In this document: positions 1-64,000 of the stretch, one piece after another
Numbering within the stretch: the first letter of the stretch is position 1
How the letters are laid out: every line of letters begins with the position of its first letter
Source: Maribacter antarcticus DSM 21422
GTDB lineage: Bacteria; Bacteroidota; Bacteroidia; Flavobacteriales; Flavobacteriaceae
Assembly: GCF_000621125.1 (NCBI RefSeq)
Contig: NZ_JHZC01000011.1
Location: 1-64,000, forward strand
Direction: 5' to 3'
Length of the DNA: 64,000 nucleotides
Translations under genes and position numbers: made by a program
The notes under the pieces: generated by a model
Told to the model about the DNA's origin: nothing
The model's input: the letters and a program-made list of their open reading frames with translations, nothing else
Databases searched by the model: none

Positions 1-475
1 CTTCAGAAGCATGTGATTCGTTATCCTCGTCCAAGGCGAGGCCATAAAAAGTATCTTGGTCTACCGAAGCCTTGGAAGCTGAAAAGTCATAGTCTTCAGA
101 TGGCCAATGCCCAATTATTCTCCCTCCGTTTTTAAGAACAAATTCAGCAAGCATACCTACACCATCGATAAAGTAATCGTCGTAACCGAATTGATCACCC
201 AGACCGAAGATTGCAATAATTTTATTTGTGAAATCAACGGTTTTGAAATCCTCAAAAAAGTCCTCCCAGTCACTTTGCAAATCTCCGTCGTACCAAGTGG
301 ATAAACCCAAAATGATAAAATCGTATTGTTCAAAGTAAGAGGTATCGATTTTTGAAACCGCTTGTACATCAATCTCCCAAAATTCACATTTCTGAACTAT
401 AGCGTACGTAATATCCTCAGTAGCACCGGTATCACTTCCATACACTAGCCCAATTTTAGTTCTATCGATTTCCAT
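1..475 (-). CDS. fldA: Flavodoxin, C-terminus beyond the window edge
   Basis: Partial gene: the ATG is at 475 and the frame stays open to the left edge (158 codons). The product carries the FMN phosphate-binding loop of flavodoxins near its N-terminus (YGSDTGATEDI, residues 12-22), an STWYDGDL stretch corresponding to the usual tryptophan-containing isoalloxazine loop, and a FGLGDQFGYDDYF segment matching the long-chain flavodoxin GxGDxxGY motif. Flavodoxins are cytosolic FMN electron carriers that replace ferredoxin when iron is scarce. It is the third gene of a minus-strand set (Cys-rich protein, methyltransferase, flavodoxin) with gaps of 2 and 32 bases, consistent with one transcript. A Fur-family gene lies about 3 kb away. 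Family assignment is firm; iron regulation is inferred. Confidence 0.9.
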   Translation of the reverse strand, partial: MEIDRTKIGLVYGSDTGATEDITYAIVQKCEFWEIDVQAVSKIDTSYFEQYDFIILGLSTWYDGDLQSDWEDFFEDFKTVDFTNKIIAIFGLGDQFGYDDYFIDGVGMLAEFVLKNGGRIIGHWPSEDYDFSASKASVDQDTFYGLALDEDNESHASE

Positions 476-507
476 ATCCTTCTATCTTGGTCTGTTAAAC
501 ATAATGA

Positions 508-1203
508 TTAGGAATCCTCCTTTTCTGATTTGTACTTTGCCACTTTTTGAAGGGTAGCCACTAAAAATGGTCTATTTACCACTATACCAGTCTTGTCCTT
601 TACATCCTCGTTTCTTGTCTGAATGTCCAGGCTTTTAAAATGCTGTTCTGAAACTAGATTAGCGAATTTGGCAATATCGTATAGGCCAAAAGATTCGTCT
701 ACGAACGGCTTGTCTTTCATAAACGATCCCTCGACAAAAGTTACAACACAAATACCATCTGGTTTTAACACCCTATAGATTTCACATAAAAAAGCTTTGG
801 GGTCCTGCCAAAAATAAATAGTGTTTACCGTCAAAATCCGATCAAAGAAATTATGTACATATGGTATCTTGATTCCATCGTATCTTAAAAACAAGGCTAT
901 TCTATCGCTTACGGACTTACAATTGATTTTGTTAGCTTCATCCACCATTACTTGAGAAATTTCCAATCCAAAGTAACGTAGGTTTGCTGCTTGCCTAAAG
1001 AGTACATTTAGATGGGCACAACTACCAGGGCCTATTTCCAGTATTCTATTCTTGTCCTTAATCCGTAGCACGGCAATAGAGTCAATAATCATCCCCTTAT
1101 TACTTTCATACATAATACTACCTAGGTCTTTACCTGCCTCCCCTTTTGGACAGCGTAATTGTTCTGCGAGATTTAGGATTGCAGTATTGGAGGGTACTAC
1201 CAT
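508..1203 (-). CDS. Class I SAM-dependent methyltransferase
   Basis: 231 residues. Residues 54-64 (ILEIGPGSCAH) are methyltransferase motif I, the glycine-rich SAM loop. An acidic residue that would bind the ribose follows about 20 residues later (FGLEIS), and a motif resembling post-I/IV (ILTVNTIYFWQDP) precedes IYRVLKPDG, the typical motif of Methyltransf_11/25 proteins. The substrate cannot be read from sequence. Two bases separate it from the upstream Cys-rich gene and 32 bases from flavodoxin, so the three are probably co-transcribed. No signal peptide is seen, so it should be cytosolic. A role tied to iron-poor growth is inferred only from the neighbours. Confidence 0.85.
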   Translation of the reverse strand: MVVPSNTAILNLAEQLRCPKGEAGKDLGSIMYESNKGMIIDSIAVLRIKDKNRILEIGPGSCAHLNVLFRQAANLRYFGLEISQVMVDEANKINCKSVSDRIALFLRYDGIKIPYVHNFFDRILTVNTIYFWQDPKAFLCEIYRVLKPDGICVVTFVEGSFMKDKPFVDESFGLYDIAKFANLVSEQHFKSLDIQTRNEDVKDKTGIVVNRPFLVATLQKVAKYKSEKEDS

Positions 1204-1205
1204 TG

Positions 1206-1553
1206 CTAAGAATCCTTTGATGCTACCCTATTCTTCTTTAACGTGGCATCCATATTCAAGGTAAATTGAGTCCCCTTTATTAAATCTTCCATTCTGTGTA
1301 AAATTGGTTCGTCAACTTTCAGGCAGATATCGACTAATGGATTCTTACACCAAATCTTATCACATTTTTCACCACATTCAGAACAACCACAAGGACCATG
1401 TGACTTTTGGACAATACCTAACAAATATGCCAAATCGGCTCTTGACATAAAAAGGCCAACAGTATCTACCACCAATTGTATTTCACATTCTGGATTCTGA
1501 CTGTTTTTTACGTGATACGTGGCACCGTATTCATTCTTGTAAATAAGATCCAT
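1206..1553 (-). CDS. Small Cys-rich protein, possibly a distant DUF6686 relative
   Basis: An ATG at 1553 gives 115 residues starting MDLIYKNEYGATYHV; the longer frame to 1631 adds 26 residues of asparagine/isoleucine-rich low-complexity sequence that looks like promoter DNA, so the inner start is preferred. The centre holds five cysteines in 15 residues (C55, C57, C60, C64, C69, in GPCGCSECGEKCDKIWC), suggesting a metal or Fe-S site. The flanking segments (DTVGLFMSRADLAYLL and DICLKVDEPILHRMEDLI) align loosely by eye with the two halves of the divergent 117-residue neighbour, so the two may share a fold. It heads a probable operon with the methyltransferase and flavodoxin. Function unknown. 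Confidence 0.7.
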   Translation of the reverse strand: MDLIYKNEYGATYHVKNSQNPECEIQLVVDTVGLFMSRADLAYLLGIVQKSHGPCGCSECGEKCDKIWCKNPLVDICLKVDEPILHRMEDLIKGTQFTLNMDATLKKNRVASKDS

Positions 1554-1597
1554 GGGATTGTATTTATTATTATTGGCGATAAAAATACTACTATTTA

Positions 1598-1619
1598 TAT
1601 TTAATCTAAATAAATTTAA
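1598..1619 (-). promoter_or_regulatory. Candidate iron-regulator box upstream of the Cys-rich gene
   Basis: The AT-rich segment contains AATCTAAATAAA (1603-1614), the same 12 bases found upstream of feoA at 31735-31746. Its complement reads TTTATTTAGATT. It lies about 50 bases upstream of the preferred start at 1553, near a TATTTTTA stretch that could be a degenerate TAnnTTTG promoter element. An operator for the Fur or DtxR protein encoded in this window is inferred. Confidence 0.4.
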
Positions 1620-1902
1620 TACTTTTAACATGTACTATTTTAATAATGAAAGAACCATACATCTTTAATCTATGCTTTCATAGTAGGTTAGCTGGGGACG
1701 GATTGTTGATCGAATTGGCGTTTCATAAAAGATAGTATTACTTACATTTAGTTAGTTTAGGGGGTGGTTTGTCGCATTACTTGCCACTCTCTTTTTAATT
1801 ATGTTGTAAGAGTTACTTTTTATAAGAAACTCCTCAACTAACTCAGAAATTGAAATAATCTGTTACTCTAATCACTTAATACAAACCTATAAAACTGAGA
1901 TT

Positions 1903-2256
1903 ATGTGTCATAAAGTACATACGTTGGCTAAAAATGAAGATGGGCAACTTACCTATTGTTCTACCTGTGATATCTATCATCTATATTTCAATAATATCTA
2001 TCTAGAATTTAAACAGTCCGAAATGGAATGCTTTAAAAAATTCGTTTCACAGATTGATGTAGCATACTGGGAATCTTCTTGCGACCGTGTGCTATTAAAA
2101 CGAAGGATTCCCATACAGACCATGCAACAGAACCTCGCCATAGTGTTTAATAGGCGAGAACTCAATTCCCTGAAGGCGATTTTATTTAAAACAAGTACTG
2201 AAATAGACGCTCCAATTAGCTTATCGGAAATGGATTATGTACAGTATTTGAATTAA
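1903..2256 (+). CDS. DUF6686-like small protein
   Basis: 117 residues starting MCHKVHTLAKNEDGQL, with a CSTC pair near residues 19-22 followed by DIYHLYFNNIYLEF. This N-terminus (MCHK, then a C-x2-C and HL-F-N) is what I recall of the Bacteroidota DUF6686 family, whose function is unknown. Four cysteines and two histidines in the first 30 residues could hold a metal. The gene faces the Cys-rich/methyltransferase/flavodoxin set across about 350 bases. No signal peptide. The family name is from memory and should be confirmed. Confidence 0.7.
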   Translation: MCHKVHTLAKNEDGQLTYCSTCDIYHLYFNNIYLEFKQSEMECFKKFVSQIDVAYWESSCDRVLLKRRIPIQTMQQNLAIVFNRRELNSLKAILFKTSTEIDAPISLSEMDYVQYLN

Positions 2257-2658
2257 GGCCTCCGCACTACTACAAAAGTGAAATAATTACAATGACAAAC
2301 CTTGCGAAAGAAATTGACGTTTATTTATTTCTCTAAAGGCAAGGTTCGCAGAAAAGTTGGACTTTTCCGTTCATCACAATCAAAAATGAATAAAATAAAC
2401 ATTTAAAAACGGATACTGATGTGCTACATCACAAGTGGTACGTACTAAACTGATGGAACAAAATATGCACATTCACCGTGTTTTATAGCGATGGTTAGGA
2501 AGAAAATTGGTTTTGTTTTATTACTTTATAACATGGGAATAGGGAACGAGACCACTCGCCGAAACTGATGTAGTAGAAGCGTTAAACTAGTGTCAATTCA
2601 CATTTGCTAAGCTATTAGGGAGTGCTACTTATCTCAGCAAATTTAAAGAACTAACCAC
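2257..2658. other. Gene-free stretch
   Basis: No convincing reading frame, RNA or repeat was seen. A short ATG-initiated frame near 2291 stops after about 15 codons. The area separates the DUF6686-like gene from a broken barrel gene and may be decayed sequence. Confidence 0.4.
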
Positions 2659-3284
2659 ATGAAAAAAGTTCGATTTCTTACACCCCTCTTTGCCGTAGTA
2701 ATCGGTAATGCCTGAAACCCATCAAAAGATAAACTGACCATTCCCAAAGGAAGATGGAATGTTGGTGGTAATCTTACCTTCAACACCTTTAAGAATACCG
2801 CAAACAAACAACCCTTAATCCGTGAAAACAAAACCATAAGTTTTACGGCTTTACCGAATATCGGTTATTCGATTGCTGAAAATACTATCCTAGGCCTAAG
2901 GTTTGGGTACAGCTTTCAAAACACAGAAAACTCCTTCATTGAGGGCAAGACCATTAATCATACAATTCTACACTAACAAATACCTTAGCTATAGCACCTT
3001 TTGTTAGGTGCTTTTTTCCGGTTGGTAAAAAGTTGGCACTCTCTCCACGGAGAATTAGGCTATGCTAATGCAAGTAGCGATGGAACCGACGAAAACATCG
3101 GTGTACTTATGTTATATCAAAAGGTCTCGCTTTAGAAACGGGAATAGGTTTTCTTGGTTATTCAACCACGGATTCTGAAACTAGCGATGCTACAAATTTA
3201 CTAATCGGAACAGGAGAAACAAACAGCTTTACTTTTAATCTAAATCCATCTCAACTATTTTTTGAGCTTTCAGATTATTTTTAA
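2659..3284 (+). pseudogene. Broken outer-membrane beta-barrel protein
   Basis: Starts ATG AAA AAA with a signal-peptide-like MKKVRFLTPLFAVVIGNA, hits an in-frame TGA at codon 19, and continues in the same frame with barrel-like alternating sequence (IPKGRWNVGGNLTFNTF, then SFTALPNIGYSIAENTILGL and FGYSFQNTENSF). After about 2965 the frame shifts; barrel-like sequence resumes with LALETGIGFLGYSTTD and ends FNLNPSQLFFELSDYF just before TAA, a terminal-strand pattern ending in an aromatic residue. Small porin or OmpX-like barrels look like this. The stop plus at least one frameshift argue for a dead gene. No neighbour explains its former role. Confidence 0.65.
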
Positions 3285-3500
3285 CCGTGACGTTATTTTT
3301 TCAAATAACAATGATTTAGAAGAATAATGGACGTGGTTTAGGCTTATTTTTATGGGTTATGGAGTCAATAAGCCCCTTTATTGGCGTATAATAACAGGAT
3401 AGTTAAAGACTCATTTCAGACGTAATTTATGTTTGAAAATAAAATGGGGTCGTAAAATACCTAATAAAAATCAAATTTGTAATTTTACAAAAAGGTTTGT

Positions 3501-3968
3501 ATGGCTTGCGTTAGTAGTTTCAATATCATAAAAGGAGTATTTACCGCTTTTCTGGAGGAAAACGGACATCGAAAAACGCCAGAAAGGTTTGCGATATTAG
3601 AGGAGATTTATAGTCTTGATGAGCATTTGGATATTGATTCCCTTTACATTGATATGAAGAACAAGAATTTTAGGGTAAGCCGTGCAACGCTATATAACAC
3701 CATGGATTTGTTTTTGGAAAGCGGTCTAGTTCGTAAGCATCAATTTGGCGGTAAACATGCACATTACGAAAAATCTTTTTTTGATAAAAAGCACGACCAT
3801 ATTATTCTTACCGACACAGGGGAAGTAGTCGAATTCTGTGATCCACGAATAGAATCAATAAAGAAAACGATTGAGGAAATTTTTGATATTACAATCGATA
3901 ATCATTCGCTCTATTTCTATGGCACTAGAAATTCGAACACCGAAGTAGAGAACAAACAGGCTATTTGA
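3501..3968 (+). CDS. Fur-family transcriptional regulator
   Basis: 155 residues. N-terminal winged helix ([20 protein letters not shown], then [19 protein letters not shown], residues about 24-80) and a C-terminal dimerisation/metal domain with [26 protein letters not shown] and a late histidine in NHSLYFYGT. Fur proteins repress iron, zinc or peroxide genes using metal as co-repressor. The structural-zinc CxxC that usually follows HDHI is replaced here by LTDT; only one cysteine (EFCDPRI) remains in that area, a variation I associate with some flavobacterial Fur proteins. Flavodoxin and the small Cys proteins nearby suggest an iron role. Whether it senses iron, zinc or peroxide cannot be decided from sequence. 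Confidence 0.88.
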
Positions 3969-4573
3969 GTACAATAGCGCCAATTTTTTTGAGACGCCTG
4001 TTGATTCTACAAAAGGCCCTTATGGTATAATCAATACTGGCCTTAAGTATCGTCTTGCCCTAAAATTTCAGAGGCTCAATACTTTATTTAAAACAAAGCA
4101 TACCCTACTCAAAATCAGCATTAAAGCAACCTTTATTTAGGTATTTAATGGGTATCCTAATTTCCACATTAAGCTAAATCCCCAAATATTACAACAGCTT
4201 GACCGCGCAAAAATCTTGTACGGTTTTTTTAGTGTTCCGGTAGATAAGCGTAAAGCAAAACCGCATAGAGCGTATTTTACTTTTACTTGAATCAGGGTAG
4301 TTTCTATTTTGCGTTCAGCTTTAGTTGGCGGTTCTTAAGTTCAACTATATCCAGTTCTATTTTTAAATGAGATTTCCTGAAGGTCGGTTCAATTTTAGTA
4401 TGCTATCAAGAACCTTGTTAAAGATTCACCTGTCTTCACCTCTCGTCTTTATAAGCTCACGATATTTTTCAAACGAAACTCTTCCCTCCTCTATATTACA
4501 TACTGCCCTAGTCATTTTGATGGAGGCCTTATCAACCAGCAAGGTGGAGTGTCTGCATTTGGTGAAGATTTAC
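3969..4573. other. Gene-free, probably decayed stretch
   Basis: No frame of convincing composition was found. Short open frames here on the plus strand have no recognisable domain and overlap the edge of a decayed minus-strand gene. No repeats or RNA seen. Confidence 0.4.
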
Positions 4574-4844
4574 TACCATGGTACTTTCTCAGATGCGTGC
4601 TTACCTTTTCCTCAATATTCTCTAAGATATGCGATGGATTCTTTACCAACCATTACTTGATTTTTTCCCTATCAAAGAACAAAGAGCCATCGGTAGGCTT
4701 GGAAAAGAGTATCAACCATGCCGAGGTCAGCTTGTATATCTTGGAAAGGCCCCATCGCGTATACACCTTTAGATTGGTAACGTTGAACACCTTCTTCTTG
4801 ACGAACGCGGCTTCGTCCAAATGATTTATTTTTTCGAGAAGTAA
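4574..4844 (-). pseudogene. Remnant of a helix-turn-helix (excisionase-type) protein
   Basis: On the minus strand one frame reads LEKINHLDEAAFVKKKVF, then LSKIYKLTSAWLILFSKP, FFDREKIK, an in-frame TAA (4653-4655) and WLVKNPSHILENIEEK. The order 'L-S-x-I-Y-K-L-T ... F-F-x-R-x-x-I-x-x-W-L' is the HTH_17/excisionase pattern carried by Bacteroidota mobile elements. No intact start is visible and the stop breaks the recognition half, so this is a decayed copy. It lies just outside the inferred island boundary, near another remnant and the att-like tRNA fragment, which suggests repeated insertion here. Confidence 0.55.
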
Positions 4845-5015
4845 CTGTACTAAGGAAGCATTTTGTTTGTCTATAGGCTTTCATATTATGTTTTTACATA
4901 TTTTCCATAATTAGTCCATGGAACTATTTGAAAGCAATTTGGCTGTAATACGATATAGCGTCAAGTAAAGGATAGGCTTCTCCCCTTTTCGTTCTCTTTC
5001 CTTTTTATTTTAGTG

Positions 5016-5375
5016 CTATGCCAGTAATAAAAAGTGGTTTTCGATAGCTATTTTTAGGTCCATTAGACGTTTGAGGTTACAGTTTTTCCATCCCGAATAT
5101 GCCTTGTGAAGCTCCTTTACCACACCTTCCTTCTCCTTTGATTTGAAATTTAAAGTGATGTAGTTGCAGAGACCAGCAAGGTTCTCTCCATAATAACCTT
5201 CTAAGTTCTCCTTGGAGATATAGTTCAGGAGCTCGAAAAGAGCCTAAAGTTGGGCAGTTTCCTATCGGTCAATGACAAGCATACCAATTTCTAGGAAATC
5301 TGTTTTCCTGACAACAGTTTTAAGAAGTCCTGCCTGCTTGTTTTTAGGTAGTCTTAAAAAGGCTCGTATTATCAT
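5016..5375 (-). pseudogene. Decayed gene of unknown family with two in-frame TAG codons
   Basis: From an ATG at 5375 the frame runs 119 codons to a TAG at 5016 and is interrupted only by two internal TAG codons (after LEIGMLVIDR and after ETAQL). The sequence looks coding: amphipathic helical stretches such as ALFELLNYISKENLEGYYG and GLCNYITLNFKSKEKEGVV. I do not recognise the family. It sits beside the excisionase-like remnant, so it was probably cargo or control of a mobile element. Decay is the simplest reading of the stops. Confidence 0.45.
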
Positions 5376-5495
5376 AATCTACCCTATGAACAATTCGAGA
5401 TTGCTGAAAGGGAACATCAAAGCTATGCCCGTTAACTTTTAAAAGTCTTTTCGGTTTTGAACGGGATAAGAGTTATTATATATTTCACCCCTACC

Positions 5496-5530
5496 AAAAA
5501 AGAACGGCCTCGCATTTCTACGAAGCCTTT
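5496..5530 (-). terminator. Displaced tRNA-Asn terminator
   Basis: Read on the minus strand, a hairpin (GGCTTCG, 8-base loop, CGAGGCC; one mismatch) is followed by GTTC and six Ts. It lies immediately downstream of the tRNA-Asn 3' fragment, where an original tRNA terminator would be. This supports the idea that 5496-5583 is the old 3' flank of a tRNA-Asn gene split by integration. Confidence 0.6.
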
Positions 5531-5540
5531 GCCGCTTTTA

Positions 5541-5583
5541 GCTCCACCTCTGGACTCGAACCAAGGACCCTCTGATTAACAGT
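5541..5583 (-). repeat. tRNA-Asn 3' fragment: probable attachment site (att) of the island
   Basis: This is the 3' half of tRNA-Asn (anticodon arm from ACTGTTAATC through T-arm and acceptor 3' strand). Bases 5551-5583 are identical over 33 bases to 29272-29304 in the intact tRNA-Asn; the remaining acceptor part differs by one substitution and one deleted base. Similarity stops abruptly after AGT on the side facing the integrase remnant. Same orientation as the intact gene, so the two copies are direct repeats 23.7 kb apart, the arrangement left when an element integrates at a tRNA 3' end. The direct repeat is seen; integration is inferred. Confidence 0.75.
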
Positions 5584-5654
5584 GCGATTATTTACCTTTT
5601 TCATTCGTTTTCATTTCTCTCAACCTCTCGAAACCCTAGTCTTCACTTGTTTTA

Positions 5655-6718
5655 ATGCGTTTGCACCAAAAGTGCCATTTGTTTCACTTTGCGTCACCCC
5701 TTAATAGCAAAATCATGGTAAGCAACAAACTAAAACTGAAGCCTAACACCCACTTGGACGGGAAGCATTCCATCATCTTACAAGTGCTAAAAGACCGTCA
5801 GAAAAAGAGTATCGCTACCGGACTCTTAGTGAAAAAAGAGCGATGGGACGATAAAGCGCATTATTTTAAGACAAGACATCCGAATGCGATGCAAAACAAT
5901 TGCCTTTTGGACACCATAAAAATTAAGGCCCGGAATATCATCTCAGAATATGAAATAAACGATATTGATTTCACCTTAAATGAGTTTGAAAGACGCTTCT
6001 GATTTGGTTCTAAAAGATGTAAAATAGACCTCTTCGGATTTTAGGAATCTTTTGTTAAGGATTTGATTCTTTCAGGAAGAACAGATTATGCGCGTAATAA
6101 CCATGATACTATTCGTTCTCTAAAACGGTTTTATAAAAAACCAGTTTTACACATGCGTGAAATCAATGTGACCTTCTTAGATAAGTACGAAGTCTTTTTA
6201 AGAAGTAGAGGTGGCACCAATGGTGGTATTGCAGTTTGTATGCGAAGCCTTCGTATTATCATTAATTTAGTGATACGTATAGATTTGATAAAACAGAACC
6301 TCTACCCTTTTCATAAACACAAGATATCAAAGCATAGAGGTAAACGAATTAAGCATCCCTTAACAATCGCAGAAATAGCGTTTTTTAAAAATGTAGATTG
6401 TGAAGAAGATATCCAGTACAGCAATACTAAAAATTACTTTCTATTCAGTTTTTATACCCGAGGTATAAATTTTACAGCTATAATACGTCTTAGATGGTCA
6501 GAAATAATCAATCAAAGGGTTACCTACGACGGGCTAAAACACAGGGCAATTTCTCTCTAAAGATTCTTCCACCTTTTAGAGAGGTCCTAAATGATTACAA
6601 TAAGAATAGGAGGGACACCAACTATGTCTTTCCAATGTTACTCCAAGATGTTTTGATACCCATACAAATTGAAAATTATAAACAAAAAATTCCGGGACAC
6701 TACAATAAATTACCGTAG
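5655..6718 (+). pseudogene. Decayed tyrosine recombinase (integrase)
   Basis: Three frames together spell a Bacteroidota phage-type integrase. Frame one (ATG at 5715, MVSNKLKLK) has the arm-binding domain (GLLVKKERWDDKAHYF) and stops at 6002. A second frame (from 6063) has the SAM-like core-binding domain (RNNHDTIRSLKRFYKK, EINVTFLDKYEVFLRSRGG) and the start of the catalytic domain (FYTRGINFTAIIRLRW), then shifts near 6530 into a third frame (LKILPPFREVLNDYNKN) that ends at 6718. The C-terminal box with the catalytic H-x-x-R and tyrosine is not found downstream. It starts about 70 bases from the tRNA-Asn fragment, the usual place for the integrase of a tRNA-targeting element. Confidence 0.85.
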
Positions 6719-6899
6719 GTTCCATCTTCAGCGAGGCCCTTTCAATCGAGTATTATTTATAATTTCAAAATCAGCGATTACTTGGGTTATTGGGAGAAGT
6801 CAGCGTTAATACAAATATTTGGTTGATTAATTTTATCTCGTTTGGTTTTCGCAGTTTCGGTAATAGACACATAACACACGTTTAGTGTAAACGCTTGTT

Positions 6900-8417
6900 T
6901 TAATCTCTTTTGTAGTCGGTGCTTTCTCCACTTTTACTATTCTTGGGTGGAAATATTTTTGATACGACATACCCTACAATCATTGCTAAAGCAAAGGAAG
7001 GAGCTAGCACATCTAATTCTTTAAGATATAGGTCTATTCCTTCAATATTTACAAATACAAATTTGAATAATATCACTGACGTGAACCCAGTAATCATTGA
7101 AGAAATAGCTCCTTTTTCAGAATAGCCCTTCCAGAAAAGAGATAAAATAATTACAGGACAGAAGGTTGCGGCAATTCCAGACCAGCCAAATACCATAATC
7201 CAGAAAATCTGCCTATCAGGATAAAGGTTGTATAATAAAATGGCTATGCCAAGTGCAACTAGTGCCATAATAACAGTAACAATCCTAGAAAATTTCGTTA
7301 AGTCTTCGTCTTTTAAATCAGGTCTGAATATTTTCTGGTAGAAATCACGCGTAATAGCACTAGAGGCAAGAATGAGTAACGAATCAATTGTTGACATAAT
7401 CGCTGATAGCACAATAGCAATGAAGATTGCAACTAGAATTGTTGGTAAGAACTCATGGGTTAACATACTTAAAACATTTTCACCACCAGTTCCTAACACT
7501 GCTTCTGGATCCTGCCCTTCCTTTGTGAAATAAATTCGAGCAAGAATACCAATCGTTACTGCTGCTGCACCTGTTAGGAGCGTAAAAAGAAGTGCAACCC
7601 ACTTTCCTTTATCAATTTCATTTTCACTTTTAATTGACATAAAACGAACATAAACTTGTGGTGACCCTAAGAAGCCCAATCCAATCATCGAGAAACCTAG
7701 AATCGTAACTAAGTTCATCCACCCGTCATTACTTCTCCCCATTATTTGTGTTAGGGTGGGGTCAATGGCATTTAAGCCCTCGGTTATTCCAATTCCATGG
7801 TCCATAGAGAACCACACAACAATGGGTAGTAAAACCAATCCAAAAAACATTAAAACCCCTTGGAACATATCTGACCAAACCGCAGCTACGAATCCACCAA
7901 TGAAAATATAGACCAAAACAATAGCGAAACCTACTAGGGCGCCTATTCGATAGTCAATATTCAGCAAGGATTCAAACGCGATTCCCGTTACATCCATTTG
8001 AGATGCGACATATATGACAACGAAAACTACTAGTGCAGAAGCAGAGATGATTCGAAGACTGTTTGTAGATGATTTAAAATGACTTTGAAGATAGTCCGGT
8101 ATTGTAATCGCTTCATATTCATCAGACCGTCTTTTAAATCGTTTAGCCATAAATTGCCAGGAGATAAAAACTCCGAGTAATTCTCCAGCAACAACCCAAT
8201 ATCCAGAATAGCCTACCATGGCTCCCATTCCCGTTAAACCTATTAAAAGCCATCCGGATTCCCCCGTTGCTCTAGCAGAAAAGGCAACAGCCCAAAAGCC
8301 CATTTTTTTTCCTCCTAAATAGAAATCACTCATACTTTTGACTCGCCGCGAGGCTAGTATTCCGATTAAAAATAGAATGGAGACATAAATTACTAGGACA
8401 GTGATTTTTGTAATCAT
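6900..8417 (-). CDS. Sodium:solute symporter (SSS family, PutP-like)
   Basis: 505 residues, about 13 hydrophobic segments. Family marks include the N-terminal DFYLGGKKMGFW, ARATGESGWLLIGLTG in the second core helix, FIGGFVAAVWSDMFQG, and the sodium-site region AIVLSAIMSTIDSLLILASSAI. SSS proteins couple inward sodium flow to uptake of sugars, amino acids or carboxylates; sequence style is nearest PutP, but the substrate cannot be fixed. It is the last gene of the minus-strand catabolic cluster, 163 bases after the cysteine-dioxygenase-like gene. In this context it probably brings in a product or co-substrate of the locus. Confidence 0.88.
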   Translation of the reverse strand: MITKITVLVIYVSILFLIGILASRRVKSMSDFYLGGKKMGFWAVAFSARATGESGWLLIGLTGMGAMVGYSGYWVVAGELLGVFISWQFMAKRFKRRSDEYEAITIPDYLQSHFKSSTNSLRIISASALVVFVVIYVASQMDVTGIAFESLLNIDYRIGALVGFAIVLVYIFIGGFVAAVWSDMFQGVLMFFGLVLLPIVVWFSMDHGIGITEGLNAIDPTLTQIMGRSNDGWMNLVTILGFSMIGLGFLGSPQVYVRFMSIKSENEIDKGKWVALLFTLLTGAAAVTIGILARIYFTKEGQDPEAVLGTGGENVLSMLTHEFLPTILVAIFIAIVLSAIMSTIDSLLILASSAITRDFYQKIFRPDLKDEDLTKFSRIVTVIMALVALGIAILLYNLYPDRQIFWIMVFGWSGIAATFCPVIILSLFWKGYSEKGAISSMITGFTSVILFKFVFVNIEGIDLYLKELDVLAPSFALAMIVGYVVSKIFPPKNSKSGESTDYKRD

Positions 8418-8580
8418 TATGTGTTTTTGATTATCGCTATTGAGATAGTATTCTTTTAAAGAGCAATTGGGAATGGTTTGGTGCGCTACTCCGTTTTGGC
8501 TAAACTAGGTTTAATCCCGTTTAGGTTCGGTTAGCAGCATATTTATTTTCAACAAATAGGACTTTTATTATGTACTATGT

Positions 8581-9168
8581 TTACGTTTTTTTTAACGAAA
8601 CAAACTCAAATGCATTCTCCAGAATCTCTTTAAAATGCCCCGTATTTAAACTCCAATTTGCTGTTTTTGCTTGTTTACTTAAAATCCCCACTTGACCATT
8701 TTCTAAATTAAAAATTTTCATTCCTTCAAAACTGTGAATAGCTGGATAGTAAAAATGTAATGTGATTGCCCTTTTGGTTTTAGAGTTATTGCGAAGTTTA
8801 TGGATAATACCATCAGGCTCAGGAGTCAAACCATCCCTCTCGTATCTGTCAATTGAGTATTCTAAGAGTTTATTATTATCAAACTTATAGGAGACATTAT
8901 CCAATTCTCCTTCAAGAACCCAAACGTATCCAAACAAACCTTTATGATGGTGAACAGCACTTTCTACCCCTGCCGGCCAATTTATTAGTATACATTCGAA
9001 TGGGTCAACTGTTAATATATTTCTTCCATAATCACCTATATTTTCTGGCGCATTGATGAATGCATGGTAATTGATACTATCTATATGTATTGCCTTGATA
9101 AATTCACCTAAGGTGTTGAAATTGACGTCAATTTCAAATGACTTGATTTTTTCAATAAGCTCCTTCAT
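8581..9168 (-). CDS. Cysteine-dioxygenase-like cupin protein
   Basis: 195 residues with the cupin pattern of cysteine dioxygenase: Y47-G-R49 (the Y-x-R carboxylate-binding pair), iron ligands H73 and H75 in AVHHHKGLFGYVWVLEGE, third ligand H123 in GIIHKLRN, and Y140/Y141 where the catalytic tyrosine lies. G80 stands where eukaryotic enzymes have the cysteine of the Cys-Tyr cross-link; bacterial enzymes usually have glycine there. These are non-heme iron enzymes oxidising a thiol to a sulfinate. The retained arginine points to a cysteine-type rather than mercaptopropionate-type substrate. Its place between a sugar-lyase-like lipoprotein and a symporter is odd for simple cysteine breakdown. Confidence 0.8.
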   Translation of the reverse strand: MKELIEKIKSFEIDVNFNTLGEFIKAIHIDSINYHAFINAPENIGDYGRNILTVDPFECILINWPAGVESAVHHHKGLFGYVWVLEGELDNVSYKFDNNKLLEYSIDRYERDGLTPEPDGIIHKLRNNSKTKRAITLHFYYPAIHSFEGMKIFNLENGQVGILSKQAKTANWSLNTGHFKEILENAFEFVSLKKT

Positions 9169-9300
9169 ATTTTATGGAAGATTAAATAAATTTAATATTA
9201 TTGCCTGTAAGTTGTTCTTTTACGGCTAGTTGTGTTGTTAAAACTAAGTTAGTAAATAGAAAACGAACAAGAGGGTAAGCCACCATATATACTGGTTGGT

Positions 9301-11949
9301 TTATTCAATATTCTCTTGGTCCATCCAATACAATAAGTAAGGTATGTTGTACGCATGAGTCCATCCAAATACGCGAAGACCTTGATTCGTCTGCCAATTA
9401 GTAAAACGCCCTTTACTTTCTGGAAGGTTTGATATTTTCAAAAGATCCTCACTATATTTTTTTGAATCAGTATATTCTTCTGATAATTTTTGTAATTCAC
9501 CAACCTTTAAAACCTCTGCCCTTGCCAAGGCTTCTTCTAAATATCCTTTTTCACCACTGAATTCATATCCAAGAAGTAAGGGATAAATAGTGGCTAAATA
9601 AGATTCCATTTCATGATTTAATGGCGGCACATCCCTAACCCATCTGGCATGATTTAATAGCGCTTTTCTGACCTTTTCATCATTGAATATTTGTTGATAC
9701 TTATAGAGGCCTTGAGTTACATAGGGTTGACTATAGCCATATCTATCTAATAATAGATTCCCTCCCTGTCTTTCTTGGAATTCTAGCATTAAACTCACCC
9801 TTTCATCTAATTCCTTTTTATACTTCTGTAATTTGGTTGCATCATAAAGTTCCACAAGATTAAGAACGGATAAGTACAATCTACGCCCTCTTAAATCGTG
9901 TTCGCCCCATATTCTGTTAAGGTATGTATCTCCCGTCATTTTGGCAACTTCCAAAGCCCTATGATCAGCAGAAAGATAATAAGATGCAATCCAACCCTGA
10001 ATCCAAACATGCGCGCTTAATAAGGCATACCAATGTTCGTTTGCGTGCCTTCTCCCAATCCCTAAATAAGGGGTTGATTCTGGTTCGTTCTCATAATTCC
10101 AAAAATCAATAGCATCATTATTCGCACCATAATATGTCCGCTTTTTAGGCCAATGAATGTTATCTACATCCATTGTATGTCTACTCATTGCTTGAGCCAT
10201 ATTAAAATATTTTGCATCTCCAGTACGCATAAAATTCGTCCAAAGCATAAAATCAACCGTGGGTTCATTATTGGTCCACTGTACCCAACGATCATTAAAG
10301 AAATAACTCTTCCCATCCCCATAATTGAACATACCGTACCAAGGTTCATGCTTTTGATTGTAGCCCCACCATTGATATCTATACTGCAAAGCATTCTCAA
10401 ACTTTGGGAATTTGGTTGACGCGGGCGCCATGTTACCATAAACTTTAGAACCCGTATACCATTCAGGTGCAGCATGGGCTACCGGACTGTCAAGAACATA
10501 GTCCATTTTCTGACCCACTTCTTTTGTATCTATATTGTCATGGAAATAATATATAAATTCCGTGGTCTTGGTGATGCCTTGAGCAAAATTTGCAAGCATT
10601 CCACCATCTTGTTCGGTATTGTGCCTTTCAAAGCTCATAGGACCATTTTCTAATGGCCATATACTGCCTGTAAGTATTCCAGATATTGGATCAATTTCAA
10701 TACCCTTTGGATATTCCTTTAAAAAATTCTTTATTCCAACTCCTACACCTCTTTTCCCGTCAGCAATATTTACCCATCCTTTTGCTCTTTCAGATATCGC
10801 CACATTAGTCTCCCCTTTAGAAACTGTAGCTTCGAATACGAGTTCACTATTTAACTCCTTGTTATCTTCTTTTTTAAATCCGTTACGGTAAGCACTTCTT
10901 AAGCTTGTACTTTTCCTTCTTGCAGGGCCTTTTTGTAAAAGTTTAACGGCTTGTTCCTCGTTCAAAGAGACTTCCTGCAAAATAGTTTTAGCTTGGTCAT
11001 CTTGCCAGCTTCCTTCATTTATTGGAATAGATACGTTTGCGTTTTCGTCAAGATGGTACTTAAGTTGAATTCCACTAGCTGCTATTTGGTCATTTGGCTG
11101 CGTCCATCCTAGGTCCTCCTCGGTATCTTCAGGCAAAATGCTTTTATTCTGGGTGGCTATAGAGTGATGTTCCCCTTCCTGTATCTTATGTTTATCCGGC
11201 ACCCCAGTATAGGTCAATGTATGCAATACTTTGATATAACTTTTACCGGCATAAGCATGCAGCAACATGGTAAATGGTGATAGATTATTATCTGGCCTGT
11301 TATACCTATAAGTCCCCTCTATTCTAAAAATATTATGCATAGGCCCTGAACCCTTTTCCCTAAAAACTTCGTTGATAACTGCTTTAGAAGCATCTATCCC
11401 CGCATCATCCAAAAGATCTAGAAAAGAACCTCTATTTTCCTCTGGTGAAGAACCAATAAGTTCACGCTCTTCAAATGCCCCATTTTTGTCAGAATCTAAA
11501 TAAACTTCATCTAGAAAACCATTACCCATTTTATGAATAGAGAAGGAAAGTGGTCCCGTATTAACATCTATACCTCCTTCAGGTCGCATATTGTTTGTTG
11601 AAACAATTTTTTCTTCAGAACGTATTGGTACAATTGAATCCCCATATTCTAGCACATAATCCGATGCCTCTTCCGAAAAGAAGAAAACCCACACCCATTT
11701 TATACTATCATCTACTGGACCCCAGTTTGCTACCTCAGTTGTCTGACAAGGAATCTCAATGCCTTCAGAAGTTAGTAAACGTATATGGTCAGGTGAATAG
11801 AGTTCTCCCTTTGGAAATGGTATCCCAAGCGTAACTGGCGCTCCCAAGGTATTATTTTCAATGGTGATTTTTACTTGTTTACCAGATTCTTTAGTTTCAC
11901 ATGATGTTACTAAAAAACATGCGATAAGTATTGTTATAATTCTTCTCAT
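9301..11949 (-). CDS. Lipoprotein of the YetA/exo-rhamnogalacturonan-lyase type
   Basis: 882 residues with a lipoprotein signal ending VTSC (C17). The N-terminal region has the RIFT-barrel-like pattern I associate with PcRGLX/YetA proteins (NTLGAPVTLGIPFPKGEL, then GPVDDSIKWVWVFF), followed by a beta-sandwich-like middle and a helical C-terminus with repeated W/Y-rich segments (KHEPWYGMFNYGDGKSY, RRHANEHWYALLSAHVW) fitting an alpha/alpha toroid. PcRGLX is a PL26 exo-rhamnogalacturonan lyase, so a lyase or hydrolase acting on acidic oligosaccharides at the cell surface or in the periplasm is likely. Catalytic residues were not identified. It follows the ROK gene by 15 bases, within one operon. 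The family is from memory of domain order; substrate unknown. Confidence 0.65.
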   Translation of the reverse strand: MRRIITILIACFLVTSCETKESGKQVKITIENNTLGAPVTLGIPFPKGELYSPDHIRLLTSEGIEIPCQTTEVANWGPVDDSIKWVWVFFFSEEASDYVLEYGDSIVPIRSEEKIVSTNNMRPEGGIDVNTGPLSFSIHKMGNGFLDEVYLDSDKNGAFEERELIGSSPEENRGSFLDLLDDAGIDASKAVINEVFREKGSGPMHNIFRIEGTYRYNRPDNNLSPFTMLLHAYAGKSYIKVLHTLTYTGVPDKHKIQEGEHHSIATQNKSILPEDTEEDLGWTQPNDQIAASGIQLKYHLDENANVSIPINEGSWQDDQAKTILQEVSLNEEQAVKLLQKGPARRKSTSLRSAYRNGFKKEDNKELNSELVFEATVSKGETNVAISERAKGWVNIADGKRGVGVGIKNFLKEYPKGIEIDPISGILTGSIWPLENGPMSFERHNTEQDGGMLANFAQGITKTTEFIYYFHDNIDTKEVGQKMDYVLDSPVAHAAPEWYTGSKVYGNMAPASTKFPKFENALQYRYQWWGYNQKHEPWYGMFNYGDGKSYFFNDRWVQWTNNEPTVDFMLWTNFMRTGDAKYFNMAQAMSRHTMDVDNIHWPKKRTYYGANNDAIDFWNYENEPESTPYLGIGRRHANEHWYALLSAHVWIQGWIASYYLSADHRALEVAKMTGDTYLNRIWGEHDLRGRRLYLSVLNLVELYDATKLQKYKKELDERVSLMLEFQERQGGNLLLDRYGYSQPYVTQGLYKYQQIFNDEKVRKALLNHARWVRDVPPLNHEMESYLATIYPLLLGYEFSGEKGYLEEALARAEVLKVGELQKLSEEYTDSKKYSEDLLKISNLPESKGRFTNWQTNQGLRVFGWTHAYNIPYLLYWMDQENIE

Positions 11950-11964
11950 TTTTATAAAAATTCT

Positions 11965-12810
11965 TTAGAGACAAAGTGCAGCAGCCCCCAGTATCGGAGA
12001 ATCTGCCAAATCAGATTTTTCTATTTTTAAATGTTCTATTTGTTTTTGATAAGCAAACGAATCAAGTGATTCTTTTATAGCTTCTTTATAGAAAGGATAT
12101 GCCTTGCTTATGGAGCCTCCGAGAATAATTGCTTCTGGCGCATATAGATATAAAATAGATTTAATGGCCTGCCCTAAATGAAAGCCATATTCGTTAAATG
12201 CTTTTAAGGCAATTGAATCATCTTCAAGCGCTTTTTTAAATAGGCTCTTTGCGGATTGTCCATGTGTTTTATCAAAGAAAAAGCTACCCGCATAATGCTC
12301 CATAATGCCGTCTTTATAAGGAAGCATACCTACTTCCCCAGCGCCGCACAAAACACCGTTATACAACTTATGATCTATGATAATACCCATGCCGAGTCCG
12401 GTACCTAAGGAAAGGGCCACACAATTAGCGTACTCTTTTGCCTTACCAAAGTGCTTTTCACCCAATGCAAAACAATTGGCATCATTATTTATGTATACCG
12501 GAACCTGATAGTTCTGCTCAACCATTTCTTTTAGCGGAACGTTTTTCCATGCAGGTATATTCTGCACATCATAAACAACACCTGTTTCTGGATTAACCAC
12601 GGCCGGAACTCCTATTCCTATAGCTTCAACCGAATCTGTCATTATTTCATCTATGGTTTGAAAAAGTTTTGCCAGTATGACTTTTTCGGAATTATCACGT
12701 GCTACTTCAACCAAATAACTTTGAAGTATCTCGTTGCCAAATATCCGTCCAGTTTTGATATTAGTACCACCAATATCAACACCTATAACCTGCGGTTTCC
12801 CTAGATTCAT
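11965..12810 (-). CDS. ROK-family sugar kinase
   Basis: 281 residues. N-terminal phosphate loop GVDIGGTNIKTG (10-21), GIGVPAVVNPETG, the catalytic aspartate in INNDANCFALGE, and the ATP-binding LSLGTGLGMGIII. ROK kinases phosphorylate hexoses or N-acetylhexosamines. The usual cysteine/histidine zinc motif (CxCGxxGC) is missing: after GAGEVGMLPYKDG the chain goes to IMEHYAGSFFF. Many Bacteroidota ROK proteins share this loss. Its start overlaps the end of the FHS permease by four bases, so import and phosphorylation of one sugar are coupled. A PIG-L deacetylase two genes upstream makes an amino sugar a reasonable substrate, but that is inference. Confidence 0.88.
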   Translation of the reverse strand: MNLGKPQVIGVDIGGTNIKTGRIFGNEILQSYLVEVARDNSEKVILAKLFQTIDEIMTDSVEAIGIGVPAVVNPETGVVYDVQNIPAWKNVPLKEMVEQNYQVPVYINNDANCFALGEKHFGKAKEYANCVALSLGTGLGMGIIIDHKLYNGVLCGAGEVGMLPYKDGIMEHYAGSFFFDKTHGQSAKSLFKKALEDDSIALKAFNEYGFHLGQAIKSILYLYAPEAIILGGSISKAYPFYKEAIKESLDSFAYQKQIEHLKIEKSDLADSPILGAAALCL

Positions 12811-14069
12811 ACGTCTTTCGATAAACTAAAAGTCTTATTAGTGACCAATGGTTTGGCCCAAAAACCTATGGTTAGTATAAAAATCAAGGGTATAATAAGA
12901 AAAAACATTCCAGCTTTAAGCGTCATCATCTCACCTAAACCTCCAACGATAAATGGTATTATAGCCCCACCAGCAATTCCAGTGCATAAAATACCCGATA
13001 ATGAACCGTGGTGCTCTTTGACTGAGTTAAGCGCCAATGAAAAAATAATCGAATACATCACAGAGATAAAAAATCCAACCATTGGAAAACCTATCAGTGC
13101 CACTTTTGAGGAGCCTGTTAATGCTAGTATAAGACTGAGTATGGTAATTACAGTTGCCCAAATGAGTAATCTACGGCTATCCATAAACTTTATCAATACC
13201 AGTCCTAAAAGGCATCCTACCGTCAACATTGCCCAAAAATAAGACACAGTATCTGCGCCCACCGTTTGTGGGTCTAAACCGTGGTATTGAGACAAGAATT
13301 GAGAAATCCAATTACCAACCCCTTGCTCAGTTCCTACATAGCAAAAGATTCCCAGAAAATATAACAAGGTCCATTTGTTCTTTAAGAGATCCCAATAGGA
13401 ACTGCTATCTCCTGCTTTTTCCTCTTCAGTTTTTTCAAACTTTGGATACTTGGTAAAAAAGACGTAAAAAAATAGAAAAAGTGCTATTGCAGCAAACACG
13501 ATATACAGTGATGCCCATGGCAGATTTTCTGGCACATATCCCCTTAGGACATCTCCTAACGTACCACTTGATTCATTTTCTGTATTTACCAAATATTTAT
13601 AGAGGTATGGACTTAAAAAAGATGCCGCACCAAAAACTAACTGCGCCAGTACAGAATTAAAAGCAAAATGTTCCTCTCCACCTGCTACCCGTAGCATTGG
13701 GTTTATGATCACCTGCAAAACGGCCATACAACAACCTAAAGTGAACAGTGTTACACTAAAAGTTCCATAACCAGGGAATAGAGCAAAACCCAAAGAAGCC
13801 AAAGTCATGACAAAGAATGATACAGAGAGTAATACTTTTTCACTATACTTTTCGGTTAGGAACCCTGCCGGTATTGACATAATCCCGTACGCTATAAAGA
13901 ACGTGAACGGTAAAAAGCCAGTGGAAGTAAGGCTTAAATCAAAACTATCCTTAACATCTACAATAATCGAATTAAGTATGTTGGTAATGAAGGATATTAC
14001 GAAAAATACCAGCATTACCAATCCAATAATATGGTAATACCTTTTTGCAGTAGGCTTACTATTTTCCAT
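12807..14069 (-). CDS. FHS-family sugar/proton symporter (MFS)
   Basis: 420 residues with about 12 membrane segments in two halves joined by a charged loop (KYPKFEKTEEEKAGD). The opening FVISFITNILNSIIVDVKDSF and GFLPFTFFIAYGIMSIPAG, with CCMAVLQVIINPML in segment four, match the fucose/glucose-galactose (FHS) branch of MFS, which imports monosaccharides with protons across the inner membrane. It overlaps the ROK kinase by four bases and follows the PIG-L gene by 61 bases. It should import the monosaccharide released by the locus; which sugar is not visible. Confidence 0.85.
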   Translation of the reverse strand: MENSKPTAKRYYHIIGLVMLVFFVISFITNILNSIIVDVKDSFDLSLTSTGFLPFTFFIAYGIMSIPAGFLTEKYSEKVLLSVSFFVMTLASLGFALFPGYGTFSVTLFTLGCCMAVLQVIINPMLRVAGGEEHFAFNSVLAQLVFGAASFLSPYLYKYLVNTENESSGTLGDVLRGYVPENLPWASLYIVFAAIALFLFFYVFFTKYPKFEKTEEEKAGDSSSYWDLLKNKWTLLYFLGIFCYVGTEQGVGNWISQFLSQYHGLDPQTVGADTVSYFWAMLTVGCLLGLVLIKFMDSRRLLIWATVITILSLILALTGSSKVALIGFPMVGFFISVMYSIIFSLALNSVKEHHGSLSGILCTGIAGGAIIPFIVGGLGEMMTLKAGMFFLIIPLIFILTIGFWAKPLVTNKTFSLSKDV

Positions 14070-14130
14070 TATAAGTTTGGTTGGTTATTAAAATTATGAA
14101 TGATATTGGGAAAGGTTGGCGACCCACGAG

Positions 14131-15018
14131 TTACTTACCACCCAACATCGGGAACATTTCTTTGATTTCCTGGTCTGTTGGCTGCTTCCCATATTCGCAA
14201 ATTTCAAAAAACTCAACTTGCTTAACGTTTGAAGTGTTGACATTAGGGTACCATTTTTTAACAGCCTCCAAAGTACCTGCATCTGGTTTTCTGTTCATCC
14301 ATCTTGCCTTTAACCAAGCCAAACGCTCTGTTTTACTTGTTGGAATTGTAGCGGGATCAGTTCCATTGGTCCACGGTAGCCACTCAAACATTTGCGACTC
14401 ATGCGCTGCCAATCCCATTACTTTCGTATCAATAACATCATCAATTATTACCGCAACATCCTTTTGAAAAGGATAAGGTTTTTTAAAGTTATCACTCATA
14501 TAAAGAAAAACAGGGTTCTTTTTAAGCGGCGGGGTATCTGGAGCAACATTGGGCACAATGTTCATGTACGCAGCATCCTGCACAACCGATCCCGCATTCC
14601 GATGATCAGGATGATAATCATTTGGTCTAAGTCCTAATACGATATCCGCATCCCAATTTCGAATTCTTCTTATAACTTCTAATCTTACAGTTAATGTTGG
14701 GAACAATTCACCATCATGATTATCCAAAACCTCATACTCCGCTATACCCAAGGCTTTTGCCGCATCCTTAGCCTCTAGCCTGCGTCTTTTGGCTAATGGA
14801 CCACCTCCCATACTTTGGTGCCCTGCATCACCGTTGGTAAGAGCCAAGAATTTTACATTATGCCCCATTTTAGCAAACAATGCTGCTGTCCCTCCAAACT
14901 TTGAATCACAATCGTCTGGGTGTGCACCAATAGCTAGTATATTCAATACTTTTTTTTCTTGTGCTTGACCCATCGTAAATGCTAAGCACAAGCATATAAT
15001 TAATGTAAATTTCTTCAT
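14131..15018 (-). CDS. Secreted PIG-L family deacetylase
   Basis: 295 residues with a cleavable signal peptide (cut after GQAQ, about residue 20). It has the PIG-L/LmbE zinc site: AHPDD (H33, D35, D36) and a second HPDH (H136, H139), plus TNGDAG at 61-66. Members remove acetyl from N-acetylglucosamine in lipid anchors, mycothiol or bacillithiol precursors, or oligosaccharides. A secreted form next to SusCD suggests that the imported glycan or its fragments carry N-acetyl groups, handled in the periplasm. It follows SusD after about 190 bases that hold an inverted repeat. The substrate is not known. Confidence 0.85.
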   Translation of the reverse strand: MKKFTLIICLCLAFTMGQAQEKKVLNILAIGAHPDDCDSKFGGTAALFAKMGHNVKFLALTNGDAGHQSMGGGPLAKRRRLEAKDAAKALGIAEYEVLDNHDGELFPTLTVRLEVIRRIRNWDADIVLGLRPNDYHPDHRNAGSVVQDAAYMNIVPNVAPDTPPLKKNPVFLYMSDNFKKPYPFQKDVAVIIDDVIDTKVMGLAAHESQMFEWLPWTNGTDPATIPTSKTERLAWLKARWMNRKPDAGTLEAVKKWYPNVNTSNVKQVEFFEICEYGKQPTDQEIKEMFPMLGGK

Positions 15019-15113
15019 AACGTTATTCTATTAAATTAAAATTTCTCAGGTATTAGTATAGCATCTTTTCAAAGCGTTGAAAGCACAGTTAATCGAGTAC
15101 TATTATTTGAGAA

Positions 15114-15155
15114 GAACCCATAGCACTATAAAAAGGAAATTCATAGTATGGGTTC
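15114..15155 (-). terminator. Inverted repeat between SusD and PIG-L genes
   Basis: GAACCCATA (15114-15122) pairs with TATGGGTTC (15147-15155), with an inner ACTAT/ATAGT extension, forming a long hairpin about 50 bases after the SusD stop. No strong T-run follows on the minus strand, so it may be a partial terminator or an RNA-stabilising hairpin that keeps SusCD expression above that of the downstream enzymes. Confidence 0.5.
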
Positions 15156-15204
15156 ACTCAAACAAACTCAAATAATTAAGCCATTTCATTGCTATTGATG
15201 GTCA

Positions 15205-16587
15205 TTAATTTTGGATAAAATTTGGATTGATGTCTATTTCCCGCTGCGGTATAAAGAATACGTTTCTTATATCCCCTGCATTAATAACATCGGACTCCGA
15301 TTCTATTAATTTGTCAGTTACAACTCCAAACCTTTTAAGGTCTGGCCAACGATGATTTTCAAATGCAAGTTCCACTTGCCGTTCTTTAAGTAATTTGTCT
15401 TGAAAAGAACCTGGCGTCGTAGCATCTATAGCATCCAGCCCAGCCCTAGTCCTAACTTCGTTTATCAAGTCATAGCTTTCCGGTGATTCTCCTAGAGCTT
15501 CCGCAAGCATTAATAGCACATCTGCGTATCTAAAAACCACAAAATTGTTATCTGAATCATTTTCTTGCGGTGGATTACTTTCATATTTCCTTACATAATT
15601 CTGTTCTATAACCTCTTCATTAACATTAATCCAAGAAGTGCCCATAGAAGGCTCAAAACGTAAGTCCCCTTCCTCAAAAGCGTTTACAAGCACATCAGTT
15701 GGTCTATTTCTTCCAAATCCCTGCCCAGTCTGCAAATCACCACTTGGGGAAAACTCGTTTGTTAAAAGACTTCCTTGACCTATACCACCACTTATAAACT
15801 GCACCTCAAATATGGCCTCAACGTTATTCTCATTACCTGTACCCCATAAATCGGCATAATTTGTTACTAATTCATAGTTGTAATTATTGATAACTCGTCG
15901 TAAAGTAGTTTCAGCCTCAGCAGTATTCCCAAGGGTCAACTGAACTTTTGCTAGTAACGTAGCCGCTGCTCCTTTACTGGCCCTAATTGTATTACTTGAA
16001 GATAGATTGCCTTCAGCAACCGCTAAATCCGATGCCAATTGGTTATAAACAGTAGTCGCATCTACTTGGGTAAGATCATCACCAGGAGCAAATGGAGTTA
16101 ATTGTAATGGAATATTACCAAAGGCAACTGCCAAATGATAGTACATTAACGATCTAAGAAAAATTGCCTCGCCTATGATACTGTTTTTGACAGCTTCTTC
16201 TATGTCAACGACATTGTCTATCCTTTCAAGAATAACATTACAGTTTGCAATTACCCGATATGATCCGCTCCAGGCAGCATCCACCTGTTCGTTTAATGGA
16301 TCTTCGGTAAATTGATTAATTTCTGTATATTGTCTAGCCAAACCCGTTGCATCTGGGCCTTGATCCGTGTTATCTGAACGCATTTCAAACAAAGCCCAAT
16401 AGGCTCTATTATACACACCTGCATCCTGCAGTCCTGCATAACTTGCATTTATAGCAGCTCCAAAATCATCTGCAGTATTATAAAAATCAGCCTCATTCCT
16501 ATTGGAGATTGGTGCTAAGTCCGTAAAATCCTCACTGCATGCTGATGTTACGCATGTCATTAAGAATACTATGATTATTTTTTTCAT
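15205..16587 (-). CDS. SusD/RagB-like surface glycan-binding lipoprotein
   Basis: 460 residues, lipoprotein signal with C17 in CVTSACSED. Typical SusD pattern: N-terminal FYNTADDFGAAINASYAGLQD, tetratricopeptide-like middle (EAIFLRSLMYYHLAVAFG), and the C-terminal RYADVLLMLAEALGE, then VELAFENHRWPDLKRFG. SusD proteins cap the SusC barrel and catch glycans outside the cell. It starts 17 bases after the SusC gene. Its ligand would be the glycan processed by the downstream deacetylase and lyase-like protein. Confidence 0.93.
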   Translation of the reverse strand: MKKIIIVFLMTCVTSACSEDFTDLAPISNRNEADFYNTADDFGAAINASYAGLQDAGVYNRAYWALFEMRSDNTDQGPDATGLARQYTEINQFTEDPLNEQVDAAWSGSYRVIANCNVILERIDNVVDIEEAVKNSIIGEAIFLRSLMYYHLAVAFGNIPLQLTPFAPGDDLTQVDATTVYNQLASDLAVAEGNLSSSNTIRASKGAAATLLAKVQLTLGNTAEAETTLRRVINNYNYELVTNYADLWGTGNENNVEAIFEVQFISGGIGQGSLLTNEFSPSGDLQTGQGFGRNRPTDVLVNAFEEGDLRFEPSMGTSWINVNEEVIEQNYVRKYESNPPQENDSDNNFVVFRYADVLLMLAEALGESPESYDLINEVRTRAGLDAIDATTPGSFQDKLLKERQVELAFENHRWPDLKRFGVVTDKLIESESDVINAGDIRNVFFIPQREIDINPNFIQN

Positions 16588-16603
16588 CTTTTACAGTTTT
16601 AAA

Positions 16604-19600
16604 TTAAAAAGTTAGATTTACTCCCATGGTAAAAGACCTTGTTAGTGGATATGCTCCATAATCTTCTCCAGGAGTCAAGCTATTATTGGATATATTACTC
16701 ACCTCTGGGTTATACCCTAAATAATCGGTGAATGTAACAAGGTTAGTTCCAGTAATATAAAATCTTAGTCTATCGATACCACTATTACCAAATAATTTCT
16801 TAGCTGGCACTGAGTATCCTAACGTGACATTTCTTAGACGAATAAAAGATCCGTCTTCTACTTGATAAGAAGAGGGTCTGTTGTTGTTCCCATGATTACC
16901 GGTCTCCCTATCAGCTCTTGGCACTATTCCATTTCCGGGCTCAGCAGCTGAACGCCATCTTTGATTTAGTATGCCGTAAGCATTGAAATTTGCTTCTCCA
17001 TTTTTCATGTGGCGTGATGTCAGGTTTAAAATCTCGTTTCCTTCAACCCCTTGAATCAAAAAGCTAAAATCAACGTTTTTATACCTGAATCTATTATTAA
17101 TACCCCATGTAAAATCAGGAAAATAACTTCCTGTAACCGTTCTATCATCTGGAGTTATTTGACCATCGCCATCAACATCCTTGAATCTAAAGTCACCTGG
17201 TGCTGCATTTGGAGCTTGTGTATCTGCAGGTGCATCGTCAATCTCAGCTTGAGTTTGATATATACCATCTACCACATAACCATAATAACTGCCTATGGGG
17301 TCTCCAACCCTAGTTACGTGCCTAACACCAGCACTACCTGCCGAAAATATAGGTTCATTGCTTTCATTAAGAGATAGTACTTCATTTTTATTTGTAGAAA
17401 AATTTAAGTTGGTCTCCCATGAAAATTCTCCAACAAAATTCTTAGTACTTAGTGCTAATTCAAATCCACTATTCTCTACTTCTCCCAAATTCTGTAACGT
17501 TGTCTGGAAACCTGAAACTGAAGAGATACTTACATTCAATAACAAATCGGACGTTTTAGTGGTATAATAATCCGCCAATAAAAAGACCCTGTTTTTGTAA
17601 AGACCTAACTCCAGACCTATATTAATTTGTTGCGATTTCTCCCAAGTTAATTCTGGGTTGGGAATGGTACTTTGTATCAATCCATTCACCTCGTTTCCAG
17701 CAAGGTTATAATTATCAGGGGAAAGCAGGCCAATTGCTCCATAATTAGGGATTTCAAAATTCCCTGTTTCACCCCAACTAGCTCTAAGTTTCAATTCTGA
17801 AATAGCCTCAACCGATTGCAAAAAGCTCTCTTCATTTAAACGCCATCCCGCAGAAACTGATGGGAAGTATCCTGTTTGATTATCGGCTCCAAACCGTGAA
17901 GAACGATCAGAACGAATAGTTCCAGTAAAAAGATATTTGTCTTTAAATGCGTAATTCAATCTAAACAAAGAGGAGGCTAAAGTCCATTGTTCTTGTACTG
18001 AATTACCAGCAAATACTTGCCCTCCACTTATTGTCTTTACCAAGTCATCTGGGAAATTGTCTGCCAAAACTTGCTTTATTGAAATATTGTCCTTTTGGGC
18101 TGTATATCCTAAAACAGCATTTACAAAATGATCATTAAATTCCTTTTCCCAATTCAAGGTATTCTCCCACACCCAATTCACCTCAGTAGAAGAAGTTGCC
18201 TGCGCAAAAGACTCACCTTCAGCAGAATTTCTGTACAATAATGAATTCCCTCTGTACAAATCCTGATTGTATAAATTAATATAGGTACCCCCAAAAGTTT
18301 TAAAGGTTAGCTCAGGTAAAATATCATAGGATAGACCTAGGGATGCTCGGGTTTGAAACTGAAATATTTCATCATCTACCCCTTCAATAATGGCTAGTGG
18401 ATTACTAGCTGTTGTGGTTGCCCCACCCAAAAAGGATTGGTTATTCCGTTGGTTTATAGTGCCATCAGGATTTAAAGGCGCTACGGTTGGCGAATGCACC
18501 AGCCCTGAATAAATAACACCCGGTGGTCTAGCAAAATAGGGTGCAGATGCAGGTACTCTTTGATTTTCAGTGATTGTCGGGGCTACTCTTAAATCTAAAT
18601 TCAGTTTATCCGTTAGCTGAGAATTTAAGTTTAACATCATATTGTAACGCTCAAATTTTGCTTTTTCGACTACACCAGTTTGCTTATAATACCCAACAGA
18701 TGTAAAGAAACTTGTGTTGTTCTTAATTGGCGACGCATATGAAAAATTATAATTGTTTACGATACCCGTCTTAAACATGGTGTCTTGCCAATCCGTATCA
18801 GTACCGTCCCAATCGATGAAGGATTGAGGCATTTCATAGTTGGCATTACCTCTATCGCCTGGTCCAATAGGATCATCAATAGACGCTCCTGGTACCGAGG
18901 ATAGGTAATTATTATTCCGTGCATCTCGGGTAAAATCTATTAGTTCCGGAGCATTCATTAAATCAATTTTATTAGCGACATCCTGCATACTAATAAATGA
19001 GTCAAATGAAAACTTACCCTCGTCAGTCGTTGATCCCTTTTTTGTAGTAATCAACAACACTCCATTTCCTCCTCTAGAACCATATATTGCAGCAGCAGAA
19101 GCATCTTTTAACACTTGGATTGACTCAATATCATTTGGATTTAAAGTTGCAAGTGGATTAACTGGCGGTGGCTGAAAAGCTGATCTTCTCCGGGCCACGC
19201 CTCCGTTAACGCCCACTGATGTAAGGTTTCTAGATATTGGGATTCCATCAATTACAAATAATGGGTCATTCCCAGCGGAAATGGAGCCTGAACCCCTAAT
19301 CCGAATGTTTGGGCTTGCGCCTGGCTCACCAGAAGTTTCTTGAACTTGAACACCAGCAACTTGGCCAATGATAGCAGCCTCTGGACTTAATGACGGAACC
19401 TCAGTAATAGTTTCTGGAGTAATAGAAACTACGGAACCCGTTACTCTTTTTTTAGATAAGGTTCCATAACCAACAACTACGACCTCTTCTAAAGCTGCCG
19501 CATCTTCCTCAAGACTTACAGTAATCGAGGTTTGACCTGAAACTTCAACTTCCTTAGATTTGAATCCCAAATAGGAAACTCGAATTTTAGAAACACCTGT

Positions 19601-20131
19601 TGGCATTAAAATTTCGAAATTTCCATCAAAGTCAGTTGTTGCTCCAACAGTTGTGCCTTTTGCTATAACAGTTGCTCCTGGTAAAGGTACGCCGCTCATG
19701 TCAGTAACCATTCCTTTAAGACTTGTCTGTAAATTAGGCAGCTCTTGCTGTATGGTAGGAGCGGAATTACCCAATTTGATGGTTTCCTTTCTGGTTATAA
19801 CAATCTGGCTAGACAGTATTTGATAATCCAAATCTGTGCCATCGAATACTTCCTTCAAAAGATCTTCAACACAAAGATTACTTTTTTTGATGATTACTTT
19901 ACGGTTTAAATTTACCTCAGATGCTTCGTAAAAAAATTTATGCCCTGTCGTATTTGTTATTGTTTCAAATATGTGACCAAGATTCTTAGTTTTAAGACTA
20001 ATGGTTACAATGTTTTCCTGTGCACAGTTACTTGCATTAGCGTAGCTAAAAAATAGCAGCATACATAAGAATAACATTAAGCTCTTTGGAAACTTTAGAG
20101 CTTTAGCACATATGATTTTCTGTTTTTTCAT
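16604..20131 (-). CDS. SusC-like TonB-dependent transporter with STN signalling domain
   Basis: 1175 residues. After a signal peptide (to about residue 34) comes an STN domain (about 40-112, IVTISLKTKNLGHIFETITN), then a CarboxypepD_reg-like domain (about 135-215, LKGMVTDMSGVPLPGATVIA), a TonB-box-like region (EEVVVVGYGTLSKKR), plug (IRGSGSISAGNDPLFVIDGI, ASAAAIYGSRGGNGVLLIT) and a long barrel ending NLTF. The STN domain is the part that talks to FecR in transducing transporters, and the FecR and sigma genes lie directly upstream. So it should both import the glycan and report its presence. Length is usual for STN-bearing SusC proteins. Confidence 0.94.
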   Translation of the reverse strand: MKKQKIICAKALKFPKSLMLFLCMLLFFSYANASNCAQENIVTISLKTKNLGHIFETITNTTGHKFFYEASEVNLNRKVIIKKSNLCVEDLLKEVFDGTDLDYQILSSQIVITRKETIKLGNSAPTIQQELPNLQTSLKGMVTDMSGVPLPGATVIAKGTTVGATTDFDGNFEILMPTGVSKIRVSYLGFKSKEVEVSGQTSITVSLEEDAAALEEVVVVGYGTLSKKRVTGSVVSITPETITEVPSLSPEAAIIGQVAGVQVQETSGEPGASPNIRIRGSGSISAGNDPLFVIDGIPISRNLTSVGVNGGVARRRSAFQPPPVNPLATLNPNDIESIQVLKDASAAAIYGSRGGNGVLLITTKKGSTTDEGKFSFDSFISMQDVANKIDLMNAPELIDFTRDARNNNYLSSVPGASIDDPIGPGDRGNANYEMPQSFIDWDGTDTDWQDTMFKTGIVNNYNFSYASPIKNNTSFFTSVGYYKQTGVVEKAKFERYNMMLNLNSQLTDKLNLDLRVAPTITENQRVPASAPYFARPPGVIYSGLVHSPTVAPLNPDGTINQRNNQSFLGGATTTASNPLAIIEGVDDEIFQFQTRASLGLSYDILPELTFKTFGGTYINLYNQDLYRGNSLLYRNSAEGESFAQATSSTEVNWVWENTLNWEKEFNDHFVNAVLGYTAQKDNISIKQVLADNFPDDLVKTISGGQVFAGNSVQEQWTLASSLFRLNYAFKDKYLFTGTIRSDRSSRFGADNQTGYFPSVSAGWRLNEESFLQSVEAISELKLRASWGETGNFEIPNYGAIGLLSPDNYNLAGNEVNGLIQSTIPNPELTWEKSQQINIGLELGLYKNRVFLLADYYTTKTSDLLLNVSISSVSGFQTTLQNLGEVENSGFELALSTKNFVGEFSWETNLNFSTNKNEVLSLNESNEPIFSAGSAGVRHVTRVGDPIGSYYGYVVDGIYQTQAEIDDAPADTQAPNAAPGDFRFKDVDGDGQITPDDRTVTGSYFPDFTWGINNRFRYKNVDFSFLIQGVEGNEILNLTSRHMKNGEANFNAYGILNQRWRSAAEPGNGIVPRADRETGNHGNNNRPSSYQVEDGSFIRLRNVTLGYSVPAKKLFGNSGIDRLRFYITGTNLVTFTDYLGYNPEVSNISNNSLTPGEDYGAYPLTRSFTMGVNLTF

Positions 20132-20198
20132 AATTAATTTGGTCTAGTTAGTAATTGATTTCTCTTTTGTTAGCAATTGATTTTAGTCATAGGCATTG

Positions 20199-21365
20199 TT
20201 ATTTTTTAATTATTATCGTTTTTCCGTTTTTGGTGTAATTGAAATAGGTGTGGGTTTGTATTGTTTTTAATACTAAATCAATATCCTCTTTATCAAACAT
20301 ACCTGTAAACCTTAATTCACCCAGAATATCACTTTCATTAACAATGTGAACATTGAATTGACGTTCCAATTTTTTTATGATTTCTGACATTTTTTCATTT
20401 TCAAAATACACAATACCCTTGGTCCATGCTATGTATGGAGTTACATCCACATCTTCAATAAAAAATGATTGATTTAAAATTTTAGAATTCGTAAGCTTTT
20501 GAGATGGCTTTAACATGGTAAGAAGTTCCCCATTAGAATCTTTTTCAGCACCAACACCAATAGAACCTTCTACCAATACCACTTCAGATATAGTATCCTC
20601 ATCGTAGTTGGATATATTAAACACGGTACCAAACACCTGGGTATACATTTCATCAGTTTTTACCACAAAAGGCTTACTTGTATTTTTGGCTATTTCAAAA
20701 AATGCCTCTCCTTTTAAAAAGACTTCCCTTTTGCTTTTACCTTCAAAACTGGAAGGGTATCTTAATTCTGATCCAGAATTCAACTTAATAACTGATCCAT
20801 CCTCCAATATGACTGATAAAATTTTACCGTTAGGAACTCTTAAAACATTATTATCGGATTTAACTCCACTAGTCTTTTTCCAATCATGACGTATTGTACC
20901 ATGGTTAAGATAAATGTTAGCAATTCCATTTTTGCTTTTTAAAATAGTATCATTATCGTGCTCCAGATTGATAATCTCACCAGTATCTAATTGGAGGGTT
21001 ATTTGATTTGAATCAAACGTTGGTTGAAGGGTGGCTGTTGAATTCGTGTTCGTAATTAAGTAGATAGAAGACGTAATTAAAACCAATAGCGCTGCAGCAT
21101 ATCCCCATACGTGTTTATTAGCATAAAATGACATTAACCTTCCTGTCTTCTTATCTCTAATACTTTTCAAAAATTGTGTGAAAGCGGGTCTAGAATCCAA
21201 AGATTTACTTTGGTAATTAATTAAAAAATCAGCTTGAATTATTTTCTTAAATACTTCTTGGTTCCCTTCCTTCTTCACCCATTCATAAAGTATTGAAACT
21301 TCTTCTGTGGTTGCTTCTTGGTTAAGATATTTTGTAATTATTCTTCTAATGTCAAGCTTGGTCAT
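20199..21365 (-). CDS. FecR-like anti-sigma factor
   Basis: 388 residues: an N-terminal cytosolic helical part that would bind sigma (residues 1-80), one membrane segment at about 86-106 (HVWGYAAALLVLITSSIYLI), a periplasmic FecR domain (about 170-275, VPNGKILSVILEDGSVIKLN), and a C-terminal DUF4974-like domain (IAWTKGIVYFENEKMSEIIKKL). FecR proteins pass the signal from the STN domain of a TonB-dependent transporter to an ECF sigma factor. It lies between the sigma gene (150 bases upstream) and the STN-bearing SusC gene (67 bases downstream), the usual order. Confidence 0.93.
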   Translation of the reverse strand: MTKLDIRRIITKYLNQEATTEEVSILYEWVKKEGNQEVFKKIIQADFLINYQSKSLDSRPAFTQFLKSIRDKKTGRLMSFYANKHVWGYAAALLVLITSSIYLITNTNSTATLQPTFDSNQITLQLDTGEIINLEHDNDTILKSKNGIANIYLNHGTIRHDWKKTSGVKSDNNVLRVPNGKILSVILEDGSVIKLNSGSELRYPSSFEGKSKREVFLKGEAFFEIAKNTSKPFVVKTDEMYTQVFGTVFNISNYDEDTISEVVLVEGSIGVGAEKDSNGELLTMLKPSQKLTNSKILNQSFFIEDVDVTPYIAWTKGIVYFENEKMSEIIKKLERQFNVHIVNESDILGELRFTGMFDKEDIDLVLKTIQTHTYFNYTKNGKTIIIKK

Positions 21366-21516
21366 CTAAAAAAATTAAGTCTCCTTATTTAAAAGACGTA
21401 GATTTTATTAAAAACCCTTACTGTTAATTCAATTTTTTAATAAATTAATTTGGAATACTAAGGAAATAGCCCGTGTACCTTATTAACACATAAACTAAGA
21501 AATAATTCATACCAAA

Positions 21517-22083
21517 TTAGAAGAATAGGGATAACTGTGTTCTAAGTCTTTTTATGGCTTTGGACATATGTGCTTCAACAGTCTTAATAGAAATATGCAG
21601 CTCTTCTGAAATTTCTTTATACCTAAGACCATCCTTTTTACCCATTATAAATACTTTCTTACATCGTTCGGGTAAATTTTCAATTTCTACTTCCATCTGT
21701 TTCAATCTTTCATCAAAAAGTGAGGAATCTGTCTCTAAAATTTCTAAATGTGCCTCCTGCTTAAGGCTATCTAAGAATGCTAATTCTTTCTTTTTTTTTC
21801 TTTGTGTATCTATAAAAAGATTAAGCGCAATTACAAAAAGGTATCTTTTAAGGCTGTCTTCTTTAATGTGAATTATTTCTTTCTTGTCCCAAAATTTTAT
21901 AAAAGCCTGTTGTGCAACTTCTTCGGCAACCCTAAAATCTCCAGAAACAGCTGTAATATAGTTGCAAAGGTCTTGGTAGTAGCTTTTGAAAAAAAAACCA
22001 TAGGCCTCTTCAGAGCCTTTCTTTAGCTCTTCAATGAGAATTTTTTCATTTACGTATTTTGGTTCGGTTGACACAACAAACAA
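21517..22083 (-). CDS. ECF RNA polymerase sigma factor (FecI-like)
   Basis: 188 residues: sigma region 2 (YGFFFKSYYQDLCNYIT, VAEEVAQQAFIKFWDKK) and region 4 (CKKVFIMGKKDGLRYKEI, ISIKTVEAHMSKAIKRLR). It matches the Bacteroidetes RpoE-like FecI group that pairs with FecR. The frame has no early ATG: TTG at 22083 or GTG at 22074 are the choices, so the start is uncertain. First gene of the catabolic cluster; it should direct transcription of the SusC gene and possibly the rest. Confidence 0.9.
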   Translation of the reverse strand: MFVVSTEPKYVNEKILIEELKKGSEEAYGFFFKSYYQDLCNYITAVSGDFRVAEEVAQQAFIKFWDKKEIIHIKEDSLKRYLFVIALNLFIDTQRKKKKELAFLDSLKQEAHLEILETDSSLFDERLKQMEVEIENLPERCKKVFIMGKKDGLRYKEISEELHISIKTVEAHMSKAIKRLRTQLSLFF

Positions 22084-22918
22084 TTTAAATCAAGCTATAA
22101 GAACAAGGTCCAAAAAGAGTATAACTTTGTATTTAAAAGACTTTACTTCCACTGATTAAGACTATATGTTCCACGAAATTAATTAGAATAAAATTTAAGA
22201 CTATCTGTAAAATATGTTCACCAACTCTTTTAATTGATGTCATCATCTTTAAAGACCGAACTATAGATGTATACTCCAACAACTTATCTTAAAAGTATAA
22301 AAATAAAAATACATACAAACTGTTTTCTAATAATTTAGATTCTTAGTTTTTTAATTTTTATTGTATCAATTAAAAATCATCATAATATTTCACAAATCGT
22401 CACCAGTATAATCAGCCTATAAACAGAACTCTCTATAAACAAAGGAATAGTGATTGATGTGTGATTCTTACCAAGAACAACTGGAATACTAAAAGAACCG
22501 CTTTATCCGTATAATAAATATGTTAGGGAACCATCAAGAAGAAACAAATGTCATAAAAAAGACGCTAATTTGAATGTAAGCCCCTGCATGTATCGCCTGT
22601 CTAGGAACGTATTTATACTAATTTAATCCAACCAGTTCCTTAGGTAGTAAAACCAGTTTTCAGCTTATTTTAAAAAATAATGAGAACTGCTACCTAAGTA
22701 GTAGTTCTATCTTTAGTAAACGAGTAAATTCAAAAAGTAAGTTGTGTTGAAATACTTACCAAATCTATTTCCTTTTCAATCACAAACAAGAGGAAAAGCA
22801 GAGGTTACAGGTAATTAAACATCGCAAAGAAAAAGAAGGGTAGCTACGACAATACCACGTTCCATAGTAATCTTAAAAAAATCAATTCTTATATGTCATT
22901 GTCAGTAATGCGTTTGTT
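22084..22918. other. Gene-free stretch upstream of the sigma gene
   Basis: AT-rich sequence with no convincing frame on either strand, ending at a TolC remnant. It should contain the promoter of the sigma/FecR/SusCD cluster near 22090-22150, but no clear TAnnTTTG box was found. Confidence 0.4.
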
Positions 22919-23259
22919 CAGAAGCAGGAAATCCAAATCGCTAAAAACGAAGTCTGTGAGAGAAAGGGTGAATACTTACCCTATGTAGGATTTAAGGGTG
23001 GTGCAGAAGTCGTAAAACCAGGTCGCTATACCCGAAACGGAGCTGTGGAAGCCACGACCGATATCGAGCCAGACAAGGAATTTCCCAATCCGCTACCAGA
23101 TTACATGGCTGGTCTACAAGCCCCTTGGGAACTTGATGTTTGGAAAAAGTTACGGAACGCTAAAAAAGCAGCGGTATCCTGATATTTAGCGAGTATCGAA
23201 GGAACTTTATGGTAAGCAATCGTTTGAATTATATAGATGCTTCACAATTATTTGAGTAG
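22919..23259 (+). pseudogene. Fragment of a TolC-type metal-efflux outer-membrane protein
   Basis: One frame reads QKQEIQIAKNEVCERKGEYL, PYVGFKGGAEVVKPGRYT, FPNPLPDYMAGLQAPWELDV and WKKLRNAKKAAVS, then a TGA; a shift restores YLASIEG, and a second shift restores MVSNRLNYIDASQ. The order matches the middle of TolC-family proteins found with CusA/CzcA-type efflux in Bacteroidota (GEYLP-x-V, W-E-L-D-V-W-K-K-L-R-N-A). Both ends are missing and there are at least two frameshifts, so this is a relic inside the island. Confidence 0.7.
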
Positions 23260-23745
23260 CATGGAGAGATATAACACGCTTCTTATTTCAATAATTATCC
23301 TGTAAACTAAAATTATCATTTCATTTGCAACAATAGGTATTCATATTTTAGGAATGGATTTTAAGTATCACGTTTTACAGTTCCATTAAATGGCCGTTTT
23401 ACGAAACTAGGTTGAAAAGCATTTCGAATAAATGATTCCGGTTGCGTTCGTTATTATTTTTCATAGTTCTATTCATTCACCTTTTACGTAACTAAAAAGT
23501 TCATTCAATATAAATACCTTCATAAAATTTGTGGGGTATTAGTTTAATTTGAGCGTTGAAGTCTTTAAGCTGCAAAGAAAAATTGCTTCATGTCCCAATT
23601 ATATCCAAATAAAAAAAGCATCAGGAGTGTAAACGCTAGGAATAGGTATTCTTGCTGGGCTCCCCCCTCTTGATGTTGCACCAACCAGGATAGCTATCGG
23701 GGCTCTTATTAACAGCCGTAAACTATAAGTTTACGTTTAGGACTA
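23260..23745. other. Gene-free stretch
   Basis: No convincing frame, RNA or repeat. It lies between the TolC relic and the DUF5777-like gene and probably contains decayed sequence. Confidence 0.4.
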
Positions 23746-24636
23746 TTACTTATTTCGCTTTAAATGTAGAATATATGTAGCATTGAACCCAAAGTGTAAA
23801 TTACCATCGTTAAAATTAAAATTTGTCCTGGTTTTGGTGATAAAGGCATCTTCGACCATGGCCCTTGCATTGGTCAATTGAAATTGCAAGATAATATCCC
23901 CTACTTCCCAATTAACTCCTAATGCAAAAGCATTATACGTATTTATAGTTTCTAAAGGATTGGCAACATAATAATACTCGGACACAATGGACACATGATG
24001 TCCTATTTTGTAACGTCCGCCAAGACCGATGGCAAATTGCGTTTGTGGATCTTCCTCGAACAAAGCCGAATTTCTGTGTATCAGGGTAGGTGAAACTTGT
24101 AATGAAAAGTTTGGTGTAAATTTTCTAGCCATTAATAAATGACTCGTAAAAGAGAGACGGTCACCAAAACTATCGAAGGCATAAATATTGTCTGTTGCCT
24201 TGCTGCGGTAAGACATGTTTTGGAACAAAGTAATACTTAACGGGGATCCGCCTTTGTTGATTTGTTGTTGTACTAAACGGTATTTTAGGAAACCATCGAA
24301 AATGCCATCCCAAGTGGTACCTCCTGCGCCTAAGGTTAATTTATCATTTATGCCATATTCCAGACCTATTCTGCTGCTCATGCGATCTGCGACAAAGCTT
24401 TGTGTTCTTGGTGCTGGCGTATTCCAAAACCGGTTCATTACATGAAACTCAAGAAGGCCTTGTTTTCGCGTCTCCACAGAATGGCCAATGGAAATCCTAG
24501 TCGTTTTAAAGGTGGCTTGGGCCTTTAGTGGTTCGTTTGGATACTCTTTATTTATGGTTTCTAAAAGGTCTTGAGATTGTACAAAAGCCATTCCAAAAAC
24601 AAAACATAGTAAGAAAAAAAGCTTTTTATTTTTCAT
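23746..24636 (-). CDS. DUF5777-like outer-membrane barrel protein
   Basis: 296 residues from the ATG at 24636 (MKNKKLFFLLCFVFGMAF, signal peptide cut near VQSQ); an earlier in-frame start at 24681 would put 15 extra residues before the signal and is less likely. The mature part alternates polar and hydrophobic residues as in a barrel, with ISIGHSVETRKQGLLEFHV near the N-terminus, as I recall for DUF5777. The gene overlaps the end of the YceI-like gene by 11 bases, and OB-fold and CHRD genes lie upstream on the same strand, so the four probably work together at the envelope. Role unknown; in other genomes this family tends to accompany respiratory or heme-related lipoproteins (from memory). 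Confidence 0.75.
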   Translation of the reverse strand: MKNKKLFFLLCFVFGMAFVQSQDLLETINKEYPNEPLKAQATFKTTRISIGHSVETRKQGLLEFHVMNRFWNTPAPRTQSFVADRMSSRIGLEYGINDKLTLGAGGTTWDGIFDGFLKYRLVQQQINKGGSPLSITLFQNMSYRSKATDNIYAFDSFGDRLSFTSHLLMARKFTPNFSLQVSPTLIHRNSALFEEDPQTQFAIGLGGRYKIGHHVSIVSEYYYVANPLETINTYNAFALGVNWEVGDIILQFQLTNARAMVEDAFITKTRTNFNFNDGNLHFGFNATYILHLKRNK

Positions 24637-25174
24637 AGGGTAGGTATTCGAATTTAAATGAAATGGATATCGTTTTTGCAATATTCGGAGCTAACAATGC
24701 GGGAACCTTAATATCGAAATCTTCAATGGATATATCAAATTCGCCAGAGAGTATATAATTACCCAGAGTGTTCTCTATATCTGTTTTTATTTCTACATTT
24801 TTAGTGATGCCATGTATGGTCAAAGGACCTTTAATTACTTTGGTCTGTGTACCCACTATAGATGAATCAAAATCTTGGATAATCCCTTCAAATGTTGCTT
24901 TTGGGTAGATATCCGATTCAATATAACTTTCGTTAAAATGTTCTTGCATCAATTCTTTTTCAAAAACAAATGTTCTCATGAGCATGCTCACCGCTATTTC
25001 GTTTTTCGCTAAGTCAATAATACTTAAAACCTGATTATTATCCGCCTTTATGTCTTCTACTGTAGTGTACGAAAAGAATGAAATTTTCCCTTGTTTAGTA
25101 ATGTATTGCTCCGTTCTAGGGCTAAGACTTGAATAAAGTATAAAGATAAGAATGATGGTGCAAGTTTTACTCAT
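24626..25174 (-). CDS. YceI-family periplasmic lipid-binding protein
   Basis: 182 residues with an N-terminal hydrophobic segment (CTIILIFILYSSLS). The core follows the YceI lipocalin-like pattern: GKISFFSYTTVEDIKADNN, the MRTFVFEKELMQEHFNESYI stretch, YPKATFEGII, and GPLTIHGITKNVEI. YceI proteins bind isoprenoid or fatty lipids in the periplasm. It overlaps the OB-fold gene upstream by eight bases and the DUF5777-like gene downstream by 11, so translation is probably coupled. A quinone or other polyprenoid ligand is possible but not shown. Confidence 0.82.
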   Translation of the reverse strand: MSKTCTIILIFILYSSLSPRTEQYITKQGKISFFSYTTVEDIKADNNQVLSIIDLAKNEIAVSMLMRTFVFEKELMQEHFNESYIESDIYPKATFEGIIQDFDSSIVGTQTKVIKGPLTIHGITKNVEIKTDIENTLGNYILSGEFDISIEDFDIKVPALLAPNIAKTISISFKFEYLPYEK

Positions 25175-25604
25175 TGTCTTTGGGGTTAAGTATAATACAG
25201 TCTAAAAAAATAGCATCCATAAGAAAGCCTTTACAAATGCCTTTTAATACGATATTTTGCCCTAACTCTAATTTTTTTATGCTCTTATACTGATTTGATT
25301 GCATGTCGCAAATTACACAAGAAAAATCTGTTTCTCCTTGCAATAATACGGTATAGCGATTGTTTAAAAAAGTGATGTCCTTGATGACACCCGCTATCTC
25401 TATAGTTTTTTCAATATACTCTGAATTTGCAGAACTCTCATTGTTTAAGAAGGAAGAAATTAAGCTTTCAGATGAGATTTGAATTTCTGTATGTGCAGCC
25501 GCTATATTTACGTTATTTTCTCTTGTGATATAAAAGTAAAGCATGCTGAAAACCAATACAAAGACTGCTACTGTAGCCAGTAAAAATTTTGATATTTTTT
25601 TCAT
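25167..25604 (-). CDS. Membrane-anchored OB-fold (tRNA_anti-like) protein
   Basis: 145 residues: one N-terminal membrane segment (LLATVAVFVLVFSMLYFYI, residues about 8-26) then a beta-rich domain with EIAGVIKDI, YTVLLQGETDFSCVICDM and GQNIVLKGICKGFLMDAIFL. This matches the tRNA_anti-like OB-fold proteins of Bacteroidota; no nucleic-acid role should be assumed for an exported copy. Four cysteines in the domain (two in SCVICDM, two in KGICKGF and FLDCII) could form disulfides or bind metal. It overlaps the YceI gene by eight bases. Function unknown. Confidence 0.7.
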   Translation of the reverse strand: MKKISKFLLATVAVFVLVFSMLYFYITRENNVNIAAAHTEIQISSESLISSFLNNESSANSEYIEKTIEIAGVIKDITFLNNRYTVLLQGETDFSCVICDMQSNQYKSIKKLELGQNIVLKGICKGFLMDAIFLDCIILNPKDNE

Positions 25605-25737
25605 TTTATCTTCTCTTGAAGTTGCTAATTAAAAAATCTAAAATCAAATCTTATTTTTGTTGTCTGCACGGTCTTTCCTAACACAGGAAATTTAAGATAT
25701 GTATTTTGTTGATTTTATTTGGCATACTACCTAATAA

Positions 25738-25772
25738 AAATCGTGGGGCGTTTAAAAAACGTCCCACGATTA
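25738..25772 (-). terminator. Terminator after the CHRD-cupredoxin gene
   Basis: A near-perfect hairpin (ATCGTGGGACGTTT on the minus strand pairing with AAACGCCCCACGAT around a short A/T loop) lies about 30 bases after the stop and is followed on the minus strand by a T-run. It would end the CHRD transcript before the OB-fold gene, so the downstream trio may have its own promoter or depend on read-through. Confidence 0.75.
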
Positions 25773-25797
25773 AAACAAGCAAGCTTAACTATAAAAT

Positions 25798-27378
25798 CTA
25801 GTTTGTAATCGTAATTGTACCGGTCATAAAACCGTGAAACTCACAATTGTAATATAAGGTTTCAGGTGCATCGGCTGGGACCGTGAACGTGATTGTTCCG
25901 GATACTGCTCCGTTGTTCGCTACCCCTGCATTATATATGTTTGAGCTTCCCGCACCCTGAACTGATTTTAGCAAGAATGGATGACCTGGAGTATCCACAT
26001 TGAAGGTATATGTACTTCCTCTTTTGAAGGTGAAATTTGGGTTGCTTGAACCAGAAAGTCCTTCTCCGTTAAAAATATATGCAGTAACTCCACTATTGGT
26101 TACATCATATGTTTTTGATTCTGTATTTCCAGAACTATCATTGCCTGCATTAGCGCCAATATTTCCTTGAGCAACTAACGTAGCTAAATCCTCATCACTT
26201 AAATGAATATTAACATAAGCGTTTAGGCTCAAAATTTCTGTATAGGTAATCGCAGCGCCACCAACCAAGACCGCTATTTGTGTTTTACTGATTCCAGTAT
26301 CCCCGTTTACCGCATTTAATCCTACGATAATGTTACCCGTAGTGGCAATATCATTTTCATGAATGTGTGCAGGGTGCCTTCCACCTGCTGATGTTCCTGT
26401 AAGCATAATCGTGGCTAAAGTAGTTTCATTTACACGTTCTGCGAACTCAATTGTTCCGTTGATTCCTGGAACGTCTTTTTCGGTTAGTTCATAGCTCGTC
26501 GTTTTACCCGTCAATTCATTCTGGCCTATATCGCCTTGGGCAACTAACGTAGTTAATTCGTCCGCGCTTAAATGAATGTTGATATAACCATTATAGTTCA
26601 ATACCTCATCATATCCGAATGCAGTACCATTATCTAAAGCGGCAACATTTGTCTTACTCATACCTGTATCCCCGTTTACTGGATTGAAAGAGAATGCAAT
26701 ACTACCACCTTCTATTGCCGTATTCATATGAATATGACCAGGATGTACTCCGCCGTCTGGTGTATTGTTTAATTGAATAACCGCAAGCGCTTCTCCGTTT
26801 ACTCTTTCGTAAAAAGTAGCCATACCATCTATTTCAGGAACAGCAACACTTCCTAGTGCATACGCTTTAGAAACATCGGTAAGGTCATTTTGACCTATAT
26901 CTCCTTGTGCAACAATAGTAGCTAACTCGTTATCGCTTAAATGCACATTAATATATCCATCAAAATCAAGTAATCCTTGATAGGTGACAGCCGTGCCGTC
27001 GTCTAAAGCACTAAAAGTAGTTGTGCTTTTTCCAGTAGCTCCATCTACAGGTGTTAACGATAGTGCAATACTACCCCCTTCTGCGGCGGTGTTTACGTGA
27101 ATATGTGCTGGATGCAAACCACCTTGGGGTGTATTTTGCAATTCCAGTTCTATACGTAAGGTAGCATCACTACTTTCAATAAAATTGGCAGTTCCTAATA
27201 TTCCAGAACCTTCTACTGAACCCAAATCGTATATTTTAGAATTCAATTCTGTTGGTGAATCATCAACCGGTTCAATATAACCGTCATCACTGTAACCATT
27301 GTTATCGTTACTACAACTCATAAAGGCAAACGGTATAGCCATTACCAATAGTAAAAAACTTTTACTTACACATTTCAT
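25798..27378 (-). CDS. Lipoprotein with three CHRD repeats and a C-terminal cupredoxin
   Basis: 526 residues; lipoprotein signal with C22 (FAFMSCSND). Three repeats follow, each carrying an HPxHIH motif (89-94, 212-217, 335-340) and a later N-[VI]-H-L (144, 267, 390). Both marks recur at exactly 123 residues. The HPAHIH/GYINVHL pattern is that of CHRD domains. After a Gly/Ser/Asn linker (about 410-422), residues 425-526 form a plastocyanin-like domain with a full type-1 copper set: H466 (TPGHPFLL), C512, H515 and M518 (NCEFHGFM). So it is a surface-anchored blue-copper protein carrying three histidine-rich domains. It is transcribed away from the sensor-LytTR gene. Electron transfer or copper handling is inferred; CHRD function is unknown. 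Confidence 0.88.
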   Translation of the reverse strand: MKCVSKSFLLLVMAIPFAFMSCSNDNNGYSDDGYIEPVDDSPTELNSKIYDLGSVEGSGILGTANFIESSDATLRIELELQNTPQGGLHPAHIHVNTAAEGGSIALSLTPVDGATGKSTTTFSALDDGTAVTYQGLLDFDGYINVHLSDNELATIVAQGDIGQNDLTDVSKAYALGSVAVPEIDGMATFYERVNGEALAVIQLNNTPDGGVHPGHIHMNTAIEGGSIAFSFNPVNGDTGMSKTNVAALDNGTAFGYDEVLNYNGYINIHLSADELTTLVAQGDIGQNELTGKTTSYELTEKDVPGINGTIEFAERVNETTLATIMLTGTSAGGRHPAHIHENDIATTGNIIVGLNAVNGDTGISKTQIAVLVGGAAITYTEILSLNAYVNIHLSDEDLATLVAQGNIGANAGNDSSGNTESKTYDVTNSGVTAYIFNGEGLSGSSNPNFTFKRGSTYTFNVDTPGHPFLLKSVQGAGSSNIYNAGVANNGAVSGTITFTVPADAPETLYYNCEFHGFMTGTITITN

Positions 27379-27414
27379 TGTTTAATGTTTTGATATTAAT
27401 ATTAAACAAATGTA
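27378..27414 (-). promoter_or_regulatory. Promoter box and perfect inverted repeat before the CHRD gene
   Basis: TTGTTTAAT (27378-27386) and ATTAAACAA (27401-27409) form a perfect 9-base inverted repeat with a 14-base spacer, ending at the start codon. On the minus strand TACATTTG (27407-27414) matches the Bacteroidota -7 element TAnnTTTG and overlaps the distal arm. A protein bound here would block or control the promoter. The LytTR regulator encoded next door is the obvious candidate, although LytTR sites are usually direct repeats. Confidence 0.55.
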
Positions 27415-27635
27415 TATTTACTTACGCTTTGTAGACTACTTAATGTTCGGGAAGAGGAAAATTTAGCTTTAAAAGTGAATATAACGGACTGAGTTATCTC
27501 TACTTTGCTCAAAACTGTACTAATTGAATCTGACTCGTATCCTGAATATTTTGAGTTATGGGACACAACGAAGTACTCTAGTCAATAATGTTATCTTTAC
27601 CCACCCTTAGCCCATCTAAAACCTAATGGTATTGT

Positions 27636-28721
27636 GTGATGCGAAAAGACAGATTATACCTCTTTACTTTTTTTGCGCTTACCGTAATCGTTTTTTTGAT
27701 TTCGATTATCGCGGTACAGTTTTTCGTAAAAGCGAGCAACGACAAAGTTTTTGAACTACAAATTGAAAATAGCCAACGTGAAGCAAACGAAATTTCACAG
27801 TTAATTGAATCTCAATTAGCGAACAATACCCCAAAACAGGTCATCATAGATAATCTACAACAAGCCATTCAAGGCACCCATACTGAGACTAGTTTTATAT
27901 CTACGATAGATTGGTCTGGAAAACAAATTACGCATCCAGATAAAACAAAGGTGGGTACCAAATTGGACTCGGAGAAGGCATCTATTTTTTCAATGAATGA
28001 CGATGTAACACCCGAAAACCTCAGTGCCATTTTGGCTAAAAGTAATGAAGCAACAGCATCTGAAATTATTGTTCTTGTACCGGTAGCGAACTCCGATTGG
28101 ATTATTGCTGCCCATGCAAATATGCAAAAGACACTGCGCCAGGTTACTAATTTGAAGCAACGTTTTTATTTCATATTCAGTATCATGGGTGTGATTGTCG
28201 TGCTCTCTTCATTTTTTGCCGTTAGAATACTGGGAAGTGCTTACGAAAAAAGTTTAGAGGTCACGAATAAAAATCTTGAGAAAGAACTTGTAAGCACCTC
28301 AAAGTTTAATAGTGATTTGGTTGCCTACCAACAAAAAGTAGACGGAGAAGAGATATCTGAAGAAAAAAATGCTGTTGACCCAAGCAAGAAACGGATTTTA
28401 ACCTATCATAGAGACGAACTGCTCACCATACCTATAGAAACCATCGCCTATATTTACGTGGACCATACCATAACCTACGTCGTTTGTTTCGATGGCAAAA
28501 AATCAACAACCAATTCTAGTCTAGACGAATTATACACAACGCTAGATGCTGTGAAATTCTACAGGGCCAATAGACAGGTTATTATTGCTGTACCGGCAAT
28601 CGAAAAAATAATAAAGTATGGTAATAACCAACTTAAAATTTTAGTGCAGCCTAATTCTGAAATAGAAATTATCATCAGCAAAAACAAGGCCTCCGAATTT
28701 AAGCAATGGCTTAACCTTTAG
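27636..28721 (+). CDS. Membrane-anchored sensor with LytTR DNA-binding domain
   Basis: 361 residues: membrane segment 1 (about 9-31), an extracytoplasmic sensor region (about 32-175) of Cache/dCache-like style (DNLQQAIQGTHTETSFISTI, TIDWSGKQITHP, LVPVANSDWIIAAH), membrane segment 2 (about 177-197), a coiled linker, then a LytTR domain (about 253-361; PIETIAYIYVDHTITYVV, FYRANRQVIIAVPAIEKI). There is no receiver or kinase domain, so it would sense outside and bind DNA directly from the membrane. It is divergent from the CHRD-cupredoxin gene across about 257 bases, which suggests that it controls that gene. Preferred start: ATGATG near 27636-27639, right before RKDRLYLF. Confidence 0.85.
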   Translation: MMRKDRLYLFTFFALTVIVFLISIIAVQFFVKASNDKVFELQIENSQREANEISQLIESQLANNTPKQVIIDNLQQAIQGTHTETSFISTIDWSGKQITHPDKTKVGTKLDSEKASIFSMNDDVTPENLSAILAKSNEATASEIIVLVPVANSDWIIAAHANMQKTLRQVTNLKQRFYFIFSIMGVIVVLSSFFAVRILGSAYEKSLEVTNKNLEKELVSTSKFNSDLVAYQQKVDGEEISEEKNAVDPSKKRILTYHRDELLTIPIETIAYIYVDHTITYVVCFDGKKSTTNSSLDELYTTLDAVKFYRANRQVIIAVPAIEKIIKYGNNQLKILVQPNSEIEIIISKNKASEFKQWLNL

Positions 28722-28991
28722 CCATATCGGTTTCTATCTTTTTTGTATAAATCATTATTACCCGCGGATATGTGCCATTAAAGGAACACCGTATACATTT
28801 GTAATTAATTTTATTAGTTGAGAATAAATACGGTATAAAAATAAGTGGGTAAATCTACATTCATAATATCGAAAATGGACTGTCGAAAGAAGGAAAGAGA
28901 ATTTTGACCAAACGGAATTTGAAGAAAATAAACACCAAAAAAACTTCTTTAATCTATACTTGTAATCAATTTAACCTTTTTCATTATCAAA

Positions 28992-29216
28992 ATGATGACA
29001 GGACTGATTTCAAAATCTATAGGACTTGTTGCCGATAGTTTCGTTTATGGCATTAGTTTGTTAGCCGTTGTTGGAACACTACCTAAGAAAAAACAAATTA
29101 CAAAACTTGCTGGGTCTTTTTAAATTATACATGCGATTATTGGATTTGTAGAAGGTGTTTTAAAAAGTACCCTTAGTACCTATAATGCTCGTATTACCCC
29201 AGCATATACTGACTAA
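28992..29216 (+). pseudogene. Remnant of a cation diffusion facilitator (CDF) transporter
   Basis: ATG ATG ACA opens MMTGLISKSIGLVADSFVYG and ISLLAVVGTLPKKKQITKLA, hits TAA, and continues in frame with IIHAIIGFVEGVLKSTLS to a TAA at 29214-29216. The segment order (SIGLVADS, then F-V-Y-G-I-S-L-x-A-V, K-K-K-x-I, then a hydrophobic IIGFVE) matches the first helices of CzcD-like CDF proteins with the central part deleted. The key metal-site aspartates cannot be complete. Together with the TolC relic it suggests that the island once carried a metal-efflux set. Confidence 0.6.
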
Positions 29217-29260
29217 AAACAAAAATCCAACCTAACTAAGTAGATTGGATTTTGTTTTTG
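29216..29260 (-). terminator. Terminator after tRNA-Asn
   Basis: AAAATCCAA and TTGGATTTT form a 9-base stem with T-rich flanks on both sides, directly downstream of the tRNA on the minus strand. It differs from the terminator-like hairpin beside the tRNA fragment at 5496-5530, as expected if this one arrived with the island. Confidence 0.7.
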
Positions 29261-29261
29261 G

Positions 29262-29335
29262 CTCCCCCTCTTGGACTCGAACCAAGGACCCTCTGATTAA
29301 CAGTCAGATGCTCTAACCAACTGAGCTAAGGAGGA
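29262..29335 (-). tRNA. tRNA-Asn (GTT)
   Basis: 74 bases. Acceptor stem TCCTCCT/AGGGGGA (one G-T pair), D-arm TAGCTCAGTTGGTTAGAGCA, anticodon arm with CTGTTAAT giving anticodon GTT, and T-arm with GGTTCGAGTCC. CCA is not fully encoded. Its 3' part is duplicated at 5541-5583, so the gene is probably the attachment site of the island to its left, with the intact copy restored by the element. Confidence 0.95.
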
Positions 29336-29415
29336 AAATAACCCGCTTTAATCACTCAAAGCGGCTGCAAATATACTCGTTTTTTCAAATACGCCAAACA
29401 ATTAAAAGCCATTTT

Positions 29416-30771
29416 CTATTTAATTAGCCATTTATAAACGTCATTACCATTGGCAAACAATAATAAGGCTATTAATAAGAAAAATCCTGTCATCTGGGCA
29501 TACTCCAAAAACTTATCGCTTGGTTTTCTACCACTGATCATTTCATATAGTAAAAACATCACATGACCACCATCCAAAGCTGGAATGGGTAGAATGTTCA
29601 TAAAGGCCAGGATAATAGATATAAACGCCGTTGCACTCCAAAAGCCATACCAATCCCAAGTATCTGGGAACAACCCCCCAATAGCAGCAAACCCACCAAC
29701 ACCCTTGTAGGCCCCCGTAGATGGATTGAATATTTTCTTCATTTGACCTATGTAACCTGTCAGCGTAGAAACTCCTTTATCAATACCAGCTGGTATTGAT
29801 TCTAAAAAAGAATATTTCTTAATCTCTAATTTGAATACACCTCTTTCTCCCAACTCTTTATAACTTAAGCCACCTAGACCTACGCCAACAGTTGCAGAAT
29901 CACTTATTATTACAGGTATTTTCATTTCCCCGCTACCCTCTCGTTGAACGGTTAAATCAATATTTTGTCCTTTATATTTTTCTAGTAGTATTTTTGCCTC
30001 ATCAAAGTATGTAATGGGGTAACCACCTATGCCTATAACTTCATCTTTAACGGCTAATCCAGAATCCTTATTCGAAGAAGCATCCGGAATAGTTCCGACA
30101 ATAAAAGGAAAACGAGGGCTCAAAAATCGAATCTTATCCTCATCTTCAATAAGGGTAGCTATAAAATCTATCGGTATTTCTTGTTCAAAAGTATTACCGT
30201 CTCTGCGAATAGTCATACTATTTCCGGTTACGAGCTCCGGTAGAATTTCTCCAAATTTTTTGATTTTATTTCCGTCTACAGCGATAATCAAATCTCCGGT
30301 CTGTACTCCTAATTTATCACCTATGCTCTTTTCAGTTACCCAAAAACCATCCTGTAAACTATCGGCTGATATATATTGTTCTCCGTAAGACCAGGCCATG
30401 CCTATATATATTATTACCGCAAGGATAAAGTTTACGGTTACACCACCTAACATAATGATCAAACGTTGCCATGTAGGCTTGCTACGAAACTCCCATTCTT
30501 TGGGTTCTTCTTTTAGGGCTTCGGTATCCATGCTCTCATCTATCATTCCGGATATTTTTACATATCCTCCTAAGGGAAGCCAACCAATACCGTACTCAGT
30601 ACCGCCTATGGTCTTTTTGAACAGAGCGAATTTTACATCAAAAAAGAGATAAAACTTCTCTACGCGAGTCTTAAAATATTTTGCCGGGATAAAGTGCCCA
30701 AGCTCATGCAGCACAATTAGTAAGGAAAGGCTTAAAAAAAACTGTATGATTTTTATAAAAATGGGGTCCAT
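29416..30771 (-). CDS. rseP: RseP-type site-2 membrane protease
   Basis: 451 residues from the ATG at 30771 (MDPIFIKIIQFFLSL); a start at 30801 would add ten hydrophilic residues. Catalytic HELGH lies in the first membrane segment (LIVLHELGHFIPA) and the third zinc ligand in ILPIPALDGGH near the C-terminus. PDZ-like regions lie between (GVQTGDLIIAVDGNKIKKFG, GLAVKDEVIGIGGYPIT). RseP cuts anti-sigma factors and signal-peptide remnants within the inner membrane. Several FecR or zinc-finger anti-sigma factors in this window are possible substrates. It lies just outside the island, next to tRNA-Asn. Confidence 0.92.
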   Translation of the reverse strand: MDPIFIKIIQFFLSLSLLIVLHELGHFIPAKYFKTRVEKFYLFFDVKFALFKKTIGGTEYGIGWLPLGGYVKISGMIDESMDTEALKEEPKEWEFRSKPTWQRLIIMLGGVTVNFILAVIIYIGMAWSYGEQYISADSLQDGFWVTEKSIGDKLGVQTGDLIIAVDGNKIKKFGEILPELVTGNSMTIRRDGNTFEQEIPIDFIATLIEDEDKIRFLSPRFPFIVGTIPDASSNKDSGLAVKDEVIGIGGYPITYFDEAKILLEKYKGQNIDLTVQREGSGEMKIPVIISDSATVGVGLGGLSYKELGERGVFKLEIKKYSFLESIPAGIDKGVSTLTGYIGQMKKIFNPSTGAYKGVGGFAAIGGLFPDTWDWYGFWSATAFISIILAFMNILPIPALDGGHVMFLLYEMISGRKPSDKFLEYAQMTGFFLLIALLLFANGNDVYKWLIK

Positions 30772-30944
30772 TCGTTCTTTGTCAAAATTAAAATCGAACA
30801 AAAGTACATTTTTACGTCCGCTTAAAAAAAGAATAAAAAAAGAAACGGATAATGGTTGTATTATTTTAAGAATATTTTGGCAGCAATAACACCTAGCGCA
30901 CTTGAAAGAATCCCCTCGCTACCGTACCTTTACAACAAAAAAAC

Positions 30945-31619
30945 ATGCGCTCCTTTCTACGTCAGTTTAAGTTATTGGGAGTAGTGCTTTTAGCGATATC
31001 TGCTGTTATTGTTTATCTATTTTACAATGCGCTCCAACCTAAGAAGATGCTTAAAGTATACTCGCCCGCCATGGTAAACGAAGAGCTTGTAGCAGAAGAA
31101 ATTCAGCATGTACGCAAATATCACACCATAGCTGATTTTTCCTTTACGAACCAAAACGGAAAAACCATAACACAAGTAGATTACCAAGACAAAATTTATA
31201 TTGCCGATTTCTTCTTTACCACCTGTCCTACCATTTGCCCCATCATGACCAAAAATATGGCGGCTATACAAACAGAAATTATAGACAACCCTGAGGTATT
31301 ACTTCTTTCCCATTCGGTTACCCCACAAATAGATTCTGTTGCACAACTAAAGAAATATGCCTTGGATAAAGGCGTTGTTGATGCGAAATGGAACTTGGTT
31401 ACAGGACCTAAAAAAGACATCTACGAAATTGCGAGAAAATCTTATTTAGCCGTAAAAACGGATGGCGACGGCGGACCGTTTGACATGATACATACCGAAA
31501 ATTTTATTTTGGTAGATAAAGAACGTCGCATTAGAGGTTTTTACGACGGCACTAAAACAGAAGACATAGAAAAGCTTTTGGAAGACCTAAACATATTGCA
31601 GCAATCCTATGTAAATTAA
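30945..31619 (+). CDS. SCO1/SenC-family copper chaperone
   Basis: 224 residues: an N-terminal membrane anchor (LLGVVLLAISAVIVYLFYNA) and a thioredoxin fold with the CxxxC copper site (FTTCPTICPIM, about residues 89-97) and the distal histidine (DMIHTENFILVDK). SCO proteins deliver copper to the CuA site of cytochrome c oxidase. Usual length for the family. It precedes feoAB on the same strand, but a 130-base gap with a promoter-like box makes co-transcription unlikely. Confidence 0.9.
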   Translation: MRSFLRQFKLLGVVLLAISAVIVYLFYNALQPKKMLKVYSPAMVNEELVAEEIQHVRKYHTIADFSFTNQNGKTITQVDYQDKIYIADFFFTTCPTICPIMTKNMAAIQTEIIDNPEVLLLSHSVTPQIDSVAQLKKYALDKGVVDAKWNLVTGPKKDIYEIARKSYLAVKTDGDGGPFDMIHTENFILVDKERRIRGFYDGTKTEDIEKLLEDLNILQQSYVN

Positions 31620-31711
31620 TTTTTTAACCTGCTGTCTTTTGTGAACATACTCCATATAATCACATTGCCCTTCTTTTATGATTTCAGGGATTAGCTTTCG
31701 AATATTTCTTG

Positions 31712-31746
31712 TATTTTTGGACTTAATCGAAGTCAATCTAAATAAA
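31712..31746 (+). promoter_or_regulatory. feoAB promoter with candidate iron-regulator box
   Basis: TATTTTTG (31712-31719) fits the TAnnTTTG -7 element. Right after it, AATCTAAATAAA (31735-31746) repeats the 12-base block found upstream of the Cys-rich gene near 1603, and TCAATCTAA (31733-31741) recurs inverted upstream of the dtxR gene (41790-41798). A repressor here would sit on the start of transcription. An iron-dependent DtxR or Fur site is inferred. Confidence 0.5.
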
Positions 31747-31748
31747 AA

Positions 31749-31994
31749 TTGGAGATTACCGTAGCACATCTTAAACGTGGACAACGTGGAATTATAAAAG
31801 AATTCTCCAATAATTTTATTCCAATAAAATTATTGGAATTAGGATGTTTGCCCGGCAATGAGGTAGAGTTAGTACAGGTGGCACCACTTAACGACCCTAT
31901 TTACATTAACGTCAACGGTTCGCATATTGCCATAAGGCGAGAAATAGCCTTGAAAATAGCCTTAGAATTGATAGACGAAAGCCCCGTAGTATGA
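31749..31994 (+). CDS. feoA: FeoA, ferrous iron transport accessory protein
   Basis: 81 residues with the SH3-like FeoA fold: LKRGQRGIIKEF, then LLELGCLPGNEVELVQVAP and the ending IAIRREIALKIALELI. The frame opens with TTG (31749), with no earlier ATG, so a TTG start is likely. The end overlaps the FeoB start by four bases (ATGA). FeoA binds and stimulates the FeoB transporter. A candidate iron box lies directly upstream. Confidence 0.9.
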   Translation: MEITVAHLKRGQRGIIKEFSNNFIPIKLLELGCLPGNEVELVQVAPLNDPIYINVNGSHIAIRREIALKIALELIDESPVV

Positions 31995-34228
31995 GCAAAC
32001 AAATTAATGTAGCGCTCATTGGAAACCCCAATACAGGGAAAACTTCGGTCTTTAACCAACTTACAGGCCTTAATCAAAAAGTGGGGAATTACCCTGGTAT
32101 TACCGTTGAGAAAAAAGAAGGTGTCTGCAAGCTTCCAAGAGGGGTAAAAGCACATGTACTGGATTTACCGGGAACCTATAGCCTTAACACGACTTCTTTA
32201 GATGAAAGTGTTGCTGTAGAATTGTTGCTTAACAAGAACGATAAGGACCACCCAGATGTGGCTCTTGTGATTACCGATGTGGAGAACCTAAAGCGGAACC
32301 TGCTGCTGTTTACACAAATTAAAGATTTACTGATACCCACAATACTGGTCATTAATATGGCCGATAGAATGTCTCGCAAAGGAATAAGCATAGACATTCC
32401 CCTTCTGGAAGAGAAATTACAATCAAAAGTGGCCTTAGTCAGTACCCGAAAGAGAACTGGAATAGACCGTTTAAAAGAACTGATTGCCGAGTATAAAAAC
32501 CTCTCTAAAAAACCAAATATTGACATTAGTGTTATCGCGCCAGACTATTTTGAAAAAATAAAAAATACTTTCCCAAAGGAGGAGTCATATAAACTTTGGT
32601 TGGTCATTACCCAAGATGTAAACTTCATGCCTGTTGAAAAGAAACTGATACAGGACGCCTCGGCCTTTAGCACCAAATCAAAATCGGAACTTAAACGCTT
32701 ACAACAAAAAGAAACAATTCTTAGGTACCAGTTTATAAATGATATTTTAAAACAGGCATATAAAGTAGACATCAACGCTGCAAAAGGGTTTAGGGCCAAT
32801 TTAGATAAAATCCTTACCCATAAAATATTCGGTTATCTTATTTTCCTACTTATTCTACTGACCATTTTTCAGGCTATTTACGAATGGAGCGTATACCCAA
32901 TGGATATGATCGATACTTTTTTTGCGTCGGCAACCGAGTGGGTAAAGGATACGCTTCCGGCAGGCGCATTTACAGACTTGATTGCAGAGGGTATCCTATC
33001 TGGAATTGGCGGAATCGTCATCTTTATACCGCAAATTGCCTTTCTTTTTCTTTTCATCTCTTTGCTTGAGGAATCTGGATACATGAGCCGCGTGGTATTC
33101 TTAATGGATCGGGTAATGCGTCCTTTTGGACTGAGCGGAAAAAGTATAGTGCCATTAATCTCGGGTACAGCATGTGCCATCCCTGCAGTAATGGCTACCA
33201 GAACCATAGAAAATTGGAAGGAACGCCTTATTACTATCCTAGTTACTCCGTTTACAACGTGTTCCGCTAGGCTTCCGGTGTACCTTATCATTATTGCCCT
33301 TGTCATTCCTGAAGGGACATTTTTAGGTTTGAGTTATAAGGCCTTGACGCTCATGCTTCTGTACTTGATTGGCTTTGGTGCCGCAATCGTATCAGCCGTA
33401 ATTCTCAACAAAATATTAAAAATAAAAAGTAGGTCCTTCTTTGTTGTAGAGATGCCTAGCTACAAGCTACCCCTATTAAAAAACGTTGTATATACCGTAC
33501 TGGAAAAGACAAAAAGTTTTGTTTTTGGCGCGGGTAAAATCATACTTGCCATATCCATAATACTCTGGTTTTTAGGGTCAAACGGCTTTTCTGATGATTT
33601 TAAAAATGCCGAAGAAATTATTACCCAGCGCGTTACCGAAAACGGGTTCAGCGCTAATAGCGAAACCTATATCGAAAACAAACTTCTGGAGTACACCCAA
33701 GGTATTAATACAACTGATTCCCCTTCGGCAAACAACCCAAGCGGTACCGCTATACAGGACTCTCTTTCACTTAAAACAACTGAATTACGAGGACGCGCCC
33801 TAAACCAAGAAATTGCAAGTTACAAACTGGAACATTCCTATATGGGATATATGGGTAAAGGGATAGAACCGATTGTACGGCCTTTGGGCTACGATTGGAA
33901 AATAGGCATAGCGGTATTGACCTCCTTTGCGGCACGGGAAGTTTTTGTAGGTACCTTGGCTACTATTTACAGTGTAGGTAACGACGAGGAAGAAACAATA
34001 AAGTACAGAATGGCGGCAGAGGTAAATCCTATAACCAAAAAACCCTTATTTAATCTAGCCTCTGGTATATCCTTATTATTATTCTATGCTTTTGCCATGC
34101 AATGTGTGAGTACCCTAGCCGTCGTAAAACGAGAAACAAATTCATGGAAGTGGCCCCTTGGGCAGTTGGTCTTTATGAGCCTTTTTGCCTACATCGTAGC
34201 CTTAATAGCCTATCAACTTTTAAAATAA
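31991..34228 (+). CDS. feoB: FeoB, ferrous iron transporter
   Basis: 745 residues. N-terminal G-protein domain: G1 GNPNTGKT (11-18), G2 region GNYPGITVEKKEG, G3 DLPGTY, G4 INMAD. The membrane part holds the two gate motifs (IFIPQIAFLFLFI, SGTACAIPAVMATR) and later TCSARLPVYLI. FeoB imports Fe(II) across the inner membrane. It overlaps FeoA by four bases and is followed four bases later by a small Cys-rich gene. Length and motif order are normal for Bacteroidota. Confidence 0.95.
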   Translation: MSKQINVALIGNPNTGKTSVFNQLTGLNQKVGNYPGITVEKKEGVCKLPRGVKAHVLDLPGTYSLNTTSLDESVAVELLLNKNDKDHPDVALVITDVENLKRNLLLFTQIKDLLIPTILVINMADRMSRKGISIDIPLLEEKLQSKVALVSTRKRTGIDRLKELIAEYKNLSKKPNIDISVIAPDYFEKIKNTFPKEESYKLWLVITQDVNFMPVEKKLIQDASAFSTKSKSELKRLQQKETILRYQFINDILKQAYKVDINAAKGFRANLDKILTHKIFGYLIFLLILLTIFQAIYEWSVYPMDMIDTFFASATEWVKDTLPAGAFTDLIAEGILSGIGGIVIFIPQIAFLFLFISLLEESGYMSRVVFLMDRVMRPFGLSGKSIVPLISGTACAIPAVMATRTIENWKERLITILVTPFTTCSARLPVYLIIIALVIPEGTFLGLSYKALTLMLLYLIGFGAAIVSAVILNKILKIKSRSFFVVEMPSYKLPLLKNVVYTVLEKTKSFVFGAGKIILAISIILWFLGSNGFSDDFKNAEEIITQRVTENGFSANSETYIENKLLEYTQGINTTDSPSANNPSGTAIQDSLSLKTTELRGRALNQEIASYKLEHSYMGYMGKGIEPIVRPLGYDWKIGIAVLTSFAAREVFVGTLATIYSVGNDEEETIKYRMAAEVNPITKKPLFNLASGISLLLFYAFAMQCVSTLAVVKRETNSWKWPLGQLVFMSLFAYIVALIAYQLLK

Positions 34229-34232
34229 GTAA

Positions 34233-34382
34233 ATGGAAATTTTTCAACATGTATTGGTTTATATCACGCTTTTCGCGGCCTTGGCCTACTTGGTAAAAAA
34301 ATTCGTGTTACCAAAATCTCTCTTCAACACTAAAAAATCGAATTCAAAAAGTTGTGGACAGGACGATTGCGGCTGTCATTAA
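34233..34382 (+). CDS. Small FeoB-associated Cys-rich membrane protein
   Basis: 49 residues (MEIFQHVLVYITLFAALAYL at the N-terminus), one membrane segment and a tail SCGQDDCGCH with three cysteines and a final histidine. It starts four bases after the feoB stop. Short membrane proteins with a C-terminal Cys cluster commonly follow feoB in Bacteroidota and Firmicutes and are thought to stand in for FeoC. A metal site in the tail is likely. Confidence 0.85.
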   Translation: MEIFQHVLVYITLFAALAYLVKKFVLPKSLFNTKKSNSKSCGQDDCGCH

Positions 34383-34568
34383 CCTACACTCATACCCTAT
34401 TATTGTTCTGCCTTTTTTAAAATGTAACAGTTTTACTTGTCATTCGTCTTCTTATTTTACAATATCTTATTTTCGTTAAATAAAGAATAAATACCTCCTA
34501 AAGAAATCTAAAATCGAATGCTTTTTTGGCAAGCTATTTGTTATTTTGAAAAGTGTTAATAACCATCC

Positions 34569-36110
34569 ATGCGCAAAAAATTCACATTCCTTACCCTCAT
34601 TTCTGTTGTTTTATTATCCTTAAACACAAAGGCTCAGAGCCTTAGCTCTAGGGTGCTTGATAGCAGTACACAAAAACCGATTCCTTATGTTACCGTTCTC
34701 CTTAAAGGCAAGGGCGTTATCACCAACGAAGAGGGCCACTTTACGTTTCTGTTGGACGAATCGATTAAGGCAACCGACTCGCTACATATTTCATGTATGG
34801 GGTATGAATCTTTAGGAAAACCTATCAGCCAGTTTACAGAAAACACCATTTACCTAAAACCTAAGGCAATTGAACTGCGGGAGGTAATTGTATCGAATAA
34901 GAACTACACGGCAGACGAAATTATAGAACTGGTAGAAGACAATCTAGAAAAAAATTATAGCAATGACCTTACTAAAAAAAGAGTCTTCCACAGAAGGTCT
35001 AGTTTTGATCGGTGGATAAAAAGTGATTTTACGGTTAAAAAATCAACTATTGATATTTTAAATCAGCGCTTGTTAGATAGTATCATTGCATCTGTACCCA
35101 AATACAACCCCTATTACTCTGAAGTATTAGGCGATTTATACGGAGACAATAACACCGAAAATAAAAAACTAGACTTGCTTAAGGCTTCCAAACTTTATGA
35201 CAAAAGCACGGAACTAGATGCCGAAAAATTAGAAGAAAAATTTAATGAAATTCTAAGAAAAAACGTAAAAGACGGTTCCTATTTTAAAATAAAATCTGGT
35301 CTTTTAAGCTTTAAAATAGACGCAGATGAGGTAAGCGCACTCTTTGAAGAAGATATAGATTCTACGGATACCGTAGCGCTAAACAAAGAGCTTGAAGAAA
35401 AGAAGAAAAACAAGGAAGAAGAAAAGAAAAACTACGTTAAATGGAAAAGAAACAATTTAGCTAGTATCATAAACGGTTTGCCAACAGCAGCCGATACTGA
35501 TTTAAATTTTATCTCCAAAGCGAGAAAGTACGAGTTCACCCTAAAAGAATTTACCTATTTAGGCGATGACGCGGTTTATGTGGTCGATTTTGAGTCCAAG
35601 GGTTCCGCAGACTACCAAGGCACCTTATACATCAATGCAGATAATTTTGCCGTACTACAGGTAAACTATGAAAATACAAAGCCGCTTCGAAAATTTAATT
35701 TGTTGGGTGTTTCTGCAAATAACTATTTGTCCAAAGGGAAAATCATCTACAACAAAGGTGCTGACGGATTTTATGGACTGCGCTACTATGAATCTGAATC
35801 GGCTACCAGAGTGGGTATTAATCGTGCTTTGAAAATCATTGAAAAAAATAAAATCGTAAAAGGAAAAAACAGACAGAATGAGCTTTCCGGACGAATGGAT
35901 TTTGGGTTTAACAATGTAGTAAAACATGAAGTCGTCGTTTTTGAAACTGAAACTATTAGTCAAGCAACCTTTGACGCGTTTGAAGAGAAAAGCGATATAC
36001 TACCCACATACATGGCCAACTATGATCCGCAATTTTGGAAAGGCTATAGTATTCTAGAGCCCAATACGGCTATTATGCAGTTTATCTCGGAGGTAGTTTC
36101 AGAAAACTAA
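34569..36110 (+). CDS. Secreted carboxypeptidase-regulatory-like protein
   Basis: 513 residues: signal peptide (cut after NTKAQ), then a CarboxypepD_reg-like beta domain (about 25-115: SSRVLDSSTQKPIPYVTVLL, GVITNEEGHFTFLL), then a long helical and charged region with a Lys/Glu-rich coiled segment (ELEEKKKNKEEEKKNYVKWK), ending in beta-rich sequence. It looks like the N-terminal module of TonB-dependent proteins without a plug or barrel, as in the flavobacterial family that I know only as 'carboxypeptidase-like regulatory domain protein'. Function unknown, probably periplasmic or outer-membrane attached. No clear operon partner. Confidence 0.75.
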   Translation: MRKKFTFLTLISVVLLSLNTKAQSLSSRVLDSSTQKPIPYVTVLLKGKGVITNEEGHFTFLLDESIKATDSLHISCMGYESLGKPISQFTENTIYLKPKAIELREVIVSNKNYTADEIIELVEDNLEKNYSNDLTKKRVFHRRSSFDRWIKSDFTVKKSTIDILNQRLLDSIIASVPKYNPYYSEVLGDLYGDNNTENKKLDLLKASKLYDKSTELDAEKLEEKFNEILRKNVKDGSYFKIKSGLLSFKIDADEVSALFEEDIDSTDTVALNKELEEKKKNKEEEKKNYVKWKRNNLASIINGLPTAADTDLNFISKARKYEFTLKEFTYLGDDAVYVVDFESKGSADYQGTLYINADNFAVLQVNYENTKPLRKFNLLGVSANNYLSKGKIIYNKGADGFYGLRYYESESATRVGINRALKIIEKNKIVKGKNRQNELSGRMDFGFNNVVKHEVVVFETETISQATFDAFEEKSDILPTYMANYDPQFWKGYSILEPNTAIMQFISEVVSEN

Positions 36111-36327
36111 TAGGCATCATGGTTTACCCATAACCCTAGCTCCCATTACAAGTATTCATTATAGTCACGCTCCCATTAGCGCTATGTTGCATGTGAATAT
36201 ATTTCTCTGTTTCCTTGTGGCACATTACACGCCCTATGCATCCTTTTTGCCTTTTTTTAATATACATGTGTAACCTTTTGTACTTTCCCGACTATATACT
36301 GTTGAACACGAACTAAAGCGTACCCTT

Positions 36328-36852
36328 TTGAAGGAATTAACCAATGAAGAATTAATGGCCACCGTATCCGTCGGAAACTTGGACATGCTGAAGGTTCTCT
36401 TTGAAAGACATCACAAACACGTATTCAATTTTTTATATAAAATGTGTGGAGATAAAATGTTAAGTGAGGACTTGACCCAAGAAGTTTTTTATAAACTTAT
36501 GAAGTATAGAACCTCTTATAACCATGGCAATTTTACGTCTTGGATGTTTACCATAGCAAGAAATAGTTTAAAAACACATTTTAGGCAGCATAAGGAAAAT
36601 CATGAGGATATAAGTAGTGTAACCTATGCTTTGACCTTGGTGCAGGACGATATCGAATCGGACTATTCTACCCTTCAAAAAGCACTTGCCACATTATCCG
36701 CATCAGATAGGGAATTGATTGTTTTACATCGGTTCCATGGAATTCGATATCAAGAAATTGCAGCTATTATAAATAGCACACCTGGAGCCGTTAAAACCAA
36801 AATGAGCAGAGCGATGCAAAAATTAAAATCAGTTTATTTAAAAGCAATATAA
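36328..36852 (+). CDS. ECF RNA polymerase sigma factor
   Basis: 174 residues with region 2 (KHVFNFLYKMCGDKMLSEDL, TQEVFYKLMKYRTSY, SWMFTIARNSLKTHFRQ) and region 4 (LSASDRELIVLHRFHGIRYQ, GAVKTKMSRAMQKLK). The track opens on TTG (36328), just before KELTNEELMATVSVGN. It is followed after five bases by the zinc-finger anti-sigma gene, so the two form a sigma/anti-sigma pair. It is likely to control its own operon including the two DUF4097-like genes downstream. Confidence 0.9.
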   Translation: MKELTNEELMATVSVGNLDMLKVLFERHHKHVFNFLYKMCGDKMLSEDLTQEVFYKLMKYRTSYNHGNFTSWMFTIARNSLKTHFRQHKENHEDISSVTYALTLVQDDIESDYSTLQKALATLSASDRELIVLHRFHGIRYQEIAAIINSTPGAVKTKMSRAMQKLKSVYLKAI

Positions 36853-36857
36853 ACCGT

Positions 36858-37649
36858 ATGAAACATGTTACCGATTCCCTAACAGACTATTTAGATGGCC
36901 TTCTTAACCAAGAGGAAAGCGCAGCGATAGCATCGCACTTAAAAGAATGTAGCACATGCAAGCAGGCATTGGCGCAACTGAAAGAACTATTTGGTGCTTT
37001 TGAGCAAGAGGATGTTTTAGCACCTTCCAAGCGGGTCAGGGAGCATTTTCTGGAGGCGCTTAAATCGGAACAAACAACTAAGGTTGCTACTACCCTCGAG
37101 AACAACATCAACGTACTACCCAAAAAATCAGGAGTACGTATTCTTTTAAAAATAGCCGCTGGTATTGCTCTTCTTTTTGGGGCCTTTATGTTAGGAAGAA
37201 ATCAAAACGAAAGACAAGCAAACCAAAGTCTCGCGACCCAAGAGTATAAAATGTTAGAAATGCAGCAAACAGCTATGATTTCCCTAATGGGCAATCAATC
37301 TCCAAGTAAACGCATCCAAGGCGTAAATTTAATTACCAAATTTAAAAATCCGGATGAGGAAATCATAAATGCCTTGGTGAATAGACTGTTCTTAGACAAA
37401 AACATGAACGTACGCTTAACCGCGGTAGAAGCGCTTTCCATGTTCGCGAAGTCAGAGACCGTTAAATTAGCATTTATAAAGGCGCTAGCTACTGAAAAAG
37501 ACCCTAGCATACAGATTGCCATCATTCAAAATCTAGTGCGCATACAAGCCCAGAATGCTGCAGAACCAATGAAATACTTACTGGAACAAGAAGACACCCA
37601 ACCCTTTGTAAAAGAAGAGATAAACAGAGTTTTGGGAGAAATCATTTAA
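36858..37649 (+). CDS. Anti-sigma factor with zinc finger and HEAT-like repeats
   Basis: 263 residues. N-terminal zinc-finger motif H-x3-C-x2-C (SHLKECSTC, about residues 27-35), a central membrane segment (ILLKIAAGIALLFGAFMLG), then a C-terminal helical region after it of HEAT type (LITKFKNPDEEIINALVNRL, MNVRLTAVEALSMFA, DPSIQIAIIQNLVRIQ, then a last repeat). The zinc finger would hold the sigma factor from the gene just upstream. The HEAT part should lie on the other side of the membrane and may sense the signal by binding a protein. This domain mix appears in Bacteroidota sigma operons but its signal is unknown. Confidence 0.85.
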   Translation: MKHVTDSLTDYLDGLLNQEESAAIASHLKECSTCKQALAQLKELFGAFEQEDVLAPSKRVREHFLEALKSEQTTKVATTLENNINVLPKKSGVRILLKIAAGIALLFGAFMLGRNQNERQANQSLATQEYKMLEMQQTAMISLMGNQSPSKRIQGVNLITKFKNPDEEIINALVNRLFLDKNMNVRLTAVEALSMFAKSETVKLAFIKALATEKDPSIQIAIIQNLVRIQAQNAAEPMKYLLEQEDTQPFVKEEINRVLGEII

Positions 37650-37688
37650 ACATCAAATCACAATTCAATGACATCAAAAACGAGAATC

Positions 37689-38441
37689 ATGAAAAAAATT
37701 ACAAGCATCCTTTTCACTTGTTTACTTACATGGACAATCCAATCACAGTCCGACTATAGTACATCCCTAGCCGGTATCGAATGGGTGAAAATCGAATCCA
37801 AATCTAGCGTATCCATTAAAACACACGATAAAAAAGAGATACGTATCGTTTTAAACGACCCTAAACCCATCCCAGAAAAGGCAAAAGGCCTACGTCTCTA
37901 TGGTGATGCCGGAGAAGACAACACCACTGTTGGTTTTAATGTTACCACATCTGGCAATAACCTTATTGTGAAACATGTTAGAAAGTCTGGTGAAGCAATT
38001 ATTTTTCTTCCAAAATCGCAAAATATTTCCGTTACCAATTCCTGGGGAGGGACGACCGAAATAACAGGTTTTAGTGGCGAAGTAGAAGCCAATTCCAATT
38101 TAAATGGAGCATTGGTGTTAAGCAATCTGACCGGAGCAGTTACTGCATATTCATTGAATCATGGAATACAGGTAAATTTCACTGAAATAAACCAAAATTC
38201 TCCCATAGATATTCGCACCACCAATGGCGAAATTAATGTTACCCTCCCAGAAAAAACCAGCGCCAACATAGTACTTAGTTCTTGGAACGGTGATATCTAT
38301 TCAAATTTTGATATAAAAACAAAAGAAAAAGACGGACTTAAATCATTCTCGGACCGCGATATCAATGGCATCATAAACGGTGGTGGGGTAAATATTAAAC
38401 TAAAATCTACCAACGGCACCATTTATCTGAGAAAGGAATAA
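37689..38441 (+). CDS. Secreted DUF4097-like beta-repeat protein (first copy)
   Basis: 250 residues from the ATG at 37689 (MKKITSILFTCLLTWTI, signal cut near IQSQS); an in-frame ATG seven codons earlier is less likely. The rest has short beta repeats with N-G/G-N turns (NSWGGTTEITGFSGEVEAN, NLTGAVTAYSLNHG, TTNGEINVTLPEKTSANIV), ending in GGVNIKLKSTNGTIYLRKE. DUF4097 proteins form such beta solenoids. It follows the anti-sigma gene in the same direction and probably belongs to the sigma regulon as an envelope protein. Confidence 0.75.
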   Translation: MKKITSILFTCLLTWTIQSQSDYSTSLAGIEWVKIESKSSVSIKTHDKKEIRIVLNDPKPIPEKAKGLRLYGDAGEDNTTVGFNVTTSGNNLIVKHVRKSGEAIIFLPKSQNISVTNSWGGTTEITGFSGEVEANSNLNGALVLSNLTGAVTAYSLNHGIQVNFTEINQNSPIDIRTTNGEINVTLPEKTSANIVLSSWNGDIYSNFDIKTKEKDGLKSFSDRDINGIINGGGVNIKLKSTNGTIYLRKE

Positions 38442-38459
38442 TAGTACAAACCAAAAAAA

Positions 38460-38651
38460 ATGAAAACCCTCGAGGCAATCTTACGAGGCCTTAAAAGAAA
38501 AATAGCTTTTTCAATTTTCGAAGTAAGCTTACGAGGTATTAAACCTATATATCCCGCTGCAAAAGCAGAATTAGTTCAACTAGCTGCTTTAAATTCGTTT
38601 CAAAGCAACGTTTTACAACTAAATTCATCATCAACACACAAGCAGTCATGA
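38460..38651 (+). CDS. Possible small protein in the sigma operon
   Basis: 63 codons (MKTLEAILRGLKRKIAFSIF at the start). The frame sits between the two DUF4097-like genes, follows an A-rich sequence, and its stop overlaps the next start by four bases (ATGA), as for a coupled gene. It shows no known domain or signal peptide, and its composition is weak, so it may be only chance. Confidence 0.3.
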   Translation: MKTLEAILRGLKRKIAFSIFEVSLRGIKPIYPAAKAELVQLAALNSFQSNVLQLNSSSTHKQS

Positions 38652-39361
38652 AAAAATATTTATTTATTATACTAACAGGGATTGTCAATCAAGCCATCAG
38701 TAGTCAAAAAATAATTGAAAAAGAGCTTGATTTCAACAATCAATATGTTGTCGCTGATCTAAAATTTGCGTCTGAAATAAAGGTTCAGACGTGGGATAAA
38801 AACACGGTTTATTTTAAAGCCGATATCACCACCAAAGAAGGGAAATTTTTAGAATCCTACAAAGTGAATATTCAACAAACTTCCGATAAAATTAGCATCC
38901 TGTCTAAGGCCGAAGGGGTTTTTAAAGAATTACAAGCGGAGTGGAACACTAATAATGGTAATAAGAAAAAACGATACTACAACACTGGCGAATGGTACAC
39001 GTTTACCTATACCCTCTGTGTGCCAAAAAATACCAAATTTAAAATCAGCAGTATTAATGGCAATCTCTCTTCTGATTTGATTGAAGGAGATTTTACAGCA
39101 GATTTGATTAATGGCAATATCACAATCAAGAAATACGCTGGAACCTTAGGGTTAACCAGCATAAATGGGGAAATCGATTTACGAATGGTGAATGCCAATT
39201 TAGTTGCCGAAACCATTCATGGAGATATTTATGCAGATAAAGAACTTAAATTCAGTTTTAAGGACCGTCATATTGGTCAAGAAATTTATGGTACGATTGC
39301 AGAAGGCAAAAACACCCTACGTTTAAACACCATTAACGGAAATATGTACCTACGTCGTTAA
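38648..39361 (+). CDS. Secreted DUF4097-like beta-repeat protein (second copy)
   Basis: 237 residues with signal peptide (MKKYLFIILTGIVNQAISSQ) and the same style as the first copy: early charged strands (KVQTWDKNTVYFKADITT) and C-terminal turns FKISSINGNLSSDLIEG, LINGNITIKKYAGTLG, TSINGEIDLRM, LNTINGNMYLRR. The repeat unit is about 20-25 residues with an N-G at each turn. Its last codons overlap the convergent DUF423 gene by four bases. Two paralogous solenoids downstream of one sigma/anti-sigma pair suggest an envelope stress or surface-coat response. Confidence 0.78.
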   Translation: MKKYLFIILTGIVNQAISSQKIIEKELDFNNQYVVADLKFASEIKVQTWDKNTVYFKADITTKEGKFLESYKVNIQQTSDKISILSKAEGVFKELQAEWNTNNGNKKKRYYNTGEWYTFTYTLCVPKNTKFKISSINGNLSSDLIEGDFTADLINGNITIKKYAGTLGLTSINGEIDLRMVNANLVAETIHGDIYADKELKFSFKDRHIGQEIYGTIAEGKNTLRLNTINGNMYLRR

Positions 39362-39744
39362 AGCAAGTTCTGAATAAAAGAATAGAAAAGCAACCCCCAC
39401 CCTACAACCAAAAAGAGTCCGCCAAGCGGCGTAAGTGGACCTAAAAACGTCCACTTTTTCCCTTTGGCGCCACTAATGCACAGACCATAAATGCTGAAAG
39501 AAAACAAAAACGTGCCTAAAACAAAACAGTACACCATATACCGTTCCAAGGAGGTATCCAAGTTCATGTTAAAACTTAGCATTAACAGCACTAAGGCGTG
39601 ATACATCTGATATTTAACGCCCGTCTCAAAACTGGCCAACTGCTCTGGCGACATTATTTTTTTTAAAGCATGCGCTCCAAAGGCACCGAATACAATCGCT
39701 GTCAGTCCAAAAAGTGCGCCAATACATTGTGCTAGTAAAACCAT
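39358..39744 (-). CDS. DUF423 membrane protein
   Basis: 128 residues, four membrane segments, with the family marks IVFGAFGAHALKKIM, TGVKYQMYHALVLLML and a C-terminal GPLTPLGGLFLVVGWGLLF. DUF423 (YgdD-like) proteins are small inner-membrane proteins of unknown function. Full length for the family. The gene converges on the DUF4097-like gene with a four-base overlap. Confidence 0.9.
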   Translation of the reverse strand: MVLLAQCIGALFGLTAIVFGAFGAHALKKIMSPEQLASFETGVKYQMYHALVLLMLSFNMNLDTSLERYMVYCFVLGTFLFSFSIYGLCISGAKGKKWTFLGPLTPLGGLFLVVGWGLLFYSFIQNLL

Positions 39745-39872
39745 GATTCCTTTTTATCAAATATACACTTTAGACCCGCACACTCATAGGAAGGGGAATT
39801 CATTTTTGAATTGTAAATATCATCCAAGCGTATTGCCTATTCAGCAATCCTATTAAAATAATGGCGTACTAT

Positions 39873-40295
39873 TTAATCGTTTAGTGTAATAGACACTTGG
39901 GTGTCCTTAGTTATCGAAAAAGCACAATCATCGAATTTTGGAGGACCGAACATTTTCATTTTTGCATTTGAAAAAGCAACTGGCTCCTTTGGGATGCCCA
40001 GCATGTTGGTGTCCAGTTTTCCATTTTCGTTCTTATCATGAAAAACAGCCACGGCATAGTCACCATCTGGTATGTCCTTAACGACAAGATTAGTAACTCC
40101 TTTCTCTGCTTTTTCCGAGACTGCTTTAAATACGGCATCAAATTTTAAGAAGGTTTTCTGATCAGTATACAGCGCAGCACTTATTCTTCCTTCTGAGGAC
40201 CCAACGCCGGTAATCGTCAAACGTAAAGTGTGTTGTGCGGCACTGGCTCCAAAAGTTAACATAGCGATAATCATTAGCGAATTTTTTAATTTCAT
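39873..40295 (-). CDS. DUF2141 secreted protein
   Basis: 140 residues: signal peptide (cut near GASAAQ) and a compact beta domain with GRISAALYTDQKTFL, then VKDIPDGDYAVAVFHDKNEN and GKLDTNMLGIPKEPVAFSNA, which is the DUF2141 pattern. Function unknown; it resembles small Ig-like or transthyretin-like envelope proteins. It stands alone. Confidence 0.9.
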   Translation of the reverse strand: MKLKNSLMIIAMLTFGASAAQHTLRLTITGVGSSEGRISAALYTDQKTFLKFDAVFKAVSEKAEKGVTNLVVKDIPDGDYAVAVFHDKNENGKLDTNMLGIPKEPVAFSNAKMKMFGPPKFDDCAFSITKDTQVSITLND

Positions 40296-40452
40296 ATGGA
40301 TGTAATATATAGGATACGCGGCAATTAATAGGCCATGTTCACTATCAAATATAAGGTACTAAATAACTTATTGCATTTTGGTTGGATTACTAAAAAAAGG
40401 TGTGAATGTTTATTCATAATAAATAATATACTTTTAAACAAAGAATTTAGCC

Positions 40453-40896
40453 TTAGTTGGGTGCGTCAATTTCACCGCGAAGCATAGGAACAAGGGAATT
40501 AAAGAGGTTCACCGTCTTTACCGAATCGGTTAAATTAAGATACAACTTTACGGAATCCTTATAGACCAACTTAATCTTTTGCTGGGATATATTGTCCACA
40601 AAAACATAGACCTTTTTATCGGTAAGCGAATCTTTAAACGCTCTAAAAATCCCCTTTTCCTTTTCTAAGGCAGAAAAGCCGTTTAAACGTTCCATAGGTG
40701 GTAAACGTGCTACAAAAACAACACTATCCAATTCATTATAATGTACCGATTGGTTATAAAAACCGGACATTACCTGTATATAATCTGACTTTACGCTCAC
40801 CCAGTTCTTATAATGCATGGTCAAAGCAAAGGCGCATACGATAACTGTAAGCACCAACAATAAATTCCAAAACCAATGTCTTTTGTTACTTTTCAT
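40453..40896 (-). CDS. Hypothetical membrane-anchored protein
   Basis: 147 residues: short basic N-terminus, one membrane segment (FWNLLLVLTVIVCAFALTM), then about 110 residues of mixed alpha/beta sequence outside (SVVFVARLPPMERLNGFSAL, KKVYVFVDNISQQKIKLVYK). Ends DAPN. I do not recognise a family. It lies alone on the minus strand between DUF2141 and dtxR. Confidence 0.7.
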   Translation of the reverse strand: MKSNKRHWFWNLLLVLTVIVCAFALTMHYKNWVSVKSDYIQVMSGFYNQSVHYNELDSVVFVARLPPMERLNGFSALEKEKGIFRAFKDSLTDKKVYVFVDNISQQKIKLVYKDSVKLYLNLTDSVKTVNLFNSLVPMLRGEIDAPN

Positions 40897-41083
40897 TACA
40901 TTATTATTTTTATTATCTTACCCAAACTGAAAAACAATATTAATCTATTCGTACCTCGAAAACACTCATTTCTAATACCTTGTTTCGGCCCAAAATAGTA
41001 CTCAGAACTCAAGAGCTTCTTGCGAAGTACGCTTAATGACAGTAAATTTAGATTAATCAGCGTAGCCAAAGTAATTATGCCCC

Positions 41084-41746
41084 TTATTTGTTTTCTGTAA
41101 CTTCTAAGAACAGATTTGAAGCAATCTGATCCGATATTTGAATTTCCTTTTGCTTGATTTCTATCTTCATAGAACCGTCGAACTCCTCCCGTTCTAATAC
41201 CTTAATAGTATCCCCAAGAGAAATACGTTTCTTCTCCAAAAAATTTAAAAATCCAGCTGACGTATCGTTTACACCCACGCATATTCCTTCTGCACCAAGC
41301 GAAAGCTTATTCAATAGCATCTTGACCGTTTTCTTAAACTTCCCATCCTTGTACGGTATGGGTGCTCCTAAAAATCCTACACTAGGACTCCCCAAATAAG
41401 CATCTAGTTTAACTATTAACTGCTCGCTCTTTACATGTTCCAGTTGTTCTGCTAACAAGGCTACCTCATCCTCGGAAACATCCAATTTTTCAACAAGAAA
41501 AACTTCCCATAAGCGTTGCCTTCTAATTACCGAAAGTGCGCATAAACTACCCATTTTGGTCAAAGAAACTCCTTTGTATTTCTTGTAGGATATCAATTGC
41601 TTGTCGGCTAATTTTTTGACCATATCCGTAACCGACGAAGGTTTGGTATCCATTTTGTCAGCAATCGCATTTGTGCTAATCATAGCCTGCCCCTCCTTCC
41701 TCAAATGATAAATAGCCTTAATGTAGTCTTCCTCTGCAGGAGTCAT
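41084..41746 (-). CDS. DtxR/MntR-family metal-dependent repressor
   Basis: 220 residues: N-terminal winged helix (ISTNAIADKMDTKPSSVTDM, VKKLADKQLISYKKYKG), a helical metal-binding/dimer domain (RRQRLWEVFLVEKLDVSEDE, LAEQLEHVKSEQLI), and a C-terminal FeoA/SH3-like domain (LNFLEKKRISLGDTIKVLE). The E-x-L-E-H-V motif includes expected metal ligands. Such repressors use Fe(II) or Mn(II). A TTAGATTGA element 44 bases upstream (41790-41798) is the reverse complement of one in the feoAB promoter, suggesting self-regulation and control of feo. Confidence 0.9.
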   Translation of the reverse strand: MTPAEEDYIKAIYHLRKEGQAMISTNAIADKMDTKPSSVTDMVKKLADKQLISYKKYKGVSLTKMGSLCALSVIRRQRLWEVFLVEKLDVSEDEVALLAEQLEHVKSEQLIVKLDAYLGSPSVGFLGAPIPYKDGKFKKTVKMLLNKLSLGAEGICVGVNDTSAGFLNFLEKKRISLGDTIKVLEREEFDGSMKIEIKQKEIQISDQIASNLFLEVTENK

Positions 41747-41939
41747 AATACCTTAGATTTTATGCTAAAATACAAGCTTCTTAACGAAGTTAGATTGAAA
41801 TAAAAATCAGCATACCCCGCAAAGACGTATTTTCTCAAATGGACTGAAATATAATTTTTCGTAGATTAACAGTCAAGTCAGCGCTTACATCCGAAACAAA
41901 GCTGCAAACAGAAAGGCAACCATCAAATAGAATGAAACA

Positions 41940-44384
41940 ATGAAAAAAATATATGGAGTTCTTTTTCTATTCACTTTAACCCTTGCTTCCTGCGCTAGAC
42001 AGTCAGACGCAATAATCATGGACCTAGCAACCCCATCGTTAAAAATTGCACTGGATGATACAGGATTATTTGTACATTTTATTGATGCAAGCACCGGCAA
42101 AGACTATATTTTAAAAGACTCGTTGGCTCCCTTACTATCCGTAAGAGTTAACAATAAAATCATGTATCCAAAAGCTGCAACAGCTACCGATAGTACTATT
42201 ACTTTAAATTTTGAAAATGATATCGTCGCCACCATCAAAGTAAAAGAAAAGAATACCCACTTTACATTTGAACTACTATCCATAACAAACAACGATACTA
42301 TTGAGCTAATTATTTGGGGACCCTACCCCACCTCTATACAAAAAATAATTAGCGAAACTGTGGGTGTGGTACGGGATGATGATTTTGCTATAGGCATACA
42401 ATCCTTAAATATTAAAACGCTTGGAGGATACCCATGGAACGAAAGCGATCGCATGCCCGCATTCGATATTTTTAAAGAAGAGGAGCTAAACGGTATGCAT
42501 CCCAAATCTGATGGTAGCGTCTTGTATCGGGTTGAAGCTGCAATGCCCATTGCCAATGGAAGTAGCTTACAAGCATATTGCAGAAATAGAACTACCGAAA
42601 GGATATTTTCAGATTTTGATCATGATAAAATCGTTGCCCCACCCTATGATGATGGCGGTATTATTGGTTCTAAAATAGCACTATTTGGAAGTGCTGAAGC
42701 TGCAACCTTGGAAACTATAGGTGCTATTGAAATCGCGGAAGGACTACCCCATCCTATGATTGACGGCGAATGGGCTAAAACAAACCGAAATGCCGCCGCC
42801 GCATATCTCATTACTTCTTTTACGGAAAAGACCATCGATGATGCGCTTGCATTAACTAAAAAAGCCGGTTTAAATTACCTGTACCACTACGGGAAAACCT
42901 TTGAAAGCTGGGGCCATTTTCAGTTATATAAAGGAGAGTTCCCAAATGGGATAGCAGGTTTAAAAGAATGTGTAGAAAAAGCTACAGCACAGGGCATAAA
43001 ACTAGGTACGCATTGTTTATCAAATTTCATCTCAACAGATGACCCTTACGTTACGCCTGTGCCAGACAAAAGACTTGCTAAAGTAGGGAGTTCCATTCTT
43101 GTGAGCGCTATTGATATGAAAACTACCGAAATAACAATACAAGCCCCAGACTACTTCAACCAAATGAATAACAATAGTTTAAAAACTGTGATGCTAGGTG
43201 AAGAACTGATACGCTATGGTAGTGTGTCTGAAGAAGCGCCATGGAAATTATTGGATTGCCAACGTGGGGCATTTGAAACCAAGATACTGAATCATAAGGC
43301 TGGGGACACCATTTCTAAGTTATTAGACCATGCCTACAAGGTCTTTTTAACCGATGCGGACCTCACCAAGGAAATGTCTGAAACGTTGGCCGACATCTAT
43401 AACCAAACAGGACTACGACAAATTTCCTTTGATGGTCTTGAAGGAAACAGATCTACGGGGTTGGGTACCTACGGCGAATCTTTAATGCCCTATGTTTGGT
43501 ATACAAACCTATCCGATGAGTTAAAGAATCATCTCATCATAGATGCCAGTCGCACCACACATTTTTTTTGGCATATCTACACCCGTATGAACTGGGGAGA
43601 ACCCTGGTATGCCGGTTTTCGTGAAAGTCAGATGGAATACCGGTTTAACAATCAGGCTTATTTTAAACGGAATTTTATGCCAGGCATGCTAGGCTGGTTT
43701 AAAATGGCCCCTGAAACCAGTATAGAAGATATGGAGTGGATGTTAGCCAAGTCCGCTGGTTACGATGCCGGCTATGCCTTAGTAACAGATTTGGAGATTG
43801 TTGCCGAGAATGGCAACTCCGATAAAATATTAGAACTGATAGGCGACTGGGAAAAATTAAGACTTTCAAATTCATTTACCGAAGCGCAGAAAGAACTGAT
43901 GCGGGATAACACGAAAGAGTTTTCCATTAAAAAAATAAAGGATGGTGAATGGAACTGGCAAGAGTTTTATTCAGAAATTTTTATCCATGAAAAAAAGGTG
44001 CGGCAACCTGGAGAACCAGTACATTCTACCTTCACATTCCATAATCCGGCAGCCGAACAGGTAGGCAGTTTTAGCTTGTCTGCAACTGACGGTGATGTAC
44101 GTGGAATAGCGTTAGAGCTAAATAATTATAAGAAGATTCAGATTCCGGTCATAATAAAACGAGGCCAGACGCTCCAATATACCAGTGGAAACGAACTGAT
44201 TTTATACAATGCCGATTGGGAAATTAATCGCAAAATAGCACTAGACCTTTCTGATTTTAAAGTTAAAAAGGGCAAGAATACCATTACCCTAGACTGCGAT
44301 TTTGAGACGTCAGATAAAGAGGCACATCTCAAGCTAGAAATACGGGCGAGAGTACAGCACCAAACTTTGGTTTTAAGGGAGTAA
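41940..44384 (+). CDS. Large lipoprotein, possible glycoside-hydrolase-like TIM barrel, family unknown
   Basis: 814 residues with a lipoprotein signal (LFTLTLASCARQSD, lipobox Cys near residue 18). The N-terminal third is beta-rich (LKIALDDTGLFVHFIDAS, TLNFENDIVATIKVKEK). The middle alternates strands and helices as in a TIM barrel: AGLNYLYHYGKTFESWGHFQ, GIKLGTHCLSNFISTDDP, and RQISFDGLEGNRSTGLG (D498, E501) where a catalytic acid could lie, then DASRTTHFFWHIYTRMNWGE. The C-terminal part is beta-rich again (PGEPVHSTFTFHNPAAEQVG). This order is common in large exo-acting glycosidases, but I cannot name a CAZy family. It stands alone and is not inside the island. Confidence 0.6.
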   Translation: MKKIYGVLFLFTLTLASCARQSDAIIMDLATPSLKIALDDTGLFVHFIDASTGKDYILKDSLAPLLSVRVNNKIMYPKAATATDSTITLNFENDIVATIKVKEKNTHFTFELLSITNNDTIELIIWGPYPTSIQKIISETVGVVRDDDFAIGIQSLNIKTLGGYPWNESDRMPAFDIFKEEELNGMHPKSDGSVLYRVEAAMPIANGSSLQAYCRNRTTERIFSDFDHDKIVAPPYDDGGIIGSKIALFGSAEAATLETIGAIEIAEGLPHPMIDGEWAKTNRNAAAAYLITSFTEKTIDDALALTKKAGLNYLYHYGKTFESWGHFQLYKGEFPNGIAGLKECVEKATAQGIKLGTHCLSNFISTDDPYVTPVPDKRLAKVGSSILVSAIDMKTTEITIQAPDYFNQMNNNSLKTVMLGEELIRYGSVSEEAPWKLLDCQRGAFETKILNHKAGDTISKLLDHAYKVFLTDADLTKEMSETLADIYNQTGLRQISFDGLEGNRSTGLGTYGESLMPYVWYTNLSDELKNHLIIDASRTTHFFWHIYTRMNWGEPWYAGFRESQMEYRFNNQAYFKRNFMPGMLGWFKMAPETSIEDMEWMLAKSAGYDAGYALVTDLEIVAENGNSDKILELIGDWEKLRLSNSFTEAQKELMRDNTKEFSIKKIKDGEWNWQEFYSEIFIHEKKVRQPGEPVHSTFTFHNPAAEQVGSFSLSATDGDVRGIALELNNYKKIQIPVIIKRGQTLQYTSGNELILYNADWEINRKIALDLSDFKVKKGKNTITLDCDFETSDKEAHLKLEIRARVQHQTLVLRE

Positions 44385-44557
44385 ATCATCTTTCCTAGTC
44401 AAGACAGTAATCCTAAAAAGTCTACCAAAAACAACCCTCCTATCAAGATTATGTAAATAACATACAAAATTTCAAACCTAAATATTATTACTTATCTGAC
44501 ATTAAAAAATTATCTCACAACCTACGATTCACAACCATTAAATCAACTATTAATTCC

Positions 44558-44565
44558 TATTTTTG
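44558..44565 (+). promoter_or_regulatory. -7 promoter element immediately before the lycopene cyclase start
   Basis: TATTTTTG matches TAnnTTTG and ends four bases before the ATG at 44570. If it is used, transcription would start at or within a few bases of the start codon, giving a leaderless mRNA. No clear TTG -33 element was seen at the usual distance. Confidence 0.4.
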
Positions 44566-44569
44566 ATGG

Positions 44570-45718
44570 ATGACCGTCTTACATTACGATTATATTATTA
44601 TTGGAGCTGGTGCCGCAGGTCTCATGTTGGTAGATGCCATGGGCAAAGATTCCTTTTTTAAGGACAAGTCCATCCTAATTCTAGATAAGGATACCAAAAC
44701 AACCAATGACCGTACCTGGTGCTTTTGGGAAAAAGGAGAAGGCCAATTTGACGCTATAGTTGATAAAACATGGAACCACGTCTACTTCGCAGGGAAAAAA
44801 TTTGCAAAACGCTTTAATATCAACCCGTATACCTATAAAATGATTCGCGGGATTGATTTTTATAACTCCGTTCTAGACCGAATTAAAAACCACCCAGGAA
44901 TTATTTTCAAACAAGCCGAAGTTACAGACGTACTAGATGACGGTACCCAAGTAACCGTAAAAACAGCAGAAGAAAACTACACAGGGCGGAACGTATTTAA
45001 TAGCCTCTTTAGCTATGATATGACAAGGCATCAAACAACTTATCCCGTGCTTCAACAGCATTTTATAGGGTGGTTCGTAAAAACTAGTAAACCTGTTTTT
45101 GATACCGATCAGGCTACCTATATGGATTTCTCTATACCGCAAAAAGGAAATACGCGGTTTATGTATGTGCTGCCTACTTCCGAAAACGAAGCGCTTATAG
45201 AATACACCTTGTTTTCCGAACATTTGCTACCCAAAGCAGAATATGAGAAGGCCATCAAAGACTATCTGGCAAATAACCTCGATTGTCCCGACTATGAAAT
45301 CATGGATACCGAGATGGGAAGTATTCCCATGACTGCTTATGATTTTAAGGAGCATCATTCAAAAAACATGCGTTATATAGGTACTGCTGGCGGCTGGGCC
45401 AAACCTAGTACGGGATATACCTTTAGAAGTACGGCAAAAAAGACCCCCAAGCTAATTGCACATATAAAATCTGGAAAACCTTTAGATACCCTAAGCTATA
45501 AAACCAAGTTTTGGTTTTATGATCTCTTGTTTTTAGATGTACTTTATAAAGATAATGCCAAAGGATACAACGTTTTTGAAACCCTGTTTAAAAACAGAAA
45601 ACCACAGCAAGTCTTCAAATTTTTGGACGAGGATACGAATTTTGCCGAAGACATAGGCAATATGATGGGAAGTCCAATAATTCCTTTTATTAAAGCGTTG
45701 TTCAGAAGAATTTTTTAA
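44570..45718 (+). CDS. crtY: Lycopene cyclase (CrtY/CrtL type)
   Basis: 382 residues: FAD/NAD-binding N-terminus (YIIIGAGAAGLMLVDAM), the family motif DRTWCFWEKGEGQF, then TRFMYVLPTSENEALIEYTL, MGSIPMTAYDFK and IGTAGGWAKPSTGYTF near the C-terminus. It closes the ends of lycopene to beta-ionone rings, leading to beta-carotene and zeaxanthin. The adjacent convergent prenyl-diphosphate synthase could supply the precursor. Length is normal. Confidence 0.93.
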   Translation: MTVLHYDYIIIGAGAAGLMLVDAMGKDSFFKDKSILILDKDTKTTNDRTWCFWEKGEGQFDAIVDKTWNHVYFAGKKFAKRFNINPYTYKMIRGIDFYNSVLDRIKNHPGIIFKQAEVTDVLDDGTQVTVKTAEENYTGRNVFNSLFSYDMTRHQTTYPVLQQHFIGWFVKTSKPVFDTDQATYMDFSIPQKGNTRFMYVLPTSENEALIEYTLFSEHLLPKAEYEKAIKDYLANNLDCPDYEIMDTEMGSIPMTAYDFKEHHSKNMRYIGTAGGWAKPSTGYTFRSTAKKTPKLIAHIKSGKPLDTLSYKTKFWFYDLLFLDVLYKDNAKGYNVFETLFKNRKPQQVFKFLDEDTNFAEDIGNMMGSPIIPFIKALFRRIF

Positions 45719-46689
45719 ACCTTCCTGCGCATCAAATTCTCTCCAAAGAGTTGGAGTAAATTCTTCTTGTCATCCGTTATTTTCAGCCCTTCTAGCACCG
45801 CAAATGCTTTTTTGGTATACGTTTCAATTTCCTTTTGAGTTAGTTCTGAAGAACCCGTTTCTACAAATAAGGTTGTAATGGTCTGAATCTTATCAGAGGG
45901 GTCATTGGGCTGAATGGAAAACAAATCCGAAAGCTCTTTTTGCTGTTGTGGTGTTCCCTTTTCCAAGGCTTTTAGATACAAAAAGGTTTTCTTGTTCTCT
46001 ATAATATCACCGCCTACTTGCTTGCCAAAAGTTTCTGGGTCCCCAAAGGCATCCAAGTAATCATCTTGAAGTTGAAAAGCGATACCCAAATTACGTCCAA
46101 ACTCATACATACTATCTTGGTCGGCTACCGAAGTATTGGCTATAATTCCACCCATTTTAAGAGCAGCTGCGACCAAGACCGCTGTTTTGTATTCTATCAT
46201 TTTTAGATACTCTGTTTCGGTAACATCGTCACGTGTTTCAAAATCAACGTCGTATTGCTGTCCTTCGCAGACCTGTAGTGCCGTTTTGCTAAATAATTTG
46301 GCTAAATCGCGAAAAGTCTCCCCTTCATAATTCTCAAATAATTGATATGCATTAATAAGCATGGCATCGCCTGAAAGGATACCTGTATTAATATCCCACT
46401 TTTCATGCACGGTTTTGCTTCCCCTTCGTAAAGGAGCATCATCCATAATATCGTCATGTACCAAGGAAAAATTATGGAACACTTCTATAGCCAAGGCGGC
46501 ATCCAATGCCTTCTTATAATCTGTTCCGAACACTTCCGTCGCCATTAAAACCAATACAGGCCGTAATCTCTTTCCTCCTAAACCTAAAATATAGGTAATA
46601 GGCTCATATAAATTAACAGGTTCTTGGACTAGGGCCTTAGACTCCAAATAGGAGATAAATTCCTCACGGTATTTTTCTATGGAATGCAT
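45715..46689 (-). CDS. Polyprenyl (geranylgeranyl-type) diphosphate synthase
   Basis: 324 residues from the ATG at 46689 (MHSIEKYREEFISYLES); the longer frame to 46746 adds 19 unlikely residues. First aspartate-rich motif LVHDDIMDDAPLRRG, GGKRLRPVLVLMATEVF before it, and second motif FQLQDDYLDAFGDPETFG. These enzymes add isopentenyl units to allylic diphosphates. Whether it stops at C20 or goes longer cannot be read by eye. Its end overlaps the convergent lycopene cyclase by four bases; a carotenoid role is therefore likely, though quinone synthesis is possible. Confidence 0.92.
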   Translation of the reverse strand: MHSIEKYREEFISYLESKALVQEPVNLYEPITYILGLGGKRLRPVLVLMATEVFGTDYKKALDAALAIEVFHNFSLVHDDIMDDAPLRRGSKTVHEKWDINTGILSGDAMLINAYQLFENYEGETFRDLAKLFSKTALQVCEGQQYDVDFETRDDVTETEYLKMIEYKTAVLVAAALKMGGIIANTSVADQDSMYEFGRNLGIAFQLQDDYLDAFGDPETFGKQVGGDIIENKKTFLYLKALEKGTPQQQKELSDLFSIQPNDPSDKIQTITTLFVETGSSELTQKEIETYTKKAFAVLEGLKITDDKKNLLQLFGENLMRRKV

Positions 46690-46830
46690 AGGATGATTTT
46701 TTTCAAAAATACACCCATTGTTACAAATACCGCTCATAAGCGTCAATCATATAGCTAAAAAGTAGTATCAATGCAATAGATTTCAAAATCCTCGTCTTTA
46801 CTATTGAAGACCAAAACATAGACCAAAGGG

Positions 46831-47361
46831 GTGCCAGAGCAACAGCGCAAATACTTGAATGATTTTTTTAAGGAAGAATATGAGGCCTTAAAGGGATATG
46901 TACGCTCCAAAATTAAACATACATCAGAAAGTGATGCTGAAGATATTATCCAAGACGTTGCACTTAGGATTTTCTCTAGACCTCCTGAAGCGCTTCCCAT
47001 TACCAATATTGGAGGTTTTGTTTACCATGCGATAAAGAATAAAATTATCGATACCATGAGAACCAAAAAAGAACGGGTTCACAATGAAGATGAACTAGAA
47101 CAGCTATGGACAGAATTTGCATCGGTGTTTTATGAAGTGGATAGCAGAAACTATTCCAATCAGTTAAAAACATATTTAGAAAACGCTATTATAGCCTTAA
47201 AACCTTGCTATAGGGATATTATACTAGCTATAGATTTTGAGGGCTACACGTACCGAGAAATTTCTAAGGAAACAGGTATTTCTGCTGGTACTTTAATGTC
47301 TAGAAGACACAGGGCAATAGCCATCTTATCAAAACAAATCGAGTTTAATAAAGAACCATAA
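46831..47361 (+). CDS. ECF RNA polymerase sigma factor
   Basis: 176 residues: region 2 (YEALKGYVRSKIKHTSES, DAEDIIQDVALRIFSR, YHAIKNKIIDTMRTKKER) and region 4 (LKPCYRDIILAIDFEGYTYR, SAGTLMSRRHRAIAILSK). A GTG at 46831 gives a start at PEQQRKYLNDFF; no ATG is nearby. It is followed after 11 bases by a small membrane protein and has no FecR or zinc-finger anti-sigma next to it. Confidence 0.88.
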   Translation: MPEQQRKYLNDFFKEEYEALKGYVRSKIKHTSESDAEDIIQDVALRIFSRPPEALPITNIGGFVYHAIKNKIIDTMRTKKERVHNEDELEQLWTEFASVFYEVDSRNYSNQLKTYLENAIIALKPCYRDIILAIDFEGYTYREISKETGISAGTLMSRRHRAIAILSKQIEFNKEP

Positions 47362-47372
47362 AATAGAACATC

Positions 47373-47786
47373 ATGGCGTATAAAGAAAAAGGTAGTATGG
47401 AAGTAGAACAAAAAACTAAGAACTATGTCACCAAAGGATTTAAAATAGTCTTCTTTATCCTGTTGGGTATTGCTATTGCCTTTTTGGTAGGCTACCTAGT
47501 AATGCGGTTATGGAATTGGTTAATGCCAGAACTTTTTGACTTGCCCTTGATTGGCTATTGGCAGGCAGTAGGAGTCCTCGTCCTCGCAAAAATTATTTTC
47601 GGATTTGGCAGTGGCGATGGTCCCCGTAGTAGGAAAAAGAGTGAAAATCATCCAAAATCGGGAAGATGTGCATCGTACCGAAGAGACTTCTCGAAATGGA
47701 AACACTACGACGAATTTTGGAACGAAGAAGGAGAACAAGCCTATACCTTGTATGTGGAACGATTGAAAGAGGAAAATAATGGATAA
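47373..47786 (+). CDS. Small membrane protein paired with the ECF sigma gene
   Basis: 137 residues: a cytosolic N-terminus, two hydrophobic segments (GFKIVFFILLGIAIAFLVGY, and a second near WQAVGVLVLAKIIFGFGSG), then a basic, Cys-containing tail and KWKHYDEFWNEEGEQAYTLY. The W-x-H-Y-x-x-F-W-x-E-E-G stretch is striking and probably conserved. Eleven bases after the sigma gene, it could be its membrane anti-sigma partner, but there is no known anti-sigma motif. Confidence 0.7.
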   Translation: MAYKEKGSMEVEQKTKNYVTKGFKIVFFILLGIAIAFLVGYLVMRLWNWLMPELFDLPLIGYWQAVGVLVLAKIIFGFGSGDGPRSRKKSENHPKSGRCASYRRDFSKWKHYDEFWNEEGEQAYTLYVERLKEENNG

Positions 47787-47840
47787 AGGCATTAACAGTC
47801 GAACTAAAATAATCCGAAATGTTAAAAAATTACAAAACTT

Positions 47841-47882
47841 AGGAAACTTTTAATGTTTTTATAGTTTCCCGATGTACATTTG
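47841..47882 (+). promoter_or_regulatory. Candidate TetR operator and promoter of the efflux operon
   Basis: AGGAAACT (47841-47848) and AGTTTCCC (47863-47870) form an inverted repeat (7 of 8 paired), just before TACATTTG (47875-47882), a good TAnnTTTG element. The TetR ATG is at 47892. A TetR dimer bound here would repress its own operon and the efflux genes. Confidence 0.6.
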
Positions 47883-47891
47883 CATATTGTT

Positions 47892-48497
47892 ATGAAAGAA
47901 ACTATTCTTAATAAGGCTACCGAATTATTTTTGGAACAAGGTTTCAAAAGTGTAACCATGGACGATTTGGCCAATGAAATGGGTATTTCCAAAAAAACTA
48001 TCTACAGCCATTTTGAAAACAAAACAAAACTAATTGAAGAAAGTACATCACATCTCTTGAATTCAATTTCAGCGGGGATAGATGATATTCGAGAATTACA
48101 CAAGAACCCCATAGAGGAACTCTACGAAATCAAGAAGTTTGTAATGTTACATCTAAAGGACGAAAAATCTTCACCACAATATCAACTTCAAAAATATTAT
48201 CCCAAGATTCATAAGATTATGCACACTCGGCAGTTTGAAATCATGGAAGATTGTGTTTTGGCAAATATCAAAAGAGGTATGGAACATGGAATATACAGGG
48301 AAAACCTTAATATAGATTTTGTTGCACGCATATATTTTACAGGAGTTACCAGTATTAAAGACCTGAAATTATTTCCTGTAAATAGATTCCCAATAAGAAA
48401 ACTAATGGACGATTATTTAGAATACCATCTTAGAGGAATTATTACCCCAGAAGGAAGAATAATCTTACATAAAATCATCAATTCAAACGAAAAATAA
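47892..48497 (+). CDS. TetR/AcrR-family repressor
   Basis: 201 residues from the ATG at 47892 (MKETILNKATELFLEQGFKS); a TTG four codons earlier is less likely. The helix-turn-helix is VTMDDLANEMGISKKTIYSHFENK-like at residues about 24-45, and the C-terminal ligand domain has no recognisable specificity. The TolC gene begins at the next base after its stop, so it sits at the head of a TetR-TolC-MFP-RND operon. Such regulators respond to the drugs or lipids exported. Confidence 0.9.
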   Translation: MKETILNKATELFLEQGFKSVTMDDLANEMGISKKTIYSHFENKTKLIEESTSHLLNSISAGIDDIRELHKNPIEELYEIKKFVMLHLKDEKSSPQYQLQKYYPKIHKIMHTRQFEIMEDCVLANIKRGMEHGIYRENLNIDFVARIYFTGVTSIKDLKLFPVNRFPIRKLMDDYLEYHLRGIITPEGRIILHKIINSNEK

Positions 48498-49838
48498 ATG
48501 CAATCACTTAAAATACTGTTTATAGCCCTTTTTATAAGCAGTTGGTCATTTGGCCAAGAACAGACCTATACGTTTACTTTAGAGGAAGCTATCGCCTTTG
48601 CCCTTGAAAATAATTACAGTGCTATTAACGCAGACCGGGATATGCTGGATGCACAAAAGCAAAAATGGGAAACAATAGCTACTGGTTTACCTCAAATAAC
48701 GGGTGCTATAGGGTATCAGAATCAATTGATACAACCCGTAGCTCAAATACCAGCAGAATTTTTTGGCGGCGAGCCAGGCACGTTCCAAAACGTAATCTTT
48801 GGCCAACCTCAATCAGCAGTTGCCTCAGCTACTTTAAAACAGCAAATTTTTGACGGTTCCTATATTGTAGGGGTACAGGCTACAAAAGCGTTTTTAAGCT
48901 ACAGTGCGAACAACAAGGAAAAAACCCAACTAGAAATACGCAAAGCAGTTACAGAAGCCTACGGCAATGTATTGCTTGCCAGGGAAAGTGTTCAAATACT
49001 TGAAAAAAATATCAGGAACCTTAATAAAAATCTTTTCGAGACGACTAAAATTTACGAGAACGGACTTGGAGATGAGGAAAGCGTAGAGCAATTACAGATT
49101 ACACTTTCTTCGGTTGAGAACCAGTTAAAAAATGGAGTTCGACTTAAGGACATTACCCTACAAATGTTAAATCTGGTTATGGGTATAGCTATCGACGCTC
49201 CCACACAATTAGAGGAAGATTTGGATATTTTAACAGAGAAAAAAATAGACTTTAGTTTATTAGATATCGATTTCAAACTAGAGAATAACGTTGATTTTAA
49301 ACTAGCATTAAATCAGAACGAACAACGCTACTTTGAATGGAAATTAGCTCGAAGTAGAGCCTTGCCTACTTTAAATGCCTTTGTAAACTACGGAGCCAAT
49401 TCATTCTCTGATAACTTCGCTTTTTTAGACAACGGACAAGATTGGTTCGAATCCTCTGTGGTTGGGGTTGACCTTAGTATTCCCATCTTCAGCTCAGGAA
49501 AGCGCAGCGCAAGTACGGCACGCGCAAAAATAGCCTTAGAAAAAGCCAAAACCCAATTGACAGAGGCCGAAGAACAAATAAGATTACAATTAGAGAGTTC
49601 TAAAAGCAATTACATCCTTTCTGTTGAAGAATATGAAACTTCCAAAAACAATTTAAACTTGGCAGAACGTATTGAGAATAAAAATCAAATCAAATATGCA
49701 GAAGGCCTTGCTAGCAGTTTTGAGCTTCGCCAAGCTCAAACCCAGCTTTATGATGCCCAACAGGGATATTTACAAAGCATGGTAGAGGTTATTAATAAGA
49801 AGACGGCACTAGAAACAATACTCAACAACAAATCCTAA
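48498..49838 (+). CDS. TolC-family outer-membrane efflux protein
   Basis: 446 residues with a signal peptide (cut after SSWSFGQ) and two outer-membrane-efflux repeats (LEEAIAFALENNYSAINADR; later IALEKAKTQLTEAEEQIRLQ, LNLAERIENKNQIKYAEGL). Usual length for TolC. It forms the outer-membrane tunnel for the adaptor and RND pump encoded next. Start codon follows the TetR stop directly. Confidence 0.92.
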   Translation: MQSLKILFIALFISSWSFGQEQTYTFTLEEAIAFALENNYSAINADRDMLDAQKQKWETIATGLPQITGAIGYQNQLIQPVAQIPAEFFGGEPGTFQNVIFGQPQSAVASATLKQQIFDGSYIVGVQATKAFLSYSANNKEKTQLEIRKAVTEAYGNVLLARESVQILEKNIRNLNKNLFETTKIYENGLGDEESVEQLQITLSSVENQLKNGVRLKDITLQMLNLVMGIAIDAPTQLEEDLDILTEKKIDFSLLDIDFKLENNVDFKLALNQNEQRYFEWKLARSRALPTLNAFVNYGANSFSDNFAFLDNGQDWFESSVVGVDLSIPIFSSGKRSASTARAKIALEKAKTQLTEAEEQIRLQLESSKSNYILSVEEYETSKNNLNLAERIENKNQIKYAEGLASSFELRQAQTQLYDAQQGYLQSMVEVINKKTALETILNNKS

Positions 49839-49866
49839 AACACCAATCATAAAAACTTACAACATA

Positions 49867-51039
49867 ATGAAAAACATATCCTATTTACTACTCCTTAGCT
49901 TATTGATAGCTTCCTGTGGAGGCTCTGGGGAAAAATCAGTAGATGATTTAATTGCTGAAGGAAATCTAGAAATCCTTAGGTCTAAGAAAAACCAGATCTC
50001 CGAAACCTATAATACCCTGGGCGTGGAGATAAAACAACTAGATTCCGCTATCGCAGTGCAAACGGGTGAGAGCAACCTTCCCCTTATTTCTACTATTACT
50101 GCTAAAGCAGAAAAATTCAATCATTTCTTAGAATTACAGGGAGATGTTGCCACAAAACAAAACGTGCTGATATATCCTGAAATGCAAGGCACCTTGCAAC
50201 GCGTTTTGGTAAAAGCAGGACAAAGCGTTTCTAAGGGGCAGCTTCTTGCAACAATCGATGATGGCGGTATGGGGAGTCAGCTTGCGCAATTAGAAACCCA
50301 AACCGCATTGGCAAAAACTACGTTTGAGAGACAAAAGCGACTTTGGAATCAAAAAATCGGTTCTGAAATCCAATACCTGCAGGCTAAAACAAATTTTGTG
50401 GCTGCCGAAAGCAGCGTTAAACAAATCCGTAGCCAGTTAGGTAGATCAAACATTCGCGCTCCCTTCTCCGGTATTATTGATGACGTGATAAAAGACCAGG
50501 GAACCGTTGTTGCGCCTGGCCCAGGCTCCGAAGTATTTAGAATTGTAAATCTATCTGATATGTATATAGAAGTAGATGTCCCGGAAAGCTACCTGAGCGA
50601 TATTAATAAAGGAAACCTAGCAAAAGTTTATTTTCCGGTTTTAGGAGATACTATTATTTCTAAAATACGACAAACAGGTAATTTTATAAATCCCGGCAAC
50701 AGAGCCTTTACGGTTGAAGTAGCCGTTCCTAATATAAACGATGCGATAAAACCGAATCTGACTGCAAAAGTAAGCCTTAACGACTACAGCTCCGATGCAG
50801 CAATTTTAGTACCACAGGGTATCATCTCTGAAAATGCTGATGGGCAACAATATCTTTATGTGGCCAATGACAAAAAAGATAATAAGGCAATTGCAAAAAG
50901 AAGAATTATTACAACAGGGCGTACTCAAGGTAATATGGTGGAAGTACTTTCTGGGATTACAGAAGGTGATTTATTGATAAAAGAAGGAGCTAGAAGCGTA
51001 AAGGACGGTCAGAACGTACAGGTTTTGAGTAGTATATAG
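49867..51039 (+). CDS. RND efflux periplasmic adaptor lipoprotein (MFP)
   Basis: 390 residues: lipoprotein signal (LLSLLIASCGGSG, Cys near 17), biotinyl-lipoyl-like half motifs (LQRVLVKAGQSVSKGQLLAT and NIRAPFSGIIDDVIKDQGTV), a helical hairpin between them, and a beta-barrel domain near ISKIRQTGNFINPGNRAF. It bridges the RND pump and the TolC channel. Spacing of 28 bases from TolC. Confidence 0.93.
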   Translation: MKNISYLLLLSLLIASCGGSGEKSVDDLIAEGNLEILRSKKNQISETYNTLGVEIKQLDSAIAVQTGESNLPLISTITAKAEKFNHFLELQGDVATKQNVLIYPEMQGTLQRVLVKAGQSVSKGQLLATIDDGGMGSQLAQLETQTALAKTTFERQKRLWNQKIGSEIQYLQAKTNFVAAESSVKQIRSQLGRSNIRAPFSGIIDDVIKDQGTVVAPGPGSEVFRIVNLSDMYIEVDVPESYLSDINKGNLAKVYFPVLGDTIISKIRQTGNFINPGNRAFTVEVAVPNINDAIKPNLTAKVSLNDYSSDAAILVPQGIISENADGQQYLYVANDKKDNKAIAKRRIITTGRTQGNMVEVLSGITEGDLLIKEGARSVKDGQNVQVLSSI

Positions 51040-51132
51040 TTGATGTATTCTAAAACTGCTTGAAAAAAATAGAAAACTAAAAGTTTTAAGAAGGAACACC
51101 ACCTTATAAAAACGACTAATTACACACCAAAA

Positions 51133-54100
51133 ATGAGTAAACAAAAGAAAAACGCGGATAAAGAATTTGGTCTGTCTTCTTGGGCAATTGACAACCCCTC
51201 CGTCATCTATGTCATGATTATACTGTTTCTTATCATTGGCTATCAAGGATATCAATCCATGCCTAGAGAGGATTATCCAGAGATTGTGGAGACTAAGATT
51301 TATGTAAGCACGCCGTATCCTGGAAATACCGCAGAAGATATTGAGCGTTTATTGACCGATCCTTTGGAAGACCGTTTAAAAAATGTGAGTAATGTGGTAG
51401 AGACTACGTCTACCTCACAAGAGGACTACTCTATCATAACGGTTGAATTTGACGAGGATATTACCGTAGAACAAGCCAAACAAAAGGTAAAAGATGAAGT
51501 GGATGGGGAAAAAGCAGGTGAAGATTGGCCCACTTTCAACGGAGCAAAGGTAGAACCCAATATTTTCGACCTCAACCTGGCAGAATCCTTCCCCATAATG
51601 AACGTAAATTTTACGGGAGATTACCCTGTAGAAAAACTAAAGGAATTTGCGGAATACCTAGAAGAAGAGATTGAGAATTTACCAGAGATAAAACAGGTAG
51701 ATATTCGTGGTGCACAGAAAAAAGAGGTGGAGGTAGCCGTTGACGTTTACAAGATGATGGCGTCCAAAGTAAATTTTCAAGATGTTATTGGGGCTATCAG
51801 TAATGGGAACATGACCATGTCCGCAGGGAATATTAAAACCTCGGAACAAAGGCGTACTATTCGTGTGTTGGGCGAAATTGAAAAACCAGAAGAACTTAAT
51901 AATTTTGTTGTCAAATCTGATAATGGCCCTGTATATCTTAAAGATATAGCCAAAGTATATTTCCAAGAAAAAGAAAAGACCACCTACGCCCGCGAATTTG
52001 GAGAAAGCGTAGTGATGCTAGATATTAAAAAACGATCGGGGAAAAATACTATTGCAGCTACAACTCAAATTAGAGAAATCGTAAAAAAAGCAAAAAAGAA
52101 TTACTATCCAGCAGATCTTAATATTTCCATAGCGAATGATTCTTCAGACCGAACTTTAAACCAAGTGGATGATTTAGTAAACAACATCATTTTCGGGATT
52201 ATTTTAGTGGTAACGGTTTTAATGTTCTTCCTTGGTTTTAGAAACGCCCTGTTCGTAGGGTTTGCTATTCCAATGTCCATGTTTATCTCCTTTGCCGTAT
52301 TAAATTTAGCTGGTTACACCTTGAACACAATGATTCTTTTTGGAATGATTATGGGACTTGGTATGTTGGTAGATAATGGTATCGTAGTAGTAGAAAACGT
52401 ATATCGTTTAATGAGTGAAGGGATGAGCCGTACAGAAGCGACCAAAAAAGGAGTTGGCGAAATTGCACTTCCCATTATTATTTCTACGGTCACCACAGTA
52501 GCGGCATTTGTACCCTTGGCTTTTTGGCCAGGTATCTTTGGTCAGTTTATGATTTTCTTTCCAATAACCTTATCTGTGGTATTGGGATCCTCATTATTTG
52601 TGGCCATTTTCATGAACTCTATGCTCGTATCTCAATTCATGAATACCGAGGAAAAGGAACTCACTATAAAACAACTGTTTCGCATCAGTGGGATTTTAGG
52701 TGGCTTTGGTATTTTCATTTTAGTGTTCGGAGGGGCGATGCGAGGTTTGGGAACCATAATGATCTTTACCGCTATCCTATTTTGGGTCTACAAATACCTT
52801 ATTAAAAAATGGGCTACCAAATTTCAGAACAATACCATGGTACGGTTTGAAAACTGGTACGAAAGAAGAATAGAACACGCGTTAAGAGGCAAGAACGTCT
52901 ATTGGTTCTTTGGTTTAACCTTCGCGCTTTTAATTACGACGGTCATGCTTTTTGGAATGTCCGTAGGGTCAGGGAGAACTAAAATTGAGTTCTTTCCAGA
53001 AAATACACCTAATGAAATTTATGTCTATATAGAATACCCCGAAGGTACTTCCATCACAAAGACGAACACGCTTACCAAAGCTATTGAAGGTCGCGTTTAT
53101 GATGTGGTAAATAGGGAAATGTATGTAGATCCAAAGGGCGAGAATTATTTGGTAGAATCTGCCGTTTCTCAAGTAGGTGAGGGAGCTGGAAACCCGCAAA
53201 CGGATGGCGGTTCTTCTGCGGAGATGCCGCATCGTGGCAAAGTGACTGTATCTATGCGTGAATACAAGTACAGAAACGGTCTAGACACGGAGAAACTAAG
53301 AGGTGAAATTCAAAAAACACTCACAGGTATCTATCCTGGTGTATCTATTTCTGTTGAAAAAAATGCAGATGGTCCACCACCGGGCTATCCTGTAAATATA
53401 GAACTGGAAGGTGATGATTACAATGAGTTGATCAGTACAGCAGAAGATATTCGAAACTTTATCAACACTAAAAACGTTGCGTTTGTAGAGGAATTAAAGA
53501 TTAACGTAAATCAGAGCAAGCCTTCTATGGAGGTAAGTGTGGACCGCCAAAAAGCCGGTGAACTAGGCGTAGGTGTTGGCCAGGTAGGGCAACAATTAAG
53601 ACGTTCCTTGTTTGGAGAAAAAGCGAGTGTTTATAAAGTGGACGGTGAGGATTACGATATTAACGTACGTTTTAACGAAGACATCCGTTTTGATAAAAAT
53701 GCACTCTTTAATCAAAACATTATTTTCAGGGATGCGGCTACAGGTAAAATAAAGGAAGTTCCTGTTTCTGCAGTGGCAAGTCAAAAAAACTCATCAGGTT
53801 TTAGTGCCATCAAACACAGAAATGGCAACCGTGTCGTAACTATATATTCCGGACTAAAAGCCGGTGGAAATCCCGCATTGGTGGTAGAAGAAATTAAAAA
53901 AGTGATGGAAAACTATGATGGTGTTCCAGGTACCGTGAAGGTTGATTACACGGGTGAGATTGAAGAACAGAACAAACAAATGGAGTTTTTGATTGGCGCT
54001 TTTTTCTCTGGTCTTGGACTTATTATGCTCATTCTTATCTTTCAATTCGGTGGTATCTCCAAAGCCCTTATCATTATGATCGCTATTTTCCTAAGTTTTA

Positions 54101-54633
54101 TAGGTGTATTCGGCGGACTTATGATTACCGGTTGGTCTTTTGTTATTCTGATGACGATGATGGGAATCATCTCTCTTGCAGGTATTGTGGTAAATAATGG
54201 GGTGGTATTATTGGATTATACACAAATATTAATTGACCGTAGAAAAGTAAAACTTGATTTAGGCGATAAGGATTTATTACCTATGGATGATGCCACGGAA
54301 ATTATCGTTAAAAGTGGAAAAGCGAGATTACGACCGGTTATTTTAACCGCTATTACAACAGTTCTTGGATTGATTCCATTAGCGATAGGGTTAAACATAG
54401 ATTTCTTCTCACTTTTTACGGATTTTGACCCAAAAATCTATATCGGCGGAGACAATGTAATCTTCTGGGGGCCCTTGGCATGGACGGTTATTTTTGGTTT
54501 GATAGTCGCTACCTTCTTAACCTTGATTATTGTACCAGTACTTTTCAATATTACCTATCGGATTAAAACAGCGATAAAGGGGCGTGGAAAGAAAACAGAA
54601 ACTTCCAAAGACACCTTGGAAACTGCGGCTTAA
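51133..54633 (+). CDS. RND-family efflux pump, inner-membrane component
   Basis: 1166 residues, longer than the usual 1030-1050. The first half has MPREDYPEIVETKIYVSTPY, helix 4 GLGMLVDNGIVVVENVYRLM (one aspartate of the proton relay), and GNTAEDIERLLTDPLEDRL in the porter domain. After helix 6 there is an added hydrophobic block (GILGGFGIFILVFGGAMRGL, IMIFTAILFWVYKYLIKKWA) that most pumps lack. The second half has GVGVGQVGQQLRRSLFGEK and ISLAGIVVNNGVVLLDYTQI. It exports drugs, detergents or lipids with proton exchange; substrate range is unknown. The start is 93 bases after the MFP gene. Confidence 0.93.
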   Translation: MSKQKKNADKEFGLSSWAIDNPSVIYVMIILFLIIGYQGYQSMPREDYPEIVETKIYVSTPYPGNTAEDIERLLTDPLEDRLKNVSNVVETTSTSQEDYSIITVEFDEDITVEQAKQKVKDEVDGEKAGEDWPTFNGAKVEPNIFDLNLAESFPIMNVNFTGDYPVEKLKEFAEYLEEEIENLPEIKQVDIRGAQKKEVEVAVDVYKMMASKVNFQDVIGAISNGNMTMSAGNIKTSEQRRTIRVLGEIEKPEELNNFVVKSDNGPVYLKDIAKVYFQEKEKTTYAREFGESVVMLDIKKRSGKNTIAATTQIREIVKKAKKNYYPADLNISIANDSSDRTLNQVDDLVNNIIFGIILVVTVLMFFLGFRNALFVGFAIPMSMFISFAVLNLAGYTLNTMILFGMIMGLGMLVDNGIVVVENVYRLMSEGMSRTEATKKGVGEIALPIIISTVTTVAAFVPLAFWPGIFGQFMIFFPITLSVVLGSSLFVAIFMNSMLVSQFMNTEEKELTIKQLFRISGILGGFGIFILVFGGAMRGLGTIMIFTAILFWVYKYLIKKWATKFQNNTMVRFENWYERRIEHALRGKNVYWFFGLTFALLITTVMLFGMSVGSGRTKIEFFPENTPNEIYVYIEYPEGTSITKTNTLTKAIEGRVYDVVNREMYVDPKGENYLVESAVSQVGEGAGNPQTDGGSSAEMPHRGKVTVSMREYKYRNGLDTEKLRGEIQKTLTGIYPGVSISVEKNADGPPPGYPVNIELEGDDYNELISTAEDIRNFINTKNVAFVEELKINVNQSKPSMEVSVDRQKAGELGVGVGQVGQQLRRSLFGEKASVYKVDGEDYDINVRFNEDIRFDKNALFNQNIIFRDAATGKIKEVPVSAVASQKNSSGFSAIKHRNGNRVVTIYSGLKAGGNPALVVEEIKKVMENYDGVPGTVKVDYTGEIEEQNKQMEFLIGAFFSGLGLIMLILIFQFGGISKALIIMIAIFLSFIGVFGGLMITGWSFVILMTMMGIISLAGIVVNNGVVLLDYTQILIDRRKVKLDLGDKDLLPMDDATEIIVKSGKARLRPVILTAITTVLGLIPLAIGLNIDFFSLFTDFDPKIYIGGDNVIFWGPLAWTVIFGLIVATFLTLIIVPVLFNITYRIKTAIKGRGKKTETSKDTLETAA

Positions 54634-54658
54634 TCGTAATTAAAAGTAAGAGAATTAC

Positions 54659-54712
54659 CAAAACACCGTTCTAACTTGAAAACCAATATTTCCTAGCTAG
54701 AAGGGTGTTTTA
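54659..54712 (+). terminator. Terminator of the efflux operon
   Basis: AAAACACCGTTCT pairs with AGAAGGGTGTTTT (one mismatch) about 25 bases after the RND stop, and the distal arm runs into a T-rich tail. It would end the TetR-TolC-MFP-RND transcript. Confidence 0.65.
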
Positions 54713-54977
54713 ATTTCTTAACACTAATAAATTTTGCCCCTATACATATGCATTATCAGAATTACTAAGAAATTGAACGCGTAAAAGAAACACTGCGATA
54801 TAAACCTCTGTTCATCTAGTATTCGTTGGAAGGAGCTTTCGTTCAGCACTAGAGTTCTGGCCAAACCTGCGTTACTGGCAAACATATGCAGCTGCAATGG
54901 GTGGAACGACAGCGCTAGCTCTATTTTTTCCTATATCACAAATCTATTTTTAAAAGATTTAACTTAGGTTTTAAATC

Positions 54978-55032
54978 AAAACGGAGTCGATAACTAAGAA
55001 CCTTTTTAGTTCATAGCATCTCGACTCCGTTT
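54978..55032 (-). terminator. Terminator of the second SusC/SusD pair
   Basis: AACGGAGTCGA and TCGACTCCGTT form an 11-base perfect stem, with A-run and T-run flanks, about 55 bases past the SusD stop on the minus strand. The flanks suit termination in either direction. Confidence 0.75.
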
Positions 55033-55085
55033 GTTGTTGCCAATGGCCAACTCTAAACAAGCATTATCTTATATAACTGGCTGCA

Positions 55086-56420
55086 CTACTCGTTTTCTGA
55101 CAAAGGAATAGGAAGTTGGTTAAATATCTGGTCACCGGTTCTATCTATGGGTAGAGTGTTGGATAAACCGTACCGTCTTAGGTCAAAGAATCGATGATTT
55201 TCTGCCCAAAGTGAATACCGTCGTTGATTTAGCATTTCTGTAGTCAATGCATCTGCCGTAACTGGCCCGCTGTAGGCAGGTAGTGCCGCAGAAGTGCGTA
55301 TTATATTTAGTGCTGTTTCTGCTTCTGGCAAATCACTAGCTAATATATTTGCTTCGGCATAGACCAATATTAATTCTTCATTCCTAATGATAGCTATATC
55401 GGATACATTGGTTGCATACAATGTTGTTTCATGAGTACCGTTAAGATCATCTTGGCTGCTTGCATCTGGCCTAACCGCAGATTTTGCAGCTACCCTTGCA
55501 TCACCAGCTTCTGCTTCCGTAATCCAACTATTATGAACAATAAATTGATCACCGTTATTAGGTAAATCGGGTGTAGATGCCACTTTGAACATTGGATTCG
55601 GTTGGTCGCCTGCGCCTAATCCATAAATATGTTTAGGCCCTACATTCAAGTCGCCGGCAAGATCAAAATAAGAAGCGTTCAATGCGCTTAATACTCCTGC
55701 ACTGTCTCCATCATATAAAGCAGCTACAGCGGCTACAGCCCGGTTAAACTGTGCAAACGTACTCGGGGTGTCAAAACCTTCAAAACCGTCGCTAAGAGAG
55801 AAAGCAAAACTGTCGCCCGCATTACCTAGCTCGGTATTTGCTTCATCCAATAATGCCCTAATTGCATCCATGGCCGGGTCGAATTCTACGATTGGACCTA
55901 AATTTTCGGGATCAATCACCACTATCCTTGCTTTGCCATGCGCCTTAATTAATTGCACAAGCCGATACGCTTTCACTGTTTTTGCAAAACCGGAATACCC
56001 GCTTTGTTCTGCATCGCTTAACAACTCAGTATTCGCAGCTGCGTCTAGCAAGAGATTTACATTCTTAATGTTCCTGTAACTAGAATTCCATAAACCCGTA
56101 ACATAAAAACCATTAGGGTCTAGTGGTATCCCGTTTTTTCCAAGAACGTCACCTGTATTTCTTGGGTCGGCGTTAAAAACATATAATTCTCGTGCCATGG
56201 AACCCATTTGCGAAGTTGCACCTCCCAAACCGTTTCTTAAGGTAGATTCTATAGCCGTGACTAGTTCATTCAGTTGCCCTTTAGATGCATTTGCTCCCAC
56301 ACCATCTATACTGGGGCCATTAGGATCTACCACGGTATCAATGCTACAAGAAAACACTAGTAGTGCACATAGCAATGAAAATGACGATCGGGTTATTATT
56401 TTTGTATTATTTCTCATCAT
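55086..56420 (-). CDS. SusD/RagB-like lipoprotein (second pair)
   Basis: 444 residues from the ATG at 56420 (MMRNNTKIITRSSFSLLCAL), lipoprotein cysteine C25 (LLVFSCSID). SusD pattern: WNSSYRNIKNVNLLLDAA, GFAKTVKAYRLVQLIKAHG, and the C-terminal EELILVYAEANILASDLPEA, then RRYSLWAENHRFFDLRRYG. An in-frame ATG at 56441 overlaps the SusC stop and would add seven residues before the signal. It is a surface binding partner for the SusC protein encoded upstream. No enzymes lie nearby, so the substrate is open; peptides or glycans are possible. Confidence 0.92.
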   Translation of the reverse strand: MMRNNTKIITRSSFSLLCALLVFSCSIDTVVDPNGPSIDGVGANASKGQLNELVTAIESTLRNGLGGATSQMGSMARELYVFNADPRNTGDVLGKNGIPLDPNGFYVTGLWNSSYRNIKNVNLLLDAAANTELLSDAEQSGYSGFAKTVKAYRLVQLIKAHGKARIVVIDPENLGPIVEFDPAMDAIRALLDEANTELGNAGDSFAFSLSDGFEGFDTPSTFAQFNRAVAAVAALYDGDSAGVLSALNASYFDLAGDLNVGPKHIYGLGAGDQPNPMFKVASTPDLPNNGDQFIVHNSWITEAEAGDARVAAKSAVRPDASSQDDLNGTHETTLYATNVSDIAIIRNEELILVYAEANILASDLPEAETALNIIRTSAALPAYSGPVTADALTTEMLNQRRYSLWAENHRFFDLRRYGLSNTLPIDRTGDQIFNQLPIPLSENE

Positions 56421-56427
56421 CAATTTT

Positions 56428-59379
56428 TTAAAAGTTAACATTTAAGTGAAAGTACAACTGACGTGAACTTGGAAAAGGAGTTACTTCTATTCCTGTTGAC
56501 AAACCTCCACTTCCATTTACAGAAACCTCCGGATCATAGCTTGAATAATCTGTAACTAAGAATAAGTTTCTACCAGATATACCAAATTTAACGGCTTCAA
56601 CGGTCTCACCAAAAACATTGGCTACAATATCAGACGGCAACCTGTAATACACAGCCGCTTCACGTAATCTTAAGTAACCGGCTGGCTCCAGAAAACGCTG
56701 TCCGTTTGCAGGTATAGCCAATCTCGCTTGCCCTTCTGGAGTTTCCAAATCTGGGGTCACACCTCCTAAATCGGTTAAGAACTTAGAAAGGTTTAGGTTA
56801 TCCCCTCCTACTTTCATCTGAAAGATAAACGAAATATCGAACTGCTTAAACAAGGTAATGTTATTACTCCAGCCCATTTGATAGTCCGGTTCCGCTACGC
56901 CTATTTGTGTAGGTTCAGTAACCCCGTCACCATCCAAGTCCAAATTGGTAGCAAATTGGTTTACAGGTTTTCCTTCTTGAATAAAAATTGTTCCTAAGCC
57001 AAGTCCGAAACCTGCACCGGGCTGTGGAAACGCAGGCACGTCTAGTCGGGTCATTTCCGATCGGTTCCTAAACCAATTCAATCCTGTATTCCATTTAAAA
57101 TTTTCGTTTTCAACTACATCAGCTCTTAAAGCAAGTTCAATGCCCTTATTGACTAGATCGCCAAGGTTAGTCGTTTCTGAGGCAAATCCTGAAGAAGATG
57201 GTAAAGCCCTTGTTAGAATAAGATCGTTTACAGTTTTATTATAGTAAGTAGCTTCAAACGCTACTTTATTATCAAAAAGACCTAAATCGAAACCGACTTC
57301 AAATTCTGCAGAGGTTTCAGGTTCAATACCTGGATCTCCCTTGGATCCTAAAACCGACTGTCCAATAGCACCACCTATATTACTGGCACCTAAACTGGTA
57401 AAAGTAGCACCGAAGTTAGCAGGACTTCCTGTTTCTCCATACGCGGTTCTAAACTTCAACTGACTAATAGCTTCAACGTTCCAAAAATCAAAATTGGCAA
57501 CATTAACGGCTAACGAAGCTTTTGGAAAACCATAAAACTTATTGGGGTCACCATTTCTGCTGGACTTATCCAAACGATACCCTACGGTAGCAATAAACTG
57601 ATCTTTATAGTTTGCCTCTACTTGACCAAAATATCCAAAATCCTCTTCACTACTTAAAAATTGATCTATTTCCTGGTTCACAGAATTATCCACATTCGTT
57701 TGTCCAGCAGCTAATAAGGCTCCTCGGCTATTGACCAAATTAGCCTCTTGAGAAAGGTAGGTAATACCTGCTTGGGTAGTAAGACCTAAATCGCCATCCA
57801 TAGCATCATGGTTCCAAAGCATTATCGCCTGCCCATTAAACTGGGTAAAATTATTTTTTCCTTGAGCTATAAAACCGCCTTGGTTTCCTATCTGCGCCTG
57901 GTGCGTTTCTGGAACATATACATAGGTTTCGTTGGCTAAATAATCTAAACCACCGCTTAGAACAAATTTCACACGGTTTCTTTCCGTGGTCAATATTTTA
58001 GTATTTAAGGTCATCCCTTGAACAACACGATTGTTACTATCCTCATTTAAGGCATTGTCCCTGACAAAAATTGCATTACCAGAATAGTTTGGATTATTAG
58101 GATAATTCCCATTATCATCTGGGAATTGATTGTTCCAGGGTCTAGTAAACGCCAAGGTGTACCCATAACTAAGGCCACCCTCATTTTCATTACCTGTAAA
58201 ACTCCGGCTAGAATTACTTCTTGTAAAATTGGTACTAGAAGTAAAATCAAATACATCCGATATTTTATGCTCAATATTGGCTCGTAAAGTCAGTCGATCA
58301 AAACCAGTATTTTTAATTATACCTTCTTCGTCCCTAAAACCACCACCAATGTAGAATTTAGTTTTTTCATTACCTCCAGTAGCGTTCAACCTAGTATCGG
58401 TTATAAAACCGGTTTCGCCGTAAATAATATCCTCGTAATCGTATAATCTTCCATTTGCTGCTATCGTTGCCTCATACTTGGCTCGTTCGGCTGCGTTGAA
58501 CGTGCTCTCGACAGAGTCCGCAGTCCACGGTCGCATCCCTAATGGGTTAGCGATAGTGTTACTACCCACATCCTGACTAAAGCTGATTTTGGTCTTACCT
58601 GCCTGACCACGTTTGGTCGTAATCAATATAACACCAGCACCACCACGCTGACCATAAATAGCCGCTGCGGAAGATCCTTTTAGTATTTCAATATTCTGGA
58701 TATCGTTGGGATCTAAATCTGCCAATCTGTTTCCAGAATTTTCTTCGTTACCTCGGTTTGCACCGGATGCGAAACGTAAACCTGACGGAATCTCAACATT
58801 ATTGTAATACACCCCATCAACAATAATCAAGGGCTGGTTGTTACCGTTAATAGAAGAAATACCTCTAAGCCGTAAGGCGAAACCCCCACCTGGGGCACCA
58901 GAAGAAGAAGTGATATTAAGTCCTGGCACTTTTCCATAAAGCGCACCATCTACTGTAGTTTGCCCTGTTGTTCCTACTAACTCGTCAGCAGATACAGTAG
59001 CTACCGCATTGGCTAAATTTTCTCTTTTTACGGAAGATGCCAAGCCGGTAACGACCACTTCATCAAGACCGGTTACAGACTCGGCCAAGGTCATATTCAA
59101 AGTAGCTGCATCGGAAACCGTAATTAGTTTAGTAGCATATCCTATAGAAGAAAATACTAAGGTGAGCGGAAAGCTATCCACTGTTATGGTATAATTACCA
59201 TCAAAATCGGAAATTGTTCCGTTAGTGGTTCCTTTAACCACTACACTCGCCCCAGGTACAGGCACGTCCGTTTCATCGGAGACAACACCTTGTATTGTTC
59301 CTTGTGCCATCATAGTTAATGGCAACAAGAACAACACAAGTGCCATCGCGTTTTTGCGTAAAGCTTTTCTCATGTTCAT
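56428..59379 (-). CDS. SusC/RagA-like TonB-dependent transporter (second pair)
   Basis: 983 residues from the ATG at 59379 (MNMRKALRKNAMALVLFLLP) or 981 from 59373; the longer frame to 59409 puts extra residues before the signal peptide. A CarboxypepD_reg-like domain follows (TIQGVVSDETDVPVPGASVV), then a TonB-box-like LDEVVVTGLASSVKR, plug (LRLRGISSINGNNQPLIIVD, SSAAAIYGQRGGAGVILIT) and barrel ending HLNVNF. It lacks the STN domain of the island copy and has no sigma/FecR neighbour. It imports an unknown nutrient; SusD starts seven bases after its stop. Confidence 0.94.
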   Translation of the reverse strand: MNMRKALRKNAMALVLFLLPLTMMAQGTIQGVVSDETDVPVPGASVVVKGTTNGTISDFDGNYTITVDSFPLTLVFSSIGYATKLITVSDAATLNMTLAESVTGLDEVVVTGLASSVKRENLANAVATVSADELVGTTGQTTVDGALYGKVPGLNITSSSGAPGGGFALRLRGISSINGNNQPLIIVDGVYYNNVEIPSGLRFASGANRGNEENSGNRLADLDPNDIQNIEILKGSSAAAIYGQRGGAGVILITTKRGQAGKTKISFSQDVGSNTIANPLGMRPWTADSVESTFNAAERAKYEATIAANGRLYDYEDIIYGETGFITDTRLNATGGNEKTKFYIGGGFRDEEGIIKNTGFDRLTLRANIEHKISDVFDFTSSTNFTRSNSSRSFTGNENEGGLSYGYTLAFTRPWNNQFPDDNGNYPNNPNYSGNAIFVRDNALNEDSNNRVVQGMTLNTKILTTERNRVKFVLSGGLDYLANETYVYVPETHQAQIGNQGGFIAQGKNNFTQFNGQAIMLWNHDAMDGDLGLTTQAGITYLSQEANLVNSRGALLAAGQTNVDNSVNQEIDQFLSSEEDFGYFGQVEANYKDQFIATVGYRLDKSSRNGDPNKFYGFPKASLAVNVANFDFWNVEAISQLKFRTAYGETGSPANFGATFTSLGASNIGGAIGQSVLGSKGDPGIEPETSAEFEVGFDLGLFDNKVAFEATYYNKTVNDLILTRALPSSSGFASETTNLGDLVNKGIELALRADVVENENFKWNTGLNWFRNRSEMTRLDVPAFPQPGAGFGLGLGTIFIQEGKPVNQFATNLDLDGDGVTEPTQIGVAEPDYQMGWSNNITLFKQFDISFIFQMKVGGDNLNLSKFLTDLGGVTPDLETPEGQARLAIPANGQRFLEPAGYLRLREAAVYYRLPSDIVANVFGETVEAVKFGISGRNLFLVTDYSSYDPEVSVNGSGGLSTGIEVTPFPSSRQLYFHLNVNF

Positions 59380-59409
59380 ATAGGTTTGATTTAGTAAATA
59401 TAAATCCAA

Positions 59410-60000
59410 GGTAAAAAAAGATTTAAAATATCCTTAATACTTTTTGCCAATTTTTTTAAGATTTATATCATATTCTTAAATTTCACCTATTATAAAGCAT
59501 TATCCTTATTATTTTCCATAAAAAAAATCATAAAACCAGTTTACAATGAAATCATCGCAAGCAGTAAACTCATCTTAAAATAAATAAATAGCCTATTCTA
59601 AGGGGATAGAAAGTAATTCAAGGGGGCAATGCACCTTAAGATGAATCATCCAGAATAAAAAAGTTCTAAAACTAAACCTTGCTGAAGGCACTTAGGCTAA
59701 CTACACATAAGAAACCTATTACTAAATGGTGGTAGGCGAACAACTACAGTAGTGCAGCAAGAAAATTAAACAAATATCCCAGTAAAGTGTTCCAGAGCAT
59801 CCATTCTAAAAACGACTAAACACCAGAAACTATACTTACTGCAATTAAACTAGAAGCCGATAAACGATTTATTCTATTTAAAAAAAGGCATATTTACAAC
59901 GGAATGTAATAAGGAAATAAGCATAATCATGTATGCACAAACAAAACAGCTAAGCATGTGTTTTCGTATTAGCGGATATAAGTGTGTAGATTGCGTTCAT
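59410..60000. other. Gene-free stretch upstream of the second SusC gene
   Basis: AT-rich, no convincing frame, RNA or repeat. It must contain the promoter of the second SusC/SusD pair, but no clear TAnnTTTG element was identified. Confidence 0.4.
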
Positions 60001-60028
60001 AAAAAAACCCATACAATTATGCACGGGC
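60001..60028 (-). terminator. Terminator after the MORN-like gene
   Basis: On the minus strand CCCGTGCA pairs with TGTATGGG (two G-T pairs) around a TAAT loop, followed by seven Ts. It lies about 25 bases after the stop. Confidence 0.65.
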
Positions 60029-60053
60029 TTTCATTATTGGAAAAATATTCTAC

Positions 60054-60401
60054 TTAATTCTTAACTACAGCACTAGAACTTTTACTGTTGGTTACAGCAG
60101 CAATTTTATTATTGCTGAAGTTTACTTCTTTTACGGAATCACCTTCCCAAAACATCCATGTTCCAGTTTTTGCGCCCCTTGTATAGTTACCCATTGCTAT
60201 TTTATCGCCTTTTTCATTGAACATCTTCCACTCACCATCTAACTTCTCGTTCATAAAGTAACCCTGTTGTGAAACTTCTCCATTGGTGTGAAAGTACGTA
60301 GCTTTAACTTTACTTCCTTCTTTTTCAAACGTAGGTTCTACGTCCTGGGCCACGGCACCGAAAGTGAACGTAATCATCAAAATAAATATCAACTTCTTCA
60401 T
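60054..60401 (-). CDS. Secreted MORN/YwqK-like protein
   Basis: 115 residues from the ATG at 60401 (MKKLIFILMITFTFGAVAQD, signal peptide); the earlier in-frame start at 60437 adds 12 residues and is unlikely. The mature protein has three MORN-type repeats: KATYFHTNGEVSQQGYFM, KLDGEWKMFNEKGDKIAMG, and GAKTGTWMFWEGDSVKEVNF. Families with this pattern are sometimes labelled YwqK antitoxins, but nothing here suggests a toxin pair. Probably an envelope protein of unknown role. Confidence 0.85.
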   Translation of the reverse strand: MKKLIFILMITFTFGAVAQDVEPTFEKEGSKVKATYFHTNGEVSQQGYFMNEKLDGEWKMFNEKGDKIAMGNYTRGAKTGTWMFWEGDSVKEVNFSNNKIAAVTNSKSSSAVVKN

Positions 60402-60628
60402 AACTATCTTCTTTAATTCTGTTCTTTTACTTAACAATAACGTTACAAATATAGAGTTATTTGAAGCTAAATCAATAATTACCTAACTTTTAATTTACAT
60501 TAAATTTACATTGTAACTATAACATGTTCTATTATAGCTGTTTAAATTATTACCCAATTATATATTGTAGTAATTGTTCAACCATTAAAACCAACCAGAG
60601 TTATACACCTTTAATGGATGAGACTTCT

Positions 60629-60636
60629 TAAATTTG
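60629..60636 (+). promoter_or_regulatory. -7 promoter element of aspS
   Basis: TAAATTTG matches TAnnTTTG and lies 22 bases before the aspS ATG, a normal distance for a short leader. Confidence 0.5.
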
Positions 60637-60658
60637 CCCTTTATTCAAAGAAAAGAAC

Positions 60659-62437
60659 ATGTACAGAAGCCATTCCTGCGGAGAGTTAAGAGAATCACAT
60701 ATCAACCAAGGCGTTACCCTATCTGGTTGGGTAGCTAAAACAAGGGATAAAGGTTTTGTAGTTTGGATTGACCTTCGTGATCGCGACGGTATAACACAAT
60801 TGGTTTTCGATGCGGATAGAACAGCGCCCAAATTATTGGAACAGGCAAGAAACCTTGGCCGTGAATTTGTTATTCAGATTAAAGGAACAGTTATAGAGCG
60901 CGCCTCTAAAAACGACAATATTCCAACTGGACAGATAGAGATATTAGTAGAAAAACTTCTCGTACTCAACGAATCCAAAACTCCTCCATTTACTATAGAA
61001 AATGAAACGGATGGTGGGGAAGACCTGCGAATGAAGTACCGCTACTTGGATATTCGCAGAAATCCGGTAAAGAATAACCTGATATTTAGAAGTAAAGTGG
61101 CAATGGAGGTACGGAAATACCTTTCCGAGCAAGAATTCATAGAGGTTGAAACACCGTATTTAATAAAATCTACCCCAGAGGGCGCACGCGATTTTGTGGT
61201 TCCTAGCCGCATGAACGAAGGGCAATTCTACGCACTTCCGCAATCACCGCAAACCTTTAAGCAGTTATTGATGGTAGGGGGACTGGACAAATACTTCCAA
61301 ATCGTAAAATGTTTTAGGGACGAAGATTTACGGGCGGACAGGCAGCCAGAATTTACTCAGATAGACTGCGAAATGGCCTTTGTGGAACAGGAGGATATTC
61401 TGAATACGTTCGAAGGCCTTACAAAACACCTCTTAAAAACCATTAAAGATATAGACGTAGCCAACTTTCCTAGAATGACGTATGATGAAGCTATGGCAAC
61501 ATACGGGAACGACAAACCAGATATTCGTTTTGGAATGGAGTTTGGGGAAATGAACGAAGTTACACAACACAAAGAATTTAAGGTCTTCAATGACGCGGAA
61601 TTGGTCGTAGGTATTGCCGTTCCTGGAGCAAATACGTATACAAGAAAGGAAATTGATAAACTTATAGATTGGGTAAAGCGACCACAAGTAGGGGCTTTAG
61701 GAATGATCTATTGCAGGTATAATGACGACGGGAGTTTTAAATCTTCCGTAGATAAATTCTACAATCAAGAAGATTTGGCTAAATGGGCTGATGCAACAGG
61801 CGCTAAACCGGGCGACTTAATCTGCATACTTTCGGGGGTTACGAATAAAGTCAGGGGGCAATTGAGTGCTTTACGAATGGAGCTAGCAACTCGTTTAGGT
61901 TTACGAAAAAACACAGAATTCGCACCTTTATGGGTCATAGATTTTCCTTTATTGGAGCTGGATGAAGAAACAGGGCACTACCACGCCATGCACCATCCTT
62001 TTACCTCTCCAAAACCAGGACAATTGGAACTACTGGAAACAGATCCAGGAGCAGTGCGCGCCAATGCCTATGATTTGGTACTGAACGGTAATGAAATAGG
62101 CGGAGGTTCTATTCGTATTCACGATAAAGAAACTCAGGCTACCATGTTCAAACATTTAGGCTTTACGCCCGAAGAAGCAAAAGCACAATTCGGCTTTCTG
62201 ATGGATGCCTTCCAATACGGCGCGCCACCGCACGGTGGAATTGCTTTTGGTTTAGATAGATTAGTTGCTATTTTGGGCGGACAGGAAACCATACGTGACT
62301 TTATTGCCTTCCCTAAAAATAACAGCGGACGTGATGTCATGATTGATGCTCCTGCTGCAATTGATGATGCGCAATTAAAAGAATTGAGTTTGAAATTAGA
62401 TATAAAAAAACATGAGCCAAGGACTCTAGACCAATAG
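60659..62437 (+). CDS. aspS: Aspartyl-tRNA synthetase
   Basis: 592 residues. N-terminal OB-fold for the anticodon ([20 protein letters not shown]), class II motif 2 region ([20 protein letters not shown]), the AspRS mark [18 protein letters not shown], the bacterial insertion domain in the middle, and motif 3 ([15 protein letters not shown]). It charges tRNA-Asp with aspartate. Normal bacterial length. Discriminating versus nondiscriminating (Asp/Asn) behaviour cannot be read by eye. Confidence 0.97.
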
Positions 62438-62653
62438 AATCAATCATAAAGATATTTTATTGAATGCACTAGGGTGGATGGAAAGTTTCAAATTCAAGCT
62501 TTAAGCGCAAGGTTTCCCTCCTAGTAAGGCGATGCTGCGTTAGCAGTAGGCGAGCCAATGGAATGGCAAATGAGGGGTCCTTTTTGGTTTTAAAAACTGT
62601 TAGAAATCTGTGAGATGTTCACCACAAAACAACAAATTAACTATTTTTAAAAC

Positions 62654-63304
62654 ATGAAATTACTACTACTGGGCGCAACAGGTAGAACTGGCAAACACGT
62701 TTTAAACTATGCTTTAGAAAAAGGCTATCACGTATCTTGTCTTGCGCGAAAACCGGAACGGTTGCCAACTCACCATAACCTATCAGTTTTTGAAGGAAAC
62801 CCAACCAATTCTGTCGATTTACAAAAAGCAATGGAAGGGTGCAAAGCAGTTGTCAGCGTATTGAATATTTCTAGAATTTCAGATTTTCCTTGGGCCAACC
62901 TTAGAACACCAAAAACTTTTCTTTCGGACTCCATGGCTAACCTTATAGCTCTTGCAGAGAAAAACACTATTAACAAATTCGTGCTTTGCTCCGCTTGGGG
63001 GGTGCGAGAAACAAGAAACGATATTCCCTTTTGGTTCCGATGGACGATTAAATACAGCAACATAAAATATGCCTATTTAGACCATGAAAAGCAAGAGGAA
63101 CTGCTAAGGAAATCGAATATAAATCACACTATTGTGCGGCCTGTTGGCTTAACCAACTTCAATAAAAAAATAGATATCTTGGAGAGTAAGAACAATGAAC
63201 CCAAACCCCAATTATTTATTTCTAGAAAAGCAGTTGCGACGTTTCTGGTGGGTTGTTTGGACAGCGAAACCAAAAGAAAAATAGTTACTATTTCGAATTC
63301 ATAA
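62654..63304 (+). CDS. NAD(P)-binding NmrA/SDR-like protein
   Basis: 216 residues. N-terminal dinucleotide motif LLLGATGRTGKHVLNYAL, then LARKPERLP as the likely NADP-preference region, GCKAVVSVLNI, and NKFVLCSAWGVRETRND. The C-terminal part keeps the YAYLDHEKQEELLRKSNI and IVRPVGLTNF steps of NmrA-like proteins (NAD(P)H-binding, PF13460 type). Role unknown: reductase or redox sensor. It stands alone after aspS. Confidence 0.85.
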   Translation: MKLLLLGATGRTGKHVLNYALEKGYHVSCLARKPERLPTHHNLSVFEGNPTNSVDLQKAMEGCKAVVSVLNISRISDFPWANLRTPKTFLSDSMANLIALAEKNTINKFVLCSAWGVRETRNDIPFWFRWTIKYSNIKYAYLDHEKQEELLRKSNINHTIVRPVGLTNFNKKIDILESKNNEPKPQLFISRKAVATFLVGCLDSETKRKIVTISNS

Positions 63305-63341
63305 TTAAGAAAAAATTAAAATTCACTTATTCTTAAAGAGA

Positions 63342-63789
63342 TGAAAAAATGGGTTAAAATTTTACTTTTACGCTGTTAAATATCGGGCTATTACTAGGTG
63401 GCCTCTATTTTTATTCTTGGTATATGTATAACAAAAGATATGTTCCCTCACAAGATAGATACAGGGAATGTATCGCTTATATAAATGCAGACACCTCACT
63501 ACTATCCGAAGGGTTTCAAACATGTGGCGACTATATCTTTGATTATTACAACCCTGAGCGACCTACATAGAATACTGGCTAAAATAGACTCCGAAAGTAT
63601 ATCCTTTATCATTATAAAAACAATGGGTATATCGATTCTGGATATTTAAATATCCGTTTTGTAATTAATTGTAAAGAAGAAACAGGCAGATATATTATTC
63701 ATGGAAATGATTTAAACCTAATACCAAAAAAATTCGACCACAAATTAAAGGAACAACTTTATAAGCTCACCTCGTCATTAGAAAAATAG
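63342..63789 (+). pseudogene. Broken gene for a small membrane protein
   Basis: ATG AAA AAA TGG begins MKKWVK, then a frameshift leads to FTFTLLNIGLLLGGLYFYSW, NKRYVPSQDRYRECIAYI and FQTCGDYIFDYYNPERPT and a stop; a second shift restores HYKNNGYIDSGYLNIRFVIN, ETGRYIIHGNDLNLIPKKFD and HKLKEQLYKLTSSLEK with TAG at about 63789. So one signal/anchor protein of about 145 residues is interrupted at least twice. I recognise the NGYIDSGYLN-RF-VINC tail only as recurrent in Flavobacteriia. No named family. Confidence 0.6.
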
Positions 63790-63796
63790 AATCCTA

Positions 63797-64000
63797 ATGT
63801 TATACGTGGCAACAAGGTTAATTGCTATATGTACCTATTATACAGCATTGAAAATAGAGAGATCACAGAAACTATTCCTTAGCCTAGTCCTATTTTCACT
63901 ATTATTTTCCTGTAAAACAAAAGACGAAAAAATAGGGACAGCGATGGAATTTGGCAAACGCGCAAATTACCAAGGCACCCCTATGCATGAAAGCATTCGC
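63797..64000 (+). CDS. Lipoprotein of unknown function, cut by the right edge
   Basis: Open frame to the edge. A lipoprotein signal is visible (SLVLFSLLFSCKTKDEK). The start could be ATG at 63797 or, better placed for the signal, TTG at 63848 (KIERSQKLFLSLVLFSLLF following). The mature part (GTAMEFGKRANYQGTPMHES) is too short to assign. Confidence 0.5.
   Translation, partial: MLYVATRLIAICTYYTALKIERSQKLFLSLVLFSLLFSCKTKDEKIGTAMEFGKRANYQGTPMHESIR

Follow-up and report, generated by a model that had tools for sequence, protein, structure and literature searches.

Remains of a probable tandem array of integrative elements behind the tRNA-Asn gene of Maribacter antarcticus

Introduction

When a tRNA gene and a copy of its 3′ end enclose a long stretch of accessory DNA, did that DNA arrive in one transfer or in several? 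The question is raised by a locus of Maribacter antarcticus DSM 21422, in a window of 64,000 nucleotides that forms the start of contig C9 (NZ_JHZC01000011.1) of a 4.85 Mb genome. A preliminary description of this DNA, made from its letters, had proposed one genomic island of 23.7 kb inserted into tRNA-Asn, with a complete SusCD locus and a CHRD/LytTR unit as cargo and with host DNA to the left of a tRNA fragment. Tandem arrays behind a single RNA gene have already been described (PMC3146451, PMC3218068). According to the part of the first report used here, Dehalococcoides ssrA islands are stacked behind one RNA gene with direct repeats of its 3′ end between them; some carry no integration module, and the authors suggest that these may be cis-mobilisable elements moved with their neighbours by accretion (PMC3146451). 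The AICEs of Frankia and Streptomyces, as treated in the consulted part of the second report, can form tandem pairs within a single tRNA gene, each partner bearing an integrase and the two integrases being related or unrelated; AICEs are conjugative elements, and of ten Frankia examples tested, nine excised (PMC3218068). Our literature search found no paper joining Flavobacteriaceae, genomic island, tRNA-Asn and integrase. We show here that the region is real, old, tRNA-targeted and accessory, and that it most likely represents the remains of a tandem array, in which at least three integrative elements (R1, R2 and L) would stand eroded behind a single tRNA-Asn; we put the probability of this reading at roughly 0.8.

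Results

The intact tRNA-Asn(gtt) lies at 29259..29335 on the minus strand (ARAGORN, Rfam RF00005) and is the attachment target, its 3′ half providing the core. It is the single tRNA that ARAGORN reports in the window, and Rfam at gathering thresholds detected nothing besides it within 1-32000. The alignment to this gene places a 3′ fragment at 5541..5583, also on the minus strand, and the direct repeat of the preliminary description is borne out: 5551-5583 equals 29272-29304 at 33 of 33 positions, both in tRNA-Asn orientation, with the intact gene at one end and the 3′ copy at the other. A 38-nt pair spanning the left and right copies is 95% identical, and beyond the identical run the left copy carries one substitution and one deletion (CTCCACCTCTGG versus CTCCCCCTCTTGG), the damage that had been reported for it. 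A 24-nt probe from the repeat, allowed up to three mismatches, matched the window twice, at the two repeat copies (0.00 matches expected from 100 shuffles). The 33-base repeat is an integrase attachment core. Searching the genome for further close copies of the tRNA-Asn 3′ end gave none, in a search that also missed the decayed site at 23.7 kb described below.

A decayed tyrosine integrase gene (5715..6709, plus strand) adjoins the left copy. Two pieces of it show 85% and 82% amino acid identity to the intact integrase of an element in a congener, G014, and residues 1-271 and 273-332 of the 403 residues of that protein align; the C-terminal part is without alignment. The gene is broken, as had been claimed. 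A weaker tblastx match extends it to 6752. Among the three pieces put through a domain scan, one matched Arm-DNA-bind_5 and one Phage_int_SAM_5, while the third (6530-6709) gave no domain match and the catalytic domain was matched by none of them. On the other side of the fragment, 3′ of it, there is indeed a terminator-like hairpin with a T-run (5496..5540, minus strand; stem 5527-5506, fold z-score -2.9), an element-borne terminator of the G014 type.

The intact element of G014 measures 24,876 bp (by coordinate subtraction) and is bounded by tRNA-Asn and a second core. The tRNA-side end of this element, which comprises the terminator, genes for a 259-aa protein and an HTH protein and further sequence, resembles window 4121-5583 in pieces at 73-86% nucleotide identity, and its integrase end together with the second core resembles window 5513-6709 at 86.6%. 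Both ends of a G014-type element thus meet one core at 5541-5583, which makes the left copy an element-element (attP-like) junction. The matches to G014 define L as the remnant of a G014-type tRNA-side module (4121..5495, minus strand), with genes on the same strand for the 259-aa protein (5436-5028), the HTH protein (4874-4566) and a 187-aa protein (4542-4307). G024 has the same tRNA-side end as G014, on two contigs with overlapping ends. The search for an empty site was therefore half successful: G014 and G024 do join left-type DNA directly to tRNA-Asn, but that DNA belongs to an element and not to the host. Host DNA as the left neighbour is ruled out by this match, the far copy joining instead the tRNA-side module of another element.

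L carries iron-type genes and continues past the left edge that had been proposed, to the contig end at window base 1. The DNA adjoining its module (1..4068) encodes a methyltransferase, a DUF6686 protein and a FUR-family protein, and has a second copy in the same genome at G000:C5:37-4227; the methyltransferase gene is present twice. This methyltransferase, the one gene tested from further left, had no match at E 1e-20 in any of 35 congeners. The FUR-type gene (3501-3968) has DNA matches of 68-73% in all eight relatives compared and one more in this genome.

To locate tRNA-side element ends, 35 of them were scanned against window 1-29250 on both strands. Three sites stood out, all on the minus strand: the fragment (score 145), a site at 23.7 kb (87) and the tRNA's own terminator region (70). 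The next best score was 49; 665 shuffle scores reached at most 37, and a control with real sequence (right flank, C8 and C5) reached at most 48 over 372 chunk-strands. The second of these sites, a third and decayed attachment site at 23578..23715, is absent from the preliminary description. It consists of a core-like part, a degraded tRNA-Asn 3′ half (23715-23660), and, at 23658-23578, a terminator with an arm region of the type seen in the G015/G013 elements, of which 61 bp are 80% identical to the tRNA-side end of the relatives G015 and G013; the same type occurs in G006. Terminator and arms by themselves scored 71, where 500 shuffles reached at most 38; the core by itself scored 28 and 24, values equalled by 0 and 6 of 500 shuffles. 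As the core is weak by itself, the terminator and arms provide most of the evidence for the site. The hairpin of the third site is lost, with no terminator-like match on the scan and no unusual fold. The site lies near the right end of a stretch (22084-23745) that holds no ORF of at least 90 aa, and it is more decayed than the site at 5.5 kb.

A single insertion of one 23.7-kb island, with all DNA between the two copies as its cargo, would explain the direct repeat with its adjoining integrase, the accessory content and the relatives that join left-type DNA to tRNA-Asn. It would not predict a further attachment site inside, yet one lies at 23715-23578; the left neighbour of the fragment is the end of another element rather than host DNA, and the two ends of the supposed island are unpaired, with a G014-type integrase end facing a AATCCAATC-type tRNA side. 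We therefore regard the single insertion as very improbable. What had been taken for one clean island appears rather to be at least two stacked decayed islands at an often-used insertion site, with a third past the left edge.

The terminator beside the intact tRNA-Asn (29210..29253, minus strand; stem 29253-29222, fold z-score -5.7) is of the type AATCCAATC..GGTTGGATT, the type most often seen downstream of this tRNA gene in relatives (by eye, in 8 of 35 regions). G015 and G026 have it at their far copies too, G009 and G014 do not, and it precedes an integrase in G030 and at the second element of G015. Some relatives have other genes immediately behind this terminator, such as SusCD-type genes in G002, and no copy of the core was found there within 20 kb. 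The terminator may be the host's own, and no arm-like repeat above shuffles was detected beside the intact tRNA-Asn. Outside the window, 11 of 37 sites downstream of tRNA-Asn show perfect arm repeats of 9 bases that recur every 11 bases, in a set that contains at least one duplicate, L048 being identical to L090; none of the three window sites shows such repeats.

How the surroundings of this tRNA vary across the genus was followed from the neighbouring rseP gene, whose closest named loci belong to Maribacter, Zobellia and their kin. A match to rseP was obtained in 59 of 60 genomes, and at 29 of the 30 loci fetched (our own included) tRNA-Asn lies inside the 1.5-kb flank, so the order rseP then tRNA-Asn is conserved. 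The DNA after tRNA-Asn differs widely between relatives. A biotin-carboxylase gene set follows it in 6 of 35 regions, directly, some kb off or behind an element, and also comes after the tRNA 3′ end in G020. Our genome carries its own biotin-carboxylase operon on contig C8, about 19 kb from the contig start; as a holder of the missing outer end of the region, C8 showed no core or element end within C8:1-26000.

Tandem elements occur at the corresponding tRNA-Asn of two relatives. In G006 a core lies 44.9 kb downstream of tRNA-Asn, with an integrase on one side and a terminator and arms of the G015 type on the other, and another integrase with a core lies 21.4 kb beyond this first downstream core; 21 kb of the first stretch and 14 kb of the second were not covered, and more cores are possible there. 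G015 has an element, a core and then a second integrase at tRNA-Asn.

These junctions bear on a second way of reading the left copy. Both of its arms are of one element type, that of G014, as in the attP of a free circle. The left copy could accordingly be the attP of a circularised G014-type element trapped by homologous recombination in a hypervariable tRNA-Asn region, where the tRNA would have kept its native terminator and R1 and R2 would have come through exchange between hotspot alleles. A possibly native terminator, and genes straight after it with no core in 20 kb in relatives such as G002, fit this. It would leave the third site with its G015-type end unexplained, however, and would make it a coincidence that the left copy shares the orientation of the target and lies 23.7 kb downstream of it; moreover, a junction of the same layout is present in G006. 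We consider such a trapped circle unlikely and retain the tandem array.

The third site divides the DNA between the tRNA copies into two segments. R1, the tRNA-proximal one (23716..29258, about 5.6 kb), contains a LytTR gene (27636-28721, plus strand), a CHRD gene (25798-27378, minus strand) and tRNA_anti-like, YceI and DUF5777 genes (23746-25604, minus strand). No integrase was found in R1, nor was an arm repeat visible beside tRNA-Asn. R2 (5584..23659, about 18 kb) has the integrase at its far end and holds the polysaccharide locus. R2 starts like a G015-type element and has an integrase end of the G014 type; it is possibly a fusion of two elements, its unlike ends suggesting two stacked elements fused by deletion.

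Domain scans delimit a polysaccharide utilisation block within R2 (9301..22083, minus strand), with genes for a PcRGLX-like protein, a ROK kinase, an MFS protein, a PIG-L protein, SusD, SusC, FecR and an ECF sigma factor; the first description of the SusCD locus and of the CHRD and LytTR genes is confirmed. The block is colinear over 9301-22059 in G004 and G015 at about 72% identity and partial in G010 (67-71%) and in G012 (81-82%), where the ROK gene stretch and most of the MFS gene are missing, in all four cases on contigs other than those of their rseP. The neighbouring symporter and cysteine-dioxygenase-like genes had no DNA match in the 20-kb stretches taken from these four genomes, and the block is therefore likely a unit within R2. 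Relaxase or transfer genes were not recognised among the window proteins scanned, which represent part of the ORFs, L running off the contig.

Most of the inside is accessory. The right flank (29400-47400) gave long matches in eight of eight relatives, and in the same eight the inside was matched in patches: the SusCD block in G024, the CHRD gene in G011, LytTR/YceI in G032, and short SusC and tRNA matches. These DNA searches scored part of the first-look candidates (at most 33 or 37 per genome), and weak matches may be missing from them. Protein searches of 35 congeners, with every candidate scored, placed the PcRGLX-like gene in five, each time on a contig other than that of rseP, and the LytTR gene in one. 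G008, the nearest by an rseP fragment, is without both genes, its 85% completeness meaning that absence is not proof. The inside, mostly missing from relatives and lying next to a syntenic flank, looks imported. The ideas of site-specific insertion at tRNA-Asn and of an old, decayed region also hold up. Base composition did not add to this: GC is 0.364 inside versus 0.383 in the right flank, tetranucleotide distances overlap, and composition gave no usable signal of foreign origin.

Discussion

The above results point to a decayed tandem array. In the history that we propose, each element would have been inserted by its own tyrosine integrase, through recombination between the attachment site of the element and the 3′ half of tRNA-Asn; with every further insertion a 3′ copy of the tRNA would have come to lie between the newcomer and the element before it. 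The site at 5541-5583 would then be the R2/L junction, where an integrase end and a core are followed by the terminator and module of the next element, and the decayed site at 23715-23578 would be the R1/R2 junction. Repeated insertion would have built the array and deletion would later have trimmed it, with the polysaccharide locus, the LytTR/CHRD unit and the iron-type cluster carried along as cargo. The cores at 5.5 kb and, in decayed form, at 23.7 kb share one orientation, and an element-type end follows both of them.

Several observations speak against this history. The outer end of the array is missing from the assembly, the contig ending at window base 1; the FUR-type gene in the supposed cargo of L has relatives in eight of eight genomes; no arm repeat is seen at any window site; and R1 is without an integrase. 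The FUR-type matches and the lost hairpin of the third site lower our confidence in the array. As the terminator beside tRNA-Asn is perhaps the host's own, R1 need not have come via an integrase and is only presumptively an inserted element itself. The stronger decay of the 23.7-kb site compared with the 5.5-kb site is a misfit with the simplest order of accretion.

The closest counterparts are the elements of G014 and G015, which share the attachment core of the window and whose terminators and arm regions match its two inner sites. In both, the integrase adjoins the far core and reads away from it. They differ from the window in having open integrase genes, undamaged cores and other cargo; the G015 element encodes a MobA-type relaxase and a NikA-like protein, and in that of G014 genes for HipA and an HTH protein adjoin the integrase. 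From what the consulted part of PMC3146451 conveys, the Dehalococcoides ssrA islands are similar in their stacking behind one RNA gene, in the repeats between them and in the lack of an integration module in some, but they use a serine recombinase and tmRNA where the window has a tyrosine integrase and tRNA-Asn, and polysaccharide and iron-type genes form the cargo of the decayed array in the window. The likeness to AICEs, on the portion of PMC3218068 used, lies in tandem elements in one tRNA gene; the difference is that AICEs are conjugative, whereas no transfer gene could be recognised in the scanned proteins of the window.

More broadly, tRNA-Asn could serve this marine genus as a permanent port of entry. 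Several families of tyrosine-integrase elements would stack there, fuse with one another by deletion and exchange cargo with elements residing in other tRNA genes, and polysaccharide and iron-type loci would enter the chromosome and become fixed as the attachment sites rot. We offer this as a tentative speculation that may well prove wrong. A decayed attachment site within a large accessory block indicates arrival in instalments rather than in one transfer, and element-type ends, that is a terminator with its arm region, can mark a site whose core is barely readable. In this genus, the use of element ends separated a polysaccharide locus from its neighbours. It also suggests that tRNA-targeted elements are a route by which polysaccharide loci may reach the chromosomes of marine flavobacteria.

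In two relatives (loci L040 and L043) a large SusC-like gene and a gene of 494-495 aa lie between rseP and tRNA-Asn. The large gene shows 27% identity to the SusC of the window, and both genes are found on the opposite side of tRNA-Asn from that SusC, which is part of the polysaccharide block at 9301-22083. Another related genome, G033, carries a 4.2-kb insertion downstream of its tRNA-Asn (locus L092), closed by a partial tRNA 3' copy at which a AATCCAATC-type terminator, of the same type as that following the G033 tRNA itself, was observed. No integrase was detected in this insertion; a small ORF within it resembles, as judged by eye, a GIY-YIG endonuclease. In the source genome the terminator sequence of tRNA-Asn (29210-29253) also occurs after a tRNA-Lys (L004, G000:C1:1078942).

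The sole congener relative that we found for the LytTR gene of the window lies in G032 (locus L143 on contig C1, 7516-11547) together with YceI and DUF5777 genes. This group is located about 1 kb downstream of a tRNA-Arg(acg), and the 3' end of the tRNA is partly repeated at 7745 and 7924.

The cluster of methyltransferase, DUF6686 and FUR-family genes is present in two copies in the source genome, at 1-4068 of the window and at C5:37-4227 (L142), with piecewise identities of 95, 79, 79 and 86% between them. The C5 copy lies about 590 bp from a tRNA-Ala(ggc), on its 3' side, and a search around this copy for a repeat of the tRNA-Ala 3' end found none.

Short stretches within 4180-4294 were matched at 72-92% in six relatives (G007, G008, G011, G023, G024 and G032) as well as elsewhere in the source genome, pointing to a dispersed repeat or a conserved motif. 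A stretch of about 120 bases at 23387-23508, containing two TTTTACG-type motifs, was also present in G014, G018, G016, G021 and G025, the G014 copy being situated within the tRNA-Asn element of that genome. No reading frame longer than 80 aa was found across the stretch in these five genomes; it possibly represents a regulatory region.
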